Origin: Prevotella nigrescens
GTDB lineage: Bacteria > Bacteroidota > Bacteroidia > Bacteroidales > Bacteroidaceae
Reading direction: 5' to 3'
DNA length: 64,000 nt
NCBI RefSeq assembly: GCF_031191185.1
Contig: NZ_CP133465.1
Location: 1,980,001-2,044,000, forward strand
Position 1 is the stretch's first letter; each line of letters starts with the position of its first letter. Under the pieces are notes generated by a model, which ran no database searches, had not been told where the DNA came from, and worked only from the letters and a program-made list of their open reading frames with translations. The position numbers were made by a program, and so were the translations under genes. Below, piece by piece: positions 1-64,000 of the stretch.

Positions 1-155
1 AGCACATCAAGCGTAAGCCCTTTTCCTATCAAGTCGTCGACATATTGCCACAAGAACTGCATCATCAGCACAAAAAGGCTGACGACAAACGTCCCTATGA
101 AGAGCATTCCAAACTGCTTTATTATAAAAATGTCTAACTTTCTGATGCGGAACAT
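1..155 (-). CDS. LptF/LptG family permease, N-terminal part only
   Basis: The first 51 codons of a gene that runs off the left edge. The start reads MFRIRKLDIFIIKQFGMLF and is followed by a hydrophobic segment at about residues 15-35, then QFLWQYVDDLIGKGL. This is the N-terminal pattern of YjgP/YjgQ (LptF/LptG) permeases in Bacteroidota, inner-membrane subunits of the LptB2FG transporter that extracts lipopolysaccharide for export. A TAnnTTTG -7 box lies upstream on the minus strand at 193-200, which suits this ATG. LptF and LptG cannot be told apart from so short a piece. Another reading frame across the same bases is open but encodes nothing recognisable. The ATPase partner lptB is in this window near 54 kb. 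Confidence 0.8.
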   Translation of the reverse strand, partial: MFRIRKLDIFIIKQFGMLFIGTFVVSLFVLMMQFLWQYVDDLIGKGLTLDV

Positions 156-192
156 TCTGTTTGTGCAATATCTTTAACGCACGATTCTCTTG

Positions 193-200
193 CAAAAGTA
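193..200 (-). promoter_or_regulatory. -7 box of the LptF/G-type gene
   Basis: TACTTTTG on the minus strand fits the Bacteroidota TAnnTTTG consensus, followed by C. It lies 38 bases before the ATG. I see no clear -33 element. Confidence 0.5.
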
Positions 201-326
201 CATAAAATAATTAGAGTAATCGCCTATTTCCAAATTTTTTATATTCATAGAACGGTCTTAATACACTACAAGGTGCATAAATAGAGTATATTTTCGCTTA
301 TACAATCAATAAATTTTCAAATAAAT

Positions 327-357
327 TTTGTTGGTACATTTTTTTTATATACCTTTG
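327..357 (+). promoter_or_regulatory. Promoter of tRNA-Met
   Basis: A TTTG at 327-330 and TACCTTTG at 350-357 are separated by 19 bases, the expected -33/-7 arrangement for the Bacteroidota primary sigma factor. The tRNA begins 37 bases after the -7 box. Confidence 0.75.
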
Positions 358-393
358 CAACCGCTTTTCAAAAGCAACCTATTGGTAATTGAA

Positions 394-467
394 GGCGGGA
401 TAGCTCAGTTGGTTAGAGCGTCGGATTCATAATCCGGAGGTCCGGGGATCGTAGCCCCGTCCCGCTA
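394..467 (+). tRNA. tRNA-Met (anticodon CAT)
   Basis: A 74-base cloverleaf: acceptor GGCGGGA pairs with TCCCGCT (one G-U), the D arm begins GCTC, the anticodon stem TCGGA/TCCGG encloses TTCATAA, and the T arm is CGGGG/CCCCG. Discriminator base is A; CCA is not encoded. CAT could also be a lysidine-modified tRNA-Ile2; I cannot decide from sequence alone, but elongator Met is the default reading. Confidence 0.93.
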
Positions 468-472
468 CAAAG

Positions 473-500
473 AAAGGAAGTTTGATGCTTCCTTTTTTTT
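473..500 (+). terminator. Terminator after tRNA-Met
   Basis: AGGAAG and CTTCCT form a short stem around a 7-base loop, directly followed by a run of T. Confidence 0.75.
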
Positions 501-635
501 ATTTCCACATTTTGAGGTTCATAATAAATATATGAAAAGTCTGACTGCTGATTATGAACACCTACTTAAAAACAAGAACTGAACTTATCAATCAGGCTTA
601 AGGTTTATTCTAAAAATTAATTAGCTACGAAGCAT

Positions 636-1934
636 CTACAAGCCTTCCGGCAACTCTTTCTTGGGTGTTATGCCCAACATTTTCATATTGTCGAGGCGGC
701 GGACAATGTTTCCCTTACCCTCACTAAGTTGCGAATGGGCTTTTTCGTAGTCGCTTTGAAGTCGCTGTATGCCTGTTCCGATTTTCAGGAAAGTCTCTCC
801 AAACGAAACGAACTTATCGTAAAGGTCGTTCGATGCACGTAGGATTTCCTCTACATTCTTATTCATACGATAGTTCTGCCACATCGTACGGGTAAGCTGT
901 AAAGCCATCAGGAGGTTACTTGGACTTAGCAAGATGATGTGTTTGCGGTAAGCATACTGCAGAATAGAGGGGTCTGTCTTAATTGCTGCAGCGTATCCGC
1001 TTTCGTAAGGGACAAACATCAGCACGTAGCCAATGCAGTTTGGCACTATCGTTTCGTAGTTCTTAGCCGATAGTTCGTCAATGTGCTTCTTTATAGACTT
1101 GATGTGTTCTTTCAGGAACAGCTCCTGTTCTATTGCATCGGTAGCGTTTACAGCAGCCTGATAAGCTGTCAGCGAAACCTTTGCATCGATAACAGCGTGC
1201 TCGCCGCCTGGCAAATCAATCACTGCATCGGGGCGGAAACTGTTTCCTTTTGCATCTTGATAGCTTCGTTGCAGGAAGAATTGTTCGTTCTTCGTCAGTC
1301 CACAACTTTCCAAAGTGGTTTCCAATATCATTTCACCCCAATCGCCCTGCATCTTCGTATCGCCTTTCAGTGCCTGTGTCAGCGATGCTGCATCGTTGCC
1401 AATGCGCTCGGTCTGCTGGCGCAACTCCTTTATGGCGCGTTCGTTATCTTCACGAATGCTTTTCACGGTTGAGGTTTGAACTTCCTGCAACAGTTTTATC
1501 GTTTCTTCAAATGTTGTTTTTATTTCGGTTTTGTTGCTTGCTCCCTCTTTTGTTGCAGCCGTTACGTTCTGGTTGAACGCCTCTATGCGCTCGTGCAGCG
1601 GCTTCAGAAGCGCATCTAACCGTTCTTTGTCGGCAGCATTCAGGTGTTCCCTGCTTTCCGAAAGCATTTGCGCAGCCATTGTGCGCATTTCTTCTTGCAT
1701 CAGTTTTTTGCTGGTTTCCATCTGCTTCTGCATTTCGATGAGCAGCTTCTGACTGTGCTCACGCTCTGCATTTACGCTGTCGGCAGCATTCTTCTGTGCT
1801 GCTTCCAACTGGCTTTTTGCAACGGCAAGGTCGGCAGACAGCTTCTGTGCGGTAGTAGCAACTTGGCTTCGTGTCCACAGAAAGACGAGAAGCGCACCGA
1901 GAAATAAACCTGAAAAGAAATAAAGGAATGCCAT
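636..1934 (-). CDS. rmuC: DNA recombination protein RmuC
   Basis: 432 residues. One N-terminal membrane helix (residues 3-20), a long charged coiled coil (about 25-190), then the RmuC domain. The domain shows GDWGEMILE, then RPDAVI and HAVIDAKV, the acidic and lysine positions of a PD-(D/E)xK nuclease-like core. RmuC proteins limit inversions at short inverted repeats and are thought to be membrane-anchored nucleases; the exact reaction is not established. That role is of interest here because the window has a large inverted duplication. The start lies 11 bases after the stop of murF-alr, so the two are probably co-transcribed. Confidence 0.93.
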   Translation of the reverse strand: MAFLYFFSGLFLGALLVFLWTRSQVATTAQKLSADLAVAKSQLEAAQKNAADSVNAEREHSQKLLIEMQKQMETSKKLMQEEMRTMAAQMLSESREHLNAADKERLDALLKPLHERIEAFNQNVTAATKEGASNKTEIKTTFEETIKLLQEVQTSTVKSIREDNERAIKELRQQTERIGNDAASLTQALKGDTKMQGDWGEMILETTLESCGLTKNEQFFLQRSYQDAKGNSFRPDAVIDLPGGEHAVIDAKVSLTAYQAAVNATDAIEQELFLKEHIKSIKKHIDELSAKNYETIVPNCIGYVLMFVPYESGYAAAIKTDPSILQYAYRKHIILLSPSNLLMALQLTRTMWQNYRMNKNVEEILRASNDLYDKFVSFGETFLKIGTGIQRLQSDYEKAHSQLSEGKGNIVRRLDNMKMLGITPKKELPEGL

Positions 1935-1945
1935 TTTGCTTGTAT

Positions 1946-4426
1946 TTAATCTTGAAAATAAACCCTTTTTACACGGTTGCTGACTGTTGTCAGCACCTCG
2001 TATGGAATGGTTCCCATCGCATCGCTCAACACCGTTACGGGCAAATGGTCGCCAAATATTTCAACGCTGTCGCCCTCTTCGCAGTCTATTCCCGTTACAT
2101 CTATCAATGCCACATCCATACAGATATTGCCTATATAGTACGCTCGCTTGCCATTGACGAGGCAATAGCAGTTACGATTGCCCAACCTACGGTTCAGTCC
2201 GTCGGCATATCCAATAGGTATGGCTCCTATGACGCTGTCTTTTTCGATGATGCCACGCCGAGAATAGCCCACAGTTTCGCCTGCCGGAACATTCCGAAGC
2301 TGCAATATGGTAGTCTTAAGGGTCGATACATTGTTCATAATCGCATTGTTGCGCGGGTTGATACCATAGAGTCCGAGTCCCAACCGGCACATATCCAACT
2401 GACGTTCGGGGAAGTGTTCGATGCCTGCCGAGTTGTCCATGTGGCGCAAGATGCGATGACTGAAAGCTGCCTGCAACTTCTTGCTGCCTTCATTGAACAG
2501 TGCAAACTGCCTGGCAGAGAACGAATCGAAGTCGTTACTGTCCGAGCCGACGAAGTGAGAGAATACCGAACGCGGTATCAATGCATTCTGATGGTGTAGC
2601 TTTTCTATGATTTGGTCGATGTCGGTACGAGGATTAAATCCCAGACGGTGCATTCCCGTATCGAGTTTTATATGCACTGGGTAGCCTGTAATGCCCTCTT
2701 TCTCCGCTGCTTTAATCAGTGCGTCCAACAGACGGAAGCTATAAACCTCCGGCTCGAGGTCGTAATCGAACAGCGTTTTGAACGAACTCATTTCCGGATT
2801 CATTATCATTATGTTGCCCGTAATGCCGTTTCGGCGCAGCGTAGCACCTTCGTCAGCCACTGCAACCGCAAGATAATCTACACGATGCTCTTGTAAAGTC
2901 TTTGCTATCTCTACGGCTCCGGCTCCATAGGCATCGGCTTTTATCATGCAAACCAGCTTTGTTTCGGGCTTTAAGAAAGAGCGATACCAGTTCAAATTGT
3001 CTACTACGGCATTCAGATTCACCTCCAACACAGTCTCGTGCACCTTCTTTACCAACAGTTCGGTGAGCTTATCGAAGCCGAAAGAGCGTGCTCCTTTCAG
3101 CAAGATGACCTCGTCGTGCAGTGATTTAAACACTTTGCTCCCGATGAAATCATTTATATTGTCAAAAAAGTACTTTGTTTCCAAACCTTCAAAAGCCTGC
3201 TGTTGTCGTCCAAGTGCAGTTCCAATGCCGATAAACTTCTTTACACCACGCTCCTTCACCAATGCTGCCACATCGGCATAGAGTTGTTGTTCGGTCTCTC
3301 CACTTTGGTAAATGTCGCTCAAGATGAGTGTACGCTCGCGTCGTTTCTGGTCGGGACGGCGGTTCATAAAGTCGAGTGCAATGTCGAGCGAGTTTATATC
3401 GGAATTGTAAGAGTCGTTGATGAGCGTACAACCGTGCTGCCCCTCCTTCACTTCAAGGCGCATAGCGACAGGTTCGAGCACTGCCATGCGTTGCGCCAGC
3501 ACATCGGGCTGGACACCAAAGTGCAGGGCTACCACTGCACAGGTTATGCTGTCGCTGATGCTTGCATCGTCGATAAAGGGCAGAGTGTAGCTTCCTTGCG
3601 TAGTCTGTTGCCATATATAGTTGATGGTCGATGTTGTTTCGTGCTTCTCAATGCTGTTTACATAGAAGGCGGCAGTGGTGTCGTGTTCCGACCACGCCAG
3701 CAGTTGTCCATCGTAATGGGCTGCTGTTATGCACTTCGCTGCTATCTTGTCGTCGAGCTGATAGACCAAGGCTTGCGTGCCTTTGAACAGCAACAGCTTC
3801 TCGTTGCACTTCTCTTCCAACGACGAAAAGTTTTCTTGATGGGCAGCTCCAAGACTCGTCAGTACGCCCACCGTAGGCAGAATGATATCGTGTAACGCCT
3901 GCATTTCGCCTACCTTGCTGATTCCTGCCTCGATTAAACCGATTTGCGAACTTTCATTCAGCAACCAAACCGACAGCGGAACGCCTATCTGCGAGTTGTA
4001 GCTCTTGGGCGAACGCGTTACATTCCTATCGTAGGAGAGCAGTTGCGACAACCATTCTTTCACCATTGTCTTGCCGTTCGACCCTGTAATACCGACGACA
4101 GGAATATCGAATGCCTTGCGATGGTGAGTTGTAAGCTGCTGAAGGGCAACGAGCGTGTTGCTCACTTTCAGGAAGTTTGCGTGCTTGTAAAGCGTAGAAA
4201 AGTTGTCGGGAACGTTCTCAACCACAAAGTTTCGCACGCCACGACGATACAGTTCGGGAATGTAATGATGCCCATCGTTGCGGTCAGACCTTAGTGCGAA
4301 GAACAGCGTTTCTTCGGGAAAGCAGAGCGAACGGCTGTCTGTCAGCAGGAAACTGATGCTCGCAGCAGCATCACCATACCGTTCTGCATTTATGAATTGT
4401 GTTATTTTTTCTATTGAATAGTTCAT
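1946..4426 (-). CDS. murF-alr: Bifunctional MurF ligase / alanine racemase
   Basis: 826 residues with two fused enzymes. The N-terminal half is UDP-MurNAc-tripeptide:D-Ala-D-Ala ligase (MurF): the ATP-binding GITGSNGKT is at residues 112-120 and INDSYNSD at 336-343. From about residue 465 it is a PLP-dependent alanine racemase: KADAYGAG carries the PLP lysine (K496), and Y721 in VGYSRRG is the likely second catalytic residue. The fusion links making D-Ala (hence D-Ala-D-Ala) to adding it to the cytoplasmic peptidoglycan precursor. The fusion is known in Bacteroidota, so it is a lineage marker rather than a novelty. A -7 box (TATCTTTG) sits at 4504-4511 on the minus strand, 78 bases before the start. 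Confidence 0.96.
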   Translation of the reverse strand: MNYSIEKITQFINAERYGDAAASISFLLTDSRSLCFPEETLFFALRSDRNDGHHYIPELYRRGVRNFVVENVPDNFSTLYKHANFLKVSNTLVALQQLTTHHRKAFDIPVVGITGSNGKTMVKEWLSQLLSYDRNVTRSPKSYNSQIGVPLSVWLLNESSQIGLIEAGISKVGEMQALHDIILPTVGVLTSLGAAHQENFSSLEEKCNEKLLLFKGTQALVYQLDDKIAAKCITAAHYDGQLLAWSEHDTTAAFYVNSIEKHETTSTINYIWQQTTQGSYTLPFIDDASISDSITCAVVALHFGVQPDVLAQRMAVLEPVAMRLEVKEGQHGCTLINDSYNSDINSLDIALDFMNRRPDQKRRERTLILSDIYQSGETEQQLYADVAALVKERGVKKFIGIGTALGRQQQAFEGLETKYFFDNINDFIGSKVFKSLHDEVILLKGARSFGFDKLTELLVKKVHETVLEVNLNAVVDNLNWYRSFLKPETKLVCMIKADAYGAGAVEIAKTLQEHRVDYLAVAVADEGATLRRNGITGNIMIMNPEMSSFKTLFDYDLEPEVYSFRLLDALIKAAEKEGITGYPVHIKLDTGMHRLGFNPRTDIDQIIEKLHHQNALIPRSVFSHFVGSDSNDFDSFSARQFALFNEGSKKLQAAFSHRILRHMDNSAGIEHFPERQLDMCRLGLGLYGINPRNNAIMNNVSTLKTTILQLRNVPAGETVGYSRRGIIEKDSVIGAIPIGYADGLNRRLGNRNCYCLVNGKRAYYIGNICMDVALIDVTGIDCEEGDSVEIFGDHLPVTVLSDAMGTIPYEVLTTVSNRVKRVYFQD

Positions 4427-4503
4427 TGTTGAAATATTGAAGGAAAGCCTGCCGGCTACTATAAAATGTACGATGTCGGTTGCTTTCTATAATTTACAGG
4501 GTG

Positions 4504-4511
4504 CAAAGATA
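4504..4511 (-). promoter_or_regulatory. -7 box of murF-alr / rmuC
   Basis: TATCTTTG followed by C on the minus strand, in the gap upstream of murF-alr. The -33 element is not clear. Confidence 0.5.
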
Positions 4512-4566
4512 CTGCAAAAACGAAGTTGCTGTATAGCTTTGACTTTCTTTTTCACCTTTTTTATCC

Positions 4567-4995
4567 TTATCGTTTCTGCTTTGCCGCACATTCAGGACAT
4601 ATTCCTTTCAGCATAAAGTTTACGTTAGAGAGTCTGTAACCCTCGGGCAAGCGGACTTCGGGAATGTCCACTTCGTGCAGACAAGTGGTGCGCTGGCACT
4701 GCTCGCAATAGAAGTGGGCGTGCATGTCGCTGTCGGTTTCATCGTCGTTGCTCATGCAAAGCTCGTAGCGAACAATGTCGTTGCCGTCTTCCATCTGGTG
4801 TACAACGTGCTGATTGCTGAACAATGTGAGTGTACGGAATATGCTCGACTTGTCTATGGTCTGCAGTTTCGTTTCCAATTCCTTCATCGAAACAGGTCCG
4901 TTATATTGCGAAATAGCCTCTGCAATCAGTATTCTGTTGGCAGTAGGCTTTACATTGTGTCTGGCAAGATGCGCTAAAATCTGTTCCGTGTTCAT
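4567..4995 (-). CDS. Fur-family transcriptional regulator
   Basis: 142 residues from the ATG at 4995. A longer frame exists upstream, but it lies inside the GSCFA gene and lacks family similarity. The N-terminal winged helix (about 1-80) is followed by a dimerisation domain. HAHFYCEQCQ and GICPECAA give two CxxC pairs that would bind structural zinc, as in Fur, Zur and PerR. Which metal or signal it senses cannot be told from the sequence. Its ATG overlaps the TGA of the GSCFA gene by four bases, so the two are translationally coupled and transcribed from the GSCFA promoter. Confidence 0.88.
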   Translation of the reverse strand: MNTEQILAHLARHNVKPTANRILIAEAISQYNGPVSMKELETKLQTIDKSSIFRTLTLFSNQHVVHQMEDGNDIVRYELCMSNDDETDSDMHAHFYCEQCQRTTCLHEVDIPEVRLPEGYRLSNVNFMLKGICPECAAKQKR

Positions 4996-5807
4996 TGGTT
5001 TTCTACTGTTAATCCGTTGTACTTTTGTGCCAATAGCTTTGCCTGCTCCATTGTTCGCACCACAAAATCCTTGTATTCGCTGCTTTCCGGATTGAAAGGA
5101 CGGTGGGCAAGGGCTTCTTTCACAGGTTTCCACTCGCGCAGAAACTCTTTGGCTGAGGCGGAGAAATACACATCGACAAGGCGTTCCCAGATGTATTCCA
5201 CAGCCTGCTCGTTGGGGTGCAGCATGTCGGCTTTGTAGAAACGATAGTCGCGAAGTTCATCGTTCACAATCTCGTAGGCTGGAAAATAAGCCACATTGCT
5301 GTCGGTACGGTCTGCCATTACTTCGCGAACGGCTAAGAGCAGTACAGCTTTAGAGAGCTGACTCTCATGGTAGCCATACTTTGCATAGCGTATCGGGCTG
5401 ACTGTAAATATTATCTTCACATCGTGGTTGCGCTCTCGCAGCAGTTCTATGGCACGGCACAGATAGTCTTTGCAGGCTGCTATGCTGAGTTCCTGCTCGC
5501 GGAACAGTCGTTGCGGACGCTTGTTGCAGTTGTCCACAATCTCGCCCGTCGCCTTCTCGATGTAGACGTGGTTGGTGCCCAAAGTGATGAAAACGGTGTC
5601 GAAAGCCTCTGTTCTCCGTTCTACCGTGTGCAGTATCGAAGCAGGGTTGTACATTACACCGAACGGATTTACAAGGGTTCGGAATTTCCAATCAACGAAT
5701 TTCGCACCGATATTGCTTGCGAAACATGAGCCAACGAACAGCACACGCTCGCACGGCATTATCTCGAAACTCGGCTTCGGCACATTAACTATCGTTCTAA
5801 ATTCCAT
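4992..5807 (-). CDS. GSCFA domain protein
   Basis: 271 residues. The family signature GSCFA is present at residues 26-30. Later blocks (ITLGTNH and ADMLHPNEQA) fit an SGNH-hydrolase-like fold, with D and H in DMLHP as the probable catalytic pair. No signal peptide is seen, so it is probably cytoplasmic. The substrate is unknown for the family. It is the first gene of an operon with the Fur-family regulator (four-base overlap). The -7 box ends only 6 bases before the ATG, so the message may be leaderless or nearly so. Confidence 0.9.
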   Translation of the reverse strand: MEFRTIVNVPKPSFEIMPCERVLFVGSCFASNIGAKFVDWKFRTLVNPFGVMYNPASILHTVERRTEAFDTVFITLGTNHVYIEKATGEIVDNCNKRPQRLFREQELSIAACKDYLCRAIELLRERNHDVKIIFTVSPIRYAKYGYHESQLSKAVLLLAVREVMADRTDSNVAYFPAYEIVNDELRDYRFYKADMLHPNEQAVEYIWERLVDVYFSASAKEFLREWKPVKEALAHRPFNPESSEYKDFVVRTMEQAKLLAQKYNGLTVENQ

Positions 5808-5812
5808 ATTTA

Positions 5813-5844
5813 CAAAGGTACTGCTTTTTGTTCAGAAGCACAAA
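5813..5844 (-). promoter_or_regulatory. Promoter of the GSCFA-fur operon
   Basis: On the minus strand TTTG (5841-5844) and TACCTTTG (5813-5820) are 20 bases apart. Transcription should begin about where the ATG at 5807 lies. Confidence 0.7.
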
Positions 5845-6022
5845 AAGTTTAGAAATGTTTTTCGTAATCTTCTGTCGGAAAGGTGGATTGAATGTGCAAG
5901 GGCGTGGTTTACCACGTTACTTCCACCCACGAAAAAGCAGTGCAGATATGGAGAAAATAATAAATCGAACGCTTAAAGTAAATCTTTGATTTTGTAAAGA
6001 TAATTCGGAAAGAAAATGATAA

Positions 6023-6109
6023 TTTCGATTTGACGTTGCGAAAACGTAGGTTTTGCGATGCAAAAGAGCCGCTTTTACCTTGCAAAACCCATGCTTTTGG
6101 AATGCAGAA
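6023..6109. repeat. 22-base tandem palindrome array (type E, copy 1)
   Basis: Four units, each ending in a TTTT..GCAAAA-type palindrome such as TTTTGCGATGCAAAA. Units end at 6044, 6065, 6087 and 6109, spacings of 21, 22 and 22. The array ends in a tail (TTTTATAACACACTGACAG) nearly shared with the copy at 40.6 kb. It fills much of the gap between rsgA and the GSCFA promoter. I see no gene in this 480-base gap. Confidence 0.75.
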
Positions 6110-6290
6110 CAATAGATTTTATAACACACTGACAGACAATTTGTTATGCGATAGATATGCTTACGAAAGATATTTACACCTTTATAATGACTTTTCGCCT
6201 ATACAATAAAGGTATATAGGAGAAGCTGGACGGTGGATAAAAGGGCTATTTCTTTTCAGAAAAGCAAGGCTATACAGTTCTCTTGATTGC

Positions 6291-7235
6291 CTAAAAAGCC
6301 TCTCGGTATTTGTTCTCATCTTTGTCGTCAAGCATAGACAAATAGCTGTTGTAGCGACTTTCGGCAATGTAATGCTCTTCCAAGGCTTTGAGAACGGCGC
6401 ACCCCGGTTCGTGTGTATGGGTACAATTACGAAATCGACAATCCTTTGAAAACTTAAATATCTCTCGGAAATAACTTGTGAGTTCTTCCTTGTCGATATC
6501 GAAAGTACCGAAACCCTTAATGCCCGGCGTATCTATGATGTACCCTCCGTAGGGCAATTGCAGCATTTCGCTGAAGGTTGTGGTATGCATTCCCGTGTTG
6601 TGTGAGTCGGAAATTTCAGCTGTACGCAAGTGAACTCCAGGTAACAAAGCGTTAATGATTGTAGATTTGCCAACGCCACTATTGCCACTCAGCAGCGTTA
6701 CCTTATCTTTTAGCAATGGTTCAAGCTGTTTTATACTTCTTTCTGTAGGTGCATCGTTGGTGGCTTGCAGTGTTACGCATTTGTAACCTATGCTTTCGTA
6801 CAAATGAATGGCGGCTTCTTGGTATCGCCTTTCATCTTCATCAAGCAAGTCGTATTTATTGAAGACCAAAACAACAGGAATGCGATAGGCTTCGGCACAA
6901 GCAAGAAAACGATCGATAAACGTAGTTGATGTTTCGGGATAGTTTACTGTTACAACGAGAAAAGCCTGGTCGAGGTTGGCTGCTATGATGTGGCTCTGCT
7001 TGGAAAGATTGGGCGATTTGCGTATAATATAGTTCTTTCGGTCTTCAATTTCGGAAATAAAGGCGGTACCTTCCTGATTGATGATGAGTTGTACATAGTC
7101 GCCCACAGCCACCGGATTGGTAGAACGAATGCCCTTTAAGCGGAAATTACCCTTTATCTTGCTTTCGATAGTTCGCCCATCATCGGTCTTTACGGTGTAC
7201 CAACTACCTGTATTCTTTATAACTAAGCCACGCAT
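6291..7235 (-). CDS. rsgA: Ribosome small subunit-dependent GTPase RsgA
   Basis: 314 residues. N-terminal OB fold (1-70), then a circularly permuted GTPase: NKYD (G4) at 126-129 comes before GNSGVGKS (G1) at 184-191 and DTPG (G3) at 235-238, which defines this family. The C-terminal zinc knuckle uses C266, C271, H273 or H275, and C279. RsgA binds the 30S subunit late in assembly and its GTPase helps proofread and release factors. It lies downstream of frr with a 56-base gap holding a strong hairpin. Confidence 0.96.
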
Positions 7236-7248
7236 TACTATACAATAA

Positions 7249-7284
7249 ACCCTTTACTTACCTTCAATGAGGTAAATAAAGGGT
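7249..7284 (-). terminator. Hairpin between frr and rsgA
   Basis: ACCCTTTACTTACC (7249-7262) pairs with the segment at 7271-7284 over 14 positions with one mismatch, loop of 8. It has only a weak T run on either side, so it may be a partial terminator or processing site that lowers rsgA expression. Confidence 0.55.
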
Positions 7285-7291
7285 AATGTTT

Positions 7292-7852
7292 TTATACTGT
7301 CATTATTTCTTTTTCCTTTTCGGCGAGAAGTGCATCTATGCGTTTGATGTATTTGTCGTGAATCTTCTGCAAGTCTGCCTCTGCGTCCTTTTCGAGGTCT
7401 TCAGACAATCCGTCCTTGATAGCCTTCTTCAATTTATCCTTAATATCCGCACGGGCGTTGCGCACTTCCACCTTTGTGCGTTCTCCAATCTTGTTGCTTT
7501 GCTTCACAAGGTCGCGGCGACGCTCTTCTGTTGGTTGGGGAAGATTGAGGCGTATGACCTCTCCGTTGTTCTCAGGAGTAATGCCAACGTCGGAGTCCAT
7601 GATGGCTTTTTCGATGTCTCGGATAGCTTTTTTATCCCAAGGTTTAATAGCAATGGTGCGTGGGTCGGGCACTGTTACCGATGCAACTTGGTTGAGCGGT
7701 ACCATTGAACCGTATGAACTGACTCGCACTCCGTCGAGAATTGCTACGTTGGCACGTCCTGCACGAATACGCTGCAACTGCTCGTCGAGATACATTGCAG
7801 CCATTTCCATACGTTCTTCGGCTTCGTTTAATGTTTCTTTAACATCTATCAT
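7292..7852 (-). CDS. frr: Ribosome recycling factor
   Basis: 186 residues, the normal length. It is helical and charged, with the family blocks RAGRANVAILD near the N-terminus, PEDRRR-like ERRRDLVKQ, and VRNARADIKDKLKK in the long helical arm. RRF works with EF-G to split the post-termination ribosome. It lies between the msrC and rsgA genes on the minus strand in a cluster of translation-related genes. Confidence 0.97.
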   Translation of the reverse strand: MIDVKETLNEAEERMEMAAMYLDEQLQRIRAGRANVAILDGVRVSSYGSMVPLNQVASVTVPDPRTIAIKPWDKKAIRDIEKAIMDSDVGITPENNGEVIRLNLPQPTEERRRDLVKQSNKIGERTKVEVRNARADIKDKLKKAIKDGLSEDLEKDAEADLQKIHDKYIKRIDALLAEKEKEIMTV

Positions 7853-7929
7853 AAGTATACGTAATTAATTGTTTTGAGATACAAATTTAGGGATTTATTC
7901 GTAATTGCGCAAAGTTTATCAACTTTTTT

Positions 7930-8406
7930 CTATTCGTCTGCGTAGATTTCAGCTGCCAAAATGCGCATTGCTTGCTCCAAATAATGAGCGTCCATATCGT
8001 CGAATGCATTCAGTTCTTTACTATCAATGTCGAGCACACCCACTGTTTCGCCTGCCCCATTGTATATTGGCACAACTATTTCGGAACGAGAAAGTGAGCT
8101 GCAAGCTATGTGTCCGGTGAACTTTTCTACGTCGGGAACAACAAGCGTCCGGCGTTCTGCAAATGCAGTTCCACAGACTCCTTTTCCCACAGGTATATTA
8201 AAACAAGCTGTAGTTCCTTGGAATGGACCTAACTGCAACGTGTCTTCTTTATTCAGAAGATAGAAACCCGTCCAGAAAAAAGTATCGAAAGTGTGGTGAA
8301 TGGCTGCTGCAACGTTTGCCAAGACGCCAACCGTGTTGTCTGCTTCGCCTTCTATGAGGGCGGCAATTTGCTTTAACAATAGTTCGTATGTTTCTTTTTT
8401 ATTCAT
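7930..8406 (-). CDS. msrC: Free methionine-R-sulfoxide reductase (GAF domain)
   Basis: 158 residues forming one GAF domain. It has the three cysteines of the fRMsr family: C68, C78 in GKGVCGTAF, and C102 in HIACSS. Their spacings (10 and 24) are those known for Escherichia coli fRMsr. The reaction is reduction of free Met-(R)-sulfoxide in the cytoplasm, recycled by thioredoxin. The block SEIVVPI and the end VLDIDS also match. It starts 15 bases after rsmA, suggesting co-transcription. Confidence 0.92.
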   Translation of the reverse strand: MNKKETYELLLKQIAALIEGEADNTVGVLANVAAAIHHTFDTFFWTGFYLLNKEDTLQLGPFQGTTACFNIPVGKGVCGTAFAERRTLVVPDVEKFTGHIACSSLSRSEIVVPIYNGAGETVGVLDIDSKELNAFDDMDAHYLEQAMRILAAEIYADE

Positions 8407-8421
8407 TGGTTCTTTACTTGT

Positions 8422-9222
8422 TTATGCGTTTATGGCTGCCATTTCGGCTTCTACCATATTGGTTAGTTCTACGAATTGTGCAATCGTCAGCTGTTCGGGG
8501 CGTTTTGTCATCACTTCCTGCTCGTAGAAACCTTCGCGCGGTTCGGCTGGGAACATCTGGCGCAGGCTGACGCGCAGCATCTTGCGGCGTTGGTTGAACA
8601 CCGTCTTTACCAAACGCTTGAAGAGTTTTTCGTTGCAGTCGAGCTTGCTGACACTGTTGCGTGTCATTCTGATAACGGCACTCTTTACCTTTGGAGGCGG
8701 ATTGAATACGTCTTCATCGACCGTAAACAAGTATTCCACATCGTACCACGCCTGGATTAATACCGACAGAATGCCATACGTCTTGTTGCCGGGTTGCGCT
8801 GCCATACGCAAGGCAACCTCGCGTTGTATCATACCCGTGCAACAAGGAATAAGGTCTTTGTAGTCGAGCATCTTGAAGAAAATCTGCGACGAAATATCGT
8901 AGGGATAGTTGCCAGTAAGCACGAATTGCCTGCCATCAAACACCTCTTCGAGGTGCATACGCAGGAAATCGGCACCCAAAATATTATTTTTTAGCGTAGG
9001 AAAATTCTCGTTAAGGTAGGCTACACTTTCCGCATCTATTTCCACAGCCTTTACTTCCCGGGGCTTTTCAACGAGGTATTGGGTGAGCACTCCCATGCCC
9101 GGTCCTATTTCTAAAATCGGTATATCGGGGCAAGCGTCCACAGTATCGGCAATGCGCTTCGCTATATTCAGGTCGGTTAAGAAATGTTGCCCAAGATTCT
9201 TTTTAGGCTTAACTGATTTCAT
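8422..9222 (-). CDS. rsmA: 16S rRNA adenine dimethyltransferase RsmA/KsgA
   Basis: 266 residues. KKNLGQHFL at the N-terminus, SAM-binding LEIGPGMGVLT (37-47) and the catalytic motif IV NYPY at 105-108 (usually NLPY; here Y replaces L). It dimethylates the two adjacent adenines near the 3' end of 16S rRNA and acts as a late 30S assembly checkpoint. A -7 box TATCTTTG at 9243-9250 on the minus strand lies 20 bases before the ATG, in a compact divergent promoter region shared with the next gene. Confidence 0.96.
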   Translation of the reverse strand: MKSVKPKKNLGQHFLTDLNIAKRIADTVDACPDIPILEIGPGMGVLTQYLVEKPREVKAVEIDAESVAYLNENFPTLKNNILGADFLRMHLEEVFDGRQFVLTGNYPYDISSQIFFKMLDYKDLIPCCTGMIQREVALRMAAQPGNKTYGILSVLIQAWYDVEYLFTVDEDVFNPPPKVKSAVIRMTRNSVSKLDCNEKLFKRLVKTVFNQRRKMLRVSLRQMFPAEPREGFYEQEVMTKRPEQLTIAQFVELTNMVEAEMAAINA

Positions 9223-9242
9223 AAATTTTCTTTATTTGGCGA

Positions 9243-9290
9243 CAAAGATAAAAAAAATATTCTATATTTAAAAGCATTTGTGTATCTTTG
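9243..9290. promoter_or_regulatory. Divergent -7 boxes for rsmA and the LPG-synthase-like gene
   Basis: TATCTTTG occurs on the minus strand at 9243-9250 and on the plus strand at 9283-9290. The plus box ends 8 bases before the ATG at 9299, so that transcript would have almost no leader. The -33 elements are not obvious. Confidence 0.55.
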
Positions 9291-9298
9291 CTTTCCGA

Positions 9299-10309
9299 AT
9301 GGAAACGAAGAAGTTACTCTATAACATTGTGAAGATTGTGCTACCTCTTGTTTTGGGTGGTGGCATTCTTTATTGGATGTATAGAGATTTCGACTTTGTA
9401 CAGATGCGCAAGGTGGTAACGAACGAAATGGATTGGACATGGATGCTGCTGTCTATGCCGTTCGGAATACTTGCACAAACCTTCAGAGGCTGGCGCTGGA
9501 AACAAGTTTTAGAACCGTTGGGGGAGAAAGCGCGCAATTCTGTTTGCGTTAATTCTATATTTCTCTCTTATGCAGTCAGTCTTGTGGTGCCTCGAGTAGG
9601 TGAATTTGCACGCTGTGGGGTATTGAGCCAATACGACAATGTACAATTTCCGAAAGCTTTAGGAACGGTTGTTACAGAACGGGCAGTGGACATTATAATT
9701 GTCATGTTGATGGCACTGTTTGCAATTCTGTCGCAAATAAAGATATTCACAAACTTTTTCTTCAGAACAGGCACAAGTGTTGACAACATCTTCGACAAGT
9801 TCTCATCAACGGGCTGGATTGTTACAGGCATCTGTGCAATCGCTGTTGTCATCTTGTTGTACATTATTCGGAGACACTTACCATTATATAAGAAGATGAA
9901 AGGTGCGCTGACAGGAATTTGGCAAGGCATTACTTCCGTTCGAAATGTACGAAATATGCCCTTATTTGTTTTCTACAGTTTGGCTATATGGGGTTGCTAC
10001 TTTCTGCATTTCTACTTAACGTTCTTCTGTTTTCCTCAAACGGCATCATTGGGGGCTACTTGCGCTTTGGTATGTTTCGTTGTTGGATCGATAGCAGTAA
10101 TTGTTCCGACACCGAATGGAGCCGGACCATGGCACTTTGCAGTGAAAACTATGCTTATAATATATGGTGTAGCCGATGTAAGAGCACTTTACTTCGTGCT
10201 GATAGTACATACATTGCAGACGCTATTAGTAATTTTACTTGGCGTTTATGCCTGGATAGCCTTGGCATTCACGCAAAAAAGGAGAATTAGAATGAGTGGT
10301 ATCCATTAA
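9299..10309 (+). CDS. Lysylphosphatidylglycerol-synthase-type transmembrane protein
   Basis: 336 residues from the ATG at 9299. An upstream in-frame ATG at 9278 is rejected because the -7 box (9283-9290) would lie inside the coding region. The protein is almost wholly membrane-embedded (about 8 helices) with RGWRWKQVLEPLG near residue 65 and VGEFARCGVL, typical of PF03706 (UPF0104), the flippase domain of MprF and of stand-alone homologues. There is no aminoacyl-transferase domain, so lipid modification is not implied; a role in lipid or polyisoprenoid transfer is only inferred. pepD follows after 54 bases. Confidence 0.85.
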   Translation: METKKLLYNIVKIVLPLVLGGGILYWMYRDFDFVQMRKVVTNEMDWTWMLLSMPFGILAQTFRGWRWKQVLEPLGEKARNSVCVNSIFLSYAVSLVVPRVGEFARCGVLSQYDNVQFPKALGTVVTERAVDIIIVMLMALFAILSQIKIFTNFFFRTGTSVDNIFDKFSSTGWIVTGICAIAVVILLYIIRRHLPLYKKMKGALTGIWQGITSVRNVRNMPLFVFYSLAIWGCYFLHFYLTFFCFPQTASLGATCALVCFVVGSIAVIVPTPNGAGPWHFAVKTMLIIYGVADVRALYFVLIVHTLQTLLVILLGVYAWIALAFTQKRRIRMSGIH

Positions 10310-10363
10310 TTAAGAGACAGATATCAAACAAATATATACTAACCCTTTAAAATAAACAAAACT

Positions 10364-11818
10364 ATGAGTGAAATTAGAAATCTCAAGCCAGAACTTCTTT
10401 GGCGCAACTTTGACGATTTGACACAAATACCACGTCCAACTGGACACATGGAAAAGGTGCAGGCTTTCTTGCTCGACTTTGCAAAGAAAGTTGGAGTTGA
10501 AGCATTTGTAGACCCCGCAGGAAACGTTGTTATGCGCAAACCAGCCACTCCGGGCTACGAAAACCGCAAGGGCGTCATACTTCAGGCACACATGGATATG
10601 GTGCCACAGAAAAGTCCTGACAGCAACCATAACTTTGAAACAGACCCTATCGAAACTCACATTACCGATGGTTGGGTTTATGCGAACAATACAACACTTG
10701 GTGCCGATAATGGTGCTGGCGTTGCTGCAATTATGGGTGTTATGGAAGACAAGACTTTGAAACACGGGCCTATCGAAGGACTTATTACAAGGGACGAAGA
10801 GACGGGTATGTTCGGTGCAAACGACCTTCCTGAAGGCGAATTGCAGGGCGACATATTGCTAAACTTGGATTCTGAAACATGGGGCAAGTTCGTTATCGGC
10901 TCTGCTGGCGGTGTTGATATAGACTCAACATTGAAGTATAAGGAAGTTGCCAACGACCAGGAAACAGCTGTCAGGATTACATTGAAGGGCTTCCGTGGTG
11001 GGCATTCTGGTCTTGAAATACACGAAGGACGTGCTAACGCAAACAAAGAAATGGTACGTTTCGTTCGCAACGCTATGGCTGAACTTGGTGTCCGCTTAGC
11101 TGTATGGCAAGGTGGCAATATGCGCAATGCTATTCCTTTCAAGGCAGAAGTTGTACTTGCACTTGCTAAAGATAAAGTTGCAGCACTCAAAGAAATGGTG
11201 GAAGCACAGCGTCAATTGATTGAAAGCGAGTTTAAAACGATTGAAAGCAACGTCGAATTCTTTGTTGAAGATGCAGAAAAGCCTGCTGCACTTGTTCCTG
11301 CAGAAATCCAGGACAACATCATCAACGCTATCTATGCTGTTCATAATGGTGTTTTGCGTATGATTCCAGCTTATCCTGACGTTGTTGAAACTTCTTCTAA
11401 CCTTGCCATAGTAAATATTGATGCAAACAACACTCACTTTAAAATCCTTGTTCGTTCTGCCCGTGAAGATATGAGAGAATATCTTGCAGCACAGATTAAG
11501 AGTTGCTTCGACTTGGCAGGTATGAAGACGGAACTCAGTGCAAGATACGGTGGCTGGGACCCAAATCCAAACAGCGAAATCTTGAACTTGCTGGAAAAGG
11601 TGTATAAAGAACAAACTGGCGAAGATGTAATTGTACAGGCAGACCACGCAGGACTCGAATGTTCAATTATTCTCGGCAAGTATCCACACCTTGACGTTGT
11701 TAGTCTTGGCCCGACTATTCGTAGCCCCCACACAGCAACAGAACGCTTCAAGATAGACACTGCACAGCCTTTCTGGGACTTGTTGGTGAAGACTTTGGAA
11801 GAAATTCCTGCTAAATAA
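10364..11818 (+). CDS. pepD: Aminoacyl-histidine dipeptidase (M20 family)
   Basis: 484 residues, typical for PepD. Metal and catalytic blocks are QAHMDMV (H76, D78), GADNGAGV and RDEETGMFGA, and a C-terminal DHAGLECSI. It is a zinc dipeptidase that cleaves Xaa-His and other dipeptides in the cytoplasm, supporting peptide-based growth. There is no signal peptide. A strong terminator follows, so the unit with the upstream membrane-protein gene ends here. Confidence 0.95.
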   Translation: MSEIRNLKPELLWRNFDDLTQIPRPTGHMEKVQAFLLDFAKKVGVEAFVDPAGNVVMRKPATPGYENRKGVILQAHMDMVPQKSPDSNHNFETDPIETHITDGWVYANNTTLGADNGAGVAAIMGVMEDKTLKHGPIEGLITRDEETGMFGANDLPEGELQGDILLNLDSETWGKFVIGSAGGVDIDSTLKYKEVANDQETAVRITLKGFRGGHSGLEIHEGRANANKEMVRFVRNAMAELGVRLAVWQGGNMRNAIPFKAEVVLALAKDKVAALKEMVEAQRQLIESEFKTIESNVEFFVEDAEKPAALVPAEIQDNIINAIYAVHNGVLRMIPAYPDVVETSSNLAIVNIDANNTHFKILVRSAREDMREYLAAQIKSCFDLAGMKTELSARYGGWDPNPNSEILNLLEKVYKEQTGEDVIVQADHAGLECSIILGKYPHLDVVSLGPTIRSPHTATERFKIDTAQPFWDLLVKTLEEIPAK

Positions 11819-11870
11819 GGAAGAATTTCCAGTAAATAAGGCAGTAAACCACTGCTTCTTATAACACAAT

Positions 11871-11927
11871 AAATCCGTTAGTCAAGTTAAAAACTTTGTG
11901 TTTTACTTGTGCTAACGGATTTTTTTG
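11871..11927 (+). terminator. Terminator of pepD
   Basis: AAATCCGTTAG (11871-11881) pairs with CTAACGGATTT (11912-11922) and is followed by T's. The -33 and -7 of the corA promoter overlap its right half. Confidence 0.8.
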
Positions 11928-11937
11928 TCTACTTTTG
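11907..11937 (+). promoter_or_regulatory. Promoter of corA
   Basis: TTG at 11907-11909 and TACTTTTG at 11930-11937 with 20 bases between. The predicted start near 11943 gives a leader of about 125 bases. Confidence 0.65.
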
Positions 11938-11967
11938 CAAGCGTAAAACCAATATTTTAATTTATAA

Positions 11968-12003
11968 ATGGACGATTACCTTTCGAATGTTTTAAACGAA
12001 TAA
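11968..12003 (+). CDS. Possible 11-codon leader peptide of corA
   Basis: A small frame MDDYLSNVLNE ends at TAA 12001-12003, inside the corA leader and five bases before the first hairpin. Two acidic residues follow the start. In enterobacteria, leader peptides of Mg2+ transporter genes sense ribosome behaviour; applying that here is inference. No clear ribosome-binding site is seen, but these are often weak in this phylum. Confidence 0.35.
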   Translation: MDDYLSNVLNE

Positions 12004-12008
12004 CGTGA

Positions 12009-12068
12009 GGATAGCAATCTGACAGTTGCTAATCCCCACCAAAACTAAACTGATTGGAGATTAGCAGA
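12009..12068 (+). promoter_or_regulatory. corA leader with two mutually exclusive hairpins
   Basis: Hairpin 1 pairs GGATAGCAA (12009-12017) with TTGCTAATCC (12026-12035), one bulge. An alternative hairpin pairs GCTAATC (12028-12034) with GATTAGC (12059-12065). The second would bury the GGAG (12056-12059) that sits ten bases before the corA ATG. A ribosome ending the small upstream frame would cover hairpin 1 and favour hairpin 2, so the layout resembles a translational attenuator. Confidence 0.45.
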
Positions 12069-12995
12069 ATGAAGACATATTGGAATATTAGTGGGAAACT
12101 AAACACGATTAAAGAATGGCAGCCTAACTGCTGGATACAGGTTACTTGCCCTACCGAGCAAGAACAACAAGAATTAGAAGAGACTTATAACATTCCAGAT
12201 TATTTTATTTCGGACATCAGCGATACCGACGAGCGTGCACGCTACGAGTACGACGACGGCTGGATGCTCATCATCTTGCGTATTCCCTACGTAAAGGAAA
12301 TACGTTCCCGCACGCCTTATACAACAGTGCCATTGGGTATTATCCACAAGCGCGACGTAACCATTACGGTGTGCAACTTCGAAACCAACATGATGCTCGA
12401 CTTCGTTTCGTTCCAGCAAAAGCGCGGAGAGGGCTTCACCGACTATGTGGATATGATATTCCGACTTTTCCTTTGCTCTGCTGTCTGGTACTTGAAACGA
12501 TTGAAGCAGATAAGCAATCTTATAGACAAAGCAAAGCACAATCTTGACCAAGAGGTGAACAACGAAAGCCTTATCGGCTTGAGCCGTCTGCAAGATTCGC
12601 TCACTTACTTCGTTACATCTATTCGTGGCAACGAGAATTTGTTGGCTAAACTGAAGTTTAAGCTACAGGTAGATGAATTGGATGCCGACTTGATTGAAGA
12701 CGTAAATATTGAGATGAGTCAGGCACGGGAAATAACAAGCATTTATACCGATATTCTCGAATCGACAATGGACACCTATTCGAGCATCATTAACAACAAC
12801 ATGAACACCGTGATGCGAACACTTACTTCAGTATCTATTATAATGATGTTCCCCACGCTCATTTCCTCGCTTTTCGGAATGAATCTTATAAATGGTATGG
12901 AAACATCGCAATGGGGATTTGCCATTGCACTTATCCTTTCAGTTCTTGTTTCTGGAGTTACATGGTGGATTTTACGCCGTAAGCGATTAATATAA
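12069..12995 (+). CDS. corA: CorA-type magnesium/divalent cation transporter
   Basis: 308 residues from the ATG at 12069, preceded by GGAG. A TTG 15 bases upstream is in frame but less likely. A large cytoplasmic domain with a long helix is followed by two C-terminal membrane helices, with the signature FGMN between them and the loop LINGMETSQW. CorA forms pentameric channels for Mg2+ or other divalent ions in the inner membrane. The leader has an unusual structure (see the entries at 11968 and 12009). The sequence shows only the family, not the transported ion. Confidence 0.93.
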   Translation: MKTYWNISGKLNTIKEWQPNCWIQVTCPTEQEQQELEETYNIPDYFISDISDTDERARYEYDDGWMLIILRIPYVKEIRSRTPYTTVPLGIIHKRDVTITVCNFETNMMLDFVSFQQKRGEGFTDYVDMIFRLFLCSAVWYLKRLKQISNLIDKAKHNLDQEVNNESLIGLSRLQDSLTYFVTSIRGNENLLAKLKFKLQVDELDADLIEDVNIEMSQAREITSIYTDILESTMDTYSSIINNNMNTVMRTLTSVSIIMMFPTLISSLFGMNLINGMETSQWGFAIALILSVLVSGVTWWILRRKRLI

Positions 12996-13091
12996 TCCGA
13001 AAAACATTAGTATAATTCTTATATATAAAGAGAATTTCTGTATCCAATAAAAAAAATAAGTATAAATTTAGGTGGTTTAAAACTTTTTATC

Positions 13092-13099
13092 TAAGTTTG
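13092..13099 (+). promoter_or_regulatory. -7 box of the DUF349 gene
   Basis: TAAGTTTG followed by C, 93 bases before the ATG pair at 13193. No good -33 element is seen. Confidence 0.45.
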
Positions 13100-13192
13100 C
13101 ACCTTATTAAATAGTACTGCGCTTGTAGCCATTATAAAAAATAGCTACATCGGTATATAATGAAAAAACTCGAATCATAAACTAATAGTGAA

Positions 13193-15073
13193 ATGATGGA
13201 CTCTCAAGAGAATGCCCTTAATCAGGGATTAGAAGACGCAAAACAGCCTGAAATGACTGTAGAACAAACCGCCAATGATGCCGAAACAACAACAGATGAT
13301 GCGAAGAAGACAGCAGCGACGGTAATCGATAACCAACAATTAAGGGCTGAGAACACCCTCACCAAAAAGATTTACAACTCTAAAAAAGAGATTGTAGAAC
13401 GACTAAAAGAAATTGCTAACAGTGAAGATACCCCAGAAAAGGCAGAGATAGATTATCTGAAGACATCTTTTTATCGTATTCATACAACAGAACGCGATGC
13501 CCAGCAAAAAGCTTATATCGAAGCTGGTGGCGATCCAGAAAAATATCAGGTGTTACCAGACGAGGAGGAAGAGGAATTCAGAGCTGAGATGACTATTATC
13601 AAAGAAAAACGTCAGAAAGCATTCTTGGAGCAAGAAGAACTTAAACAAGAAAACCTGAAGAAGAAAGAAAGCATTATTGATAGAATAAAGGCAATGGCTA
13701 CAACGCCAGAAGAAGCAAACAAGAACTTCCAGGAATTTAAATCGTTACAGCAAGAATGGAAAACCATAAAACCTGTGCCTGCAGAAAAGGTTAACGAGCT
13801 ATGGCGCAACTACCAGCTGTACGTTGAACAATTTTACGATTTGCTGAACCTCAACCGTGAGGCACGCGAATACGATTTCAAGAAGAATCTTGAGAAAAAA
13901 ACGCAACTTTGCGAAGCTGCGGAGAAACTTGCAGACGAGCAAGATGTCATCAGCGCCTTCCATCAACTACAAGATTTACATCAGGAATATCGCGAGACTG
14001 GTCCGGTAGAAAAGGAACTCCGCGAACAGATATGGCAACGTTTCAAGGCTGCCAGTACCGTAATCAACAAACGACACCAGCAGCATTTCGAGGAAATACG
14101 TGCTGAAGAAGAAGAAAATCTTGTCAAGAAGACAGCACTTTGCGAGAAGGTAGAAGACATCGTAAGACAGGAACGCAAGAACACAGGCGACTGGGACAGC
14201 CAGTCAAAAGAAATCATAGCCTTGCAGCAAGAGTGGAAAACCATCGGTTTCACACCTCAGAAGATGAACACTAAAATCTTTGAACGCTTCCGTGCCGCAT
14301 GCGATGAGTTCTTCACGAAGAAGGGCGAATACTTCAAAGAACTGAAAGAAAAGTACGCCGAGAATGCAAAGCGCAAACAAGAACTTGTAGAAAAGGCACA
14401 GGCATTGAAAGATTCTACCGATTGGAAGAAGACGTCAGACAAGCTCATTGCCCTACAAAAGGAATGGAAAACAATTGGAATGGTTCCTAAGCGATTGGGA
14501 GACCAACTTTGGGAAGACTTCCTTGCAGCCTGCAATCATTTCTTTGAAGCTCGCAATGCAGTGCATGCTAACGAGCGTAACGAGGAACGCGAGAACCTTG
14601 TAAAGAAGAACGAGATTATAGAAAAGCTCAAGCAGCTTGCCGAAGGTACAGTAGAGAACCTGCAGGAAGAAATGCGCAAGCTCACCGATGAGTTCAACTC
14701 GATAGGCCATGTGCCATTCAAAGAGAAGGACAAGATGTTCAAAGAGTATCACGAAACACTTGATAAACTCTACAAGACATTGAACATTAAGGCATCTAAC
14801 CGGCGTATGGACAACTTCCGTAATAATTTAAAGAAGGTTGTCCAACGTGGCGAGAATGCAATCGATAATGAACGTGGACGTCTTGTTCGTCGTTTTGAAC
14901 AATTAAGACAAGACATCAACACATACGAAAACAACCTTGGCTTCCTCAGTATCAGCAGTAAGAAAGGAAATAATCTTATCGATGACATGAATCGTCGTGT
15001 GCAAAAACTAAAGGACGAGCTGGAAGAAATAAAACAAAAAATCAAGACTATCGATGCAGAGAGAAAAGATTAA
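13193..15073 (+). CDS. DUF349 repeat protein
   Basis: 626 residues, highly charged and helical, with two adjacent ATG codons at the start. After an acidic N-terminus (1-60) there are at least five DUF349 repeats, each with a motif like LQQEWKTIGFTP; the others are LQQEWKTIKPVP, LHQEYRETGPV, LQKEWKTIGMVP and LTDEFNSIGHVP. No membrane segment or signal peptide. The function is not known; a structural or nucleic-acid-linked role has been guessed for the family but nothing here tests it. It is a single gene with its own promoter and terminator. Confidence 0.9.
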   Translation: MMDSQENALNQGLEDAKQPEMTVEQTANDAETTTDDAKKTAATVIDNQQLRAENTLTKKIYNSKKEIVERLKEIANSEDTPEKAEIDYLKTSFYRIHTTERDAQQKAYIEAGGDPEKYQVLPDEEEEEFRAEMTIIKEKRQKAFLEQEELKQENLKKKESIIDRIKAMATTPEEANKNFQEFKSLQQEWKTIKPVPAEKVNELWRNYQLYVEQFYDLLNLNREAREYDFKKNLEKKTQLCEAAEKLADEQDVISAFHQLQDLHQEYRETGPVEKELREQIWQRFKAASTVINKRHQQHFEEIRAEEEENLVKKTALCEKVEDIVRQERKNTGDWDSQSKEIIALQQEWKTIGFTPQKMNTKIFERFRAACDEFFTKKGEYFKELKEKYAENAKRKQELVEKAQALKDSTDWKKTSDKLIALQKEWKTIGMVPKRLGDQLWEDFLAACNHFFEARNAVHANERNEERENLVKKNEIIEKLKQLAEGTVENLQEEMRKLTDEFNSIGHVPFKEKDKMFKEYHETLDKLYKTLNIKASNRRMDNFRNNLKKVVQRGENAIDNERGRLVRRFEQLRQDINTYENNLGFLSISSKKGNNLIDDMNRRVQKLKDELEEIKQKIKTIDAERKD

Positions 15074-15098
15074 ATCTTCCTTTCTGAAATAAATAAAA

Positions 15099-15128
15099 AA
15101 AGAGGGTGACAACGCACCCTCTTTTTTA
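15099..15128 (+). terminator. Terminator of the DUF349 gene
   Basis: AGAGGGTG and CACCCTCT form an 8-bp stem with loop ACAACG, preceded by A's and followed by TTTTTTAT. Confidence 0.85.
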
Positions 15129-15480
15129 TTTATTATATAAACATCAGCCATTATTCTTCTAACTTTTATATTATAAAATCCCATTTGGTAATTACATCTT
15201 TCTATTCCAAATATAACTCAGAGTTTAGAAGGGCAACACCTTGTTGTTTCCAGATGATTGTAGCCATATATTTAGCATTCAAGATAGATAGAAGTAGATA
15301 GGATTTAACCCAAACACATCACCAGTCCAATTATTATTATTATTATTTTATATTGATAATGTCGATTTTTGTTATCTTTTATGTGCTTGTCTCTTCTTTT
15401 TTAGTGCCTTCTCTCAACATAGAGTGCTTTTATTTGGATAAAATGGAACAAATGCAGGGCAATCCAGTCTCTATTATTTC
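15129..15480. other. Intergenic region with no gene seen
   Basis: AT-rich sequence with stops in all frames and a short ATT microsatellite (about 15325-15345). I see no conserved motif or RNA structure. Confidence 0.6.
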
Positions 15481-15519
15481 ATATAAAAAGCTAATATATT
15501 GGCGAACAATATATTAGCT
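15481..15519 (-). terminator. Terminator of tRNA-Gln
   Basis: A perfect 13-bp stem (AGCTAATATATTG with its complement at 15507-15519) around a 5-base loop, followed on the minus strand by CTTTTTATAT. Confidence 0.85.
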
Positions 15520-15541
15520 GAATAATAATCTGAATTTATTG

Positions 15542-15612
15542 TTGGGATACTCGGACTCGAACCAAGAATGACAGGACCAGAATCTGTTGTGTTACCATTA
15601 CACCATATCCCA
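15542..15612 (-). tRNA. tRNA-Gln (anticodon CTG)
   Basis: 71-base cloverleaf on the minus strand: acceptor TGGGATA/TATCCCA, D arm with GGTAA, anticodon loop TTCTGGT giving CTG, T arm containing GGTTCGAGTCC. Discriminator A. CTG reads CAG. It lies immediately beside the left copy of the inverted duplication. Confidence 0.92.
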
Positions 15613-15644
15613 ATATGTCTGCATTTCTTTCTGATTTGTGGTTG

Positions 15645-15675
15645 CAAAGTTACTACTTTTTTAATTAAGTACAAA
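15645..15675 (-). promoter_or_regulatory. Promoter of tRNA-Gln
   Basis: Minus-strand TTTG (15672-15675) and TAACTTTG (15645-15652), 19 bases apart. It lies within 20 bases of the stop of the truncated gene upstream. Confidence 0.75.
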
Positions 15676-15693
15676 AAAATATCCAAACTTTTT

Positions 15694-16269
15694 TCAACAT
15701 CTTATTTTCTGCGACAATGAAAGCTGTTTCGTGGTTACATAGTGTGTCGGCATACGGTAGGTTCCTTCAACAAAGTATTGACGGAAAGGCTTTACGCGCA
15801 CACCCATATCTACTTCCATACCATTTACCTTGTAAGGCTTTATGGTAATGATGTGTGGGCGTGTGTCGTTCGGAGCTTCGAACGAGATAAAGCCCACACC
15901 GTCTTCCATCGACTGTCCCGGAGCGAGCTGAATATCGTTGCGTGTCTTGTACTTGACATTTGTTCGGTCGTTGTCGAACCAATATTCAAATTCCACCGTA
16001 TTGATGGTAGTGTTCGACTGATTGTCCATATAGAACACATAAAAGATAGGTGCGTAGGGTTCTCCCACCTTCTGTGGGAAATAGTTTGCTCCATAGAAAT
16101 CGTCAAACTCCAACCCTTTCAGTTCCGGAGGTAAATTTCCCATGGGTGCTTTTTGTTGGTTCAATCGTAGCCTCTTGTACGTATTTTCCTGTGTTTGAGC
16201 CTTGGCAGGCATAGATAGGAATAATGCAGCAAGCAAGAAACCGATTACATGTAAATGCTTTTTCTCCAT
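15694..16269 (-). pseudogene. Truncated copy of the leucine-rich-repeat surface protein
   Basis: 191 residues. The first 177 match the start of the 985-residue protein at 32166 with only about two differences (QTQE for QTLE, YKRL for YKKL). Identity stops abruptly after MPTHYV and a short unrelated tail, TTKQLSLSQKIRC, leads to a stop. The signal peptide (to about residue 25) is intact, so it could still encode a small secreted protein, but the leucine-rich repeats and C-terminal tail are gone. It is the coding part of the left inverted copy. It may be a dead remnant or a donor for recombination. Confidence 0.85.
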
Positions 16270-16552
16270 ATTTCCAATAGATTATAGTTATTAAATAGGG
16301 GAGTAACTATTTTGTCAAGGTAAGGCAGCCGACTCCCTTTCACTGCCTTCTGTATAGGTTCTTAAGTGTAATCAACACTGATGTAATAGTATTGCAAATA
16401 TAATTATTATTTCTCACAAACGGAAATATACACTGAAATTATCGTATAAAGAGTATATATTCGATTTTAAGGTAACGTGAGTTCGATGAAATAAAGACGA
16501 TATGGCTTCAGCAATATTCCTCTTCCGAATAAGTCCTGAAATCGTAACTCCG

Positions 16553-16710
16553 TTACGGCAATCGTCGCTACGGGGTTACGGCAATCGTCGCTACGGGGTT
16601 ACGACAATCGTCGCTACGGAGTTACGACAATCGTCGCTACGGGGTTACGACAATCGTCGCTACGGAGTTACGCCAATCGTCGCTACGGGGTTACGATAAT
16701 CGTCGCAACG
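16553..16710. repeat. 23-base tandem array, left copy (7 units)
   Basis: Seven contiguous units starting at 16553, each containing TTACGRCAATCGTCGCTACG plus GGG or GAG; the last unit is shorter. The unit is a quasi-palindrome. There are no spacers, so it is not a CRISPR array. The right copy has six units. Confidence 0.9.
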
Positions 16711-16890
16711 AAACAGATAAATACAGATGCTCCCAAACACCGTGAATAGCGGTATTCTGATGATTGAAGAACGATGAATTCGTGCATTGGCAATTCGCTG
16801 AACTTACGATAGAGTATAACCTTATTTTCGAAAGACAAAGCGTCTCTTTCGAAATGGAAATCTGTCTGAACTCTTGGGGGGTAAACTAAA

Positions 16891-16925
16891 ATTTCCGGAA
16901 CTCGGACAAGCCGAATCCCGGAAAT
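16891..16925 (-). terminator. Terminator of the fimbrillin-like operon (also in the right copy)
   Basis: ATTTCCGGGATTCGG and CCGAGTTCCGGAAAT form a long stem around CTTGT, followed on the minus strand by TTTAG. The same hairpin ends the right copy at 31532-31566. Confidence 0.65.
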
Positions 16926-16959
16926 AATTTCTGTGTTGTTATATATAGTCTGTTTTCTC

Positions 16960-18576
16960 TTACTCTACTTTCCAAAGGTAGCAACCAGAATTTCTATCTC
17001 TTATATTACTTACTATTGCTGTAGCTTTTGTGAAATACAGATTGTGTGCACGGCTAGAGATAAAGCGGTCGGCTGTGCTTGACCAGTATAAACCAGCAAC
17101 CCTGAATTCCTTGAGCGTACCCTTGTCAAAGAGTCCCATAGCAGGTAGGAAGAAGTACTTGCCAATTTCATTGGGCGTCCCTTTCTGAATGACTTTATTG
17201 TCAGGCATATCTCCAAAATCATTTTTACGCCAGTCCTTCCCTTTATCATCGGCATCTTTAAGGGCAGCGACTGGTTTTCCGTTTTCTTTCGCAATAACGC
17301 CCAGCTTCTTGAACCACATTCCTTTATTATACAGATGCCCTCTCATAGACCATAAATATGTATCGTCCCAATAGGGTTCGCCTTTCCTCACATACCAAAC
17401 GCACTCATTGATGTTAGGAGCATCTATACAGCTACGAGAAGCTGCAACCGACAGTTGTGTTCCTGACTTTGTGTTGGTATTGAACCAACGGGGGTCGGAA
17501 TCCGTTTTGGGGTAGTGCTCGTCATGACCGCCATTCTCTGTAGGCTGATAAGTTTCGTTCCCTGCCCAGTAATGCTTATTCACTGCAGCATCCCACATAT
17601 AGTAATTATCGCTCCTGAAAAGAGGTATCTGCAGATTCATGCTTACTTTCTTATTTAGTCCGGCAGTAAACTTTACATTGCTGTAAGTCTTAGTAACAGT
17701 GCCGCCAATCCCTGTAGTGGAATCATAGAGTGTGTATTCCACAGTAAATGTACTGTAGGTACCAGGAGCAATTACCATGATGGCTGCATTGGCTTCTTTT
17801 GTAGGAGCGGCAGGAATGGCAAAATTGCCGGATAAGTTAAGCGTGATACTTTTATTGTCATCAGAGACTGCTGGGCGAGAAGAAATATCAATACCTTTGT
17901 CGTTGAAATCGAACGCACCTGCAATCGCCTTATCGGCAGTTACCTTTATTTTGGTCAATTTGGCTCCCGCTATAGCTCCTGGCGTGTTATAAGGTAGGAA
18001 CACCATGTAAGATGCCTTATGGTCAAGCATGAACGTATAACGGTTGTTGAATTGTTTTTTCGCAGTCGCCGTTCCGCAGTCGCCACTTTCACCAATGTGG
18101 CTTGCATCGTTGGGCACAGCCTGCATTTGTACATTCTTTATGGTTACCTTGTCTTTTGTTCCATTCTTTCCTGTGTAACGCACTACATATTGTTCGGCAG
18201 TAAATGTTCCATCGAAATAGAAGGAAGCTTTGGAAGCTCGTTTCACTCCGCCCATAATCGGACTATCTTGAAGTTGTTCGGCGATATTGCTCTTCTTGCT
18301 TTGCAAAAGATCGGGTGTACCTGTTGTTGCCTTGTTCACCCACAAAGGATCATCTGCCGTCCAATAGAAATTCAGCCCCGAGCCGTCGTATTCACCCGTG
18401 GTGCGGGTCATTGTACCTTTTGTAGTCGCTTCGTTGTCTTCTATCACAAAAGCCGTAAGCCCTTCGGTATCCAATTCCTGACTCGGAGTATTGTCGTCTT
18501 GCATACTATCGTTTGTGCAGGCTGTAGTCAACAGCAATAAGACTGCACCTAAAAATTGATACTTCTTAATTTTCAT
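16960..18576 (-). CDS. Fimbrillin-like lipoprotein
   Basis: 538 residues. A lipoprotein signal peptide ends in LLTTAC with lipidated C20, then a Thr/Ser/Asp-rich region. The body has the low-similarity beta-rich pattern of fimbrillin/Mfa-like proteins (YDGSGLNFYWTADDPLWVN, then repeated short strands). The C-terminus (GLYWSSTADRF ... NSGCYLWKVE) resembles the end of many Bacteroidota surface proteins where YWSS and a closing aromatic-rich strand recur. It is probably a surface-exposed, possibly pilus-related lipoprotein; polymerisation cannot be claimed. A 61-codon gene lies 31 bases upstream in the same operon. Confidence 0.75.
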   Translation of the reverse strand: MKIKKYQFLGAVLLLLTTACTNDSMQDDNTPSQELDTEGLTAFVIEDNEATTKGTMTRTTGEYDGSGLNFYWTADDPLWVNKATTGTPDLLQSKKSNIAEQLQDSPIMGGVKRASKASFYFDGTFTAEQYVVRYTGKNGTKDKVTIKNVQMQAVPNDASHIGESGDCGTATAKKQFNNRYTFMLDHKASYMVFLPYNTPGAIAGAKLTKIKVTADKAIAGAFDFNDKGIDISSRPAVSDDNKSITLNLSGNFAIPAAPTKEANAAIMVIAPGTYSTFTVEYTLYDSTTGIGGTVTKTYSNVKFTAGLNKKVSMNLQIPLFRSDNYYMWDAAVNKHYWAGNETYQPTENGGHDEHYPKTDSDPRWFNTNTKSGTQLSVAASRSCIDAPNINECVWYVRKGEPYWDDTYLWSMRGHLYNKGMWFKKLGVIAKENGKPVAALKDADDKGKDWRKNDFGDMPDNKVIQKGTPNEIGKYFFLPAMGLFDKGTLKEFRVAGLYWSSTADRFISSRAHNLYFTKATAIVSNIRDRNSGCYLWKVE

Positions 18577-18607
18577 TTATCTTATTAATTATCTTAATTA
18601 TCAGCTA

Positions 18608-18793
18608 TTAATTATCAATTGTTCTTTCCTCATCGAACCACGCTTGTTTTGCATTGAGTCCAGAATTGTCATCGTTCGCCTTATTATGCCCACCATTACC
18701 TGATAAATTCAACAAGCAATTATACTGCTCAATGCCGATTATTTGAACTTGTGGCTTCTCATAAATCCGTTTTTCCATCTGATTTTGTTTCAT
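18608..18793 (-). CDS. Small conserved-type protein upstream of the fimbrillin gene
   Basis: 61 residues. The pattern is K-x-Y-x-K-P-x-V, then a short hydrophobic stretch (NCLLNLSGNGGHN) and an acidic end (WFDEERTIDN). Small Bacteroidota genes of this layout, with a Y..P start and a LL.LSG..G centre, are common beside surface-protein genes, and the glycine break could be a processing site, but no function is established. An internal ATG at codon 6 is an alternative start. The promoter at 18934-18965 lies about 135 bases upstream, and the fimbrillin gene follows in the same unit. Confidence 0.6.
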   Translation of the reverse strand: MKQNQMEKRIYEKPQVQIIGIEQYNCLLNLSGNGGHNKANDDNSGLNAKQAWFDEERTIDN

Positions 18794-18933
18794 TATTATT
18801 TATATTATTATTCTTATTTTTACTCCTTTTTTACTCAGCTGACAAAAGAGGACGGAAAGTAAACAAAATAAAGAGAAATCTTGTATCCTTTTTCCTATTG
18901 ACTTGATATAATATTACTAAACTAAATATTGTG

Positions 18934-18965
18934 CAAAGGTAAATATGTTTTTTGAAACAGGCAAA
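18934..18965 (-). promoter_or_regulatory. Promoter of the small protein-fimbrillin operon
   Basis: Minus-strand TTTG (18962-18965) and TACCTTTG (18934-18941) 20 bases apart. The leader is about 135 bases. Confidence 0.7.
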
Positions 18966-19009
18966 TAATCGAAAAGGAAAAATTAATATTATCTTAAACC
19001 AGCTGTAAA

Positions 19010-19176
19010 TGTAGAGTCAACCAGCAAATGCAAAATTAGTGAAAAGTTTTGAAGAAACAATTTATCGGTGTATCGAAATTGAACAGAGGACCAAGACAGA
19101 AACTAAATTTTCAAACACCAAAATGCGAGTTCTACAGAAAAATATTATAATTTTGCACTCGCTGGTTGACTCTACA
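19010..19176. mobile_element. 167-base MITE-like element
   Basis: Two 29-base inverted repeats (19010-19038 and 19148-19176) match at 27 of 29 positions; the outer ends read TGTAGAGTCAACCAGC. They flank 109 bases with no gene. This is the layout of a miniature inverted-repeat transposable element. I see no clear target-site duplication and no transposase in the window, so it could instead be a large cruciform or RNA hairpin. Confidence 0.45.
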
Positions 19177-19221
19177 GCGTGTTTGCGATTGCTTTAAATT
19201 CGCAAAATAAAATGAATTTAT

Positions 19222-19252
19222 TTTGTCCTTCAACGTATTTGCACTATCTTTG
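19222..19252 (+). promoter_or_regulatory. Promoter of rsfS-ftsH-cdsA
   Basis: TTTG (19222-19225) and TATCTTTG (19245-19252), 19 bases apart. Confidence 0.8.
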
Positions 19253-19278
19253 CAACTCAATAATATAAAGCATTTTTA

Positions 19279-19638
19279 ATGAATACAGAAAAAAAGTTAG
19301 TAGACACAATAGTAGAAGGAATACAAGAAAAGAAAGGATGTGGCATAGTTATTGCAGATTTATCGGAGATTGACGGTACTATCTGTAAATACTTCGTAAT
19401 ATGCCAGGGCAATTCTCCACAACAAGTGGAAGCCATAGCAGGTTCAGTAAGCGATTACGTTCGTGAGTGTTATGGAGAAAAACCAATCAATTGTATCGGA
19501 TTAGGTACTAATCAATGGGTGGCAATAGACTATGCCGACGTGCTTGTGCATATCTTTATTCCGGAGACAAGAGCGTATTACGACCTTGAACATCTGTGGG
19601 AAGATGCAACATTAACACAAATCGCAGACTTGGACTAA
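19279..19638 (+). CDS. rsfS: Ribosome silencing factor RsfS
   Basis: 119 residues, one RsfS/YbeB/iojap domain. The block CKYFVICQGNSPQQVEAIAGS and the later WVAIDYADVLVHIF fit the family. It binds ribosomal protein uL14 on the 50S subunit and blocks subunit joining when translation must slow. It is the first gene of the rsfS-ftsH-cdsA operon. Confidence 0.94.
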   Translation: MNTEKKLVDTIVEGIQEKKGCGIVIADLSEIDGTICKYFVICQGNSPQQVEAIAGSVSDYVRECYGEKPINCIGLGTNQWVAIDYADVLVHIFIPETRAYYDLEHLWEDATLTQIADLD

Positions 19639-19687
19639 GAATGTTGCCATGAAGAAGTTAGTTTTATATCTTTATTAAATGAATTAA

Positions 19688-21751
19688 ATGGACAATCAGA
19701 ATCCAAACAACAATCCGAAGATGCCTAAGTTCAACATGAACTGGTTGTACGTAATGGCACTTATTTTTTTAGTGCTGCTCTTTTCATCGAAAGGTATGGA
19801 TAGTTTCTTTTCAACAAGCGAAAGTATGACAAGAGACTATACTACTTTTGTGAACTATATTAATAAAGGTTATGCCACACGCGTCGTCATAAACAAAAAG
19901 GAAAGTACGCTCCAAATGTATGTACGTCCCGACCACGTGCGAGACATTTTTAAAAGAGGCGTAGAACAAGTTGGAAAATCGCCTTATATAACGGTAGAGA
20001 TTGGTTCTATAGACAATCTTGAAGTTTTCTTAAATGCAGCACTCAAACAAAAGAAGATTTTAGGATACAGTTATGAGAATAAAGACGAACATGGTTTTAC
20101 CGATATAATTGTAGGCTTGTTGCCTTGGATTCTGATTATAGGCTTCTGGCTCTTCATAATGCGACGCATGAACAGTGGCGCAGGCGGTGGAGGTGTGTTC
20201 AGCGTTGGAAAGTCTAAGGCAAAAATATATGAAAAAGGTGGCGAATTAGGCGTTACCTTTAAAGATGTAGCCGGTCAGGAAGGTGCAAAGCAGGAAGTAC
20301 AAGAGATTGTAGACTTCTTGAAGAATCCACGGAAATACACCGAGTTAGGTGGCAAGATTCCTAAAGGTGCATTGCTTGTTGGTCCTCCGGGAACTGGTAA
20401 AACATTATTGGCAAAGGCAGTAGCAGGCGAAGCAGGCGCACCATTCTTCTCCATGAGTGGTTCCGACTTTGTAGAAATGTTCGTGGGTGTGGGTGCAAGC
20501 CGCGTTCGCGATGCATTCCGACAAGCCAAAGAGAAAGCACCGTCTATTATATTCATCGACGAAATAGATGCAGTGGGGCGCGCTCGCTCGAAAAATCCAT
20601 CTATGGGAGGCAACGACGAACGCGAGAATACGCTGAATGCGCTGCTTACGGAGATGGACGGATTCGGTACAAACAGCGGTGTTATCGTATTGGCAGCTAC
20701 CAACCGTGTAGATATGCTCGACAAGGCACTGCTCCGTGCAGGACGTTTCGACCGACAAATCCACGTCGATTTGCCAGACTTGCCAGAACGTAAAGCCATC
20801 TTCCAAGTGCATTTGCGCCCATTGAAGTTGGAGAAAAATCTCGATATAGACCTTCTTGCACGCCAGACTCCAGGTTTCTCGGGTGCTGATATTGCCAACG
20901 TGTGTAACGAGGCTGCGCTGATTGCGGCTCGCCACAACAAAGAAGCCGTGGGTAGACAGGATTTCTTGGATGCGGTAGACCGCATTATCGGTGGATTGGA
21001 GAAGAAGACAAAGATACTCACAGCAGCTGAAAAACGTTCCATAGCACTTCACGAGGCAGGACATGCCACCATAAGTTGGTTCTGCGAGTTTGCCAATCCA
21101 CTTGTAAAAGTAAGCATTGTGCCGCGCGGTCAGGCTCTTGGTGCTGCATGGTATCTTCCCGAAGAACGCCCCATTACAACTAAAGAACAAATGCTCGACG
21201 AAATGTGTGCATTACTTGGTGGACGTGCTGCAGAAGAACTCTTCACTGGACATATTTCTACCGGAGCGATGAACGATTTGGAACGGGCTACGAAAAGTGC
21301 ATTCGGAATGATAGCCTATGCAGGTATGGGCGACAAGTTACCAAATATCTGTTATTATAACAACGATGCAAGTTTCCAAAAACCTTATTCAGAGACAACA
21401 GGCAAAATAATTGACGAAGAAGTATTAAAAACTGTGAACGAGCAATATGCACGTGCAAAGGAAATATTGCTTGAACACAGCGAAGGACATGCCAAACTGG
21501 CACAACTGCTTATCGAACGCGAAGTAATCATGGCTGAAGACGTTGAAAGAATATTTGGTAAACGTCCTTGGGTCAGTCGTACAGTGGAACTGATGGATGC
21601 AGAAGAGAATACTAAATTATCGCTCGACGCAATGCCGGAATGTGTAAAGCAGGCACAGGCAGAACACGAAGCAGCGGTCAGACAGGCAGAAGTGGGGGAC
21701 AAAGCAAATGTTGATACCACCGAAGAAGATGTTGAAACCAAAAAACAATAG
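19688..21751 (+). CDS. ftsH: ATP-dependent zinc metalloprotease FtsH
   Basis: 687 residues. Two membrane helices (about 18-35 and 140-158) enclose a small periplasmic domain. The AAA+ module has GPPGTGKT at 232-239, FIDEID at 289-294 and the arginine-finger region AGRFDRQ. The M41 protease has HEAGH at 455-459. FtsH is a hexameric inner-membrane protease that removes damaged membrane proteins and short-lived regulators. The C-terminus is acidic. It lies 49 bases after rsfS and 6 bases before cdsA, in one operon. Confidence 0.97.
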   Translation: MDNQNPNNNPKMPKFNMNWLYVMALIFLVLLFSSKGMDSFFSTSESMTRDYTTFVNYINKGYATRVVINKKESTLQMYVRPDHVRDIFKRGVEQVGKSPYITVEIGSIDNLEVFLNAALKQKKILGYSYENKDEHGFTDIIVGLLPWILIIGFWLFIMRRMNSGAGGGGVFSVGKSKAKIYEKGGELGVTFKDVAGQEGAKQEVQEIVDFLKNPRKYTELGGKIPKGALLVGPPGTGKTLLAKAVAGEAGAPFFSMSGSDFVEMFVGVGASRVRDAFRQAKEKAPSIIFIDEIDAVGRARSKNPSMGGNDERENTLNALLTEMDGFGTNSGVIVLAATNRVDMLDKALLRAGRFDRQIHVDLPDLPERKAIFQVHLRPLKLEKNLDIDLLARQTPGFSGADIANVCNEAALIAARHNKEAVGRQDFLDAVDRIIGGLEKKTKILTAAEKRSIALHEAGHATISWFCEFANPLVKVSIVPRGQALGAAWYLPEERPITTKEQMLDEMCALLGGRAAEELFTGHISTGAMNDLERATKSAFGMIAYAGMGDKLPNICYYNNDASFQKPYSETTGKIIDEEVLKTVNEQYARAKEILLEHSEGHAKLAQLLIEREVIMAEDVERIFGKRPWVSRTVELMDAEENTKLSLDAMPECVKQAQAEHEAAVRQAEVGDKANVDTTEEDVETKKQ

Positions 21752-21757
21752 AGCACA

Positions 21758-22621
21758 ATGACAGACAAGCAGAAGAATCTCGTTACACGTGCCATTACAG
21801 GCGTACTCTTTGTGGGTGTCATGGTGGCAGGCTTTATGGCACCGCACTATATGATTGTGCTCTTTGCTGTAATTACCGGAATGACTTTGTGGGAATACAC
21901 AGGATTGGTTTCGCAAATAGAGGGTGTCAGTGTTAATCGCTTTATTTCGGTTGTGGCTGGCGTGTATTTCTTCGTTGCAATGGCGGGGCTACGATTGGGA
22001 TATGTAAAAGACTTCAGCGTGTTTGTTCCTTACATTCTTACAATTGTCTATCTCATCATTGCCGAGCTGTATTTGAAGAACGAGAACCCCATTAACAACT
22101 GGGCGTACACCATGTTGGGACAGATGTACATAGCATTGCCTTTCGCCATGATTAACGTATTGGCTTTCCAGCACGATGCGAACGGCAACATAATGGCTGA
22201 TATGCTTTTGCCTTTAAGCATCTTCATCTTCCTGTGGACGAACGATACGGGAGCCTATTGTTCAGGTTCGCTTTTTGGCAGGCACAAGCTCTTTCCACGC
22301 ATCAGTCCAGCAAAAAGCTGGGAAGGCTGCATTGGCGGTGGCATATTCGTTATTGCCGTGGCTGTACTGATAGGTTATCTTACCGAAAATCCGACGGCAC
22401 CCAATATGCTGACCATTCCGCAGTGGGTTGGTCTTGGCATTGTTGTGGCAGTCTTCGGTACTTGGGGCGACCTTGCAGAAAGCTTGTTCAAGCGCACACT
22501 TGGCATAAAGGATAGTGGAAATATTCTCCCAGGACACGGCGGAATGCTCGACCGTTTCGACTCGTCGCTTATCGCAATTCCTGCTGCCGTCATCTATCTT
22601 TACGTGCTTACACTTATATAA
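21758..22621 (+). CDS. cdsA: Phosphatidate cytidylyltransferase
   Basis: 287 residues, about eight membrane helices. The C-terminal signature includes GDLAESLFKRTLGIKDSG and LPGHGGMLDRFDS, which carries the metal- and CTP-binding aspartates. It makes CDP-diacylglycerol from phosphatidate and CTP, the branch point of phospholipid synthesis, in the inner membrane. It follows ftsH by six bases; a strong hairpin terminates the operon. Confidence 0.96.
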   Translation: MTDKQKNLVTRAITGVLFVGVMVAGFMAPHYMIVLFAVITGMTLWEYTGLVSQIEGVSVNRFISVVAGVYFFVAMAGLRLGYVKDFSVFVPYILTIVYLIIAELYLKNENPINNWAYTMLGQMYIALPFAMINVLAFQHDANGNIMADMLLPLSIFIFLWTNDTGAYCSGSLFGRHKLFPRISPAKSWEGCIGGGIFVIAVAVLIGYLTENPTAPNMLTIPQWVGLGIVVAVFGTWGDLAESLFKRTLGIKDSGNILPGHGGMLDRFDSSLIAIPAAVIYLYVLTLI

Positions 22622-22647
22622 AAGATATTGCAGACACACGCTACTCC

Positions 22648-22692
22648 AAAAGGAGCAAAGCAACTCTTTATGGGTTACTTTGCTCCTTTTCT
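22648..22692 (+). terminator. Terminator of the rsfS-ftsH-cdsA operon
   Basis: AAAAGGAGCAAAG and CTTTGCTCCTTTT form a 13-bp stem around an 18-20-base loop, with a T-rich tail. Confidence 0.85.
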
Positions 22693-22756
22693 TATTGTCG
22701 ATGATGTACAGATTTGCTGTTTCTTAAACTACGTATTGAAATAGATAAATTCGGAT

Positions 22757-23215
22757 TTACCTGTATCTCTTCATAATGTATTTCAGCTTTGGAGCCTCAA
22801 TTACCTCATTGATTTCAAACCCAACTTTTTCATAAATTCTCTTTGCCCTTTGGTTGAAATCAAAGACCGTCAGGGAAATACTTTTAATATTATCACTTCC
22901 AAAAATGAAATCTACAAATCTTTTTAATGCCTCTGTCCCCAAGCCCAATCCTGTTTTTCGAGGATCTATTACAAATCTACCTATGTGTATGTTATCCTTG
23001 TCAATCCGTACTTCTTGTATCATTCCGATAAATTCTCCTTGGTTGAATATCGAAAATACATTCTCCAGTTCTTTTATTTTGCCATAGTTCAGCGGGTAAG
23101 AAATTTTAGGCCCCATCCATTGCTCCTGAAACTCTTTTCCTTGTTCATTGGACCATTTACATAAAAGCAAGGCATTGTTTTTATTAATTCCCTTTTCAAT
23201 CCTTACATCCCCCAT
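22757..23215 (-). CDS. GNAT family N-acetyltransferase
   Basis: 152 residues from the ATG at 23215. A longer in-frame start lies 22 codons upstream but the -7 box TATCTTTG (23241-23248) sits inside that stretch, so it is not used. The acetyl-CoA-binding block RKTGLGLGTEALKRFVDF and the final RAKRIYEKVGFE are typical of RimJ/RimL-type acetyltransferases. The substrate is unknown. It is a lone gene among accessory genes. Confidence 0.85.
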   Translation of the reverse strand: MGDVRIEKGINKNNALLLCKWSNEQGKEFQEQWMGPKISYPLNYGKIKELENVFSIFNQGEFIGMIQEVRIDKDNIHIGRFVIDPRKTGLGLGTEALKRFVDFIFGSDNIKSISLTVFDFNQRAKRIYEKVGFEINEVIEAPKLKYIMKRYR

Positions 23216-23240
23216 CTCATCAAAAGTTTTGTTTACATTG

Positions 23241-23248
23241 CAAAGATA
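23241..23248 (-). promoter_or_regulatory. -7 box of the GNAT gene
   Basis: TATCTTTG followed by C on the minus strand, 26 bases before the ATG. The -33 element is unclear. Confidence 0.55.
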
Positions 23249-23531
23249 TACAATCTGTTTGAAATATGAAATAAGTATCACCTTGTTTTTCGTTGTAACT
23301 TTACAAACTGTAGCTTGATATTGTCCACCATAGAATAGATACAGGACGTTGTAGTTCTCGACAGAGATATTTCCCGAACAAGTATCCTTCTGTGCTGTCT
23401 AAGATAAAGTATCTGCTTATTCTTTATCTGCCTAATCCTTCAGTATATCCATTGACTTTCAATCGAAACCGCCATCAGAAGACAAGTTTTATACCATAAC
23501 AAATCCAGCAAACAGACCGAAGAAACTAAAG

Positions 23532-23641
23532 AAACCTTATAAACTATTAAGAAAAAGCTTATAAGTTATTTATGAAAAGCTTATAAACTATCAGTAAAAA
23601 GCTTATAAGCTATCAATAAAAAGCTTATAAGCTTTGTGAAC
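23532..23641. repeat. 22-base tandem palindrome array upstream of the TonB receptor (5 units)
   Basis: Five contiguous 22-base units. Most contain AAAGCTTATAA; where complete, AAGCTTATAAGCTT is a perfect 14-base palindrome. The first unit is degenerate (CCTTATAA). It ends about 60 bases before the promoter of the receptor gene. The rest of the 600-base gap (23249-23531) shows no gene. Confidence 0.88.
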
Positions 23642-23683
23642 TTTTACACGTCTCTTCCATGACGGGCTTAATACTGATAAAAT

Positions 23684-23729
23684 CCTAAATATTAGGTATT
23701 GCAGGAATAAGATAATGGCAATACCTTTG
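23684..23729 (+). promoter_or_regulatory. Promoter and palindrome of the TonB receptor
   Basis: TTG (23699-23701) and TACCTTTG (23722-23729) are 20 bases apart. A perfect palindrome CCTAAATATTAGG (23684-23696) abuts the -33 element and could be a regulator site. Confidence 0.6.
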
Positions 23730-23817
23730 CATCGTGAGACTTACACCTATGAAAGGCTGTACGAAAAATAAAGGTTCTCAATACTTTAGAACAAATAAAA
23801 CACTATAAAAAAATAAA

Positions 23818-26172
23818 ATGGAACAACTGCGCATAAAAGCTCTGAATGTAGTAAGGCTAATCATGTTTATTATAGTGCTGGCTATGTTGCCAACAGTAGT
23901 AAATGCAAACGAAGAACTAAAAACAAATGCAAACGTAGTGGGACACATAACTGACAAAGCCACTGGCGAGCCAATACCGCACGTGGCAGTGCAGGTGCTG
24001 GGTACGATGATAGTCAGCGTTACCAATGCCGAGGGGTATTACCATCTGGAAGACTTGCCGCTTGGCAAGCAAACAATAGAGGCTCGTGCCACGGGATACC
24101 ACGCTGAAAGGCAGATGGTTGAAGTGGAGAAGAACGCAAGGCTGACAACAGATTTTGTATTGAAGACTGATGAAATATCGTTGGACGAAGTTGTAGTATC
24201 GTCAAATCGCAGCATATCGTTGCGACGCAACGCACCAACGTTGGTGAACGTGATAGATACGCGCACGTTCAACATCACCAATTCCATGTGTCTGGCACAA
24301 GGTCTGAACTTTCAGCCCGGTGTGCGCACCGAAGACAATTGCGCCAACTGTGGCTTCTCGCAAGTGCGTATAAACGGGTTGGACGGGCATTATTCGCAGA
24401 TACTTATCGATTCTCGTCCCGTGTTTTCAGCCTTGCAGGGCGTTTACGGCTTGGAGCAGATACCTGCCAATATGATAGAGCGGGTAGAAGTAGTGCGAGG
24501 TGGAGGCTCGGCATTGTATGGCTCGTCGGCAATAGGTGGAACCATCAACATCATTACGAAAGAACCACTGAGCAATTACGCTGAGTTGGCGCATACGTTC
24601 ACGGCTTACGAAGGAGGAAAGACATTCGATAACAACACCACTGTAAACACTTCCATTGTGTCGAGCAACAATAAAGCAGGCTTCTCGGTTTATGGGCAGA
24701 GCCATAATCGTGGCGGTTACGACAGAGACCAAGACGGCTTTACCGACCTTCCAAAGCTAATCAACAAAACCATTGGTATGGGTGCTTTCCTACGATTGAA
24801 CAACTATTCCAAGCTGAAACTGCAATACCACGCTTTGAACGAATATCGTCGTGGTGGCAACAACCTGCACCTGCCTGTACACGAATCGAATATTGCAGAA
24901 AAACTCGACCATAATATCAATGGCGGTTCGCTGAGTTACGACCTCTTCACTCCTAACGGATTGAACCATCTTACGGCTTATGCTTCGTTTCAAACCGTAT
25001 CGCGCGATAGCTATTATGGTGGTGCGGGCGACGGTTCGGAAGAAAGCAAGGCAGAGGCTTTGAAGGCTTACAGCAAGACCCACGACACGAACTTAATGGG
25101 AGGTATGCAGTTTGTTCACAACTTCGGACGTTTGCTTTTTATGCCTGCCGACCTTACTTTGGGTGCTGAATATACCTACGATGCACTGAAAGACCACGCA
25201 CTCGGCTACGATGTCATTACCCGACAAACCGTGCGGACTGGTAGCTTGTTCCTTCAAAACGAATGGAAGAACGAACATTGGGGCATACTCTTGGGTGGTC
25301 GTTTCGACAAGCACAATCTCATCAACCACCTTATTTTCAGTCCGCGAGTGAATCTGCGCTTCAATGCAACTCGCAATGTTCATTTGCGTTTAACCTATGC
25401 AGGCGGATTCCGTGCACCACAGACATTCGACGAAGACTTGCATACGAGTATGGCAGGCGGCGAGCGAATAAAGACCTATTTGGCGAAAGACTTGAAGGAA
25501 GAACGCTCTAACAGTTTGAGCCTCTCAGCCGATATGTACTATAACTTTGGCAATGTGCAGACCAACTTCTTGGTGGAAGCCTTCTATACACACCTGAACA
25601 ATGTGTTTGCACAGCGTGTATTGAAGGAACGCGACGAAAATGGCATTCGCATTCTCGAACGTTTCAATGCCCATCAGGCAACAGTCTGGGGTATGAATGC
25701 AGAGGGAAAGGCAGTGTTCTCTAAGTGGTTCTCTTTGCAAAGCGGCCTCACAGTGCAGCGCAGCGAATACAAGGACGCTGTGGAATGGGACGAAGATGCG
25801 CCTGCCGAAAAGAAGTTTTTGCGTACACCGAACGTATATGGCTACTTCACGATGCAGTCATCGCCCATTAAGCGTTTGTCCATTGCCCTTTCAGGCAACT
25901 ATAATGGACGTATGCTCGTAGGGCACGCAGCAGGTTCAGGCGTAGAAAAGCCTGTGGCGGTGCGCACGCCATCGTTCTTCACATTGAGTTTAAAGGCAAG
26001 TTACGACTTCGATATTTACAAACAAGTAAAGGTGCAGTTCAATGCGGGCATACAAAATATAGGCAATGTTTACCAGCGCGATTTAGACAAAGGCTGGAAC
26101 CGCGACGCTTCCTATATCTATGGTCCGTCGCTCCCACGCTGTTTCTATGTAGGGTTGAAACTGATGTACTAG
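23818..26172 (+). CDS. TonB-dependent outer-membrane receptor
   Basis: 784 residues. A signal peptide (cleavage near residue 31) is followed by a carboxypeptidase-regulatory-like domain (about 40-120), a plug domain (about 130-250) with NCANCGFSQVRINGLDG and IERVEVVRGGGSALYG, and a 22-strand-type beta-barrel to the C-terminal PRCFYVGLKLMY. The plug cysteine pair and the ILIDSRPVFSALQG stretch recall haem/haemin-type receptors such as HmuR of Porphyromonas, so haem, siderophore or cobalamin uptake is possible; the ligand is not shown. No SusD partner follows. The gene is preceded by the 22-base array. Confidence 0.9.
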   Translation: MEQLRIKALNVVRLIMFIIVLAMLPTVVNANEELKTNANVVGHITDKATGEPIPHVAVQVLGTMIVSVTNAEGYYHLEDLPLGKQTIEARATGYHAERQMVEVEKNARLTTDFVLKTDEISLDEVVVSSNRSISLRRNAPTLVNVIDTRTFNITNSMCLAQGLNFQPGVRTEDNCANCGFSQVRINGLDGHYSQILIDSRPVFSALQGVYGLEQIPANMIERVEVVRGGGSALYGSSAIGGTINIITKEPLSNYAELAHTFTAYEGGKTFDNNTTVNTSIVSSNNKAGFSVYGQSHNRGGYDRDQDGFTDLPKLINKTIGMGAFLRLNNYSKLKLQYHALNEYRRGGNNLHLPVHESNIAEKLDHNINGGSLSYDLFTPNGLNHLTAYASFQTVSRDSYYGGAGDGSEESKAEALKAYSKTHDTNLMGGMQFVHNFGRLLFMPADLTLGAEYTYDALKDHALGYDVITRQTVRTGSLFLQNEWKNEHWGILLGGRFDKHNLINHLIFSPRVNLRFNATRNVHLRLTYAGGFRAPQTFDEDLHTSMAGGERIKTYLAKDLKEERSNSLSLSADMYYNFGNVQTNFLVEAFYTHLNNVFAQRVLKERDENGIRILERFNAHQATVWGMNAEGKAVFSKWFSLQSGLTVQRSEYKDAVEWDEDAPAEKKFLRTPNVYGYFTMQSSPIKRLSIALSGNYNGRMLVGHAAGSGVEKPVAVRTPSFFTLSLKASYDFDIYKQVKVQFNAGIQNIGNVYQRDLDKGWNRDASYIYGPSLPRCFYVGLKLMY

Positions 26173-26216
26173 AAATACCCTTCTGACCACATATTTATCA
26201 TTTTTATTGACTATCG

Positions 26217-26248
26217 TTTGCATTTCTCAAAAAAAAGATTTACATTTG
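26217..26248 (+). promoter_or_regulatory. Promoter of the first tandem secreted protein
   Basis: TTTG (26217-26220) and TACATTTG (26241-26248), 20 bases apart. Confidence 0.7.
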
Positions 26249-26411
26249 CAAGCGATAGTCTAACAATTATCGACTTTTCAGCCCACGATACGACGAAACT
26301 GTCAGTGAAATAAAAACTAAAGACTCTCAAACAGTCTGCTCTACTCTATCAGAGCAGCCTAAACTCTTACAAAATAGTTCATCTAATTATAAAACATTAA
26401 AACAAAAGATT

Positions 26412-27227
26412 ATGAAGAAAAAAACATTACTATCTTTTACACTCGCCATTATGGCGACAATGTGGACAACAGCAATGCAGGCTCAAGAGTATTACGACCT
26501 TACAATTGCACTTGTACAAGTAACATCACGCAATTGCAACGACCTCTCGTTTATTACAGGTGTGAGCGGAACTGTAAAGTACGACAATGCTACGAAGACG
26601 CTCATGCTGAAGAATGCATCTATCAAGGTAGATAAATACAAGAATGCCATCTCGTCTAAAATAGATGGTCTGACAATAAAGGTTATAGGCGACAACTATC
26701 TATGCTCAGAGAACAATTCGGCTATTCTGTACGAAAACTCTATTACCATTACTGGTGGTGGTTCGCTTGAGGCAGAATGCCAAAAGAATTGTGCTATCTA
26801 TGCTAATAAAGGTAATCTAACTATAGACGACTGCAATATAAAAGTGAAAAGTCCAGAGTATGGCATTGCAGGATTTAACGGCGAAACTGAAAACCTTGTC
26901 ATCAAAAATGCTAACGTAACTGCCGAAGGGACAGGCAAAGGTTCTATCTGCGACTTCGCAACGCTCACACTATCAGGTTGCAAAATTACAGAACCATCAG
27001 GTTCAGCATTCGATGAAACGATGCACTGCGTAGCTTTAAACGGAGAAAAAGTAACAGGCAAGGTTGTTATCGTTAAGGACGCAACAGGCATCAACACTCC
27101 GGCTACTGCAACAACTACAACTCAGCAAAGCATCTACACGCTTAGTGGAGTTCGCCTATCTAACGATCTTAACAATTTGCCCAAAGGCATATATATCGTA
27201 AATGGTAAGAAAGTAGTAAAACAGTAA
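26412..27227 (+). CDS. Secreted protein with C-terminal sorting-like tail
   Basis: 271 residues. Signal peptide to about residue 24 (TTAMQAQ), then repeated strand-like blocks (LTIDDCNIKVKSPEYG, LVIKNANVTAEG) that suggest a right-handed beta-helix or DUF4353-like carbohydrate-binding fold. The end reads YTLSGVRLS and LPKGIYIVNGKKVVKQ, the short C-terminal tail common in Prevotella secreted proteins and similar to type IX secretion signals. It is paralogous to the next gene over its whole length. The ligand is unknown. Confidence 0.7.
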   Translation: MKKKTLLSFTLAIMATMWTTAMQAQEYYDLTIALVQVTSRNCNDLSFITGVSGTVKYDNATKTLMLKNASIKVDKYKNAISSKIDGLTIKVIGDNYLCSENNSAILYENSITITGGGSLEAECQKNCAIYANKGNLTIDDCNIKVKSPEYGIAGFNGETENLVIKNANVTAEGTGKGSICDFATLTLSGCKITEPSGSAFDETMHCVALNGEKVTGKVVIVKDATGINTPATATTTTQQSIYTLSGVRLSNDLNNLPKGIYIVNGKKVVKQ

Positions 27228-27237
27228 AAACAACATA

Positions 27238-27270
27238 ACTCCGCATCTTTTATTGGTGCGGAGTGCTGCT
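27238..27270 (+). terminator. Terminator between the tandem secreted proteins
   Basis: ACTCCGCA and TGCGGAGT pair over 8 bp; the following T run is weak. The second gene may be partly co-transcribed. Confidence 0.6.
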
Positions 27271-27373
27271 CTTTCTATTATCCTATACTTGCCTGACAAG
27301 ACACTTTGTTCATATAAAGATTGAAGCCAACAGAATAATTCATTTTATTATTCATTATTAAAACAAGATAATT

Positions 27374-28249
27374 ATGAAGAAAAAAGCATTACTCACGTTC
27401 GTTTTCGTCATAGTGGCGACAATGTGGACAGGTCTGGCACAGGCACAGACAGAAGACTATGAACTAATAATTGCCGGTGCACAAGTTACCTCTGACAACT
27501 GCAACGACCTTTCTGTTATTGATGGTGTGAAGGGAAATGCTAAGTATGACCCTGCTACCAAAACTCTTACACTCGACAATGTAACTATCCATAACACAGC
27601 AGAGACTATTTATGGAATAGGCATCTATAATCTTGGTGAAAGTTTAACTATTCATCTCATTGGCAACAACTCTGTTACTGCGGAGAAGAGCGTAGGATTA
27701 TGGAATGGTAGGGACAATAGTATTATTTTCACGGGTAATGGTAGCCTTATAATAAATGCGTCAACGACTGCAAGTAATAAAGACTATCAGAAAGGCATCT
27801 TTAATCGAGGTTCTATCACCGTGAATGATTGTACTTTGGAAGTTTGTGCAGGAGAATACGGACTGTGTGACGGCTATTGGATATTTAACCATTGCAATGT
27901 ACGCGTCAAAGGCGAAGGTATGAGCGATGATCAATATGCTGGTAGCATCAGTTGGGTATGGGATAATAAGCCCGAGTTCAGAGGTTGTGATGTTACTGGA
28001 CCTGCAGGTACATATTGGAAAGAGTTTCAAGATGGTGAATATACTTACTACACATTATTTGGAAAAGACAATAAGGTCGTAACAGATTGGGTAACTATCG
28101 CGCCAGATCCAGCTTCCATCAATACGCCAATTGTGAATACGACCAATCAAAATCCCTATACACTTAGTGGAGTTCGTGTATCTGACAACTTAAATAAATT
28201 GCCAAAAGGCATATACATTATTAACAATAAGAAAGTGGTAAAACAGTAA
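27374..28249 (+). CDS. Secreted protein, paralogue of the preceding gene
   Basis: 291 residues. Signal peptide ending LAQAQ, then a body with the same order of motifs as its neighbour (AQVTSDNCNDLSVIDGVKG versus VQVTSRNCNDLSFITGVSG) and the same tail (YTLSGVRVSDNLNKLPKGIY). The leaders before the two start codons are also alike. This is a tandem gene duplication that has diverged in the middle, as in surface adhesins under selection. No catalytic residues are recognised. Confidence 0.7.
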   Translation: MKKKALLTFVFVIVATMWTGLAQAQTEDYELIIAGAQVTSDNCNDLSVIDGVKGNAKYDPATKTLTLDNVTIHNTAETIYGIGIYNLGESLTIHLIGNNSVTAEKSVGLWNGRDNSIIFTGNGSLIINASTTASNKDYQKGIFNRGSITVNDCTLEVCAGEYGLCDGYWIFNHCNVRVKGEGMSDDQYAGSISWVWDNKPEFRGCDVTGPAGTYWKEFQDGEYTYYTLFGKDNKVVTDWVTIAPDPASINTPIVNTTNQNPYTLSGVRVSDNLNKLPKGIYIINNKKVVKQ

Positions 28250-28265
28250 AAACAATATCTCTCGT

Positions 28266-28299
28266 AGCAAAGCGTCAGTGCATTGGTCTTTGCTTTTTG
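28266..28299 (+). terminator. Terminator after the second secreted protein
   Basis: AGCAAAG and CTTTGCT pair over 7 bp, followed by TTTTTGA. Confidence 0.6.
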
Positions 28300-28308
28300 A
28301 CTTCATTA

Positions 28309-28339
28309 TTGTTTTTGCAATATAATTTCAGTATATTTG
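28309..28339 (+). promoter_or_regulatory. Promoter of the HU-family gene at 28377
   Basis: TTG (28309-28311) and TATATTTG (28332-28339), 20 bases apart. Confidence 0.65.
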
Positions 28340-28376
28340 CAAACAAAATAAAACGAAACTAACAAAGTAGAGCTTT

Positions 28377-28802
28377 ATGGCAATAAGTATCAGACTACAA
28401 CAAAGTAAGTTTAAAGAAGCCAATCGTGGAGGTAAATGGCACGCACGGGTTGTAAGCAACGGAGAGACATCGACAGCCGACCTTGCAGCAGCTATTCAGG
28501 CTAATACATCGTTCACACGCGGAGAAGTTACGGGCATTATTATGGCATTAGTCGATGAAATTAGTTATAATCTAAGTCTTGGCAACACCGTTGTACTCGA
28601 CGGATTAGGACGATTTCATCTGACAGTAGAGAGCGATCCTGTTATAAATAAAGAAGACTTCGACATTAAAAAGAATGTAAAAGGAGTGAAATGTAAATTC
28701 TTGCCAGCAAGTCGCCGAGACCCTAAGACTCGGAAAAGCACACAAGACTTCGCATCAGGCGTACAAGTGGTGTGGGCTGACCCTGAAGATGAGGAAGAAT
28801 AA
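28377..28802 (+). CDS. HU-family DNA-binding protein
   Basis: 141 residues. One HU/IHF-like fold (about 10-120) with TSFTRGEVTGIIMALVDEIS and VLDGLGRFHL as the recognisable blocks, then an acidic tail ADPEDEEE. Such HU-related proteins are abundant in Bacteroidota, often several per genome, and bind or bend DNA. Unlike the two at 51 and 58 kb it has no winged-helix C-terminus. It has its own promoter. Confidence 0.85.
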   Translation: MAISIRLQQSKFKEANRGGKWHARVVSNGETSTADLAAAIQANTSFTRGEVTGIIMALVDEISYNLSLGNTVVLDGLGRFHLTVESDPVINKEDFDIKKNVKGVKCKFLPASRRDPKTRKSTQDFASGVQVVWADPEDEEE

Positions 28803-28888
28803 CATTCCTCCTCTTCTTAAAGAAAAAGTTGCAAGAATACGCTTAAAAAGAAACTATCGCCACACAAGTGGCAAAAATAAAAACAACT

Positions 28889-30154
28889 ATGAGGAAAACC
28901 TTACCCATTATAGCATTCCTGCTATCAGTAGCCTTACAGATATGCGCACAACAAAAGAATTATGACTTCAAAGAAGGCAAACTCTTTTACAAAATTACAG
29001 ATGCAACAAAGCAATATGTACAAGTTACTACAGAAATGGACGAACTTGTAGAGGCTACAGGAACATTGTACAACAACCCTATTGAAGGCGATATTACAAT
29101 CCCAGCCAATATAAACCACCAAGGCAAACAATATACTGTTACTGGCATTGCTGACAATTCGTTCGGAGGCTGTAATAAAGTTACATCAGTATCTATCCCT
29201 GCCAGTGTAACCGAGTTTGGCGAACAAGTCTTCCTTTCTTGCACAGGAATGAAGTATATCACAGTAGATAAAGACAACTCCGTGCTAAAAGATATTGATG
29301 GAGTTCTCTTTGATAAGAATGGAGACAAACTGATTGCTTACCCAAATATGCGGGCAGCCAACTACGATATTCCTGAAGGGACAGTAGAGATTGGTGCTGC
29401 ATCGTTCTTCATGTGTAACAAAATTAAAACCATCAATTTCCCATCTACATTGAAGAAAATTGGTATGCTTGCCTTCGGTCATTGCATTAAGATGCATGAA
29501 GTAACCGTACCTGATAATATAACCGATCTTGGAGATTTCTCCTTCTATAATTGCACCGGTTTAGAGAAAGCCACTATCAAAGCAAACATCACCGAACTTA
29601 AACGATATATGTTTAGCAGATGTACTGCTTTGAAAAACGTTGTGCTACCTTCTACCATAGAGGTTATCCAGACTTGGGCGTTCGGTAGCTGCGCAGCAAT
29701 AAAGAACATTAAATTGCCAGATAACTTAAAAGCTATAGAGGCAGAGGCTTTTAATGGTTGCGAAACATTAAGCGAAATAACGCTTCCTGCAAGTTTAGAA
29801 CAGATAGGAATGTACACTTTCGATGGCTGTAAACAACTAAAGAGTATCACTTGTCTTCGCAATACACCATTAACAGGTGCAGCCATGGGTGCTGGAGTCT
29901 TTGAGAGTGTTGATAAAGTGGTATGCGAGCTGAAAGTTCCTAAAGGACACAGAACTGAATATGCTGAGGCTGAACAATGGAAAGACTTTACCAGAATATC
30001 AGAACACGACCTTTCCAGTATCAGCACACTAATTAGTCAAGGCAGCAACACACAGGCAACTATCTTTACTATTAACGGACAACGCTTGCCAAACAACATA
30101 CAACCTTCACACGGAATCTACATTGTAAACGGTAAGAAAGTATGCGTTAAGTAA
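28889..30154 (+). CDS. BspA-like leucine-rich-repeat surface protein
   Basis: 421 residues from the ATG at 28889. An in-frame GTG seven codons upstream is rejected because the ATG gives a clean signal peptide (cleaved after LQICAQ). The body has LRR_5 (BspA) repeats of about 23 residues; examples are IPASVTEFGEQVFLSCTGM and LPASLEQIGMYTFDGCKQL. The C-terminal tail (IFTINGQRLPNN ... GIYIVNGKKVCVK) matches the sorting-like ends of neighbouring proteins. BspA proteins bind host fibronectin and fibrinogen and mediate coaggregation, but ligand binding here is inferred only from the family. Confidence 0.85.
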   Translation: MRKTLPIIAFLLSVALQICAQQKNYDFKEGKLFYKITDATKQYVQVTTEMDELVEATGTLYNNPIEGDITIPANINHQGKQYTVTGIADNSFGGCNKVTSVSIPASVTEFGEQVFLSCTGMKYITVDKDNSVLKDIDGVLFDKNGDKLIAYPNMRAANYDIPEGTVEIGAASFFMCNKIKTINFPSTLKKIGMLAFGHCIKMHEVTVPDNITDLGDFSFYNCTGLEKATIKANITELKRYMFSRCTALKNVVLPSTIEVIQTWAFGSCAAIKNIKLPDNLKAIEAEAFNGCETLSEITLPASLEQIGMYTFDGCKQLKSITCLRNTPLTGAAMGAGVFESVDKVVCELKVPKGHRTEYAEAEQWKDFTRISEHDLSSISTLISQGSNTQATIFTINGQRLPNNIQPSHGIYIVNGKKVCVK

Positions 30155-30202
30155 GTTATTTCATACACATAACACATACTGGTGGTTTTATTTAGTTCAA
30201 CT

Positions 30203-30242
30203 ATAGTGGTTGTTTTGAAGTTCAGAACAACCACTATTTGCT
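30203..30242 (+). terminator. Terminator after the BspA-like gene
   Basis: ATAGTGGTTGTT and AACAACCACTAT form a perfect 12-bp stem, loop of 11. A short T-rich tail follows. Confidence 0.75.
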
Positions 30243-30284
30243 TATCCAGACACCATAATCTTATCACCTTATGCAAAACATTCG

Positions 30285-30316
30285 TTTGGCAAATAGCCTG
30301 AAAATAAGTACTTTTG
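30285..30316 (+). promoter_or_regulatory. Promoter of the acyltransferase gene
   Basis: TTTG (30285-30288) and TACTTTTG (30309-30316), 20 bases apart. Confidence 0.7.
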
Positions 30317-30340
30317 CACAATAAAAGCAACTGTAACAAT

Positions 30341-31321
30341 ATGAATATACCATCTAATCAAAGCGAAGAAGGAAAGAAAAGAATTGAGGAATTGGATTTT
30401 CTCAAGGCACTGTTCATTCTCCTAATGATAACTTTTCATCTTGCCTATATCGGTGATGGCTATCCTTATCTGAAGAGTTTCGTCTATACCTTCCACATGC
30501 CCGGCTTCCTGATTATATCGGGTTATCTGTCGAAAGTGAATAAACCGGTACAAAGTTATGGTCGGACGGTATTGTGGCTTGCTGTACCTTACGTTGTTAT
30601 GGAGGTGGGATATGTTGTTATGTCATCGCTGTTGCCTGTAAGAGACCATATTCCGATATTGACTGTAGAGGTTATACTCGATAGGTTGTGCCTACATCCG
30701 TTAGGTCCATATTGGTATCTTCACACTCTGATAATCTGTGGAACGCTTTACTTTTCTGTCTTCCGATGGGCAAAAGCCTCAGCTTTTTCACGCCTTATAA
30801 TCTTAGGAATAGCTTATTATGTCCTTGCTCAATCGGGTATAATCTCGCTTGCTTGTGCAATGTATTTCCTTGTTGGTGTTCTTGTTCGTCAAAGTTCACT
30901 TTCCTTTCTTACCATATTCCGTAGGTCGTGGTGGTCGCTTGTAGTCTTGGCAATCTTCTTTTTCTACCCTTCAACGTTTAACAGAGCAACGATAGGAGGT
31001 GTTATGATAGTCTATTTCGTGTTTTCTTTCTTGCTAACTGTGTTTCCATACGTCCCAATTAAATCGAAAGAAATACTGTTATTTTTAGGACGCAACTCTT
31101 TGATTCTATACATCTTCTCGCCCATATTCACATTATGCTGCAAAGTGTTTATTCCCTATTTATCTTTCGATTCAACACGCTTGTTGTTTCTTTGCATCTC
31201 GTTACCCATCTGTGTAATCGGTAGTCTTGGCATCTGCAAAGTCTTAGACCTGCTGCATCTTTCACCATTCCTATTCGGACGAAAACATGCCCTACCCAGT
31301 TTCAACAGTAGCAAAGAATAA
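30341..31321 (+). CDS. Acyltransferase family 3 membrane protein
   Basis: 326 residues from the ATG at 30341; a TTG start upstream would overlap the -7 box. The pattern ELDFLKALFILLMITFHLAY with the catalytic-type histidine in the first helix, and YTFHMPGFLIISGYLS shortly after, are typical of PF01757. About ten membrane helices. These enzymes add acetyl or other acyl groups to surface sugars or glycoconjugates. The substrate is not known. Confidence 0.82.
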   Translation: MNIPSNQSEEGKKRIEELDFLKALFILLMITFHLAYIGDGYPYLKSFVYTFHMPGFLIISGYLSKVNKPVQSYGRTVLWLAVPYVVMEVGYVVMSSLLPVRDHIPILTVEVILDRLCLHPLGPYWYLHTLIICGTLYFSVFRWAKASAFSRLIILGIAYYVLAQSGIISLACAMYFLVGVLVRQSSLSFLTIFRRSWWSLVVLAIFFFYPSTFNRATIGGVMIVYFVFSFLLTVFPYVPIKSKEILLFLGRNSLILYIFSPIFTLCCKVFIPYLSFDSTRLLFLCISLPICVIGSLGICKVLDLLHLSPFLFGRKHALPSFNSSKE

Positions 31322-31531
31322 GTATATAGTAAGTAACAAGAACAAAATATACTGATGGATTGACAAGAAAAAGTGATTTGATGCGCATTACCAACTATTT
31401 AATGCAAATTGATATCTAAGGAACAACACCTTCATTTCTGTATCGTATTAACATAAGAATAAACTATGGGGTATTTAATTCTCTAAATATTCAAGATAGA
31501 AGTGCAATGTTTACTCTATAGTTGACTCTAT

Positions 31532-32699
31532 ATTTCCGGAATTCGGCTTGTCCGAGTTCCGGAAATTTTAGTTTACCCCCCCAAGAGTTCAGACAGATTT
31601 CCATTTCGAAGGAGACGCTTTGTCTTTCGAAAATAAGGTTATACTTTAACGTAAGTTCAGCGAATTGCCAATGCACGACTTCATCGTTCTTCAATCATCA
31701 GAATACCGCTATTCACGGTGTTTGGGAGCATCTGTATTTATCTGTTTCGTAGCGACGATTGTCGTAACCCCGTAGCGACGATTGCCGTAACCCCGTAGCG
31801 ACGATTGCCGTAACTCCGTAGCGACGATTGCCGTAACTCCGAAGCGACGATTGCCGTAACCCCGTAGCGACAATTGGCGCAACGGAGTTACGACTTCAGG
31901 ACTTATTCGGAAGAGGAATATTGCTGAAGCCATATCGTCTTTATTTCATCGAACTCACGTTACCTTAAAACCGAATATGTACTCTTTATACGATAATTTC
32001 AGTGTATATTTCCGTTTGTGAGAAATAATAATTATATTTGCAATACTATTACATCAGTGTTGATTACACTTAAGAACCTATACAGAAGGCAGTGAAAGGG
32101 AGTCGGCTGCCTTACCTTAACAAAATAGTTACTCCCCTATTTAATAACTATAATCTATTGGAAATATGGAGAAAAAGCATTTACATGTAATCGGTTTCTT
32201 GCTTGCGGCATTATTCCTGTCTATGCCTGCCAAGGCTCAAACACTGGAAAATACGTACAAGAAGCTACGATTGAACCAACAAAAAGCACCCATGGGAAAT
32301 TTACCTCCGGAACTGAAAGGGTTGGAGTTTGACGATTTCTATGGAGCAAACTATTTCCCACAGAAGGTGGGAGAACCCTACGCACCTATCTTTTATGTGT
32401 TCTATATGGACAATCAGTCGAACACTACCATCAATACGGTGGAATTTGAATATTGGTTCGACAACGACCGAACAAATGTCAAGTACAAGACACGCAACGA
32501 TATTCAGCTCGCTCCGGGACAGTCGATGGAAGACGGTGTGGGCTTTATCTCGTTCGAAGCTCCGAACGACACACGCCCACACATCATTACCATAAAGCCT
32601 TACAAGGTAAATGGTATGGAAGTAGATATGGGTGTGCGCGTAAAACCTTTCCGTCAATACTTTGTTGAAGGAACCTACCGCATGCCGACACACTATGTA
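31532..32699 (+). repeat. Inverted duplication, right copy
   Basis: About 1168 bases, the inverted partner of 15736-16925. It begins with the ATTTCCGGAA hairpin (31532-31566), holds the 23-base array, the -7 box TATATTTG at 32033-32040, a leader of about 120 bases and the first 177 codons of the full-length gene. The spacer between the two copies is about 14.6 kb. Confidence 0.9.
31748..31885. repeat. 23-base tandem array, right copy (6 units)
   Basis: Six contiguous units with starts exactly 23 bases apart, containing CGTAGCGACGATTGCCGTAA. One unit fewer than the left copy, which accounts for the length difference. Confidence 0.9.
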
Positions 32700-35123
32700 G
32701 AGGTATTTGCAGACCCTACCGACAAAAAGGCATACGACCTTTATCGTGGACTTGCAACAAGCATCGTAACCTTGCAGCACAAAACAAAGAAGAAGAACCG
32801 CTACGAGCTGGTAACGTTCGTGAGCCAAGCCGGGGAAGCAACATTCAAGGCAAGCCAACAGGAAAACGAATTGGCAAAGATGTATAAGATTGGCGAAATG
32901 CCAAGAATGATGGTGAACAGAAACTTGATGACACCATACGGAACACTGAACAACCACACACAGCTGGAAGACCTCAGCACCTATTCGCCCGCAATGAAGA
33001 TTAGTTCAAAGGTTACTGACGTTTACGAATACTTGCTACAACGTGGTTTCTACGGTCCTGCCTTTGCGCAAATGACTCCTTCTGTAACAAGGAACAGCGA
33101 TGGAAAGTTTGTTTGTAACATCACCGGTCAGGTATCCGAGCAACAGGAAACAAAGGGTTTGCGTATGAATGTATATCTCGTAGAGAACAACTTTATCCCT
33201 GAAACCGATGAAGACGGCTACGTGGAAATCCCCGACGGCACCGTGTATAATAAGTTCGTAAAGATGATTAGCCCAGTGGAAGGCTACGAACTCAAGGTGA
33301 ACAACGACCGAACATACACCTTTGCTACCGAACCGTTTGCCATCGAAGACTTCGAAGCTGACAAGTATCGCCTCGTTGCTTCCATCATAGACCCTTGCAC
33401 CGAGCAGCCTTACTTGGCTTCTGTACTTCAGTCTTGCGGCATAAACGTTACCAACGAGCAACCTGCCGAGGTTACTATGACGACCGCACAAGCATCTGGC
33501 GAAATCAGTTTTGCCCTCGCTGCGAAAGAGGCTAACACGCCTATTACTATCGACTGGGGCGACGGCGTAGAGGTAAACTACACACTTGGTACTGATTTCA
33601 GTGAGATAAAGTCAGACATAAAAGGTGCTGACCTAAAGATAAAGGGCAACATTACGAAGCTGAACTGTATGGCTAACAAGCTAAAAACGCTGAATGTAGC
33701 TAACTGTCCAAAATTGGAAGTACTGCAAGCTGCTTACAATTACTTGTCGGAACTCGATTTAACCCACAGCACCGAACTGCAAAATCTTGAGATATTCGGC
33801 AGCAATACCATTTCGGAGCTTGACCTTTCGCACTGCAAGAGCCTCATCAGACTGGTGGCTTCGCAAAACTTCCTGTCAGATTTAGATGTCAGCAAGTGCC
33901 CTAATCTTACATACGTGGACTGCTCTCGTATGAAGCGCATCACAGAATTAGACTTAAGCAGCTGCCATAAAATAAAGCATATCATAGCCAACGAATGTGC
34001 TATCGACAAGCTCACCATTCCGCAAGATACACCATTGGAAGAGCTTTCTTGCACAAACAACAAACTTACGAGCCTCGACCTGACAGCATTCAACCAACTC
34101 AAGGACGTTAATTGTTCAGGCAACCCCATTGCATCGCTCAAGGTAAGCTCACCCGAATTGCTCTCTTTGTACTCTATGGAAACCAAACTTACAAGCATCG
34201 ACCTATCGAAACTTGCCAAGCTAAAGTTTCTTATGCTCAAAGGAAACGCAGGTATCACATCGCTCAACTTGGAGAACAACAAGGACTTGGAAGAACTTGG
34301 ATTCAGTTCTTGCAAAGTAAACCAAATCGACTTGAAACCTTTGAAAGGCTTGAAGAAACTATGGTGTGGCAAAAATCTATTCACAACGCTCGACCTTTCG
34401 CATAACAAGGAAATAACATTATTAGACGCAACCGAGTGTAAGCTCACCACGATTGCATTCCCCGAAAACAATTCAACCTTAGAAAAAGCACTGCTCTCCA
34501 AGAATGGTTTTGAAGCCATCGCATTCGAAAACCTTTCTGCGCTGAAAGTCATCAACCTACGAACGAACAAGCTAACAAAAGTTGAACTGAAGGGCTTGAG
34601 CAGTTTGGAAGAATTAGAACTTTCTTACAACCAACTCCACAATATGAATTTGAAAGAATGTCCGAGCCTTAAACAACTCGGCATTACTGCCAATGGTATG
34701 ACTGCCTGCGAGCTCAACACCCTCTACAACCAGCTGCCAACATTGCCAACAATGCCTAAAAAGTATAATCTATACAACGGTACAAAGAAGGACGAAGCCG
34801 CATTGACAAGCAAAACCTCTATCGCAACGGAGAAGAACTGGAAGGTTTATGTGGAAGGAGACGGCAGTGGCTGCACCGACGGAATAGACAATGCCAATGC
34901 CGACAACACACTCTCCATTGTCGCAAGCGAAGGTTTGTTGCGCATACACAGCCCGTTTGCCCAATCCACCATACGTGTTTACACACTCGACGGAAAGCTT
35001 TTGGTACAACAACATCTTACCCATCAAGACACTACCATAAGTGTTCCGTTTGACGGAGCTTGCATTGTTCGCTGCACCGACGATGCTACCAACAATACAA
35101 CGACGACGAAAGTCGTGCTTTAA
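32166..35123 (+). CDS. Large secreted leucine-rich-repeat protein
   Basis: 985 residues. Signal peptide to about residue 25 (AKAQ), an unknown N-terminal domain (about 30-440, shared in its first 177 residues with the truncated copy), a short strand region (ITIDWGDG, about 457), then leucine-rich repeats (about 470-850) such as LNVANCPKLEVLQAAYNYLS and LDLSHNKEITLLDATECKL. The C-terminus from about 920 (IRVYTLDGKLLVQQ ... TKVVL) is a sorting-like tail, consistent with type IX secretion to the surface. Such proteins often act in host attachment; the ligand is unknown. The promoter and start lie within the right copy of the inverted duplication, so recombination with the left copy could replace its upstream region. 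Confidence 0.85.
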   Translation: MEKKHLHVIGFLLAALFLSMPAKAQTLENTYKKLRLNQQKAPMGNLPPELKGLEFDDFYGANYFPQKVGEPYAPIFYVFYMDNQSNTTINTVEFEYWFDNDRTNVKYKTRNDIQLAPGQSMEDGVGFISFEAPNDTRPHIITIKPYKVNGMEVDMGVRVKPFRQYFVEGTYRMPTHYVEVFADPTDKKAYDLYRGLATSIVTLQHKTKKKNRYELVTFVSQAGEATFKASQQENELAKMYKIGEMPRMMVNRNLMTPYGTLNNHTQLEDLSTYSPAMKISSKVTDVYEYLLQRGFYGPAFAQMTPSVTRNSDGKFVCNITGQVSEQQETKGLRMNVYLVENNFIPETDEDGYVEIPDGTVYNKFVKMISPVEGYELKVNNDRTYTFATEPFAIEDFEADKYRLVASIIDPCTEQPYLASVLQSCGINVTNEQPAEVTMTTAQASGEISFALAAKEANTPITIDWGDGVEVNYTLGTDFSEIKSDIKGADLKIKGNITKLNCMANKLKTLNVANCPKLEVLQAAYNYLSELDLTHSTELQNLEIFGSNTISELDLSHCKSLIRLVASQNFLSDLDVSKCPNLTYVDCSRMKRITELDLSSCHKIKHIIANECAIDKLTIPQDTPLEELSCTNNKLTSLDLTAFNQLKDVNCSGNPIASLKVSSPELLSLYSMETKLTSIDLSKLAKLKFLMLKGNAGITSLNLENNKDLEELGFSSCKVNQIDLKPLKGLKKLWCGKNLFTTLDLSHNKEITLLDATECKLTTIAFPENNSTLEKALLSKNGFEAIAFENLSALKVINLRTNKLTKVELKGLSSLEELELSYNQLHNMNLKECPSLKQLGITANGMTACELNTLYNQLPTLPTMPKKYNLYNGTKKDEAALTSKTSIATEKNWKVYVEGDGSGCTDGIDNANADNTLSIVASEGLLRIHSPFAQSTIRVYTLDGKLLVQQHLTHQDTTISVPFDGACIVRCTDDATNNTTTTKVVL

Positions 35124-35137
35124 GCACTTGTCAAGCA

Positions 35138-35187
35138 AATATAAAAGGAGAGTTGTGGAATGGTTCCACATCTCTCCTTTTATATTG
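35138..35187 (+). terminator. Terminator after the large LRR gene
   Basis: TATAAAAGGAGAG pairs with CTCTCCTTTTATA; the loop contains a second small stem, GTGGAA/TTCCAC. Confidence 0.8.
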
Positions 35188-35366
35188 TGTGTACAACTAT
35201 TGGCTGCCATTCAGCTACGAATAATGTTTAGTTTACACCATTTTCGTACAACAGAAACTTAATGGAAATCATCTGTTTTATAGGCAAGTAAAAGACGATA
35301 GAAGCGTAAAGATTTCACATAAAAGTAATATTCGATTAACTGTTTGGTTATCAAAGGTTTGCAATA

Positions 35367-35454
35367 GCGACTATTTTACGGTGTAAAAGCGGCTGTTTTA
35401 CGTCGTAAAAGCGTAGGTTTTGCGTTGCAAAAGAGCCGCTATTGCAACACAAAA
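35367..35454. repeat. 22-base tandem palindrome array (type E, copy 2)
   Basis: Four units ending at 35388, 35410, 35432 and 35454, exactly 22 bases apart. Units contain TTTTACGTCGTAAAA or TTTTGCGTTGCAAAA; GTAGGTTTTGCG and the following AAAAGAGCCGC match copy 1. It lies between the convergent LRR and CvfB genes. No gene is seen in the 390-base gap. Confidence 0.82.
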
Positions 35455-35511
35455 GCGTAGGTATCGTTTCTCGTTTGTGTTTTCCTTTACAAATTGTAGT
35501 GGCTTTAGGTA

Positions 35512-36369
35512 CTACACAAGGTGGATTGCAAGCGGTTCTACCTTAATGAGATGACGCTTATAAAGGTCGCCGACGGCTTTCTTGTAGACTTTCTTTGACA
35601 CATGAAAGAGATGTTTAATATCTTCCGCATCGCTTTTGTCGCCAAGGTTGCACACGCCACCGTTGTCCTTCAAGTATTGCAGAAGCACTTCGGCAAAGTC
35701 TTTTGCATATTGCTGCCCTGTTGGTTGCAGCGTGCAGTCAATCTTTCCGTCTGGTCGAACTGTCGCAATATAACCTTTCATACGGTCGCCCGTGTGGACG
35801 TATTGGAATACTTGGTCGCCATAAACAAGGGCAGGATACTTGTTGTCGATGATGACTTTGAAACCGAGTTCGGTCTTTTGCCAAATCATCAAATCAACCT
35901 CCTCGCCTTGCTTGTACGTTGGTTTCTCTTCCTCGAAATAATGTTCCACCTTCGCCGATGCTACCAAACGGTAGGTCTCTTCGTCAAGATATACGTGCAC
36001 AATATACGATTCGCCTATCTGCATACGTTTCTTCTGCTCGCGGAACGGACAGAACAGGTCTTTCGTTACGCCCCAATGAAGGAATGCACCATACTCGTTT
36101 ACCCACGAACACTCCAAGTATGCAAACTCGCCCACTACGGCAAGTGGCTGCTCGGTTGTAGCAATGGGGCGTTCTTCCTGGTCGAGATACACAAAGACAC
36201 GTAGTTCGTCGCCTACCGAAACGCCTTCGGGAACATACTTCTGAGGCATCAATATTTCGCCTGCACGACCACCGTCAAGATACAATCCGAATGGGTCGCC
36301 ATTGCCTTCGCGCAATGCCACTTTCAATACAGTCAGCGTATTGTAATCGCCTATCTTTAGTTTTGCCAT
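35512..36369 (-). CDS. CvfB-type S1 RNA-binding protein
   Basis: 285 residues, made of three S1-like OB domains and a C-terminal winged helix (about 220-285). MAKLKIGDYNTLTV, GLYLDGGRAGEILMP and WGVTKDLFCPFREQKKRM match the conserved virulence factor B family. CvfB affects RNA and virulence gene expression in staphylococci; the role in this phylum is not established. It is last in an operon with a LolD-type ATPase and an antiporter. Confidence 0.88.
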   Translation of the reverse strand: MAKLKIGDYNTLTVLKVALREGNGDPFGLYLDGGRAGEILMPQKYVPEGVSVGDELRVFVYLDQEERPIATTEQPLAVVGEFAYLECSWVNEYGAFLHWGVTKDLFCPFREQKKRMQIGESYIVHVYLDEETYRLVASAKVEHYFEEEKPTYKQGEEVDLMIWQKTELGFKVIIDNKYPALVYGDQVFQYVHTGDRMKGYIATVRPDGKIDCTLQPTGQQYAKDFAEVLLQYLKDNGGVCNLGDKSDAEDIKHLFHVSKKVYKKAVGDLYKRHLIKVEPLAIHLV

Positions 36370-36392
36370 TTGTTATTTCCTTTCTTACTTTA

Positions 36393-37070
36393 TTATATTG
36401 CGCTGGCTTCGCTGCCCTCTCCCACTATGCGTCCGTCTTTCAAGTGTATGGTGCGGTCGGTTAGTGTAGCCAACGTTTCGTCGTGTGTAACGATGACGAA
36501 AGTTTGTCCGAACTTATCGCGCAATTCGAAGAAGAGTTTATGCAGTTCTTCCTTGTTTTTCGAGTCCAAGCTACCTGACGGTTCATCGGCAAGAATTACG
36601 GCAGGATTGTTCATCAATGCCCTTGCTACAGCCACACGCTGCTTCTCCCCTCCCGAAAGTTCGTTGGGTTTGTGGGTCGCACGGTCGCTCAGACCCATAA
36701 ATGCCAACAGTTCCTCGGCACGGCTGCGTGCTTCTTTGGGTTTCATTCCTGCAATATAAGCAGGAATCATAATATTCTCAATTGCCGTAAACTCTGGTAA
36801 AAGCTGGTGAAACTGGAACACAAAGCCAAGATGCGTGTTGCGAAACTCGCTTAGTTTATTAGTCGATAGTGTGCTGGTTTCTATGCCGTCCACTACGACA
36901 GAGCCACTATCGGGCTTATCTAACGTACCAAGAATTTGCAGCAACGTGGTTTTGCCTGCTCCCGAAGGTCCGACAATGCTCACTATCTCGCCTTTCTCAA
37001 TGCGCAAGTCAATGCCTTTCAGCACTTGCAGCGAACCAAAACTCTTAGTAACACCTTTTATTTCTATCAT
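36393..37070 (-). CDS. LolD-type ABC transporter ATP-binding protein
   Basis: 225 residues, complete for a stand-alone ATPase. Walker A GPSGAGKT, signature [15 protein letters not shown], Walker [13 protein letters not shown] and the [15 protein letters not shown]-loop area, a pattern seen in LolD, FtsE and MacB. In the Lol system it powers release of lipoproteins from the inner membrane. No permease partner (LolC/E type) is next to it; the neighbours are an antiporter upstream (4-base gap) and cvfB downstream, so the complex is not certain. Confidence 0.8.
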
Positions 37071-37074
37071 AATT

Positions 37075-39195
37075 CTATCTTATTTTCTTTTGCATAAAAT
37101 CACGGACTACATCGTAAGCACTGCGTTCTTCGGTGTGTTGCGACTGTGCAAACGTCATTCCGTCCATACGGTTGCCATACTGGTCGGGGAATATTATCAT
37201 AAGCGTCTTGCTCTTGAAGAAGCGGTTTACTTCTTCTGGAATGCGCTCCATCGCATTCTTATAAGATATTGTGCCCTTTCGTGCCGTGACAATCACGAAT
37301 AAATGGTCGTCTTCTACCTCAGTTGCCAACTGTGGAAGCTCGTTCCAATGTTTCATTTCTGCATACTCTGCCCGCACATTGGGGTGGCGATTGCGAAGAT
37401 ATACCGTAATTAGTTCGATGGTTTCCTGGCGAGCGTGGAATACAATACGGCAATCGCTGTTCGATGCCAAGCGTGCTATTCGTTCCAACCAACGGTAAAA
37501 GCCAGGTTCAAACTCAGCTCGCGAAGGCACAACAACTTGTATTCGGCGAATTGTATTCAGTGGTTGCACAATGCGCGCAATCGTTATTTGTCGGCTCAAT
37601 CCGTTATACAGGCTCTGCGTAAACTGTCCCCAAAAGCCTTTCGATATAGCCTGTCGGGCGTGCAGACCCATTACTATTTCCGATGCTTGAAACTCTTTGA
37701 AGGCATGTTTTATACCATTGGCAATGTTGGCAGCTATGCGTACCTGCGTTACCATCGGCACATTGGCAGACGTTGCCTGCTTCTGTAGATGTTCTAACAA
37801 GCGCCGTCCTTCTTCCTGATTCACTGTTGCGTTCACATCATCATACACTACGTTTAATCCAACAAGCTCGTTTCGTAGCTTTTCGTTGCGCATCATAATT
37901 GCCAAAGAGAGCAAATTATCTGCATATTCCGGGTATTTCACTGGTATAAGAATACGTTCATCGTTGTCTGTCCGCACCATTTCGGGTTCTTCTTTTTCTG
38001 TTAAGCGAATCTTTTGAGCCGCTCTCTCGGTTACAAACGACGATATTATGCAAGTAAAAAGTATCATAATGACGATACCATTCAGCACTTCGTCGTTGAA
38101 AAGGAACTCCCCCGGGGCAACTTCGAGCTTTAATCCCACCATCACCATGGCTATTGCGCCTGCTGCATGGGCACTTGTCAAGCCGAAAAGCATATCGGAC
38201 ATTTCTCGCTTCAAGCGGAACAGGAAGCCTGCCAAATAGGCTGCGACTGACTTTCCCACCGTTCCGAAGAACACAATGCACAGCACTACCCAAATAATGT
38301 GCGTACCCTCGAAAAGCGAGCGCACGTTTATCAGCATTCCCACACCTATCAGGAAATAAGGAATGAAAAGCGCATTACCCGTAAATTCTATATGATTCAT
38401 AAGTGGTGAAAGGCGCGGAATGAAACGATTTAATATTAATCCGGAGAAGAAAGCACCGAAGATTCCCTCCAAGCCAATGGCATCGGACAAGGCTGCAGAA
38501 AAGAACAGCACGCCCAAAACGAAGAGAAACTGCATTACAGCATCGGAATAACGGCGCAGAAACCACCGGGTAAGGCGCGGAACAAAGTAAACAAGACCAG
38601 CCAAATAGAGTACAAACTTAAGCATGAACCACAGCCAGAACACGCCACCGCTGCCGCCTTGATACGAGTTTACTATCATTGCCATAACAAAAAGTGCCAA
38701 GAACAATGCCACCATTGTGCCACCAACACTTAGCGTTGAAGCCGAATGCTGGGAAAGACCATAGCGTCCTACGATAGGATAAGCAATGAGCGTGCTCGAC
38801 GACATAATGCAACCAAGCAACAAAGATGACGTAACCGAATAGTGCAACAAATAGATTCCCATAAAGAAGGTGAGCACATAAGGAATACAAAATGTGAGAA
38901 TGCCAAACAGCATAACACGCCATTTATTTTTCTTCAGTCCCTCCATATCCATCTCAAGGCCAGCAAGAAACATGATATAATAAAGCCCGACACTGCCAAA
39001 CAACTCGAACGAAGCATCGCGTTTCAGTATGTTCAATCCGTATTCGCCCACCAAAACACCAGCCAAAACCATTCCAATGATATGCGGAATACGCAGTCGC
39101 CCCATGATAACAGGCGACAATAGAATAAGCATCAATACTACAAAGAAAATCAATGTAGGGTCGGTTATAGGGAAATATTGGGCTATTCTGAACAT
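37075..39195 (-). CDS. Cation:proton antiporter with universal-stress-type C-terminus
   Basis: 706 residues from the ATG at 39195 (MFRIAQYF). A longer frame begins 33 codons upstream but crosses a -7 box (39218-39225). The first 420 residues form about 12 membrane helices of the CPA2 Na+ or K+/H+ exchanger fold ([28 protein letters not shown]). The soluble C-terminal part (about 440-706) resembles two universal-stress-protein-like domains, a regulatory arrangement known in this family. The ion is not determinable. It is the first gene of the antiporter-LolD-CvfB operon. Confidence 0.85.
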
Positions 39196-39217
39196 AATTG
39201 CTATTGTAAAATATGTG

Positions 39218-39276
39218 CAAAGATAGCAAAAAGTTATGGGGTGAGTAGTGAAAATAGAGAGTTTTTTGTATTTTTG
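39218..39276. promoter_or_regulatory. Divergent -7 boxes for the antiporter operon and asd
   Basis: Minus-strand TATCTTTG at 39218-39225 and plus-strand TATTTTTG at 39269-39276 drive the two diverging genes; -33 elements are poor. Confidence 0.55.
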
Positions 39277-39370
39277 CAACCGCAAGCAACGCAAGTTTAC
39301 ACATCATTATTATACGTCTGAACAAAAGTCTTACGGTGCATTGCGCTATTAAAATTATAAAAACAAGGAT

Positions 39371-40384
39371 ATGAAAGTAGCAATTGTTGGTGCCAGCGGA
39401 GCTGTAGGACAAGAGTTCCTCCGCATATTGGCAGAAAGAAATTTCCCTTTAGACGAACTCGTGCTCTTCGGTTCAAGTCGTTCAGCAGGTAAAAAGTACT
39501 CATTCAAGGGTAAAGAACACGAAGTAAAACTTCTGCAACACAACGACGATTTCAAGGATATCGACATCGCTTTCGTCAGTGCAGGTGGCAGCACGTCGGC
39601 TGAATTTGCCGACACTATCACCAAGTATGGAACTGTAATGATTGATAATTCGAGCCAGTTTCGTATGGATAAAGACGTGCCATTGGTTGTTCCGGAAATC
39701 AACGCAGAAGATTCGCTGATTCGTCCGCGTGGTATCATTGCCAATCCGAACTGTACCACCATCATGATGGTAGTGGTCTTGAATCCCATCGAGAAGCTAA
39801 GCCACATCAAGCGCGTGCGCATCAGCAGCTATCAGAGTGCTTCCGGGGCTGGCGCAGCAGCGATGCAGGAACTACAACAGCAATATAAGGAGATTATTGA
39901 GACGGGCAAAGCTGAAACCATCAACAAGTTCCCGCATCAATTAGCCTATAATGTGATACCCCAAATAGACAAGATGACGGAAACCGACTATACAAAGGAG
40001 GAGATGAAGATGTTCTACGAAACGCAGAAAATCATGCATTCCGATGTCCGTACCAGTGCTACTTGCGTGCGCGTTTCGTCGCTCCGCAGCCATTCGGAGG
40101 CGGTCTGGATAGAAACAGAAAAACCTTTGGAGGTTGCCGAAATACGCAAGGCACTCAAAGCAGCACCCGGTGTTACACTTGTAGACGACCCACAAAACTA
40201 CGTTTACCCCATGCCTTTGGAGAGCGCAGGCAAAGACGACATCTACGTTGGGCGCATTCGCAAGGACCTTGCCGACGAGAACGGCACGACACTCTGGCTC
40301 ACGGGCGACCAAATACGCAAGGGGGCAGCACTCAATGCCGTGCAAATTGCAGAATATTTGATTAAGGTGGGCAACCTGAAATAG
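39371..40384 (+). CDS. asd: Aspartate-semialdehyde dehydrogenase
   Basis: 337 residues. NADP-binding [12 protein letters not shown] at the N-terminus, active-site C128 in NPNCTT and the later [15 protein letters not shown] holding the catalytic histidine. It reduces aspartyl phosphate to the semialdehyde, the branch point for lysine/diaminopimelate, threonine and methionine. It stands alone with its own promoter. Confidence 0.96.
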
Positions 40385-40556
40385 GATAATTCCGTAGCTA
40401 TCTGTATAGATAACAGACTTTGTCTGCATTGCCAACGTGTGCGATACCGCAAATTAGAAGCAAGAAGTTTGATGTTCTCAAGAGACTATAGAAGCCTTGA
40501 ACGAATATGATAGAAATGTTTTTCATTTCGCTGAATTTTCCTTTTAGAACACGATA

Positions 40557-40644
40557 GCTACATTTCCGTTATGTAAAAGAGCCTGTTTTGCGATGCGAAA
40601 CAGGCTCTTTTATGCGGCAAAACAGTGGGTTTTATAATGTACTG
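40557..40644. repeat. 22-base tandem palindrome array (type E, copy 3)
   Basis: Units end at 40578, 40600, 40622 and 40644. Two successive units give a 15-bp perfect stem, with TAAAAGAGCCTGTTT (40574-40588) pairing to 40598-40612, so as RNA it could terminate or stabilise transcripts. Its tail TTTTATAATGTACTGACAG nearly equals that of copy 1. It lies between the convergent asd and FMN-binding genes. Confidence 0.8.
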
Positions 40645-40790
40645 ACAGTAACCTCATTACATAAGGAAATATTGATTAATGGGGAAAATCAGCTATTTGT
40701 ATATTCTTTATGCCTCAACAACGAACGTTTTAACAGATAAGAAAAAGAAGAGGCAGCAAACTTATCGTCTATAATATTGTACATAAAGAG

Positions 40791-40825
40791 GCAGCATTGC
40801 AGAACTTAAAAGCTTGCAATGCTGC
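40791..40825 (-). terminator. Terminator of the FMN-binding gene
   Basis: GCAGCATTGCA and TGCAATGCTGC form a perfect 11-bp stem. On the minus strand it is followed by CTCTTTATG. Confidence 0.65.
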
Positions 40826-40870
40826 TTGCATTGTTTGTTGTTTCCTTGCCAAACAGGTGCAGAAATGTTT

Positions 40871-41266
40871 TTACTTGTGTGCCTTATAATATTTTACAGC
40901 AGCTTCTACATTGAGTTTCACTGCTCTTGACGAGAATGTTGCACCGCTGACACCATCTACCGAACCTACCTTAGAAACGCGTTTTCCATCGAACTTCGGT
41001 AACATCTTAGAGGTTACTTGTTCGAAATAGCGAGGTGTTTCATGGTTTTTCAGTGCCACAACCTTTACTATTTTATCATTTTTAATATACACTTCAACAG
41101 GTGTAGCCCCTTTAAAACCACGTACATTGTTTGCTAATGTCGTTGTGTTTACCACATAAGTGCCATCGCTTTGCCTCCACATTACATTGTCGTCTTTGCC
41201 TGCTGCAAAAGCAAAAGCGGCAGTCATCAAGGCTGCAACTGCGAACGATAAAATCTGTTTTTTCAT
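40871..41266 (-). CDS. Secreted FMN-binding domain protein
   Basis: 131 residues. Signal peptide (cleaved near AFAA), then one FMN_bind domain with the motif DGVSGATFSS (104-113). In RnfG/NqrC-type domains the last Ser/Thr of this motif is covalently flavinylated by ApbE; here that residue is S112 rather than the usual Thr. As a stand-alone domain outside the cytoplasm it would carry electrons, but its partners are not in the window. It has its own promoter at 41324-41354. Confidence 0.85.
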   Translation of the reverse strand: MKKQILSFAVAALMTAAFAFAAGKDDNVMWRQSDGTYVVNTTTLANNVRGFKGATPVEVYIKNDKIVKVVALKNHETPRYFEQVTSKMLPKFDGKRVSKVGSVDGVSGATFSSRAVKLNVEAAVKYYKAHK

Positions 41267-41323
41267 CTTTATTTCTATTGTTTACTGATTATTGATAAAT
41301 TTAATTGTCTGTTTTCTCGTATG

Positions 41324-41354
41324 CAAATATAATTCTTTTCTTATAACCAGCAAA
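41324..41354 (-). promoter_or_regulatory. Promoter of the FMN-binding gene
   Basis: Minus-strand TTTG (41351-41354) and TATATTTG (41324-41331), 19 bases apart. Confidence 0.7.
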
Positions 41355-41411
41355 GAAAGATGTAATGAAAATGGTATTTACACTTTCAATGAATACCAAT
41401 ACAACGCATCG

Positions 41412-42146
41412 TTACTTTTCTAAAAACTTCGAATCAATATACTTTATAAACTTTTCTTTATACATATCGCCAATGGGAACATACACTCCATCGTTCATAA
41501 GAATACGACTTTTGTTTACTTCGCTTATCTCCATCAGGTTAATAATCCATGAGCGATGAATGCGCATGAAGCTGTTATTGGGTAGAAACTTCTCCATTTT
41601 CTTCATGCTCGAAAGTATCATCAATGGCTTTCTCCCACTTATGAAATGAATCTTCAGATACTCTCCCATTCCTTCAACGTAACGTATATTGCTGATGTTA
41701 ATGCGAATAACCTTATATTCGTTCTTTAAGAACAGCGTGTCATCGTCGGGCGAAGACATGTTCGCTGCGGCTTGTTGCAGCAACATATACTGTCGTCTTA
41801 TACTATTAGCGGCAGCCATTAGTTCTTCCTGACCAAATGGTTTCAGAAGATAATCAATGGCTTCTACCTTATATCCTTCTATGGCATAGTCGCTATAGGC
41901 AGTTGTAAACACCACCAAAGGCTTTACTTCTAACGACCGAATGAAGTCGAGTCCGCTCATATCCGGCATATTTATATCAATGAAGATGGCGTCAACGGGT
42001 TGCCTTTCCATCTCTTTTTTGGCTTCAATAGCATTCTGACACTCGCCAACCAGTTCCAAAAAAGAAATCTTCTTTATATATGTAGCCAGCTGTTTCAGTG
42101 CCAAAGGCTCATCATCAACAGCCAAAGTCCTTATCCTGTTTTCCAT
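41412..42146 (-). CDS. LytTR-family response regulator
   Basis: 244 residues. Receiver domain with D57 as phosphoacceptor (AIFIDINMPDMSG), then a LytTR DNA-binding domain (about 140-244) with FLKNEYKVIRINISNIRYVE and FMRIHRSWIINL. It would bind direct repeats upstream of its targets, which are not known. The start overlaps the end of the sensor kinase gene by 32 bases, so the two form a coupled two-component pair. Confidence 0.92.
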   Translation of the reverse strand: MENRIRTLAVDDEPLALKQLATYIKKISFLELVGECQNAIEAKKEMERQPVDAIFIDINMPDMSGLDFIRSLEVKPLVVFTTAYSDYAIEGYKVEAIDYLLKPFGQEELMAAANSIRRQYMLLQQAAANMSSPDDDTLFLKNEYKVIRINISNIRYVEGMGEYLKIHFISGRKPLMILSSMKKMEKFLPNNSFMRIHRSWIINLMEISEVNKSRILMNDGVYVPIGDMYKEKFIKYIDSKFLEK

Positions 42147-43272
42147 ATTGGAGTTGTGTTTTAGTTATTTTTTTATTTGTCAAAGACAGTTCCAGCCATA
42201 CACTATAAGTTTTTTCGTTATCTTTTATAACAAGTGTATGGCTATCAGGATATATCAAATTCAATCGTTGTTGCACACTTTTCAGTCCAACTCCCTCATT
42301 TTCACGCTCGGTTTCGGGCTGTTTATTGTTGATACAACAGAACTTTATTTTATCATTTTCTACAGAAATCGAAATGTCTATCGTACTTTTGTGCTGATAG
42401 CTTATACCGTGTTTGAACGCATTTCCAACAAAACATATAAGCAATAGTGGTGGAATTTCCCCAACAGAAAGGCGTTCTGGCGTATCAAGCGTAATCTCTA
42501 CCTTCTCCGTATAGCGCATTCGCATTAGCGATATATAGCTACGTATAAAGTCTACCTCCTTTTGCAGCGGTATAAAAGTATGGTTCCCTTCGTAGAGAAT
42601 ATAGCGCATCATCTTCGACATTACTATGATTGAACTCTTGGCTTTCTCAGGATCAATGTCTACCAAGGCGTGAATGTTGTTGAGAGTATTCATAAAAAAG
42701 TGTGGGTTTATCTGGTATTTCAATGATATCAGCTGTTGTTCCAAGTTCTTTTCTTGCAGGTCGTGCAGTTTCTTCTGGTCCTCGTTAGTTTTAAAAAAGA
42801 GCTTTACACCAAAGTTCATTCCGAACATTAATACTAAAATAATGATATTTACAATAATTGGCTGTGTTACAATGGTTGGTTGATAGTGTATTGTTCCACT
42901 TTGAATATGTCCTGTCTGAATAAGTACTCTCGATGTGTCTTGCACCATTCTTGTACGAATTACGTACTGCACAAGTACAAAAACGAACATTAAGACTACC
43001 GTGCCACACACGTAACATTTAGGTTGTCTGCGATAAATAATAAGTGGCAACAACAGAAAATTGTGTATCAGGAATGCACCAAAATATATGGAAACAACTG
43101 TCCACGTGCTAAAAACATGTGCCCAATTATATTCTTCAGCCCCTCCGTTAGAATGAAAGAACATTGTTATTATGGGAAGAAAGAAGACGAGCAACCACCA
43201 AAGCGAATGGGCAACATTCTCTTTACACACCCTCGTTAGCTTTTTCCGTAACAGATTTATCATATATTGCAT
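42115..43272 (-). CDS. LytS-type sensor histidine kinase
   Basis: 385 residues. Four membrane helices (about 22-38, 52-78, 88-104 and 138-158), a short coiled coil, then a histidine kinase of the PF06580 type with H191 in INPHFFMNTLNNI and an ATP-binding domain. It phosphorylates the LytTR regulator. No extracytoplasmic sensor domain is recognisable, so the signal may be membrane-derived. An alternative ATG at codon 4 is possible. Its promoter is at 43315-43347. Confidence 0.92.
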   Translation of the reverse strand: MQYMINLLRKKLTRVCKENVAHSLWWLLVFFLPIITMFFHSNGGAEEYNWAHVFSTWTVVSIYFGAFLIHNFLLLPLIIYRRQPKCYVCGTVVLMFVFVLVQYVIRTRMVQDTSRVLIQTGHIQSGTIHYQPTIVTQPIIVNIIILVLMFGMNFGVKLFFKTNEDQKKLHDLQEKNLEQQLISLKYQINPHFFMNTLNNIHALVDIDPEKAKSSIIVMSKMMRYILYEGNHTFIPLQKEVDFIRSYISLMRMRYTEKVEITLDTPERLSVGEIPPLLLICFVGNAFKHGISYQHKSTIDISISVENDKIKFCCINNKQPETERENEGVGLKSVQQRLNLIYPDSHTLVIKDNEKTYSVWLELSLTNKKITKTQLQYGKQDKDFGC

Positions 43273-43314
43273 TTAAAGGTAGAGTATTCACATTTCAACA
43301 ATGGGAACTCTTTG

Positions 43315-43347
43315 CAAAGATACAAAAATATTCTTTCTTCGTGCAAA
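43315..43347 (-). promoter_or_regulatory. Promoter of the sensor kinase-regulator pair
   Basis: Minus-strand TTTG (43344-43347) and TATCTTTG (43315-43322), 21 bases apart. Confidence 0.65.
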
Positions 43348-43752
43348 TCTCTGTACGGAATATTCCTTTTATACTTTATAATTCACAGAAGCTAAAGTTT
43401 TGCTTTAAAAAGACAACTAAATAAAACCGAAAAAGACACATTTGTGCCGAAACCGCAAAGCCATTGTAAACATTGAATATACATTTTTGGAATATACTGA
43501 CAATAAGCAACCTACGCAACGCTCACACTCATAAAAAATATTTACAGTCTTATCATCTTCTTTTTTACTTTGAAACATTCATTGACCATTGGATATTGAA
43601 CAACCTATTCTGTATTATGGCTATTCCATATAGCAACTTTTACAGGGATAATCACTAATTAGGGCTAATACAAACAAATAGTATAACAGAGCTATTCCGA
43701 TAAGATGAAAAATAAAAAAGATAGCGTATTACAAGAAAAACAAGTTAAATAA
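43348..43752. other. Intergenic region with no gene seen
   Basis: AT-rich, without recognisable gene, tandem array or long hairpin. It ends at the tRNA-Leu promoter. Confidence 0.6.
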
Positions 43753-43784
43753 TTTGGTCTTTAACGAAAGTTAGCTTACCTTTG
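43753..43784 (+). promoter_or_regulatory. Promoter of tRNA-Leu
   Basis: TTTG (43753-43756) and TACCTTTG (43777-43784), 20 bases apart. Confidence 0.75.
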
Positions 43785-43795
43785 CAGCCACTAAT

Positions 43796-43877
43796 GCGCT
43801 TGTGGCGGAATTGGTAGACGCGCTAGACTTAGGATCTAGTGATTTCCATCGTGCAGGTTCGATTCCTGTCAAGCGCA
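43796..43877 (+). tRNA. tRNA-Leu (anticodon TAG)
   Basis: 82 bases with a long variable arm, as expected for leucine. Acceptor GCGCTTG/CAAGCGC, anticodon stem CTAGA with loop CTTAGGA giving TAG, and T loop GGTTCGATTCC. It reads CTA. No terminator is seen before the next gene, so the following operon may begin on the same transcript. Confidence 0.95.
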
Positions 43878-43951
43878 CTTTTTCATTTAGCAAGGCGTTG
43901 TTTCACTAAGAGAAAGATAACTCCACTAATTGTATTCGCCCTATAAAGATT

Positions 43952-44884
43952 ATGACTTACTTAAAGAAAAGCCTATTAACATTGGTTACGTTGTTGTTCG
44001 CCTATCCAATGATTGTATCGACTTATGCACAACATTCCGCACTTTATTATAATAGAGTTGATAGCCTAAAATTAGGCGAAAGAATAGGTTTGCGCACAAA
44101 TGTTGTAGACTGGACAATGCTTACACCTAACTTTGGCATAGAATACACCTTGGGAAACAAGAACTGGAACAAATGGACGCTCGGTATTTCGGGGAGAATT
44201 AACTGGAATACACAAACCAAAGACCTTTCTTATAATGTGTACGATATGTACGATGTAAAGGTTGAATTGCGCAAGTATTGGCACGGAAAGAACCCACGTC
44301 GCGTTTTCTATTGGGGCGTGTATGGTGGCGCAAACAAGTTTAACATTAAGTTTACAGACTTAGGAAAGAAAGGCAATTCGTTTACCGGAGGACTTATGTT
44401 TGGCACAGTTGCACAGCTATATGGCTACCAGAACGGTGCGAGTCTTGACTTCGATTTCGGTATAAACGCTGGTGTTGTATTTGCAAAATACGAAGAATAT
44501 CGTCGCGATGTCGTCAACAATCAGCACGTTTATACTACTGTTACCCCACAAAATGGCTATAAACTTATGTTTAATCCTCTGGTTTATGCAGCATCAACCG
44601 ATATTGTGAGGGTGGGATTGATATATCATTTTGGAACAAAAGTAGCCAACCGATATAAGAAACGTGAAGTTGTAGACGAGAAATATCGTATTGAACTGGC
44701 TAACAAAGCCTACGCTAAAGACACTCTACGCACTGCAAAAGAAGAAGAAAGGAAGGCTAAACACATAGAGAAGGCTCGCAATAAACGACTAAAAGAATAC
44801 GAAAAAGCCAAAAAACAAGCTGAGAAAGCACAACAGAGAGTGGCAAAAGAAATTGAAAAGAGAAAGAAAAGAACAGAGAAATGA
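43952..44884 (+). CDS. DUF3575-type envelope protein
   Basis: 310 residues. Signal peptide (about 1-27), then a beta-rich region with WTMLTPNFGIEYTLGNKNW and LRKYWHGKNPRRVFYWGVYG, typical of DUF3575 proteins of fimbria-like clusters. The last 60 residues are a Lys/Glu-rich coiled coil. Its stop overlaps the start of the next gene by four bases. It is the first gene of a four-gene operon; no promoter of its own is clear, and tRNA-Leu lies 74 bases upstream. Confidence 0.8.
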   Translation: MTYLKKSLLTLVTLLFAYPMIVSTYAQHSALYYNRVDSLKLGERIGLRTNVVDWTMLTPNFGIEYTLGNKNWNKWTLGISGRINWNTQTKDLSYNVYDMYDVKVELRKYWHGKNPRRVFYWGVYGGANKFNIKFTDLGKKGNSFTGGLMFGTVAQLYGYQNGASLDFDFGINAGVVFAKYEEYRRDVVNNQHVYTTVTPQNGYKLMFNPLVYAASTDIVRVGLIYHFGTKVANRYKKREVVDEKYRIELANKAYAKDTLRTAKEEERKAKHIEKARNKRLKEYEKAKKQAEKAQQRVAKEIEKRKKRTEK

Positions 44885-45435
44885 AAAGAATATTCGTAAC
44901 ATTCTTAAGTATAATAGCTGTAATAACAGCCAATAGCCAGGCTATCTCTGTGAATACCGATGTGGCAATGTTGGCTCTGCAAACTTATAATATAGGTGCC
45001 GAAATGACGATAGGCAATCGTTCCACATTGGGATTGAGCGTGTTTGCCAACAACCAGCCCTATTGGCACAAGGACACAAAGATGACCGGTGTGCAACCAG
45101 AATATCGTTATTACTTCGGTGGACGACCCATGTATCACCACTTTATAGGCGTAAGTGCCTTAGCTGTAGACTATAATGTTAAAGTAAGAAATACACGCTA
45201 CGATGGTTTTGCAGCAGGTGCCGGAATAACGTTTGGCTATGTTGCATCGCTTTCTAACCGTTGGACGATTGACGCGCACGCGGGTATTGGAATAGTTGCA
45301 TTCCACCAAAAGAAAACAAAAGACGGACAACCAAACTTGGAAATACCCTCCGGGGCAAGAACGATGGACGGATATACCGGTTACGAAATATTGCCAACTA
45401 AAATTGGAATTACCCTTTCATACATATTAAGATAA
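44881..45435 (+). CDS. DUF3575-type outer-membrane protein
   Basis: 184 residues. Signal peptide to about residue 19 (ITANSQA), then an eight-strand-type barrel with VAMLALQTYNIGAEMTIG and YRYYFGGRPMYHHFIG. This is the second DUF3575-like protein of the operon; the two are only distantly alike. In other Bacteroidota such proteins accompany fimbrillin genes and are thought to anchor or assemble them. Confidence 0.8.
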   Translation: MKRIFVTFLSIIAVITANSQAISVNTDVAMLALQTYNIGAEMTIGNRSTLGLSVFANNQPYWHKDTKMTGVQPEYRYYFGGRPMYHHFIGVSALAVDYNVKVRNTRYDGFAAGAGITFGYVASLSNRWTIDAHAGIGIVAFHQKKTKDGQPNLEIPSGARTMDGYTGYEILPTKIGITLSYILR

Positions 45436-45445
45436 AGGAAACGAT

Positions 45446-47935
45446 ATGAAATTGAGCATAAAACGTTGCCTGACTATTCTGTATCTACTACTCGTTTATG
45501 CAAATATAACGAGTGCGCAAGTAATGCACATAACGGGAAACGTATATAAAAACATGAAGTCGTTCGACGGAGGCAAGACCAATAAGGTGCCTCTCTCTGT
45601 CCCAGTCTATATATTCGACAACCGAAACGAAGCCAACAAGCAGGCTGCAACATATAGAAGTAAAAGCAAAGACATCAGTCAGGAAGTTACAATCAGAAGT
45701 AATGCGACTGTAACTCCCGACTATGACGGGCATTTCGAAGCTGATATTTCTGCCAAAGGTGCACTGATGGTAATAAACGAAGGCGAAGCAAAGGTAGTAA
45801 ATATCGGTTCTAATCTGCAATACGACATAGTGTTTACCGATGGTTCGAAAACACTTCTGCTTGCCAACACAACTGTCTTTGGCAAGCATTCGGGTGCCAA
45901 TATTGTTGAAATGAAACCTATCGACGATGGTCCAAACCTGCATTGGAACGTTACTGTAAGGCTACCTGAATGGTACACAAAAGACCATTCGCGACTTATT
46001 TTCCAGCCAATGGTCATCAATTGCGAGGAGGAAGACACCATACAATATCTTGAACCGTTAGTGTTTGAAGGGAAGAAATATCATAAAAATCAGATTAGGA
46101 GAAAGAGTTTTGACTACAATCGCAACGATTCGCTGCACAATTACTATATTGAAGACCAACCTACGACCAACGACGAGTTTACCTTCCGTTGGGAAATAAC
46201 GTATCCGAAACCTAATCCAAACAAGAGTTATAAGTGGGGTTCGGTATTGAGACTGGAAGACTATACCCACATTTACTTTGAAGACAAGTCTAAAAACGGA
46301 ACTTGCAACACACGCAAACCATGGAAACTAATAGATGTTTCGATGGCAATGAAACAGATTAAGCTAACGCCACAGTACTATGAACAAGCCAGGGCACAGC
46401 TTAGAGAAGTGCCTCGCGACCTGCAATTAACGTTCGTGGTAGGTAAAGATGAGCTTACCTCGGACACTTCCAACCAACAGAATTTGGGACAACTTGTCAA
46501 GGAACTTCGCTCGTATGGACGGGCATTAATGAACTTTACAGTCCAGGGAACAGCATCGCCCGAAGGCAATGTAGCGGCAAATACGAAGTTGGCAAATACA
46601 CGTGCAAAGAAAGCTTTGTCTATCATTGGAGGGCAAATATCGAGTGCCGGACTCGAAGTTAAGGCACCTTTGGTTTACACTTGGTTCGATGTAGCAGATT
46701 CGTTGAAGGCTCGTAACTTGGAAGCAGAGGCTAACACGTTGCGCAACTACGCGTTTAACAATAATGTCAGTGGCTTGCGCGAAATGCAAAACCACCCCAT
46801 TGTGCAAGAGATATTGCAGAACCAGCGTCTGATGCGCTGCACTTATACACTGCGACAGAATAAGGTTCTCGACCCACAAGAGGTGTTATGGACTTACTAT
46901 AACGATAAAGATTACCAAAAAGGAGGCAAAAATATCTTCTCGAATGGAGACTACTATAACCTCTTTACACAAATAAAGGACTCCACGGAACTACGTAAAC
47001 TGACCTATCGCGCATGGAACGAGATTAAAACACGGCGGACAATGCAATACAGTCCTTTTGCTGCTTATATTGCAAACCGTGTTGCTTGTTACGCAATAGA
47101 AAGCGACTCTATCGACTTATCCATTCTTTCTCCATTCATAGACATGAAGTCTGGCTTAGAAATATCGCGCCCAATATCGTTCGATAATGCGTATCGTTAT
47201 GTAGTAAACAGGCGAGAGCTTGTTGCCAATCAGGCTATAATGTATTTCAAAGCCATGAAGCTTGGCGAGGCTTACCACCTTGCAAACAAGCTGCCCGACA
47301 CCGACGAGTACAAGAATATAAAGATGTTTACCGATTTAGAAACCCTTTTCTTCAAGCAGAACAAGACTGCCGACGAAGCTCGTCGTGCCAAGGAAGCATT
47401 GGATTACGTAATGAAGACGAATGCAGAAAACTACGCCATACTGAACTTTGAATTGGCTTCTGAATTGGGAAAGACGTACGAAGAACTCGAACCGCTCATC
47501 GATTCGCTGCCCGATAACAATGCAAAGAAATGGTATATGAAGGGGGTTATTGAAGCAGGAAAGCCTGAAATAAGCGATGAAGACTTCATGGAACTAACTG
47601 CAAAGTATGGTGCTGACGCTGCATTGCGAATGACTGACAACACCTTTCCTGCTTTCTTAGCTTACTTCCAGCATTGTTTCGATATAAAACCACAATACAA
47701 AGGCTTGTATAACACGGACGCAAACATTCCTGACGACGTGCGGAAGAAAAGCCCATACGATGAGAAAAAGGCTGAACAATATAGACAAAAGTTTACCGAC
47801 TTAATGATTGCTGCTGGCAAAATAAAGGCTCCTGAACACGAAGAAGAGTCTGATGAGAAGCAAGAAGCTACTGAAGAGAACAACAATAACAGCACGCAAA
47901 CAACCAATTTACCAGTAGAGGAGGTTAAGAAATGA
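45446..47935 (+). CDS. DUF3868 protein with OmpA-like domain
   Basis: 829 residues. Signal peptide ending TSAQ, an N-terminal DUF3868 region (about 25-300) with strand-rich segments, then an OmpA-type peptidoglycan-binding-like domain (about 320-400; ELRSYGRALMNFTVQGTASPEG and NTRAKKALS). The remaining C-terminal part is helical. DUF3868 proteins sit next to DUF3575 proteins in fimbrial clusters, suggesting a periplasmic scaffold. Its stop overlaps the next start by four bases. Confidence 0.82.
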   Translation: MKLSIKRCLTILYLLLVYANITSAQVMHITGNVYKNMKSFDGGKTNKVPLSVPVYIFDNRNEANKQAATYRSKSKDISQEVTIRSNATVTPDYDGHFEADISAKGALMVINEGEAKVVNIGSNLQYDIVFTDGSKTLLLANTTVFGKHSGANIVEMKPIDDGPNLHWNVTVRLPEWYTKDHSRLIFQPMVINCEEEDTIQYLEPLVFEGKKYHKNQIRRKSFDYNRNDSLHNYYIEDQPTTNDEFTFRWEITYPKPNPNKSYKWGSVLRLEDYTHIYFEDKSKNGTCNTRKPWKLIDVSMAMKQIKLTPQYYEQARAQLREVPRDLQLTFVVGKDELTSDTSNQQNLGQLVKELRSYGRALMNFTVQGTASPEGNVAANTKLANTRAKKALSIIGGQISSAGLEVKAPLVYTWFDVADSLKARNLEAEANTLRNYAFNNNVSGLREMQNHPIVQEILQNQRLMRCTYTLRQNKVLDPQEVLWTYYNDKDYQKGGKNIFSNGDYYNLFTQIKDSTELRKLTYRAWNEIKTRRTMQYSPFAAYIANRVACYAIESDSIDLSILSPFIDMKSGLEISRPISFDNAYRYVVNRRELVANQAIMYFKAMKLGEAYHLANKLPDTDEYKNIKMFTDLETLFFKQNKTADEARRAKEALDYVMKTNAENYAILNFELASELGKTYEELEPLIDSLPDNNAKKWYMKGVIEAGKPEISDEDFMELTAKYGADAALRMTDNTFPAFLAYFQHCFDIKPQYKGLYNTDANIPDDVRKKSPYDEKKAEQYRQKFTDLMIAAGKIKAPEHEEESDEKQEATEENNNNSTQTTNLPVEEVKK

Positions 47936-50900
47936 AGAGAACAGTGTCTTTGGTTACGGCATTTTTCGCAATGATAGTTCTTCAAGCACAGACACCAACA
48001 AATCTTCCTACCGATACATTGGTAAGAGATTTGAGCGACTTGGAAGAGAAAATGCAGGCAGAAAGCATTACGGTTAAAGCAGATACCACCTATTATGGAA
48101 CACCGAAGCAGAGAAACTTCAATGCTTTGGACTACAGTCTCGACAGCCGACACCGCTATCAAGGCGACAAATGGACAAAGGGTGGCTTCTCCAAACATAC
48201 TTTCTTAGACTTTGGAGCTGGTGCCGTATTCTATCAGCATAACAACGATTATCAATTAACAATGCAAGCAGGCATTCATCTCCGAATAGGAAAAGAACTT
48301 AGCCCGATGAGTTCTATCCGTTTTGGAATAGGCGGAGAACTGGGTTATATTAGCGGCGAACCCAACGCAAACTGGACGATGCGCACCAATGCCGACTACC
48401 TTTTCAACTTCTCAAACTATCTTTTGGGCTATCGTCCAGACCGTCCTTTAAGCGTTTCGGGCATACTTGGATTAGGCGTTCAACATTCGCACCTAACGAA
48501 ATACAATGGTTCTGCAGTAGCAGGAACCATGAAAGATAAAGCTACCTCTTACAACATTCATACTGGTTTGCAGTTCAAATTCCATGCAGGAACACATGCA
48601 GCACTCGCCATAGAACCTTATATCATGGCGGGTACAGAGGGAATGGACTTGGACAAATCCTCCAAATTCAACCACTTCAGCTTCGGTTACGGTGTAAATC
48701 TATCCTACATTTGGTATTTCTACAACAATATGTCGTCGCAGAAAGATGCGGGTGATTTTAAGAAATACTTTGCCGACGGCAAGCGTTTGTTTCTTGAAGA
48801 CCCTGCAAGACTGCGCTGGCGGCGTCCTTGGTTCTTCGAATACAGCATTGGTCCGGCATACTATCACTCCACAGACCTGAAGGTTGGCAAGACGCTCGGC
48901 TACAGTGTGAGTGCCAACATTGGGCAATGGTTATCGTCTGCCATCGGTCTGCGAGCTGGAATAAACCTGACAAATGCGGCATGGACAAAGACAAGCGAAA
49001 CCACATCGCTGCTCGGCAAGTCGGGCGTTTCGCTCGATGCAATGCTCAATCCGTTCGGTTTCACGCGCCATTACAATTGGGACAGTGCCGTGGGAGTGAA
49101 CCTTTACGGTGGTTACGAAATGGGACTGCTCCAGTTTGTGCACGCCAATATAAGCGATAAAGCCAGCGGACGATATGCCGGATACAGGTTAGGTGCACAG
49201 TTCTGGGCTAAAATTACGAACGATTTACGCCTGACCTTCGAGCCAAACTACATACTGATGGAACATTTCGACCGTCCTGACGGTCGTTTAAGGTATAGTC
49301 AGACCGACTTCAAATTAGGCTTGGCCGTGCTCTTCCGCAACAAATTGCAACGTAACAACGATACTACCCCTGCAAAGAACGCCCTTCCCGAAAGTGGTTT
49401 CTTTATGGGTGGAGGTCTCGGCTGGAACACTACCATCAACAAATGGAGATACACCGGCAAGTCGCGCGGACTGCTTCTGAACTTCAATGGCTTCGTCGGC
49501 TACAACTTCAACATGTACAGTGGGGCAAAGCTTATGGTAGACTACGTTGCGAACCCCATCTGGCAGAAGAATGGCAGTGGCAGTCTCAGCAAGTTTACAT
49601 ATAAGAACACTTTCGTATCTGCCGACTATCAATTTAATGTTCTCAACGCAATGACGGGCTATCGACCTGGAAGAAGATGGAATGTGGAACTCTATGGCGG
49701 TCCGTCTATGGTGTTAAGCAAATACGGAAAGAAGGCTGACATTGGTGCAAACTTCGGTGGAATGCTCTCGTATCGTGTCCTCCCCTATCTGTCTTTGTTC
49801 TATAGCCATACCGTTTACTGGATGCCAAGCAGCCATTACGACTCCGACCAAATCTACACAACGCCCGGAGCCATATCGAATGTGCTTACGGTGGGAGCAA
49901 AATATCATCTCGACGGGTTCATCAGAACCATCAAGAACCTGCCGTGGAAGACTGCTCCCTCATCTGGCTTGCATCGCCTCTTCCTCGATTATGGCTATGG
50001 CTATGCCAACTACCCAATGCTTCCGAGCAAGGGAAAAGACTCGTGGGGCACGTCCATGCAGCTCTCGATGGGCTGGTGGGCTAACTCTTTCTTAGGCGCA
50101 CGTGTCGGATTGAACATGGCAAAAGGTGTGGACATGACGACCACGCACACCACGAACGGGCGGACAGAAGACGTTCACCACGCCATTGGATTGGGCACAA
50201 TTGCCGGCGACGTGCTCATTAATCCACTCGGACTGAGCAGGAACTACAACCAGCATTCGCTTGTTGGAACGAACATTCTCCTGGGATACCAGAACGGCTG
50301 GCTCGTCATGAACGATGCAGAACATACCATCAAAGGCTCAAGAATTACGGCAGACGGCTTCCGCATGGGGCTTCAGCTATGGCTACGCCTCAGTCGCGAC
50401 CTGCGTTTGAACATAGAACCCATGTACTCTAAGCTCAACGTACACGACAATGTCTATATAAATGCAGCAGGCAACACGCTGTACAGAACCAAAGAGATGG
50501 GCACCACGCCTCTCAAGTTAGGCAATTCGTTCTCGGTCCGTGTAGGGCTGATCGTTCCCTTCAACCGTATTGCGCGCTACGAAGATGCCGACATGACATC
50601 GTATGCTGCAAAAGAACCTATGCGTTTCTTTGGTGCGCTGGGCGGCGGCTGGAACATTCTGCTCACCAAACATCGCTTTAAAGACAGCAGTGCAAAGCTT
50701 AACCTGTCGGCTTTCGGAGGCTACAGGCTGAACGAAGTTTCGGCTGTCCGCCTTGGTTTGGAATACATAATGGACAACATCAAGTATGCCTACATAGCAA
50801 ACAACATTGCCGAATTTAACGAAGAGAAGCGCAACATACTATTCGTCTCGGCTGATTTCCAGGTCGATTTGCTCGCCTACTTCCGTGGATACAACCCGAA

Positions 50901-51156
50901 CCGACCGTGGAATGTGGCACTGTACGCCGGTCCGGCTATCGGCATTCAAACCAATAAGGAGCATGTCAAAGACGGCGCCATCAACTTGGGAATGACGGTT
51001 AGCTGCCGAATATCGAAGAACTTCTCGATGTTCTACAATCACAACATCTACCTAATGGGCTTCTTAAGCAATAAGAGTCTGCTGCCGGGAACAACCCTTC
51101 TGGGAAGAATGACGGCACTGAACTGCATAGACTTTGGACTGATGTACAACCTGTAA
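47932..51156 (+). CDS. Five-module outer-membrane protein
   Basis: 1074 residues. Signal peptide (about 1-20), then five repeats of roughly 200 residues. The repeat is marked by a motif like GYRPxRxWNVxLYxGP: FSNYLLGYRPDRPLSV at about 165, NPFGFTRHYNWDS at 371, NAMTGYRPGRRWNVELYGGP at 575, NPLGLSRNYNQHS at 762 and FRGYNPNRPWNVALYAGP at 985. Alternating strands and the final aromatic residue suggest linked beta-barrel modules. No such module order is known to me. It is the last gene of the envelope operon. Function unknown. Confidence 0.75.
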   Translation: MKRTVSLVTAFFAMIVLQAQTPTNLPTDTLVRDLSDLEEKMQAESITVKADTTYYGTPKQRNFNALDYSLDSRHRYQGDKWTKGGFSKHTFLDFGAGAVFYQHNNDYQLTMQAGIHLRIGKELSPMSSIRFGIGGELGYISGEPNANWTMRTNADYLFNFSNYLLGYRPDRPLSVSGILGLGVQHSHLTKYNGSAVAGTMKDKATSYNIHTGLQFKFHAGTHAALAIEPYIMAGTEGMDLDKSSKFNHFSFGYGVNLSYIWYFYNNMSSQKDAGDFKKYFADGKRLFLEDPARLRWRRPWFFEYSIGPAYYHSTDLKVGKTLGYSVSANIGQWLSSAIGLRAGINLTNAAWTKTSETTSLLGKSGVSLDAMLNPFGFTRHYNWDSAVGVNLYGGYEMGLLQFVHANISDKASGRYAGYRLGAQFWAKITNDLRLTFEPNYILMEHFDRPDGRLRYSQTDFKLGLAVLFRNKLQRNNDTTPAKNALPESGFFMGGGLGWNTTINKWRYTGKSRGLLLNFNGFVGYNFNMYSGAKLMVDYVANPIWQKNGSGSLSKFTYKNTFVSADYQFNVLNAMTGYRPGRRWNVELYGGPSMVLSKYGKKADIGANFGGMLSYRVLPYLSLFYSHTVYWMPSSHYDSDQIYTTPGAISNVLTVGAKYHLDGFIRTIKNLPWKTAPSSGLHRLFLDYGYGYANYPMLPSKGKDSWGTSMQLSMGWWANSFLGARVGLNMAKGVDMTTTHTTNGRTEDVHHAIGLGTIAGDVLINPLGLSRNYNQHSLVGTNILLGYQNGWLVMNDAEHTIKGSRITADGFRMGLQLWLRLSRDLRLNIEPMYSKLNVHDNVYINAAGNTLYRTKEMGTTPLKLGNSFSVRVGLIVPFNRIARYEDADMTSYAAKEPMRFFGALGGGWNILLTKHRFKDSSAKLNLSAFGGYRLNEVSAVRLGLEYIMDNIKYAYIANNIAEFNEEKRNILFVSADFQVDLLAYFRGYNPNRPWNVALYAGPAIGIQTNKEHVKDGAINLGMTVSCRISKNFSMFYNHNIYLMGFLSNKSLLPGTTLLGRMTALNCIDFGLMYNL

Positions 51157-51172
51157 GTACACAAAAGAAACA

Positions 51173-51233
51173 GAAAAAGCTGAAAGATAAGGCAAACATT
51201 GTGTGATTGTAAACCTAATCTTCCAGCTTTTTC
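51173..51233. terminator. Bidirectional terminator of the convergent pair
   Basis: AAAAAGCTG and CAGCTTTTT end an imperfect stem with AAGATAAGG/CCTAATCTT inside. It serves the outer-membrane-protein operon and the HU gene. Confidence 0.65.
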
Positions 51234-51251
51234 CGTTGTGTAAACGCTCTT

Positions 51252-51860
51252 TTATTCTTGCTTGTCTGCCCGCACATACGCTTTGCGATAGCGTGTGCCT
51301 ATGTTGCGCAGCCTGCCTCCTTCACACAACTGCTTAGTAATACGGTATGCAGTAGACTGTGAAAGGTTCAGTCTGTCGCGCAAATCATCTACCGTCATAT
51401 ATGGCTTTTCGGCAAGGAGAGCCTCAATAGCACTGTCTATTTCTTTCTCTGTTGGCATAGAGGGGCTACGAAACCTATAGGTTGCATTCTCGAACTCTGT
51501 ATAACGGAGTATATCCATCATCTCTGTATCGGGTCGGAAGTTCACCGTGCGTACCTCGGCATTGTGCAGCCTGACGTGGTTGTTTCGTGGGTCTTCGTAT
51601 ATGTCTCCCTTCACAGCAAGCGAGAAATAGCCTATGCCGGGCAGGTGTACACTGCAGCCGGACATAAGCTGAAAGGCTATTTCGTCGCGCAAAGCTGCAA
51701 TGGTTGCTATGACGTCGGCACGTGTAAGCGCCGTCGCTCCCTGAATGTTCTGCGCAATACGCTCCACGCCAACTGTTTTGTGTTCCACTGTTACTGCCCT
51801 GTACGCTGTTTTCTCTCCCGACTTCATGCGGTTCTTTATTAGCTTGTAATTAACGCTCAT
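51252..51860 (-). CDS. HU-family protein with C-terminal winged helix (copy 1)
   Basis: 202 residues. HU/IHF-like fold (about 1-125; ALTRADVIATIAALRDEIAFQ, HLPGIGYFSLAVKG) followed by a winged-helix domain (about 140-200; MTVDDLRDRLNLSQSTAYRITKQ). It is about 65% identical to the copy at 58.2 kb. The two-domain form suggests a sequence-specific rather than a purely architectural binder. The leader between its promoter (52086-52117) and its start is filled with 22-base arrays, so autoregulation is likely. It lies convergent to the envelope operon. Confidence 0.85.
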   Translation of the reverse strand: MSVNYKLIKNRMKSGEKTAYRAVTVEHKTVGVERIAQNIQGATALTRADVIATIAALRDEIAFQLMSGCSVHLPGIGYFSLAVKGDIYEDPRNNHVRLHNAEVRTVNFRPDTEMMDILRYTEFENATYRFRSPSMPTEKEIDSAIEALLAEKPYMTVDDLRDRLNLSQSTAYRITKQLCEGGRLRNIGTRYRKAYVRADKQE

Positions 51861-51899
51861 ATATCGTTCTGTTTTATAGTCCTTACTTCCTAACGTGTT

Positions 51900-51988
51900 C
51901 AGATGCCCTTTAAGACACCGACAAATGCCTGTCTAAGCATTGACAGATGCCTATCTAAACGTATTTAGATGCCCATTCCGTCAATTTA
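51900..51988. repeat. 22-base tandem array in the HU copy 1 leader (second array)
   Basis: Four units with starts at 51901, 51923, 51945 and 51967, exactly 22 bases apart. The plus-strand core is AGATGCC; one unit carries the palindrome ATCTAAACGTATTTAGAT. Confidence 0.82.
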
Positions 51989-51997
51989 TTACAGTTG

Positions 51998-52085
51998 TGA
52001 GAAATATTTACCATAATTATGATAAATTATTATCGCAGCCATGATAAATATTTCTCATAGCTTTGATAATCCTACGGATTAGGCA
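51998..52085. repeat. 22-base tandem array in the HU copy 1 leader (first array)
   Basis: Units start at 51998, 52020, 52042 and 52064, exactly 22 bases apart, with TGATAAATATT-type palindromes such as TGATAAATTATTATCG. It begins right after the predicted transcription start. The array of HU copy 2 matches it in sequence, number and position. Confidence 0.88.
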
Positions 52086-52117
52086 CAAAGGTAATACAAA
52101 TCCATGAATAAAGCAAA
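52086..52117 (-). promoter_or_regulatory. Promoter of HU copy 1
   Basis: Minus-strand TTTG (52114-52117) and TACCTTTG (52086-52093), 20 bases apart. The rest of the gap to mlaF (to 52284) shows nothing. Confidence 0.7.
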
Positions 52118-52284
52118 AGAAAAGGCAGAGGAAACACAATGTGCTCCGTATTCATTCTCCATGCGTAGAGTTTGCAGAACATGCCTGCAACCTATACACA
52201 AAACGCATATCCGGACACATCAGCCAGGCAAGCTGAACACGCAGGATATAACGAAAACATATGCAGCAGGGGTGGCAGTGGACT

Positions 52285-53052
52285 TTATTTCTGCTTTCCA
52301 GTCTCTACTTGCTTTACCTTCTTAAACAAGTCGGACGCAAATACAAGATCGTTCAGTTTCTTATTGTTGCTCGACATCACCGTGTCTTTGTTCCCTTGCC
52401 ATTCCGCTCTGCCATCGGCAATGAACACAACGTGCTCGCCAATGCCCATCACAGAGTTCATGTCGTGCGTGTTGATAATGGTTGTAATGTCAAATTCCTT
52501 GGTAATGTCCGACAGAAGCTGGTCGATAATCAACGACGTCTTGGGGTCGAGCCCGGAGTTTGGCTCGTCGCAGAACAAGTATTTGGGGTTCATTACGATG
52601 GCACGTGCAATGGCTACACGCTTCTGCATTCCTCCCGATATCTCTTCAGGCAACTTGTTTTCTGCTCCCGTCAGGTTTACACGGTCTATACATTTCTGCG
52701 TCTGTGCGTCGCGTTCCTTCTGTGTCATGTCAGAAAACATGTCGAGCGGGAAGCGGACGTTCTCGAAAACGGTGAGCGAGTCGAACAAGGCAGAGCCCTG
52801 GAATATCATTCCCATCTCTCTGCGCATCCTAATCTTCTCTTTCTTGTCCATCGCCACAAAGTTGCGGTTGTCGTAAAGCACTTCGCCTCTTGTAGGTTCC
52901 AGCAAGCCTACGAGACATTGCAGCAACACCGTTTTTCCTGCACCACTTTGTCCGATGATCAGGTTTGTCCTGCCGTCTTCGAACACCGTGCTGATGTCGT
53001 GAAGCACTTCCTTGTCGCCAAACGATTTATATAAGTTTTTAACTTCTATCAT
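52285..53052 (-). CDS. mlaF: MlaF-type ABC transporter ATP-binding protein
   Basis: 255 residues. Walker A GQSGAGKT, signature ISGGMQKRVAIARAI, Walker B YLFCDEPNSGLDP, the sequence of the MlaF/TtG2A family. With the permease just upstream it would form the energy module of the Mla system that moves phospholipids between membranes to keep outer-membrane asymmetry. The substrate-binding MlaD is not next to it; the following gene is an HU protein. Confidence 0.9.
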   Translation of the reverse strand: MIEVKNLYKSFGDKEVLHDISTVFEDGRTNLIIGQSGAGKTVLLQCLVGLLEPTRGEVLYDNRNFVAMDKKEKIRMRREMGMIFQGSALFDSLTVFENVRFPLDMFSDMTQKERDAQTQKCIDRVNLTGAENKLPEEISGGMQKRVAIARAIVMNPKYLFCDEPNSGLDPKTSLIIDQLLSDITKEFDITTIINTHDMNSVMGIGEHVVFIADGRAEWQGNKDTVMSSNNKKLNDLVFASDLFKKVKQVETGKQK

Positions 53053-53080
53053 GTTGTTATGCCGTTTACGAAAAATACAA

Positions 53081-53827
53081 TTAGCTGAGAAGCTGTGTCA
53101 GGAACACGTCGCTGAACAAGATAAGCACGCTGGAGCTGACAACAGCATTGGTGGACGACTTGCCCACCTCCACCGAACCGCCTTTCACGGTGTAACCAAA
53201 GAATGACGACACGCTGGCGATGATGAAAGCAAAGAAAAGACTCTTGGTTATGCTCATGTACATAAACCACGGATTGAAGTCGTGCTGCAATCCCGAAGTC
53301 AAATCGACAGGCGTTATAATATGCGCAAAGAAAGCCGTCGCGTAGGCTCCCACGATACCCATTGCTGCCGAAAATACAACCAAGAAAGGCATAATGGTGA
53401 TAAGTCCAACTATCTTAGGCAGTATCAGGTAGCTCGCCGAGTTTATTCCCATAATCTCCAAAGCGTCTATCTGCTGGGTAACGCGCATCGTTCCAAGTTC
53501 CGAAGCAATGTTCGAACCCACCTTTCCCGCAAGGATAAGACACATGATACTCGACGAAAACTCGAGCAACATTATTTCGCGCGTAACGTATCCCGATACC
53601 CAAAGCGGCATCCAAGGGCTCTGCACGTTCAGCTTTATCTGTATGCAGATGACGGCTCCGATAAAAAAAGATATGAGCAGGACAATGCCGATGGAATCGA
53701 CACCGAGCTGCGACATCTCCTTGACATACCGTTTAAAGAACATACGAAAGCGCTCCGGACGACTGAAAGTGCGCCCCATTAAGAGTAAGTATCTGCCAAA
53801 TACTGTAAGCCAGTTGAATATAAGCAT
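53081..53827 (-). CDS. mlaE: MlaE-type ABC transporter permease
   Basis: 248 residues from the ATG at 53827 (MLIFNWLTVFGRY); a start 13 codons earlier is in frame but overlaps the -7 box. About five or six membrane helices with GSNIASELGTMRVTQQIDAL, the MlaE signature containing the conserved EL..M. It pairs with mlaF, 28 bases downstream. Its -7 box is TACTTTTG at 53854-53861 on the minus strand. Confidence 0.9.
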   Translation of the reverse strand: MLIFNWLTVFGRYLLLMGRTFSRPERFRMFFKRYVKEMSQLGVDSIGIVLLISFFIGAVICIQIKLNVQSPWMPLWVSGYVTREIMLLEFSSSIMCLILAGKVGSNIASELGTMRVTQQIDALEIMGINSASYLILPKIVGLITIMPFLVVFSAAMGIVGAYATAFFAHIITPVDLTSGLQHDFNPWFMYMSITKSLFFAFIIASVSSFFGYTVKGGSVEVGKSSTNAVVSSSVLILFSDVFLTQLLS

Positions 53828-53853
53828 TGTTGTCTGTTTATTGAATGCAGATG

Positions 53854-53943
53854 CAAAAGTAACCAAAATCCGCTAAAAAACTGCAATATAAGTCATTGTT
53901 TTAAGCAATATCAGCGATATTAGCATTTATTTTACTACTTTTG
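53854..53943. promoter_or_regulatory. Divergent -7 boxes for mlaE and lptB
   Basis: TACTTTTG on the minus strand at 53854-53861 and on the plus strand at 53936-53943. The -33 elements are unclear. Confidence 0.55.
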
Positions 53944-53966
53944 CAACACAGAAACGAAATAGAAAA

Positions 53967-54806
53967 ATGCTCGACACAGAAAACATAATCATCGAACCGG
54001 AAAACGATAAGAACAGTATTCTTCGTACCGAAGGACTCGTGAAGCGGTACGGCAAACGCACCGTTGCCAACGGCGTAAGCATAAACGTGCGGCAAGGAGA
54101 GATTGTTGGCTTGTTAGGTCCGAACGGTGCAGGAAAGACAACATCGTTCTATATGACTACGGGGTTGGTGGTTCCGAATGAAGGACACGTCTACATCAAC
54201 GACTTGGAAATAACAAAATACCCCGTGTACAAACGCGCCCAGGCTGGCATTGGATATTTGCCACAAGAGGCGAGCGTATTCCGGAAGATGAGCGTCGAAG
54301 ACAATATTATGTGCGTTCTGGAGATGACGAAGCTTAATAAACAGCAGCGCATAGAAAAGATGGAAAGCCTTATCAAGGAGTTCCGCTTGGAGAAAGTACG
54401 CAAAAATCTTGGCGACCGCCTTTCGGGAGGCGAACGGCGCAGATGCGAAATAGCACGCTGCCTGGCGATAGACCCTAAGTTCATCATGCTCGACGAGCCT
54501 TTTGCAGGTGTAGACCCTATTGCGGTGGAAGACATTCAGCACATTGTCTGGCGACTGAAGTTCCGCAACATCGGCATTCTGATTACCGACCACAACGTGC
54601 ACGAAACACTGAACATTACCGACCGTGCCTATCTGCTCTTTGAAGGACAGATACTCTTTAAAGGTACGCCCGAAGAACTGGCAGCCAACAAGATTGTGAA
54701 AGAAAAGTATCTGGGTACCGACTTCGTTCTGCAAAAGAAAGACTTCCAATTGTTAGACGAGCGCAAACGTGCCAAAGAAGCCGAAGAAGAACGAAACAGA
54801 GAATAA
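53967..54806 (+). CDS. lptB: Lipopolysaccharide export ATPase LptB
   Basis: 279 residues. Walker [10 protein letters not shown], signature [15 protein letters not shown], Walker [14 protein letters not shown], and [13 protein letters not shown], which is characteristic of LptB. A 25-residue Lys/Glu-rich C-terminus extends beyond the usual length. LptB powers LptF/LptG in extracting LPS from the inner membrane; a likely partner gene starts at the left edge of this window. It is transcribed away from mlaE-mlaF, another envelope lipid transporter. Confidence 0.95.
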
Positions 54807-54902
54807 GTCTATTACCTTATAAATATATACGTGTGCCGTAAATTTATGCTGCAAGTATAGAGACTAACGCAATTCATAACAAATAAACAAGAACAGAAAT
54901 AA

Positions 54903-56600
54903 ATGGCAACAGTAGACGACAAGAAGATTATCTTCTCAATGGTGGGAGTTTCAAAGATTATCCCACAAAATCAAAAACAAATTCTGAAGAACATTTACCT
55001 CTCGTTCTTCTATGGTGCCAAGATAGGTATCATCGGTTTGAACGGTGCCGGTAAGTCCACGTTAATGAAGATTATTGCGGGCATTGAGCAACCAACATCT
55101 GGCGAAGTGGTGTTCAGCCCTGGCTATTCCGTAGGTTATCTGCCGCAGGACCCACCACTGAACGAAGAGAAAAACGTTAAGGAAAACGTACAAGAAGGCG
55201 TGCAGCACGTTTACGATGCACTCCGCGAATACGACGAAATCAATGCGAAGTTCGGTTTGGAAGAATATTATGGCGACCCCGACAAGATGGACAAGCTGAT
55301 GCAACGCCAAGCCGAAGTGCAGGATATTATAGATTCTACCGATGCTTGGAACATGGACTCGAAGCTCGAACGTGCTATGGCAGCCTTGCGTTGCCCTGCC
55401 GGCGACCTTCCTGTAACGCACCTTTCGGGTGGTGAGCGTCGCCGTGTGGCACTCTGCCGCCTATTGTTGCAAAAGCCCGACGTGTTGTTGCTCGACGAGC
55501 CTACCAACCACTTGGACGCTGAAAGCATCGACTGGTTGGAGCAGCATCTGCAACAATACGAAGGTACGGTCATTGCAGTTACCCACGACCGCTACTTCCT
55601 CGACGATGTTAGCGAATGGATTCTTGAACTCGACCGTGGCGAAGGCATTCCTTGGAAAGGCAACTACTCTTCGTGGCTCGACCAGAAGACAAAACGTATG
55701 GAGCAGGAAGAAAAGACAGCTTCCAAGCGCAGAAAGACGCTCGAACGCGAATTGGAATGGGTTCGCCTTGCGCCAAAGGCACGTCAGGCAAAGGGTAAGG
55801 CTCGTTTGAACTCGTACGAGCAAATGCTCAGCCAAGAGCAGAAAGAACGCGAAGAGAAACTCGAAATCTTCATTCCGAACGGTCCTCGCTTGGGCAACAA
55901 GGTTATCGAGGCACAGCACGTGCAGAAGGCATTCGGCGAGAAAGTTCTTTTCAGCGACCTCAACTTTATGCTTCCCCCTAACGGAATCGTGGGCGTGATA
56001 GGTCCGAACGGCGCAGGTAAAACCACACTCTTCCGCCTTATCATGGGCTTGGAAACGCCCGACAACGGCAGTTTCGAGGTGGGCGAAACCGTAAAACTCG
56101 CTTATGTAGACCAGCAACACAAGGACATAGACCCCAACAAGTCGGTTTACGATGTCATCGCACAAGGCAACGAAAACATAAAAATGGGCGGACGCGACGT
56201 CAATGCGCGTGCCTACATCTCACGTTTCAACTTCTCTGGAACCGACCAAAGCAAACTCTGTGGAGTTCTTTCAGGTGGTGAGCGCAACCGCTTGCAGCTG
56301 GCTTTGGCATTGAAACAGGAAGGAAACGTACTCTTGCTCGACGAACCTACCAACGACATCGACGTGAACACCCTACGCGCATTGGAAGAAGGTTTGGAAA
56401 ACTTTGCAGGTTGCGCCGTTGTAATCAGCCACGACCGTTGGTTCTTAGACCGCATCTGTACGCACATTCTTGCTTTCGAAGGCAATGGCGAAGTATTCTT
56501 CTTCGAGGGCACCTACTCTGAATACGAAATAAACAAGGCACGCCGCCTTGGCAACGAAGAAATTAAGAAAGGCCGCTATCGCAAGCTGATGGAAGACTAA
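54903..56600 (+). CDS. ettA: Energy-dependent translational throttle protein EttA
   Basis: 565 residues, an ABC-F protein with two ATPase domains (about 10-270 and 330-560). Each has Walker A (GLNGAGKST and GPNGAGKTT), a signature ([13 protein letters not shown] and LSGGERNRLQLAL) and LLLDEPTN. The first-domain insertion (arm) and the linker length fit EttA, which binds the ribosomal E site and couples initiation to the ATP/ADP ratio. No membrane helices. It follows lptB by 96 bases with no clear promoter. Confidence 0.95.
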   Translation: MATVDDKKIIFSMVGVSKIIPQNQKQILKNIYLSFFYGAKIGIIGLNGAGKSTLMKIIAGIEQPTSGEVVFSPGYSVGYLPQDPPLNEEKNVKENVQEGVQHVYDALREYDEINAKFGLEEYYGDPDKMDKLMQRQAEVQDIIDSTDAWNMDSKLERAMAALRCPAGDLPVTHLSGGERRRVALCRLLLQKPDVLLLDEPTNHLDAESIDWLEQHLQQYEGTVIAVTHDRYFLDDVSEWILELDRGEGIPWKGNYSSWLDQKTKRMEQEEKTASKRRKTLERELEWVRLAPKARQAKGKARLNSYEQMLSQEQKEREEKLEIFIPNGPRLGNKVIEAQHVQKAFGEKVLFSDLNFMLPPNGIVGVIGPNGAGKTTLFRLIMGLETPDNGSFEVGETVKLAYVDQQHKDIDPNKSVYDVIAQGNENIKMGGRDVNARAYISRFNFSGTDQSKLCGVLSGGERNRLQLALALKQEGNVLLLDEPTNDIDVNTLRALEEGLENFAGCAVVISHDRWFLDRICTHILAFEGNGEVFFFEGTYSEYEINKARRLGNEEIKKGRYRKLMED

Positions 56601-56630
56601 TCAGCGTTCGTAGCAGGCAAAACAAAGGAA

Positions 56631-56668
56631 AAAGGTGAGCAAAGCATACATTTTGCTCACCTTTTTTA
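56631..56668 (+). terminator. Terminator of ettA
   Basis: AAAAGGTGAGCAAA and TTTGCTCACCTTTT form a 14-bp stem, followed by TTAT. Confidence 0.85.
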
Positions 56669-56783
56669 TGTATATTATTGTTTGGCATTAGTGCTGTAAG
56701 GGCGTGATTCATCACGTTCCTAACATCAAGAAAGAAGCAGGTTGAATACAAACAACACTACAAGTGCGTATTATTTCCTGCTA

Positions 56784-57701
56784 TCATCTTATTACGTCTA
56801 TTTCCTCATGAGGAAGACTTAACGTTCCTATACTATTCCCTGTTGTTGAATAGGCATTCAAAGAAGGATAAAGAATGTTTCTAACAGCGAAGTCTGCATC
56901 TTTAGGTGCAGGGATTTCCTTAGATGATGTAGTAGTTGTTGTTGTGAGAATAACCTTTCTCGAAAGTTCTTGTTCAGCAACAGGAAGGCTGCTATCGTTT
57001 ATACTCATAAAGCTGATAAACTTCTCTTCTATCACTTTCTCTTTCTTTATTAAAGGATTCAGAATAACTGTAAGATAAATTGGGTGCGGGGTCATTGGTA
57101 TATTTCTCGCAGCTATTACAACTACAGGAGTTGCAGTTTTATGATGCATTACACCTTTGCTACCCGATGATATTTTGTATGTTTCATCATTATCTTGTAT
57201 ATCGTAACTCCAATATACCCCATCTATCTGCATTTCAGAGTATTCCCCTATATGGTGTGAGAATATCTTGCTGATTTTCTTTGTAGCTTCATTATACATC
57301 CAAATGTTATAAAACGAACTAAACTCGTCCTCTGAGCCAGCGATAGGTTGAATGAAGAAGTAAAATGAATCAAAGTCTTGAATGCCACTAACAAGGTTGC
57401 TTTTATCTAGGTATTCTCGTTTCTGAACGTCGTTCAAATTGTTATACGGAATGCTATCTTCTCCATAAAATGCTACAGGATATGCATCTTTAGGTAAACC
57501 ACACGCATAGAACTGTGCTAAAGGATCGTTTGTTGCCACGTTTTCCTTATTCTTTACTTCCTTTTGTTTTGCTGCACGAGAAGCTTGTGCACGACTACAA
57601 GATGTTAAGGAAACCACAGCTGCTACAAACAAAATTACTTTTCCAATACTTTTCAATACAAATACCGACTGGGGCACATAAGCTTTTCTTCTAAACATCA
57701 T
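56784..57701 (-). CDS. Hypothetical lipoprotein
   Basis: 305 residues. A long N-terminus leads to a lipobox-like SLTSC (near residue 36), followed by a basic Arg/Lys-rich stretch. The mature part has no recognised domain; it is rich in aromatic and acidic residues, and a Thr run (TTTTTTSS) comes before PAPKDADFAVRN. It is probably an inner- or outer-membrane lipoprotein. A -7 box (TATATTTG, 57729-57736 on the minus strand) precedes it. No function is assigned. Confidence 0.65.
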   Translation of the reverse strand: MMFRRKAYVPQSVFVLKSIGKVILFVAAVVSLTSCSRAQASRAAKQKEVKNKENVATNDPLAQFYACGLPKDAYPVAFYGEDSIPYNNLNDVQKREYLDKSNLVSGIQDFDSFYFFIQPIAGSEDEFSSFYNIWMYNEATKKISKIFSHHIGEYSEMQIDGVYWSYDIQDNDETYKISSGSKGVMHHKTATPVVVIAARNIPMTPHPIYLTVILNPLIKKEKVIEEKFISFMSINDSSLPVAEQELSRKVILTTTTTTSSKEIPAPKDADFAVRNILYPSLNAYSTTGNSIGTLSLPHEEIDVIR

Positions 57702-57980
57702 ACTTTCTAAAAGTTTAAGTTATAAGTTCAAATATAACAGACTAAACATTCCATAAGGTTCAGCTGCCCAAAATGTACGATAGTACAAGTGTTGATTTGC
57801 GAACAAATGCAAAAATAGATATAATTTCTTAATAAAGCAAGTATAAGAGAAAGCGTTTGCAGAGAAAAGTTAAAAATTCATAGGTATGGAATGATGCAAA
57901 TATAAGGGAAGAAATGGAAAGAATACGGAGCTGATGTTATTTTCCCTGCTTGTTTTCTTCTTTTTCTTAGGGGATTGTAT

Positions 57981-57988
57981 TATCTTTG
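57981..57988 (+). promoter_or_regulatory. -7 box of HU copy 2
   Basis: TATCTTTG; the first ATTATCA half-site follows 16 bases later, the same distance as in HU copy 1. The -33 element is not clear. Confidence 0.6.
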
Positions 57989-58003
57989 TACGCAGAAAAT
58001 AGA

Positions 58004-58095
58004 ATTATCAAAGCTCTGAGAAGTTTTTATCAGAACTGTGATAATAATTTATCTAAGCTTTGATAAGTATTTCTAAAAGCTTAGATAATTTAACG
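58004..58095. repeat. 22-base tandem array in the HU copy 2 leader (first array)
   Basis: Units start at 58017, 58039, 58061 and 58083, exactly 22 bases apart. TGATAATAATTTATCT is a near-perfect 16-base palindrome. The array corresponds unit by unit to that of HU copy 1. Confidence 0.88.
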
Positions 58096-58101
58096 GAATG
58101 C

Positions 58102-58155
58102 GTATATAATTATGATTTTGTAGGTATCTAAATATGACGTTATACGTATCTAAAC
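58102..58155. repeat. 22-base tandem array in the HU copy 2 leader (second array)
   Basis: Units start at 58102, 58124 and 58146, 22 bases apart, with GTATCTAAA as the core; the first is degenerate. The core ATCTAAA also occurs in the second array of HU copy 1 (reverse strand). Confidence 0.78.
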
Positions 58156-58192
58156 AGAAAAGGAAGCAAGAAAGAATTAAATAGAACGATAT

Positions 58193-58801
58193 ATGAGTGT
58201 AAATTACAAACTTATAAAGAATCACAGCAAGTCGGCGGAAAAGGCTGAATACAGGGCTGTAACCGTAGAGAACCAAATGGTGGGACTGGAGCGTATAGGA
58301 CAGAATATACAAGAAGCAACCACACTTACACGAGCTGACGTTATCGGAACGATTGCTGCTTTAAAAGACGAGATTGCCGACCAACTGATGTCTGGCAACG
58401 GCGTACACCTGCCTGGAATTGGCTACTTCTCGCTCGCCGTGAAGGGCAACGTGTACGAAGACCCGCGCACGCACCGCCATCGGCTGCGGAACGCCGAGGT
58501 TCGCACGGTGAGGTTCCGCCCCGACATTGAAATGTTGGACACCCTTCAGCACACCAAGTTTGAAAACGTTACTTATCGGCACGGCACCTCTTCCGTGCCA
58601 ACGGCAGAACTCACAGACAAGGCTCTCGACGATTTATTCTCCGCTAAACCTTTCATCACGGTTGCCGACCTACGCGATTACCTCAACCTTTCCTCTGCCA
58701 ATGCCTACCGTATTGCTGCCCGACTGGAAGCGGAAGGCAAACTCCGCGATGTCGGTTCACGCTACCGCAAGGCGTATGTGCGAGGAGAAAGCCAAGGGTA
58801 A
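58193..58801 (+). CDS. HU-family protein with C-terminal winged helix (copy 2)
   Basis: 202 residues, same two-domain build as copy 1 (HU-like part with TTLTRADVIGTIAALKDEI and HLPGIGYFSLAVKG, then a winged helix with ITVADLRDYLNLSSANAYR). The two differ most in the linker and recognition helix, so their binding specificities could differ. It is preceded by the same two-array leader. It lies 5 kb from the RHS region and 0.4 kb from the ompA-like gene. A duplicate by descent, probably old. Confidence 0.85.
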   Translation: MSVNYKLIKNHSKSAEKAEYRAVTVENQMVGLERIGQNIQEATTLTRADVIGTIAALKDEIADQLMSGNGVHLPGIGYFSLAVKGNVYEDPRTHRHRLRNAEVRTVRFRPDIEMLDTLQHTKFENVTYRHGTSSVPTAELTDKALDDLFSAKPFITVADLRDYLNLSSANAYRIAARLEAEGKLRDVGSRYRKAYVRGESQG

Positions 58802-59154
58802 TGGCGGCTCGTAGGTGTCAGGAACGTGATAAATGATGCCCCCTATAATGGGTGTGTGTTGCTCGTAGTAAAGTTCCAAGTACACAGATGCTACCCTTGA
58901 TATATTCGTTTCTCTTGAACATACTGATGGTTCCAGCATCGCGAAAGGAGTTACAGTGATAGCAATACTGATGCAACCATTGGATAGTTTCTCTTTCATA
59001 TTCTTCGAATTAGTTATGTTTTTTGTTTTATCTCCTTATTGGTTTCAGCTCTTTGATGATACCTGAATGGGAATAAAGAGCTGTGTTCTTTCAAGAAGAA
59101 TCCTGCTTGATTAAAAGACAAAAAACCTACGAAGGTATTTTTATTTGTCTTAAA
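58802..59154. other. Intergenic region with no supported gene
   Basis: A minus-strand frame overlapping the HU end is open here but has no start signal or family resemblance. I see no array or RNA structure. Confidence 0.55.
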
Positions 59155-59185
59155 CAAAAAGAGGTCGTGCCAAATAGACACGACC
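59155..59185 (-). terminator. Terminator of the ompA-like gene
   Basis: GGTCGTG and CACGACC form a 7-bp stem, followed on the minus strand by CTCTTTTTG. Confidence 0.75.
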
Positions 59186-59217
59186 GCTTTGTATTTTAAG
59201 TCTTATAAAACTCTTTA

Positions 59218-60378
59218 TTAGTCTGTAACCTGAACAGTTGCACGACGGTTGAAAGAGATTGGTGTCAATGTTTCTACACCACCCTTACCAACTTGAGTAA
59301 TCTTGTTAGAGTCGATACCCATATTAACAAGTTCATCTGCTAAAGTCTTAGCACGTTGTTCAGACAACCACTGGTTGCGCTTTGGAGTACCTGTTGCACT
59401 ATCAGCATAACCAGTAACGAGAAGATTACTGTTGTTGCTAACAGCGTACTTAGCAAGAGCACGTACATTTACGAGGTCTTTCTGAGAGGCAATATTTATC
59501 TTGTTGAGGTCAAAGAATACAGAGATAGGAGTAGAAATCAATTCCTTTACAGATTCACTTATGGTTTCAACAGGTTTTTGGTTTGCAAGTGCTTCACGAA
59601 GACGGGCGTTTTCGGCTTCAGCATCACGAAGACGTGAGTTCAAAGCATCGAGAGCTGCCTGATGTTGTGCATTGAGAGCATCAATATCTGGGGTCTTCTC
59701 CCAACCAGATTTGCCAAGATTAATTTGTAGACCTAATTCTACATAGAGGTTGTTATCGTGTGAATCCCAACCACGGTTGCCATAATATTGATCAAATCCG
59801 TCAATGTCACCTTCATAACGGTTCCAACCAGCCTCACCATATACACGCAATAGTTTGCTTAAACGGAAAGAAGCTTGAAGACCTGCACTAAGACCTGTTG
59901 CATATAAGTTGTGACTCATTGTACGACCAACACCAGCACCTACAAAAGGAATAATGTCTACAAGACGATTTTCACTGTAACCTAAGAACATATTGGTAAG
60001 ATTGAACATCGCCTGACCTTGGGCAATCCAATATTTGTTACCATTGTCTACAGCTGAGGTATGAATATTTGTGTTACCTACACGCTTACCCCAAATACCT
60101 TGTACTTTAACACGAAGACCGAGACCAGGAGTAAACCATTTACCGATAGCTACCGCTACACCTGGATTTGCACGGAAATCCTTAAATGGACTTGCTTTTA
60201 AATCTGCACCGTGCTCCTGACCAGAATACCACGCATTCCAATCTATACCTGCCTGAACAAACCAGTTGCTCCAAAAAGAATTAGTGGCAACACTATACTT
60301 CTTTGTAGGCACTTCCTCTTGAGCAAAGCTGACCATTGATAAGCCAGCAAATGCCAATACCATTAAAATTTTTCTCAT
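59218..60378 (-). CDS. OmpA-family outer-membrane protein
   Basis: 386 residues from the ATG at 60378, which begins a clean signal peptide (MRKILMVLAFAGLSMVSFA); a start 11 codons upstream is less likely. An N-terminal barrel (about 30-240), a coiled coil (about 245-285) and a C-terminal OmpA domain (about 290-386) with VFFDLNKINIASQ, LVTGYADSATG and LSEQRAKTLADEL that would bind peptidoglycan. It tethers the outer membrane to the cell wall. The 90-base leader follows a promoter at 60473-60502. Confidence 0.93.
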   Translation of the reverse strand: MRKILMVLAFAGLSMVSFAQEEVPTKKYSVATNSFWSNWFVQAGIDWNAWYSGQEHGADLKASPFKDFRANPGVAVAIGKWFTPGLGLRVKVQGIWGKRVGNTNIHTSAVDNGNKYWIAQGQAMFNLTNMFLGYSENRLVDIIPFVGAGVGRTMSHNLYATGLSAGLQASFRLSKLLRVYGEAGWNRYEGDIDGFDQYYGNRGWDSHDNNLYVELGLQINLGKSGWEKTPDIDALNAQHQAALDALNSRLRDAEAENARLREALANQKPVETISESVKELISTPISVFFDLNKINIASQKDLVNVRALAKYAVSNNSNLLVTGYADSATGTPKRNQWLSEQRAKTLADELVNMGIDSNKITQVGKGGVETLTPISFNRRATVQVTD

Positions 60379-60472
60379 AATCTTTATTTTATTATAAATA
60401 TCTTTGTTCATTATACTATCAATTCAATGCTTATTTTTTGTAATTAGTAAGTTGTATATCTCAAATCAAGTG

Positions 60473-60502
60473 CAAAATTAAACATAATTTTTTAATAAAC
60501 AA
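60473..60502 (-). promoter_or_regulatory. Promoter of the ompA-like gene
   Basis: Minus-strand TTG (60500-60502) and TAATTTTG (60473-60480), 19 bases apart. Confidence 0.65.
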
Positions 60503-60884
60503 CATTAAAACAGAGAAAAATGCTGTTTTATGAAATATTTTTAGCGAATATAGCTTTTTAACTTGATATAGAAAAACAGTTGTATACTCGTTGTCTCAAA
60601 AGTATAAAGGGAGAAAAGTTTTGTAATTACAAAAAAATAATTTGTAATTACAGAATAAAAAACTATAATTAAATTTTTGCCGGGTTTTAATAACAACTTT
60701 TTCTGGTATGGTTGGAAGTAAGGAAAAACTCGGAATAGAGGAACAACCATGAAGATTGTATCCATAGAAAAACTCCGAAAATGGTGAGAGTAACAAAAGT
60801 TGAACTCACCAATTATTCAAAGTCTTATTGTCTTTGAACTGTTTTAATTTATCCACACTTCATACACAATACTTAAACATAATG
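60503..60884. other. Intergenic region with no gene seen
   Basis: AT-rich stretch; short open frames on the minus strand have no recognisable sequence or start signal. Confidence 0.55.
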
Positions 60885-61301
60885 CTATCCGCCATGATGA
60901 TTAAGATAATCGGCTATTAAAAGCATAATAACGTCTACTATGAAAATACTATAGTTAAATATCTTGGCATTTTTCATCTTTCGCTTCATGGCAGGAGTAT
61001 CTATTTGCTTCTCATACTCGGTAAAGATTTTAAGGTATCTGTCTTTCCGAAAAAATACAAGATACTCAAATAAAAGAGAAATAATTACATAAAAATACAC
61101 GAAAGACTTATTGATAATATTTTGAATCTCAAGTAATTTACAAAGGAAGTGTGCAACCCCCAATATTAATCCACTGAAGAAAGTTAAGTTCAAGCAACAT
61201 GCATAGAGTAAGCAAATGTCCCGGTCTTCAGTACTTCGCTTTCTATAAAACCGATACACTACGTAGTGTATCATAAAATAAAAGTCTATCATTTGTTCCA
61301 A
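60885..61301 (-). CDS. Immunity-like membrane protein, copy 2
   Basis: 138 residues, with four probable membrane helices. Its first 24 and last 50 residues are almost identical to those of copy 1 (MEQMIDFYFMIHYVVYRF; KIFTEYEKQIDTP), while about residues 40-75 have changed. Its start overlaps, by 13 bases, a short relic of a toxin 3' end, just as copy 1 does with the intact toxin gene. Small multi-helix proteins next to RHS C-terminal toxins are typical immunity candidates. The partner toxin is missing. Confidence 0.65.
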   Translation of the reverse strand: MEQMIDFYFMIHYVVYRFYRKRSTEDRDICLLYACCLNLTFFSGLILGVAHFLCKLLEIQNIINKSFVYFYVIISLLFEYLVFFRKDRYLKIFTEYEKQIDTPAMKRKMKNAKIFNYSIFIVDVIMLLIADYLNHHGG

Positions 61302-61346
61302 AAATCCATATCAAATTCTTCCATTCCATATCTTCCTAAGAAATAT
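61289..61346 (-). pseudogene. 3' relic of an RHS toxin gene
   Basis: About 19 codons ending in YFLGRYGMEEFDMDFWNK and a stop, nearly the same as the end of the intact toxin (YFLGKYGLEEFDMDFWNK). The sequence upstream is unrelated. It is a scar showing that a toxin body once preceded immunity copy 2. Confidence 0.85.
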
Positions 61347-61372
61347 CTACGCACAGTATAGTAAAAGAAGGC

Positions 61373-61412
61373 AATAATATAACGTGAATTCAACGAAATC
61401 ACGTTATATTAT
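61373..61412 (-). terminator. Terminator between the immunity copies
   Basis: AATATAACGTGA and TCACGTTATATT pair perfectly over 12 bp, extended by AT pairs. Confidence 0.7.
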
Positions 61413-61426
61413 ATTTAAACATAATG

Positions 61427-61843
61427 CTATCCGCCATGATGATTAAGATAATCAAGTATAAACAGCAGAATAACGTCTAAAATAAAAATACTATAGTTAA
61501 ATATCTTGGCATTTTTCATCTTTCGCTTCATTACAGGAGTATCTATTTGCTTCTCATACTCGGTAAAGATTTTAAGGTATCTGTCTTTCCGAAAGAATAC
61601 AAGATACTCAAATATAAGAGAAATAATTGCATAAGACCAAATAAAAGGCTTATTAATAATTGATTGATATCCAAGTAATATGTCTAATAACCATTCGCCC
61701 AGAATCATTAATGATCCTGAAAGAAGTATGTTCAAGCTACAGGCATAGAATAAGCAAGTGTCTCTATCGTAAGTGCTTCGCTTTCTATAAAACCGATACA
61801 CTACGTAGTGTATCATAAAATAAAAGTCTATCATTTGTTCCAA
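61427..61843 (-). CDS. Immunity-like membrane protein, copy 1
   Basis: 138 residues, about four membrane helices (residues 5-20, 40-58, 62-85 and 112-130). It overlaps the stop of the RHS toxin by 13 bases, the standard arrangement for a cognate immunity gene. It differs from copy 2 mainly at about 40-75, the part that could face a membrane-acting toxin. No family name is recognised; the role is inferred from position. Confidence 0.7.
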   Translation of the reverse strand: MEQMIDFYFMIHYVVYRFYRKRSTYDRDTCLFYACSLNILLSGSLMILGEWLLDILLGYQSIINKPFIWSYAIISLIFEYLVFFRKDRYLKIFTEYEKQIDTPVMKRKMKNAKIFNYSIFILDVILLFILDYLNHHGG

Positions 61844-62961
61844 AAATCCATATCAAATTCTTCCAAGCCATATTTTCCTAAGAAATATGCACCTGACACA
61901 ACCCAACCATAAGGAGGAATATAACCAGCACCTGTCATTATCAAGTCTAAACCGCCCTCGCCTATAAAGTTTTTCTTCTTTGCTCTAATTTCTTTTAAAG
62001 TCATAAAAGCTGAAATAAACCCAGAAGCTATACTCACTCTATTTGCAGTTTTTGCAATACGACTAATAACTTTAGGATTAAATTCAAAAGAAATATTATT
62101 GAACTTTACCGATGGTTTTATAGAACTCAGATATCGTCCTGTGTTATCATAAAAAATATAAGCTGTACTTCTTTTTAATGCTTTTCCAAAATTAAATTCT
62201 ATCAGTGAAGCACCTGTACCAAGCTCTGAATTAAAATTACTAATAGAGCTCCATTCCTTTGTTTCTACTAATCTTTCAGAAAAACGTCTCTCTAATGTTC
62301 CACCTGATTTATATCCTTTGCCATCTTCTCCAAACGAAACATACCATTCTTTCTTATCATATGCATAATGTACATTTTTAAAACGAACGTTATTTCTTTG
62401 TGCATAGTTCCATGCAGCCAACTTTGTTGGGAACATTCCATAAAAATCTACTCGGTTTACAGGATTATTGCCACCATAAGCATAAGGACTAACGCTATAA
62501 TATTCCTCTGCCAAAGGATCTATTCTATCCCACGAAGGAAGAACTGGACTATATTGCCGTGCCCCATAATCGTAAGTATTTAAACCATGCATTCTATCAA
62601 ATTCTTTTCCATTATATTTGTAAGGTTGTAATGAGGCCTTCAGACAGCTAAGAGAATCGCAAAAAGAAGAACCAAAGGGATAATAATTAGTAACTTGTAT
62701 GATACGTCCTAAATTATCAACAACTTCTCTATTATTTCCTAAATGGTCTTGATTGTAAAAATAGGGTTCGAAAGTGCTAATGTTATTTAATGTGCTATGC
62801 ATGTCATCTTTCATATTCATATTTGTTGTAACATTTCTATCTGCTGTTCCTAATCCTTCCTTTATTCTATGCCCAATATTACCAAAATAGTATGCTTGTG
62901 CATAGCCTCCATGAAATAAATATTTGTCAATTCGTCCATTTTTTAAAAGATGAGACGTCAT
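61831..62961 (-). CDS. Orphan RHS C-terminal toxin module
   Basis: 376 residues. The first 165 are the end of an RHS core, with YDYGARQYSP, WDRIDPLAEEYY, SPYAYGGNNPVN and FYGMFPTKL. The rest (about 175-376) is a variable C-terminal domain whose last 70 residues are hydrophobic and Gly-rich (GGLDLIMTGAGYIPPYGW). Such ends occur in polymorphic toxins thought to act on membranes, but no active site is recognised. It has no signal peptide or N-terminal RHS repeats, so it is an orphan cassette that needs recombination with a full RHS gene to be exported. The start ATG sits in the last unit of a 22-base array. Confidence 0.8.
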   Translation of the reverse strand: MTSHLLKNGRIDKYLFHGGYAQAYYFGNIGHRIKEGLGTADRNVTTNMNMKDDMHSTLNNISTFEPYFYNQDHLGNNREVVDNLGRIIQVTNYYPFGSSFCDSLSCLKASLQPYKYNGKEFDRMHGLNTYDYGARQYSPVLPSWDRIDPLAEEYYSVSPYAYGGNNPVNRVDFYGMFPTKLAAWNYAQRNNVRFKNVHYAYDKKEWYVSFGEDGKGYKSGGTLERRFSERLVETKEWSSISNFNSELGTGASLIEFNFGKALKRSTAYIFYDNTGRYLSSIKPSVKFNNISFEFNPKVISRIAKTANRVSIASGFISAFMTLKEIRAKKKNFIGEGGLDLIMTGAGYIPPYGWVVSGAYFLGKYGLEEFDMDFWNK

Positions 62962-63041
62962 ATTTATCAGAATTAGACGTCATTTCCGTCAGATTGAGAC
63001 GTCATATTTTAGAGTGTATGACATCATATTTTGAATCTTAA
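62952..63041. repeat. 22-base tandem array upstream of the orphan RHS module
   Basis: Four units with GACGTCAT at 62954, 62976, 62998 and 63020 (last variant GACATCAT), exactly 22 bases apart. The GACGTC core is palindromic. It lies between the immunity-like gene and the RHS start, and includes the ATG of the latter. Confidence 0.88.
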
Positions 63042-63044
63042 TGC

Positions 63045-63692
63045 TCATTCTTTAAGAATCAGGTAGTTATTGGGATAACTCCCGATTAGCATTACCTGTG
63101 CTGTTCCTTGCCTACTAATTGTAGGTTTATTATCTTTGTATGCTTCATCTGATAATCGTCTAATTAAATAGGCCCAAAGACTTGCATTAATTGGTAAAGG
63201 AGATGTAACTGCTGACAATCGGTACTCGCCATATCTTTTACCATCAATATCCTTTAGAACAAAATAAGAATATCTTCCACTCGTATATTTAGTATCAGGC
63301 ATTTTCGTTATAAAACCCGTGTGGTACTTGCTTAAATCAAATATGGGTTCTGCCTCTGATAGTAACTGCCGGTATTGCTCCTGTTGCTTCCTCTGTTTCC
63401 TGGTTTTTGTTTCTGCTTTTACAGGACGCATTTTATCTATTCGACCTAAGCTGTCTAAGGCTACATAATATTCCTGATAACAAGGATTACTTTTAATAAT
63501 GACATAAAAATATTTATTGTCCAAAGAATATAAAAGCTTGGGAGCTATAACTGTATCAAAATGCTGCAATACTTTATCTGCTTTAGTCCTGCTGACCATT
63601 GCCATTGAGTCGGCTATGTTCCCTCTATCTTCCTGTGCTTTACACACAAGCGAAAAACATAGCATTAAAATTATGGAATACGCTGCTTTCAT
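63045..63692 (-). CDS. Hypothetical secreted protein in the RHS locus
   Basis: 215 residues. Signal peptide (about 1-20, ending VCKAQ), then a soluble domain with a Lys/Arg/Gln-rich stretch (about 95-110). It lies directly downstream of the truncated RHS toxin, 11 bases after its stop. That place is where an immunity gene would be; an exported immunity protein would suit a toxin acting outside the cytoplasm. No family is recognised. Confidence 0.6.
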   Translation of the reverse strand: MKAAYSIILMLCFSLVCKAQEDRGNIADSMAMVSRTKADKVLQHFDTVIAPKLLYSLDNKYFYVIIKSNPCYQEYYVALDSLGRIDKMRPVKAETKTRKQRKQQEQYRQLLSEAEPIFDLSKYHTGFITKMPDTKYTSGRYSYFVLKDIDGKRYGEYRLSAVTSPLPINASLWAYLIRRLSDEAYKDNKPTISRQGTAQVMLIGSYPNNYLILKE

Positions 63693-63703
63693 CTTGTAAT
63701 ACT

Positions 63704-64000
63704 TTATTGGGTACGTGGTAATTTCTGTGGGTCAACAATTCCTCCATTAAATCCACCTGCGTGGTCACTGCCATCTCGTTGTGGTAACCCTAATATTCGT
63801 CTAATTAAATTGTCAGTCCTGATGGCATTGGTATTATTATTGACATCACTTTCCCGTCTTGCAGATGGAATACCATGCCCAAACACTTCGTGCCCGGATG
63901 TAACTGCTCTTTCTGTATTGCTTCCAGAAACCCCTGATATAATTACGGAATGAGAACCTTTTTTAGTGGGGGTATTAAATCCTTCTCCTCCCAAAAGTGA
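63704..64000 (-). CDS. RHS-type toxin C-terminus with HExxxH-like motif, partial
   Basis: The last 98 codons of a gene that starts beyond the right edge. The frame is open to the edge (S-L-L-G). The sequence GHEVFGHGIP resembles a metal-binding HExxGHG motif, followed by NAIRTDNLIRRILGLPQRDG. In other Bacteroidota RHS proteins a similar GHExxGHG...NAIRxEN.IRR end occurs. It is probably a metallopeptidase- or nuclease-type toxin; the N-terminal RHS core is outside the window. Confidence 0.7.
   Translation of the reverse strand, partial: SLLGGEGFNTPTKKGSHSVIISGVSGSNTERAVTSGHEVFGHGIPSARRESDVNNNTNAIRTDNLIRRILGLPQRDGSDHAGGFNGGIVDPQKLPRTQ

What the first reader, a model, noticed from the sequence alone, without database searches (positions are those of the whole stretch)
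6023..63041. Tandem palindromes with an almost invariant 22-base period at nine places
Seen directly: arrays at 6023, 23532, 35367, 40557, 51900, 51998, 58004, 58102 and 62952 each consist of 3-5 palindromic units whose starts or ends are 22 bases apart (one 21). Unit sequences fall into several types (TTTTGCGNTGCAAAA; AAGCTTATAAGCTT; TGATAATAATTTATCA; ATCTAAA/GGCATCT; GACGTCAT), but the period is constant and equals about two helical turns, so every unit presents the same DNA face. The inverted-duplication arrays use a similar quasi-palindrome at 23. This resembles cooperative binding sites for a dimeric protein that lays down a filament. I know of no named system of this kind.
Basis: partly seen in the sequence, partly recalled or inferred. 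Interest (0 to 1): 0.85.

Follow-up and report, generated by a model that had tools for sequence, protein, structure and literature searches.

The report
Phased palindrome arrays controlled by HU-like proteins
Many genes for a little-studied family of histone-like (HU-type) proteins in Bacteroidales are preceded by a row of palindromes spaced two DNA turns (22 bases) apart, with different palindromes for different regulators, which is best explained as an undescribed family of self-regulating DNA switches.

Summary
Periods 22 and 23 make up 21 of 23 unmasked tandem hits in a 400-kb sample of the genome.

The arrays are best explained as operators of HU-HIG proteins (Pfam PF18291: HU domain plus winged helix or tail). 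Upstream of 78 named HU-HIG loci of one subfamily, 41 have an array, and the best of 29 periods is 22 in all 41; downstream 3 of 76; dinucleotide shuffles 0 of 1560. Array type tends to follow regulator type, with exceptions.

The array at 23532 (AAGCTTATAAGCTT) is the operator type of a HU-HIG gene elsewhere in the genome. By pattern search it occurs at three loci: before that gene, a TonB receptor and a MATE exporter. In Prevotella pallens the same palindrome stands before the same three genes.

The TTTTGC..GCAAAA arrays (6023, 35367, 40557) are a genus-specific dispersed repeat, probably the published PINSR; no HU-HIG gene could be tied to them.

Binding and filament formation are inferred. 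My paper searches found no report of the 22-bp operator system; the key family paper was not held.

The parts
51252..51860 (-). HU-HIG regulator (HU domain + winged helix, 202 aa)
   Evidence: PF18291 E 5.5e-27 and PF13412 HTH_24 1.5e-5
51900..51985 (-). promoter-proximal array of that gene, ATCTAAA..TTTAGAT type, period 22, 4 units
   Evidence: TGCC at 51904/51926/51948/51970
51998..52073 (-). second array of that gene, TGATAA-N4-TTATCA type, period 22, 4 units; begins 14 bp past a TTG-N17-21-TAnnTTTG promoter match
58004..58089 (+). TGATAA/TTATCA array in front of the second HU-HIG gene, period 22, 4 units
58101..58154 (+). ATCTAAA-type array, period 22, about 2.5 units
58193..58801 (+). HU-HIG regulator (HU domain + winged helix, 202 aa)
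   Evidence: PF18291 E 2.9e-28; AlphaFold model mean pLDDT 86.8, pTM 0.58, HU-like core and C-terminal helices with a wing
23532..23633 (+). AAGCTTATAAGCTT array, period 22, 5 units: operator type of the HU-HIG gene at G000:C2:1133725
23818..26172 (+). TonB-dependent receptor, likely target of the array; promoter match ends 88 bp before the ATG, array further upstream
   Evidence: same array type before its 88%-identical orthologue in P. pallens
62950..63030 (.). TGACGTCAT array, period 22, 4 units: operator type of the HU-HIG gene at G000:C2:1450490; overlaps the start of ORF 61831-62961 (-), which has an RHS core domain
16552..16710 (+). 23-bp array GTTACGACAATCGTCGCTACGGG, same type as upstream of the HU-HIG gene at G000:C2:1735279
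31748..31883 (-). 23-bp array, inverted copy of the above
28377..28802 (+). third HU-HIG gene in the window (141 aa); no array seen within 440 bp upstream, although its close relative L153 (G017) has one
   Evidence: PF18291 E 4.4e-21
6029..6131 (.). TTTTGCNNNGCAAAA array, period 22 (dispersed repeat, probably PINSR)
35374..35454 (.). TTTTGCNNNGCAAAA-type array, period 22, between convergent genes
40575..40650 (.). TTTTGCNNNGCAAAA-type array with one long palindrome, between convergent genes

Best explanation
The arrays linked to HU-HIG genes are operators of HU-HIG proteins, a family of HU-fold DNA-binding proteins with many paralogues in a number of Bacteroidales genomes. Each regulator type recognises its own palindrome. 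It binds rows of about 3 to 14 palindromes set 22 bp apart (23 or 21 in some subfamilies), two half-sites per two helical turns, so that protein dimers line up on one face of the DNA. The rows sit near the regulator's own promoter (autoregulation) and at a small set of other loci. Shown: the association with HU-HIG genes, the exact period, array type tending to follow regulator type, and three array-gene pairs conserved in two species. Inferred: that the HU-HIG protein itself binds, that it binds cooperatively, and the sign of control. Where a promoter match exists, six arrays begin 10-21 bp past it, which suggests repression, and nine end 28-62 bp before it, which suggests activation or promoter wrapping. 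The TTTTGC type is a dispersed repeat of the same geometry whose binder is unknown.
For: 1) Named HU-HIG loci of one subfamily: 41 of 78 upstream regions have an array (30 of 44 positions or better) and 22 is the best period in all 41; downstream 3 of 76. Dinucleotide shuffles give 0 of 1560, and in 21 of the 37 loci under the threshold 22 is still the top period. 2) Genus plus G034: 37 of 73 upstream regions with an array (22 x23, 23 x6, 21 x2, 24 x2, others 4); downstream 10 of 72, one of them 22. 18 genomes of other genera or families: 17 real hits in 58 regions, 22 x15, 23 x1, 21 x1. 3) HU-HIG 49 of 131 against other genes 22 of 334, Fisher p 4.7e-15; the control genes are all from the own genome, where 7 of 14 HU-HIG genes pass this scan. 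4) Dyads: 21 of 32 and 29 of 41 arrays palindromic at permutation <0.05. Core columns are more conserved than linkers, 0.87 against 0.78, p 1.7e-5, though the choice of core by best dyad favours conserved columns. 5) Array similarity follows protein similarity: Mantel r 0.59, 0 of 2000 permutations. 6) AGCTTATAAGCT arrays occur at 3 loci here, at 6 in P. pallens, whose regulator is 91% identical, and at none in four other genomes. All 3 loci are before the same genes in P. pallens: HU-HIG 91%, TonB receptor 88%, MATE 98%. 7) Both models match HU/IHF folds and 4FMR.
Against: 82 of 131 HU-HIG upstream regions pass no 21-23 bp scan (two of them, L062 and L063, have arrays by eye). One clade next to a peptidase-like frame has no palindromic array, only AT-rich repeats in two members. 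Some close relatives have different or no arrays: HU domains 91% identical with unlike arrays (L240/L241; L214/L215 share little); the G017 relative of 58193 shows none in 440 bp; window gene 28377 has none. Without pairs of at least 90% identity the Mantel r falls to 0.25. 11 of 32 and 12 of 41 arrays are not significantly palindromic. 30 of 49 arrays have no promoter match nearby. Several dispersed arrays lie between convergent genes. In the set from other genera and families downstream regions also show period 22 in 5 of 57. Conserved gene order alone could carry the three arrays along in P. pallens. No binding data exist; the sequence search of solved structures found no relative.
Confidence: 0.83

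Rival explanations
1. The arrays are minisatellites or mobile repeats spread by slippage and transposition, with no regulatory role; the TTTTGC type is the known PINSR repeat and the 23-bp type resembles BrickBuilt of Porphyromonas gingivalis.
For: The TTTTGC type is in very high copy: 249 forward pair matches in this genome at up to 3 mismatches, 670 in G017 at up to 2. PINSR is a published 188-bp intergenic repeat in 177-184 copies without known function. The 23-bp type is at 14 loci or more and two of its copies lie in a 1.19-kb inverted duplication. None of the 17 TTTTGC-type arrays in 464 kb lies between divergent genes.
Against: For the HU-HIG-linked arrays: association with one gene family upstream but rarely downstream, different palindromes with the same period, linkers that vary more than cores, and the same three genes in two species. 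Fresh slippage copies would have conserved linkers and free periods.
Confidence: 0.1
2. The arrays are bound by one or several unrelated transcription factors that regulate HU-HIG genes, not by HU-HIG itself.
For: Binding is not shown. Some close HU-HIG paralogues have unlike arrays, and L124 and L153, only 28% identical, share an array type in one genome.
Against: An outside factor would not easily explain why the array type tends to follow the HU-HIG protein across species or why period 22 marks HU-HIG genes in many genera with different palindromes. Cross-regulation between HU-HIG paralogues explains L124/L153 as well.
Confidence: 0.08
3. The arrays work as RNA: hairpins in leaders or terminators.
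For: Palindromes form hairpins; in six genes the array begins 10-21 bp past the promoter match and so would be transcribed.
Against: In the TonB and HU-HIG examples the array is upstream of the promoter match and need not be transcribed. RNA gives no reason for a 22-bp period. No Rfam family matches the arrays; the only matches in the window are three tRNAs.
Confidence: 0.03

Closest known systems
HU-HIG family, Pfam PF18291 (related NCBIfam TIGR01201 HU_rel); nearest solved structure for the L069 model PDB 4FMR (BVU_2165, Bacteroides vulgatus)
   Same: The proteins are members by profile and by predicted fold.
   Different: I know of no described DNA target or regulon. Burroughs et al. 2017 (recalled) described the family; that paper was not held.
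[quoted passage not shown] passages, section 3 part 3 with 3.4 read)
   Same: Intergenic, high copy, same group of species; G017, with 670 matches, has the contig length and position of P. falsenii, a PCR-positive species.
   Different: The text read reports no 22-bp palindromic period. No TTTTGC-type unit was found beside the tnaA candidate in this genome, where the paper reports a copy in ATCC 25611.
BrickBuilt minisatellite-MITE of Porphyromonas gingivalis (PMC4596501, passages; PMC5771137, passages)
   Same: 23-nt tandem units.
   Different: Unit sequence unlike (AGAYCATARTATCCTCTCRTRTG against GTTACGACAATCGTCGCTACGGG); no HU-HIG link in the passages seen.
Regulators that bind direct repeats cooperatively, such as BldC (PMC5859096, search listing and abstract start only)
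   Same: Cooperative multimers on repeated sites are the working model here.
   Different: Different protein family; here palindromic units and many paralogues with their own units.

Membership tests
HU-HIG (PF18291) | Profile match above the curated cut-off | tested here: met
   51252-51860: 94.7 bits, 58193-58801: 98.9, 28377-28799: 75.7, L069: 61.3; cut-off 26.2
HU-HIG (PF18291) | HU fold | tested here: met
   AlphaFold models (mean pLDDT 86.8 and 83.1) match HU/IHF and 4FMR in Foldseek
HU-HIG (PF18291) | C-terminal wHTH, Ig or glycine-rich part | tested here: met
   HTH_24 match in 51252-51860, matching helices and wing in the model of 58193-58801. L069 has only a short tail, so met for the window pair only
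PINSR | High-copy repeat limited to the P. intermedia/nigrescens group | tested here: inconclusive
PINSR | Intergenic place | tested here: inconclusive
   12 of 17 arrays in gaps over 100 bp, 5 in ORFs or short gaps by crude gene calling
PINSR | Published 188-bp consensus | not testable with these tools
   Consensus is in a figure that is not held
PINSR | Copy downstream of tnaA | tested here: not met
   No TTTTGC-type unit in L294, about 1.4 kb past the stop of the best PF01212 gene, taken as tnaA; the paper's statement is for another strain
BrickBuilt MITE | Its 23-nt unit | tested here: not met
   Unit of the window's 23-bp arrays differs
BrickBuilt MITE | IS5-type terminal inverted repeats | not tested
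   Not looked for
CRISPR array | Repeats separated by unique spacers | tested here: not met
   Contiguous 22-bp palindromic units with short linkers; cas genes not looked for

The most novel reading that the evidence does not exclude
Bacteroidales have a large, undescribed class of regulators in which HU-fold proteins, normally non-specific nucleoid proteins, have become sequence-specific and orthogonal. Each polymerises on its own helically phased palindrome rows (22 bp; 21 or 23 by subfamily), and dispersed rows such as the TTTTGC type are chromosome-wide loading sites of the same kind, so that transcription control and nucleoid architecture are one system.
Probability: 0.35. Interest if true: 0.92.

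Novelty: new variant of a known kind. Interest (0 to 1): 0.82.

Why it matters
It gives a candidate DNA target, a candidate regulon and a direct test for a widespread family of HU-like proteins for which I found none, and it would turn a HU fold into a sequence-specific regulator. The operators can be read from sequence alone, so regulons of many paralogues per species could be mapped at once, including receptors and exporters of oral and gut Bacteroidales.

Tried and rejected
Porphyromonas as source and BrickBuilt as explanation were considered first. The two large contigs (2,105,254 and 567,798 bases) resemble the two P. intermedia chromosomes (2,119,790 and 579,647 in strain 17), and the BrickBuilt unit differs. 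CRISPR arrays, RNA hairpins and iterons were considered; iterons (recalled) were not tested. No HU-HIG gene whose own array is of the TTTTGC type was seen in the upstream regions printed; not every HU-HIG gene was looked at. tnaA did not confirm the PINSR identity. PADLOC and PHROGs gave weak hits only: SoFic and PsyrT to the winged helix of one protein, phrog_379 'DNA binding protein' to four of five, and two weak ones more. A pattern search of viral contigs gave 4 stretches, not followed up. Paper searches. Papers opened: PMC5771137, PMC4596501, PMC5608340 and PMC3764172 (passages only), PMC4755523 (abstract, passages and one part of a section). PMC3764172 names histone-like genes of P. gingivalis whose expression changes or that HaeR binds; no arrays in the passages. 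Nothing seen reports 22-bp operator arrays of HU-like proteins; most subscription papers are not held. Limits of the counts: the 60 genes of relatives and 40 more were picked by hand from the top of capped lists, by rank and with the match starting near the protein's start in nearly all; the 78 named loci come from one capped scan (at most 80), and near-identical loci among them are not independent; the 8-mer and 7-mer sharing measures are crude.
Full report
WHAT IS THERE. All nine arrays of the finding exist with the stated period. The window is G000:C2:1980001-2044000 of a 2.68-Mb genome, probably of the Prevotella intermedia group: its two large contigs have nearly the sizes of the two P. 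intermedia chromosomes.

CHANCE. A dyad-plus-period scan of the window gave 4 hits (3 arrays) at 22 and 0 or 1 at every other period from 10 to 44. In 20 even stretches (400 kb), direct-repeat hits of any period 12-40, after dropping 140 hits in masked bases, were 22 x14, 23 x7, 21 x1, 18 x1. Three rounds of 3-base-block shuffles gave 14 hits in all, none at 22, one at 23.

TYPE 1: TTTTGCNNNGCAAAA. The window's three arrays (6023, 35367, 40557) belong to a dispersed family with 249 forward and 234 reverse pair matches at up to 3 mismatches, controls 0 and 1. At up to 2 mismatches 9 of 39 relatives have it, all of the same genus, two with a single match; G017 has 670, the own genome 158. Spacing is exact: 32 pairs at 22, 1 at 21, none at 20, 23 or 24. 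A number of 7-base linkers recur in both orientations. Of 17 arrays in 464 kb, 8 lie between tandem genes, 4 between convergent genes, 0 between divergent genes, and 5 in ORFs or short gaps by my crude gene calling; all gaps over 100 bp were 103 tandem, 40 divergent, 35 convergent. This is probably the published PINSR repeat (PMC4755523, section 3.4). The published consensus could not be compared, and the reported tnaA copy was not found here.

THE OTHER TYPES AND HU-HIG. The arrays at 51.9/52.0 and 58.0/58.1 kb stand upstream of two HU-HIG genes, 51252-51860 (-) and 58193-58801 (+). The genome has 17 PF18291 places, the last three of which look like ordinary HU genes. Upstream of the other 14, 9 have an array: 7 pass the 21-23 scan and two, L062 and L063, are 22-bp arrays by eye. 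The palindromes are ATACCCTYGTKAGGGTAT (L062, L063), AGCTTATAAGCT, ATATGACRTCATAT, AAGTATATACTT, TACTTAAATTTAAGTA, TGATAA..TTATCA (the window pair), and a 23-bp GTTACGGCAATCGTCGCTWCGGG. The last is the type of the window arrays at 16552 and 31748, AGCTTATAAGCT that of 23532, and TGACRTCAT that of 62952.

GENERALITY. Sixty HU-HIG genes of relatives plus the 14 own ones: 37 of 73 usable upstream regions have an array (22 x23, 23 x6, 21 x2, 24 x2, others 4) against 10 of 72 downstream, one of them 22. The two 24s are L062 and L063. In 18 genomes of other genera or families, 58 upstream regions gave 17 real hits, 15 at 22; 7 of 57 downstream regions also had a hit, 5 at 22. For 78 named loci of one subfamily (Prevotella, Hoylesella, Segatella, Hallella, Alloprevotella, Porphyromonas, Phocaeicola, Bacteroides and unclassified relatives), 41 had an array and every one had 22 as its best period; downstream 3 of 76. 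Dinucleotide shuffles: 0 of 1560; in 21 of the 37 weaker loci 22 was still the top period. Against other genes of the own genome: 49 of 131 versus 22 of 334.

CODE. 21 of 32 and 29 of 41 arrays are significantly palindromic; core columns are more conserved than linkers, with a bias noted under evidence. Array similarity follows protein similarity (Mantel r 0.59, 0 of 2000; r 0.25 without pairs of at least 90% identity). Exceptions are listed under evidence against. An array of period 22 with one dyad has a second dyad 11 bp away by arithmetic, so that is not separate evidence.

A CONSERVED SET OF TARGETS. AGCTTATAAGCT arrays were found at three loci in this genome: before the HU-HIG gene at C2:1133725, before the TonB receptor of the window (23818), and before a MATE-family exporter (PF01554). 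All three of the own loci have their P. pallens counterpart before the same gene (HU-HIG 91%, TonB receptor 88%, MATE 98%). The neighbourhoods are otherwise syntenic, so descent alone could keep the arrays; their linkers differ between the species while most cores are the same. One P. pallens array has 14 units and stands before a second MATE gene. TGACRTCAT arrays are at five loci, the 23-bp type at 14 by a strict pattern, TGATAA at six.

HOW IT PROBABLY WORKS. The proteins are predicted HU folds, the window pair with a C-terminal winged helix, and HU proteins are dimers (established knowledge). Two half-sites per 22 bp place a dimer on the same DNA face every two turns. A TTG-N17-21-TAnnTTTG promoter match (motif recalled from Bacteroidetes literature) exists for 19 of 49 arrays: six arrays begin 10-21 bp past it, four of them in the winged-helix clade of the window genes; nine end 28-62 bp before it; three overlap it; one begins 63 bp past it. 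For the TonB gene the gap from array to promoter match is about 65 bp; the MATE genes had no match. The first geometry suits repression, the second activation or wrapping; both are inference. Winged-helix genes 51252, 58193 and L061 carry two array types, of which the promoter-proximal one (ATCTAAA-like) is similar while the distal one of L061 differs; one array per domain is a possible reading, not tested.

NOVELTY. The protein family is known and a structural relative is solved (4FMR). No paper found in the searches listed under Tried and rejected describes these operators; the key family paper was not held.

CHANGES AFTER CHECKING. The confidence was set at 0.83 instead of 0.84 because the recount gave nine, not eleven, arrays upstream of a promoter match, and because synteny and the core-column bias are now stated.

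Noticed in passing
window 15736-16926 and 31531-32699: A 1.19-kb inverted duplication, 95.9% identical, which includes both 23-bp arrays.
   Followed up: partly
window 52.1-58.0 kb: The two HU-winged-helix genes point away from each other around a block that includes LptB (53967-54806) and EttA (54903-56600) homologues; whether these are targets is open.
   Followed up: no
G000:C2:1264228-1264382: A 23-bp HU-HIG-type array ends about 500 bp before the matched part (about 240 bp before the open frame) of a Beta_elim_lyase gene taken as tryptophanase.
   Followed up: no
L059, L126, L129, L132, L137, L145 upstream regions: One HU-HIG clade without palindromic arrays follows a conserved peptidase-like open frame (judged by eye, no profile run; the frame is the longest upstream one in L129, L132, L137, L145), suggesting a different role.
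   Followed up: partly
L240 and L241: HU-HIG proteins 91% identical in the HU domain but with unlike arrays; their winged-helix parts also differ at several places, a lead for the specificity determinant.
   Followed up: partly
window 60607-60671: A weak AT-rich 21-bp repeat (TAATTACAAAAA), possibly unrelated.
   Followed up: no
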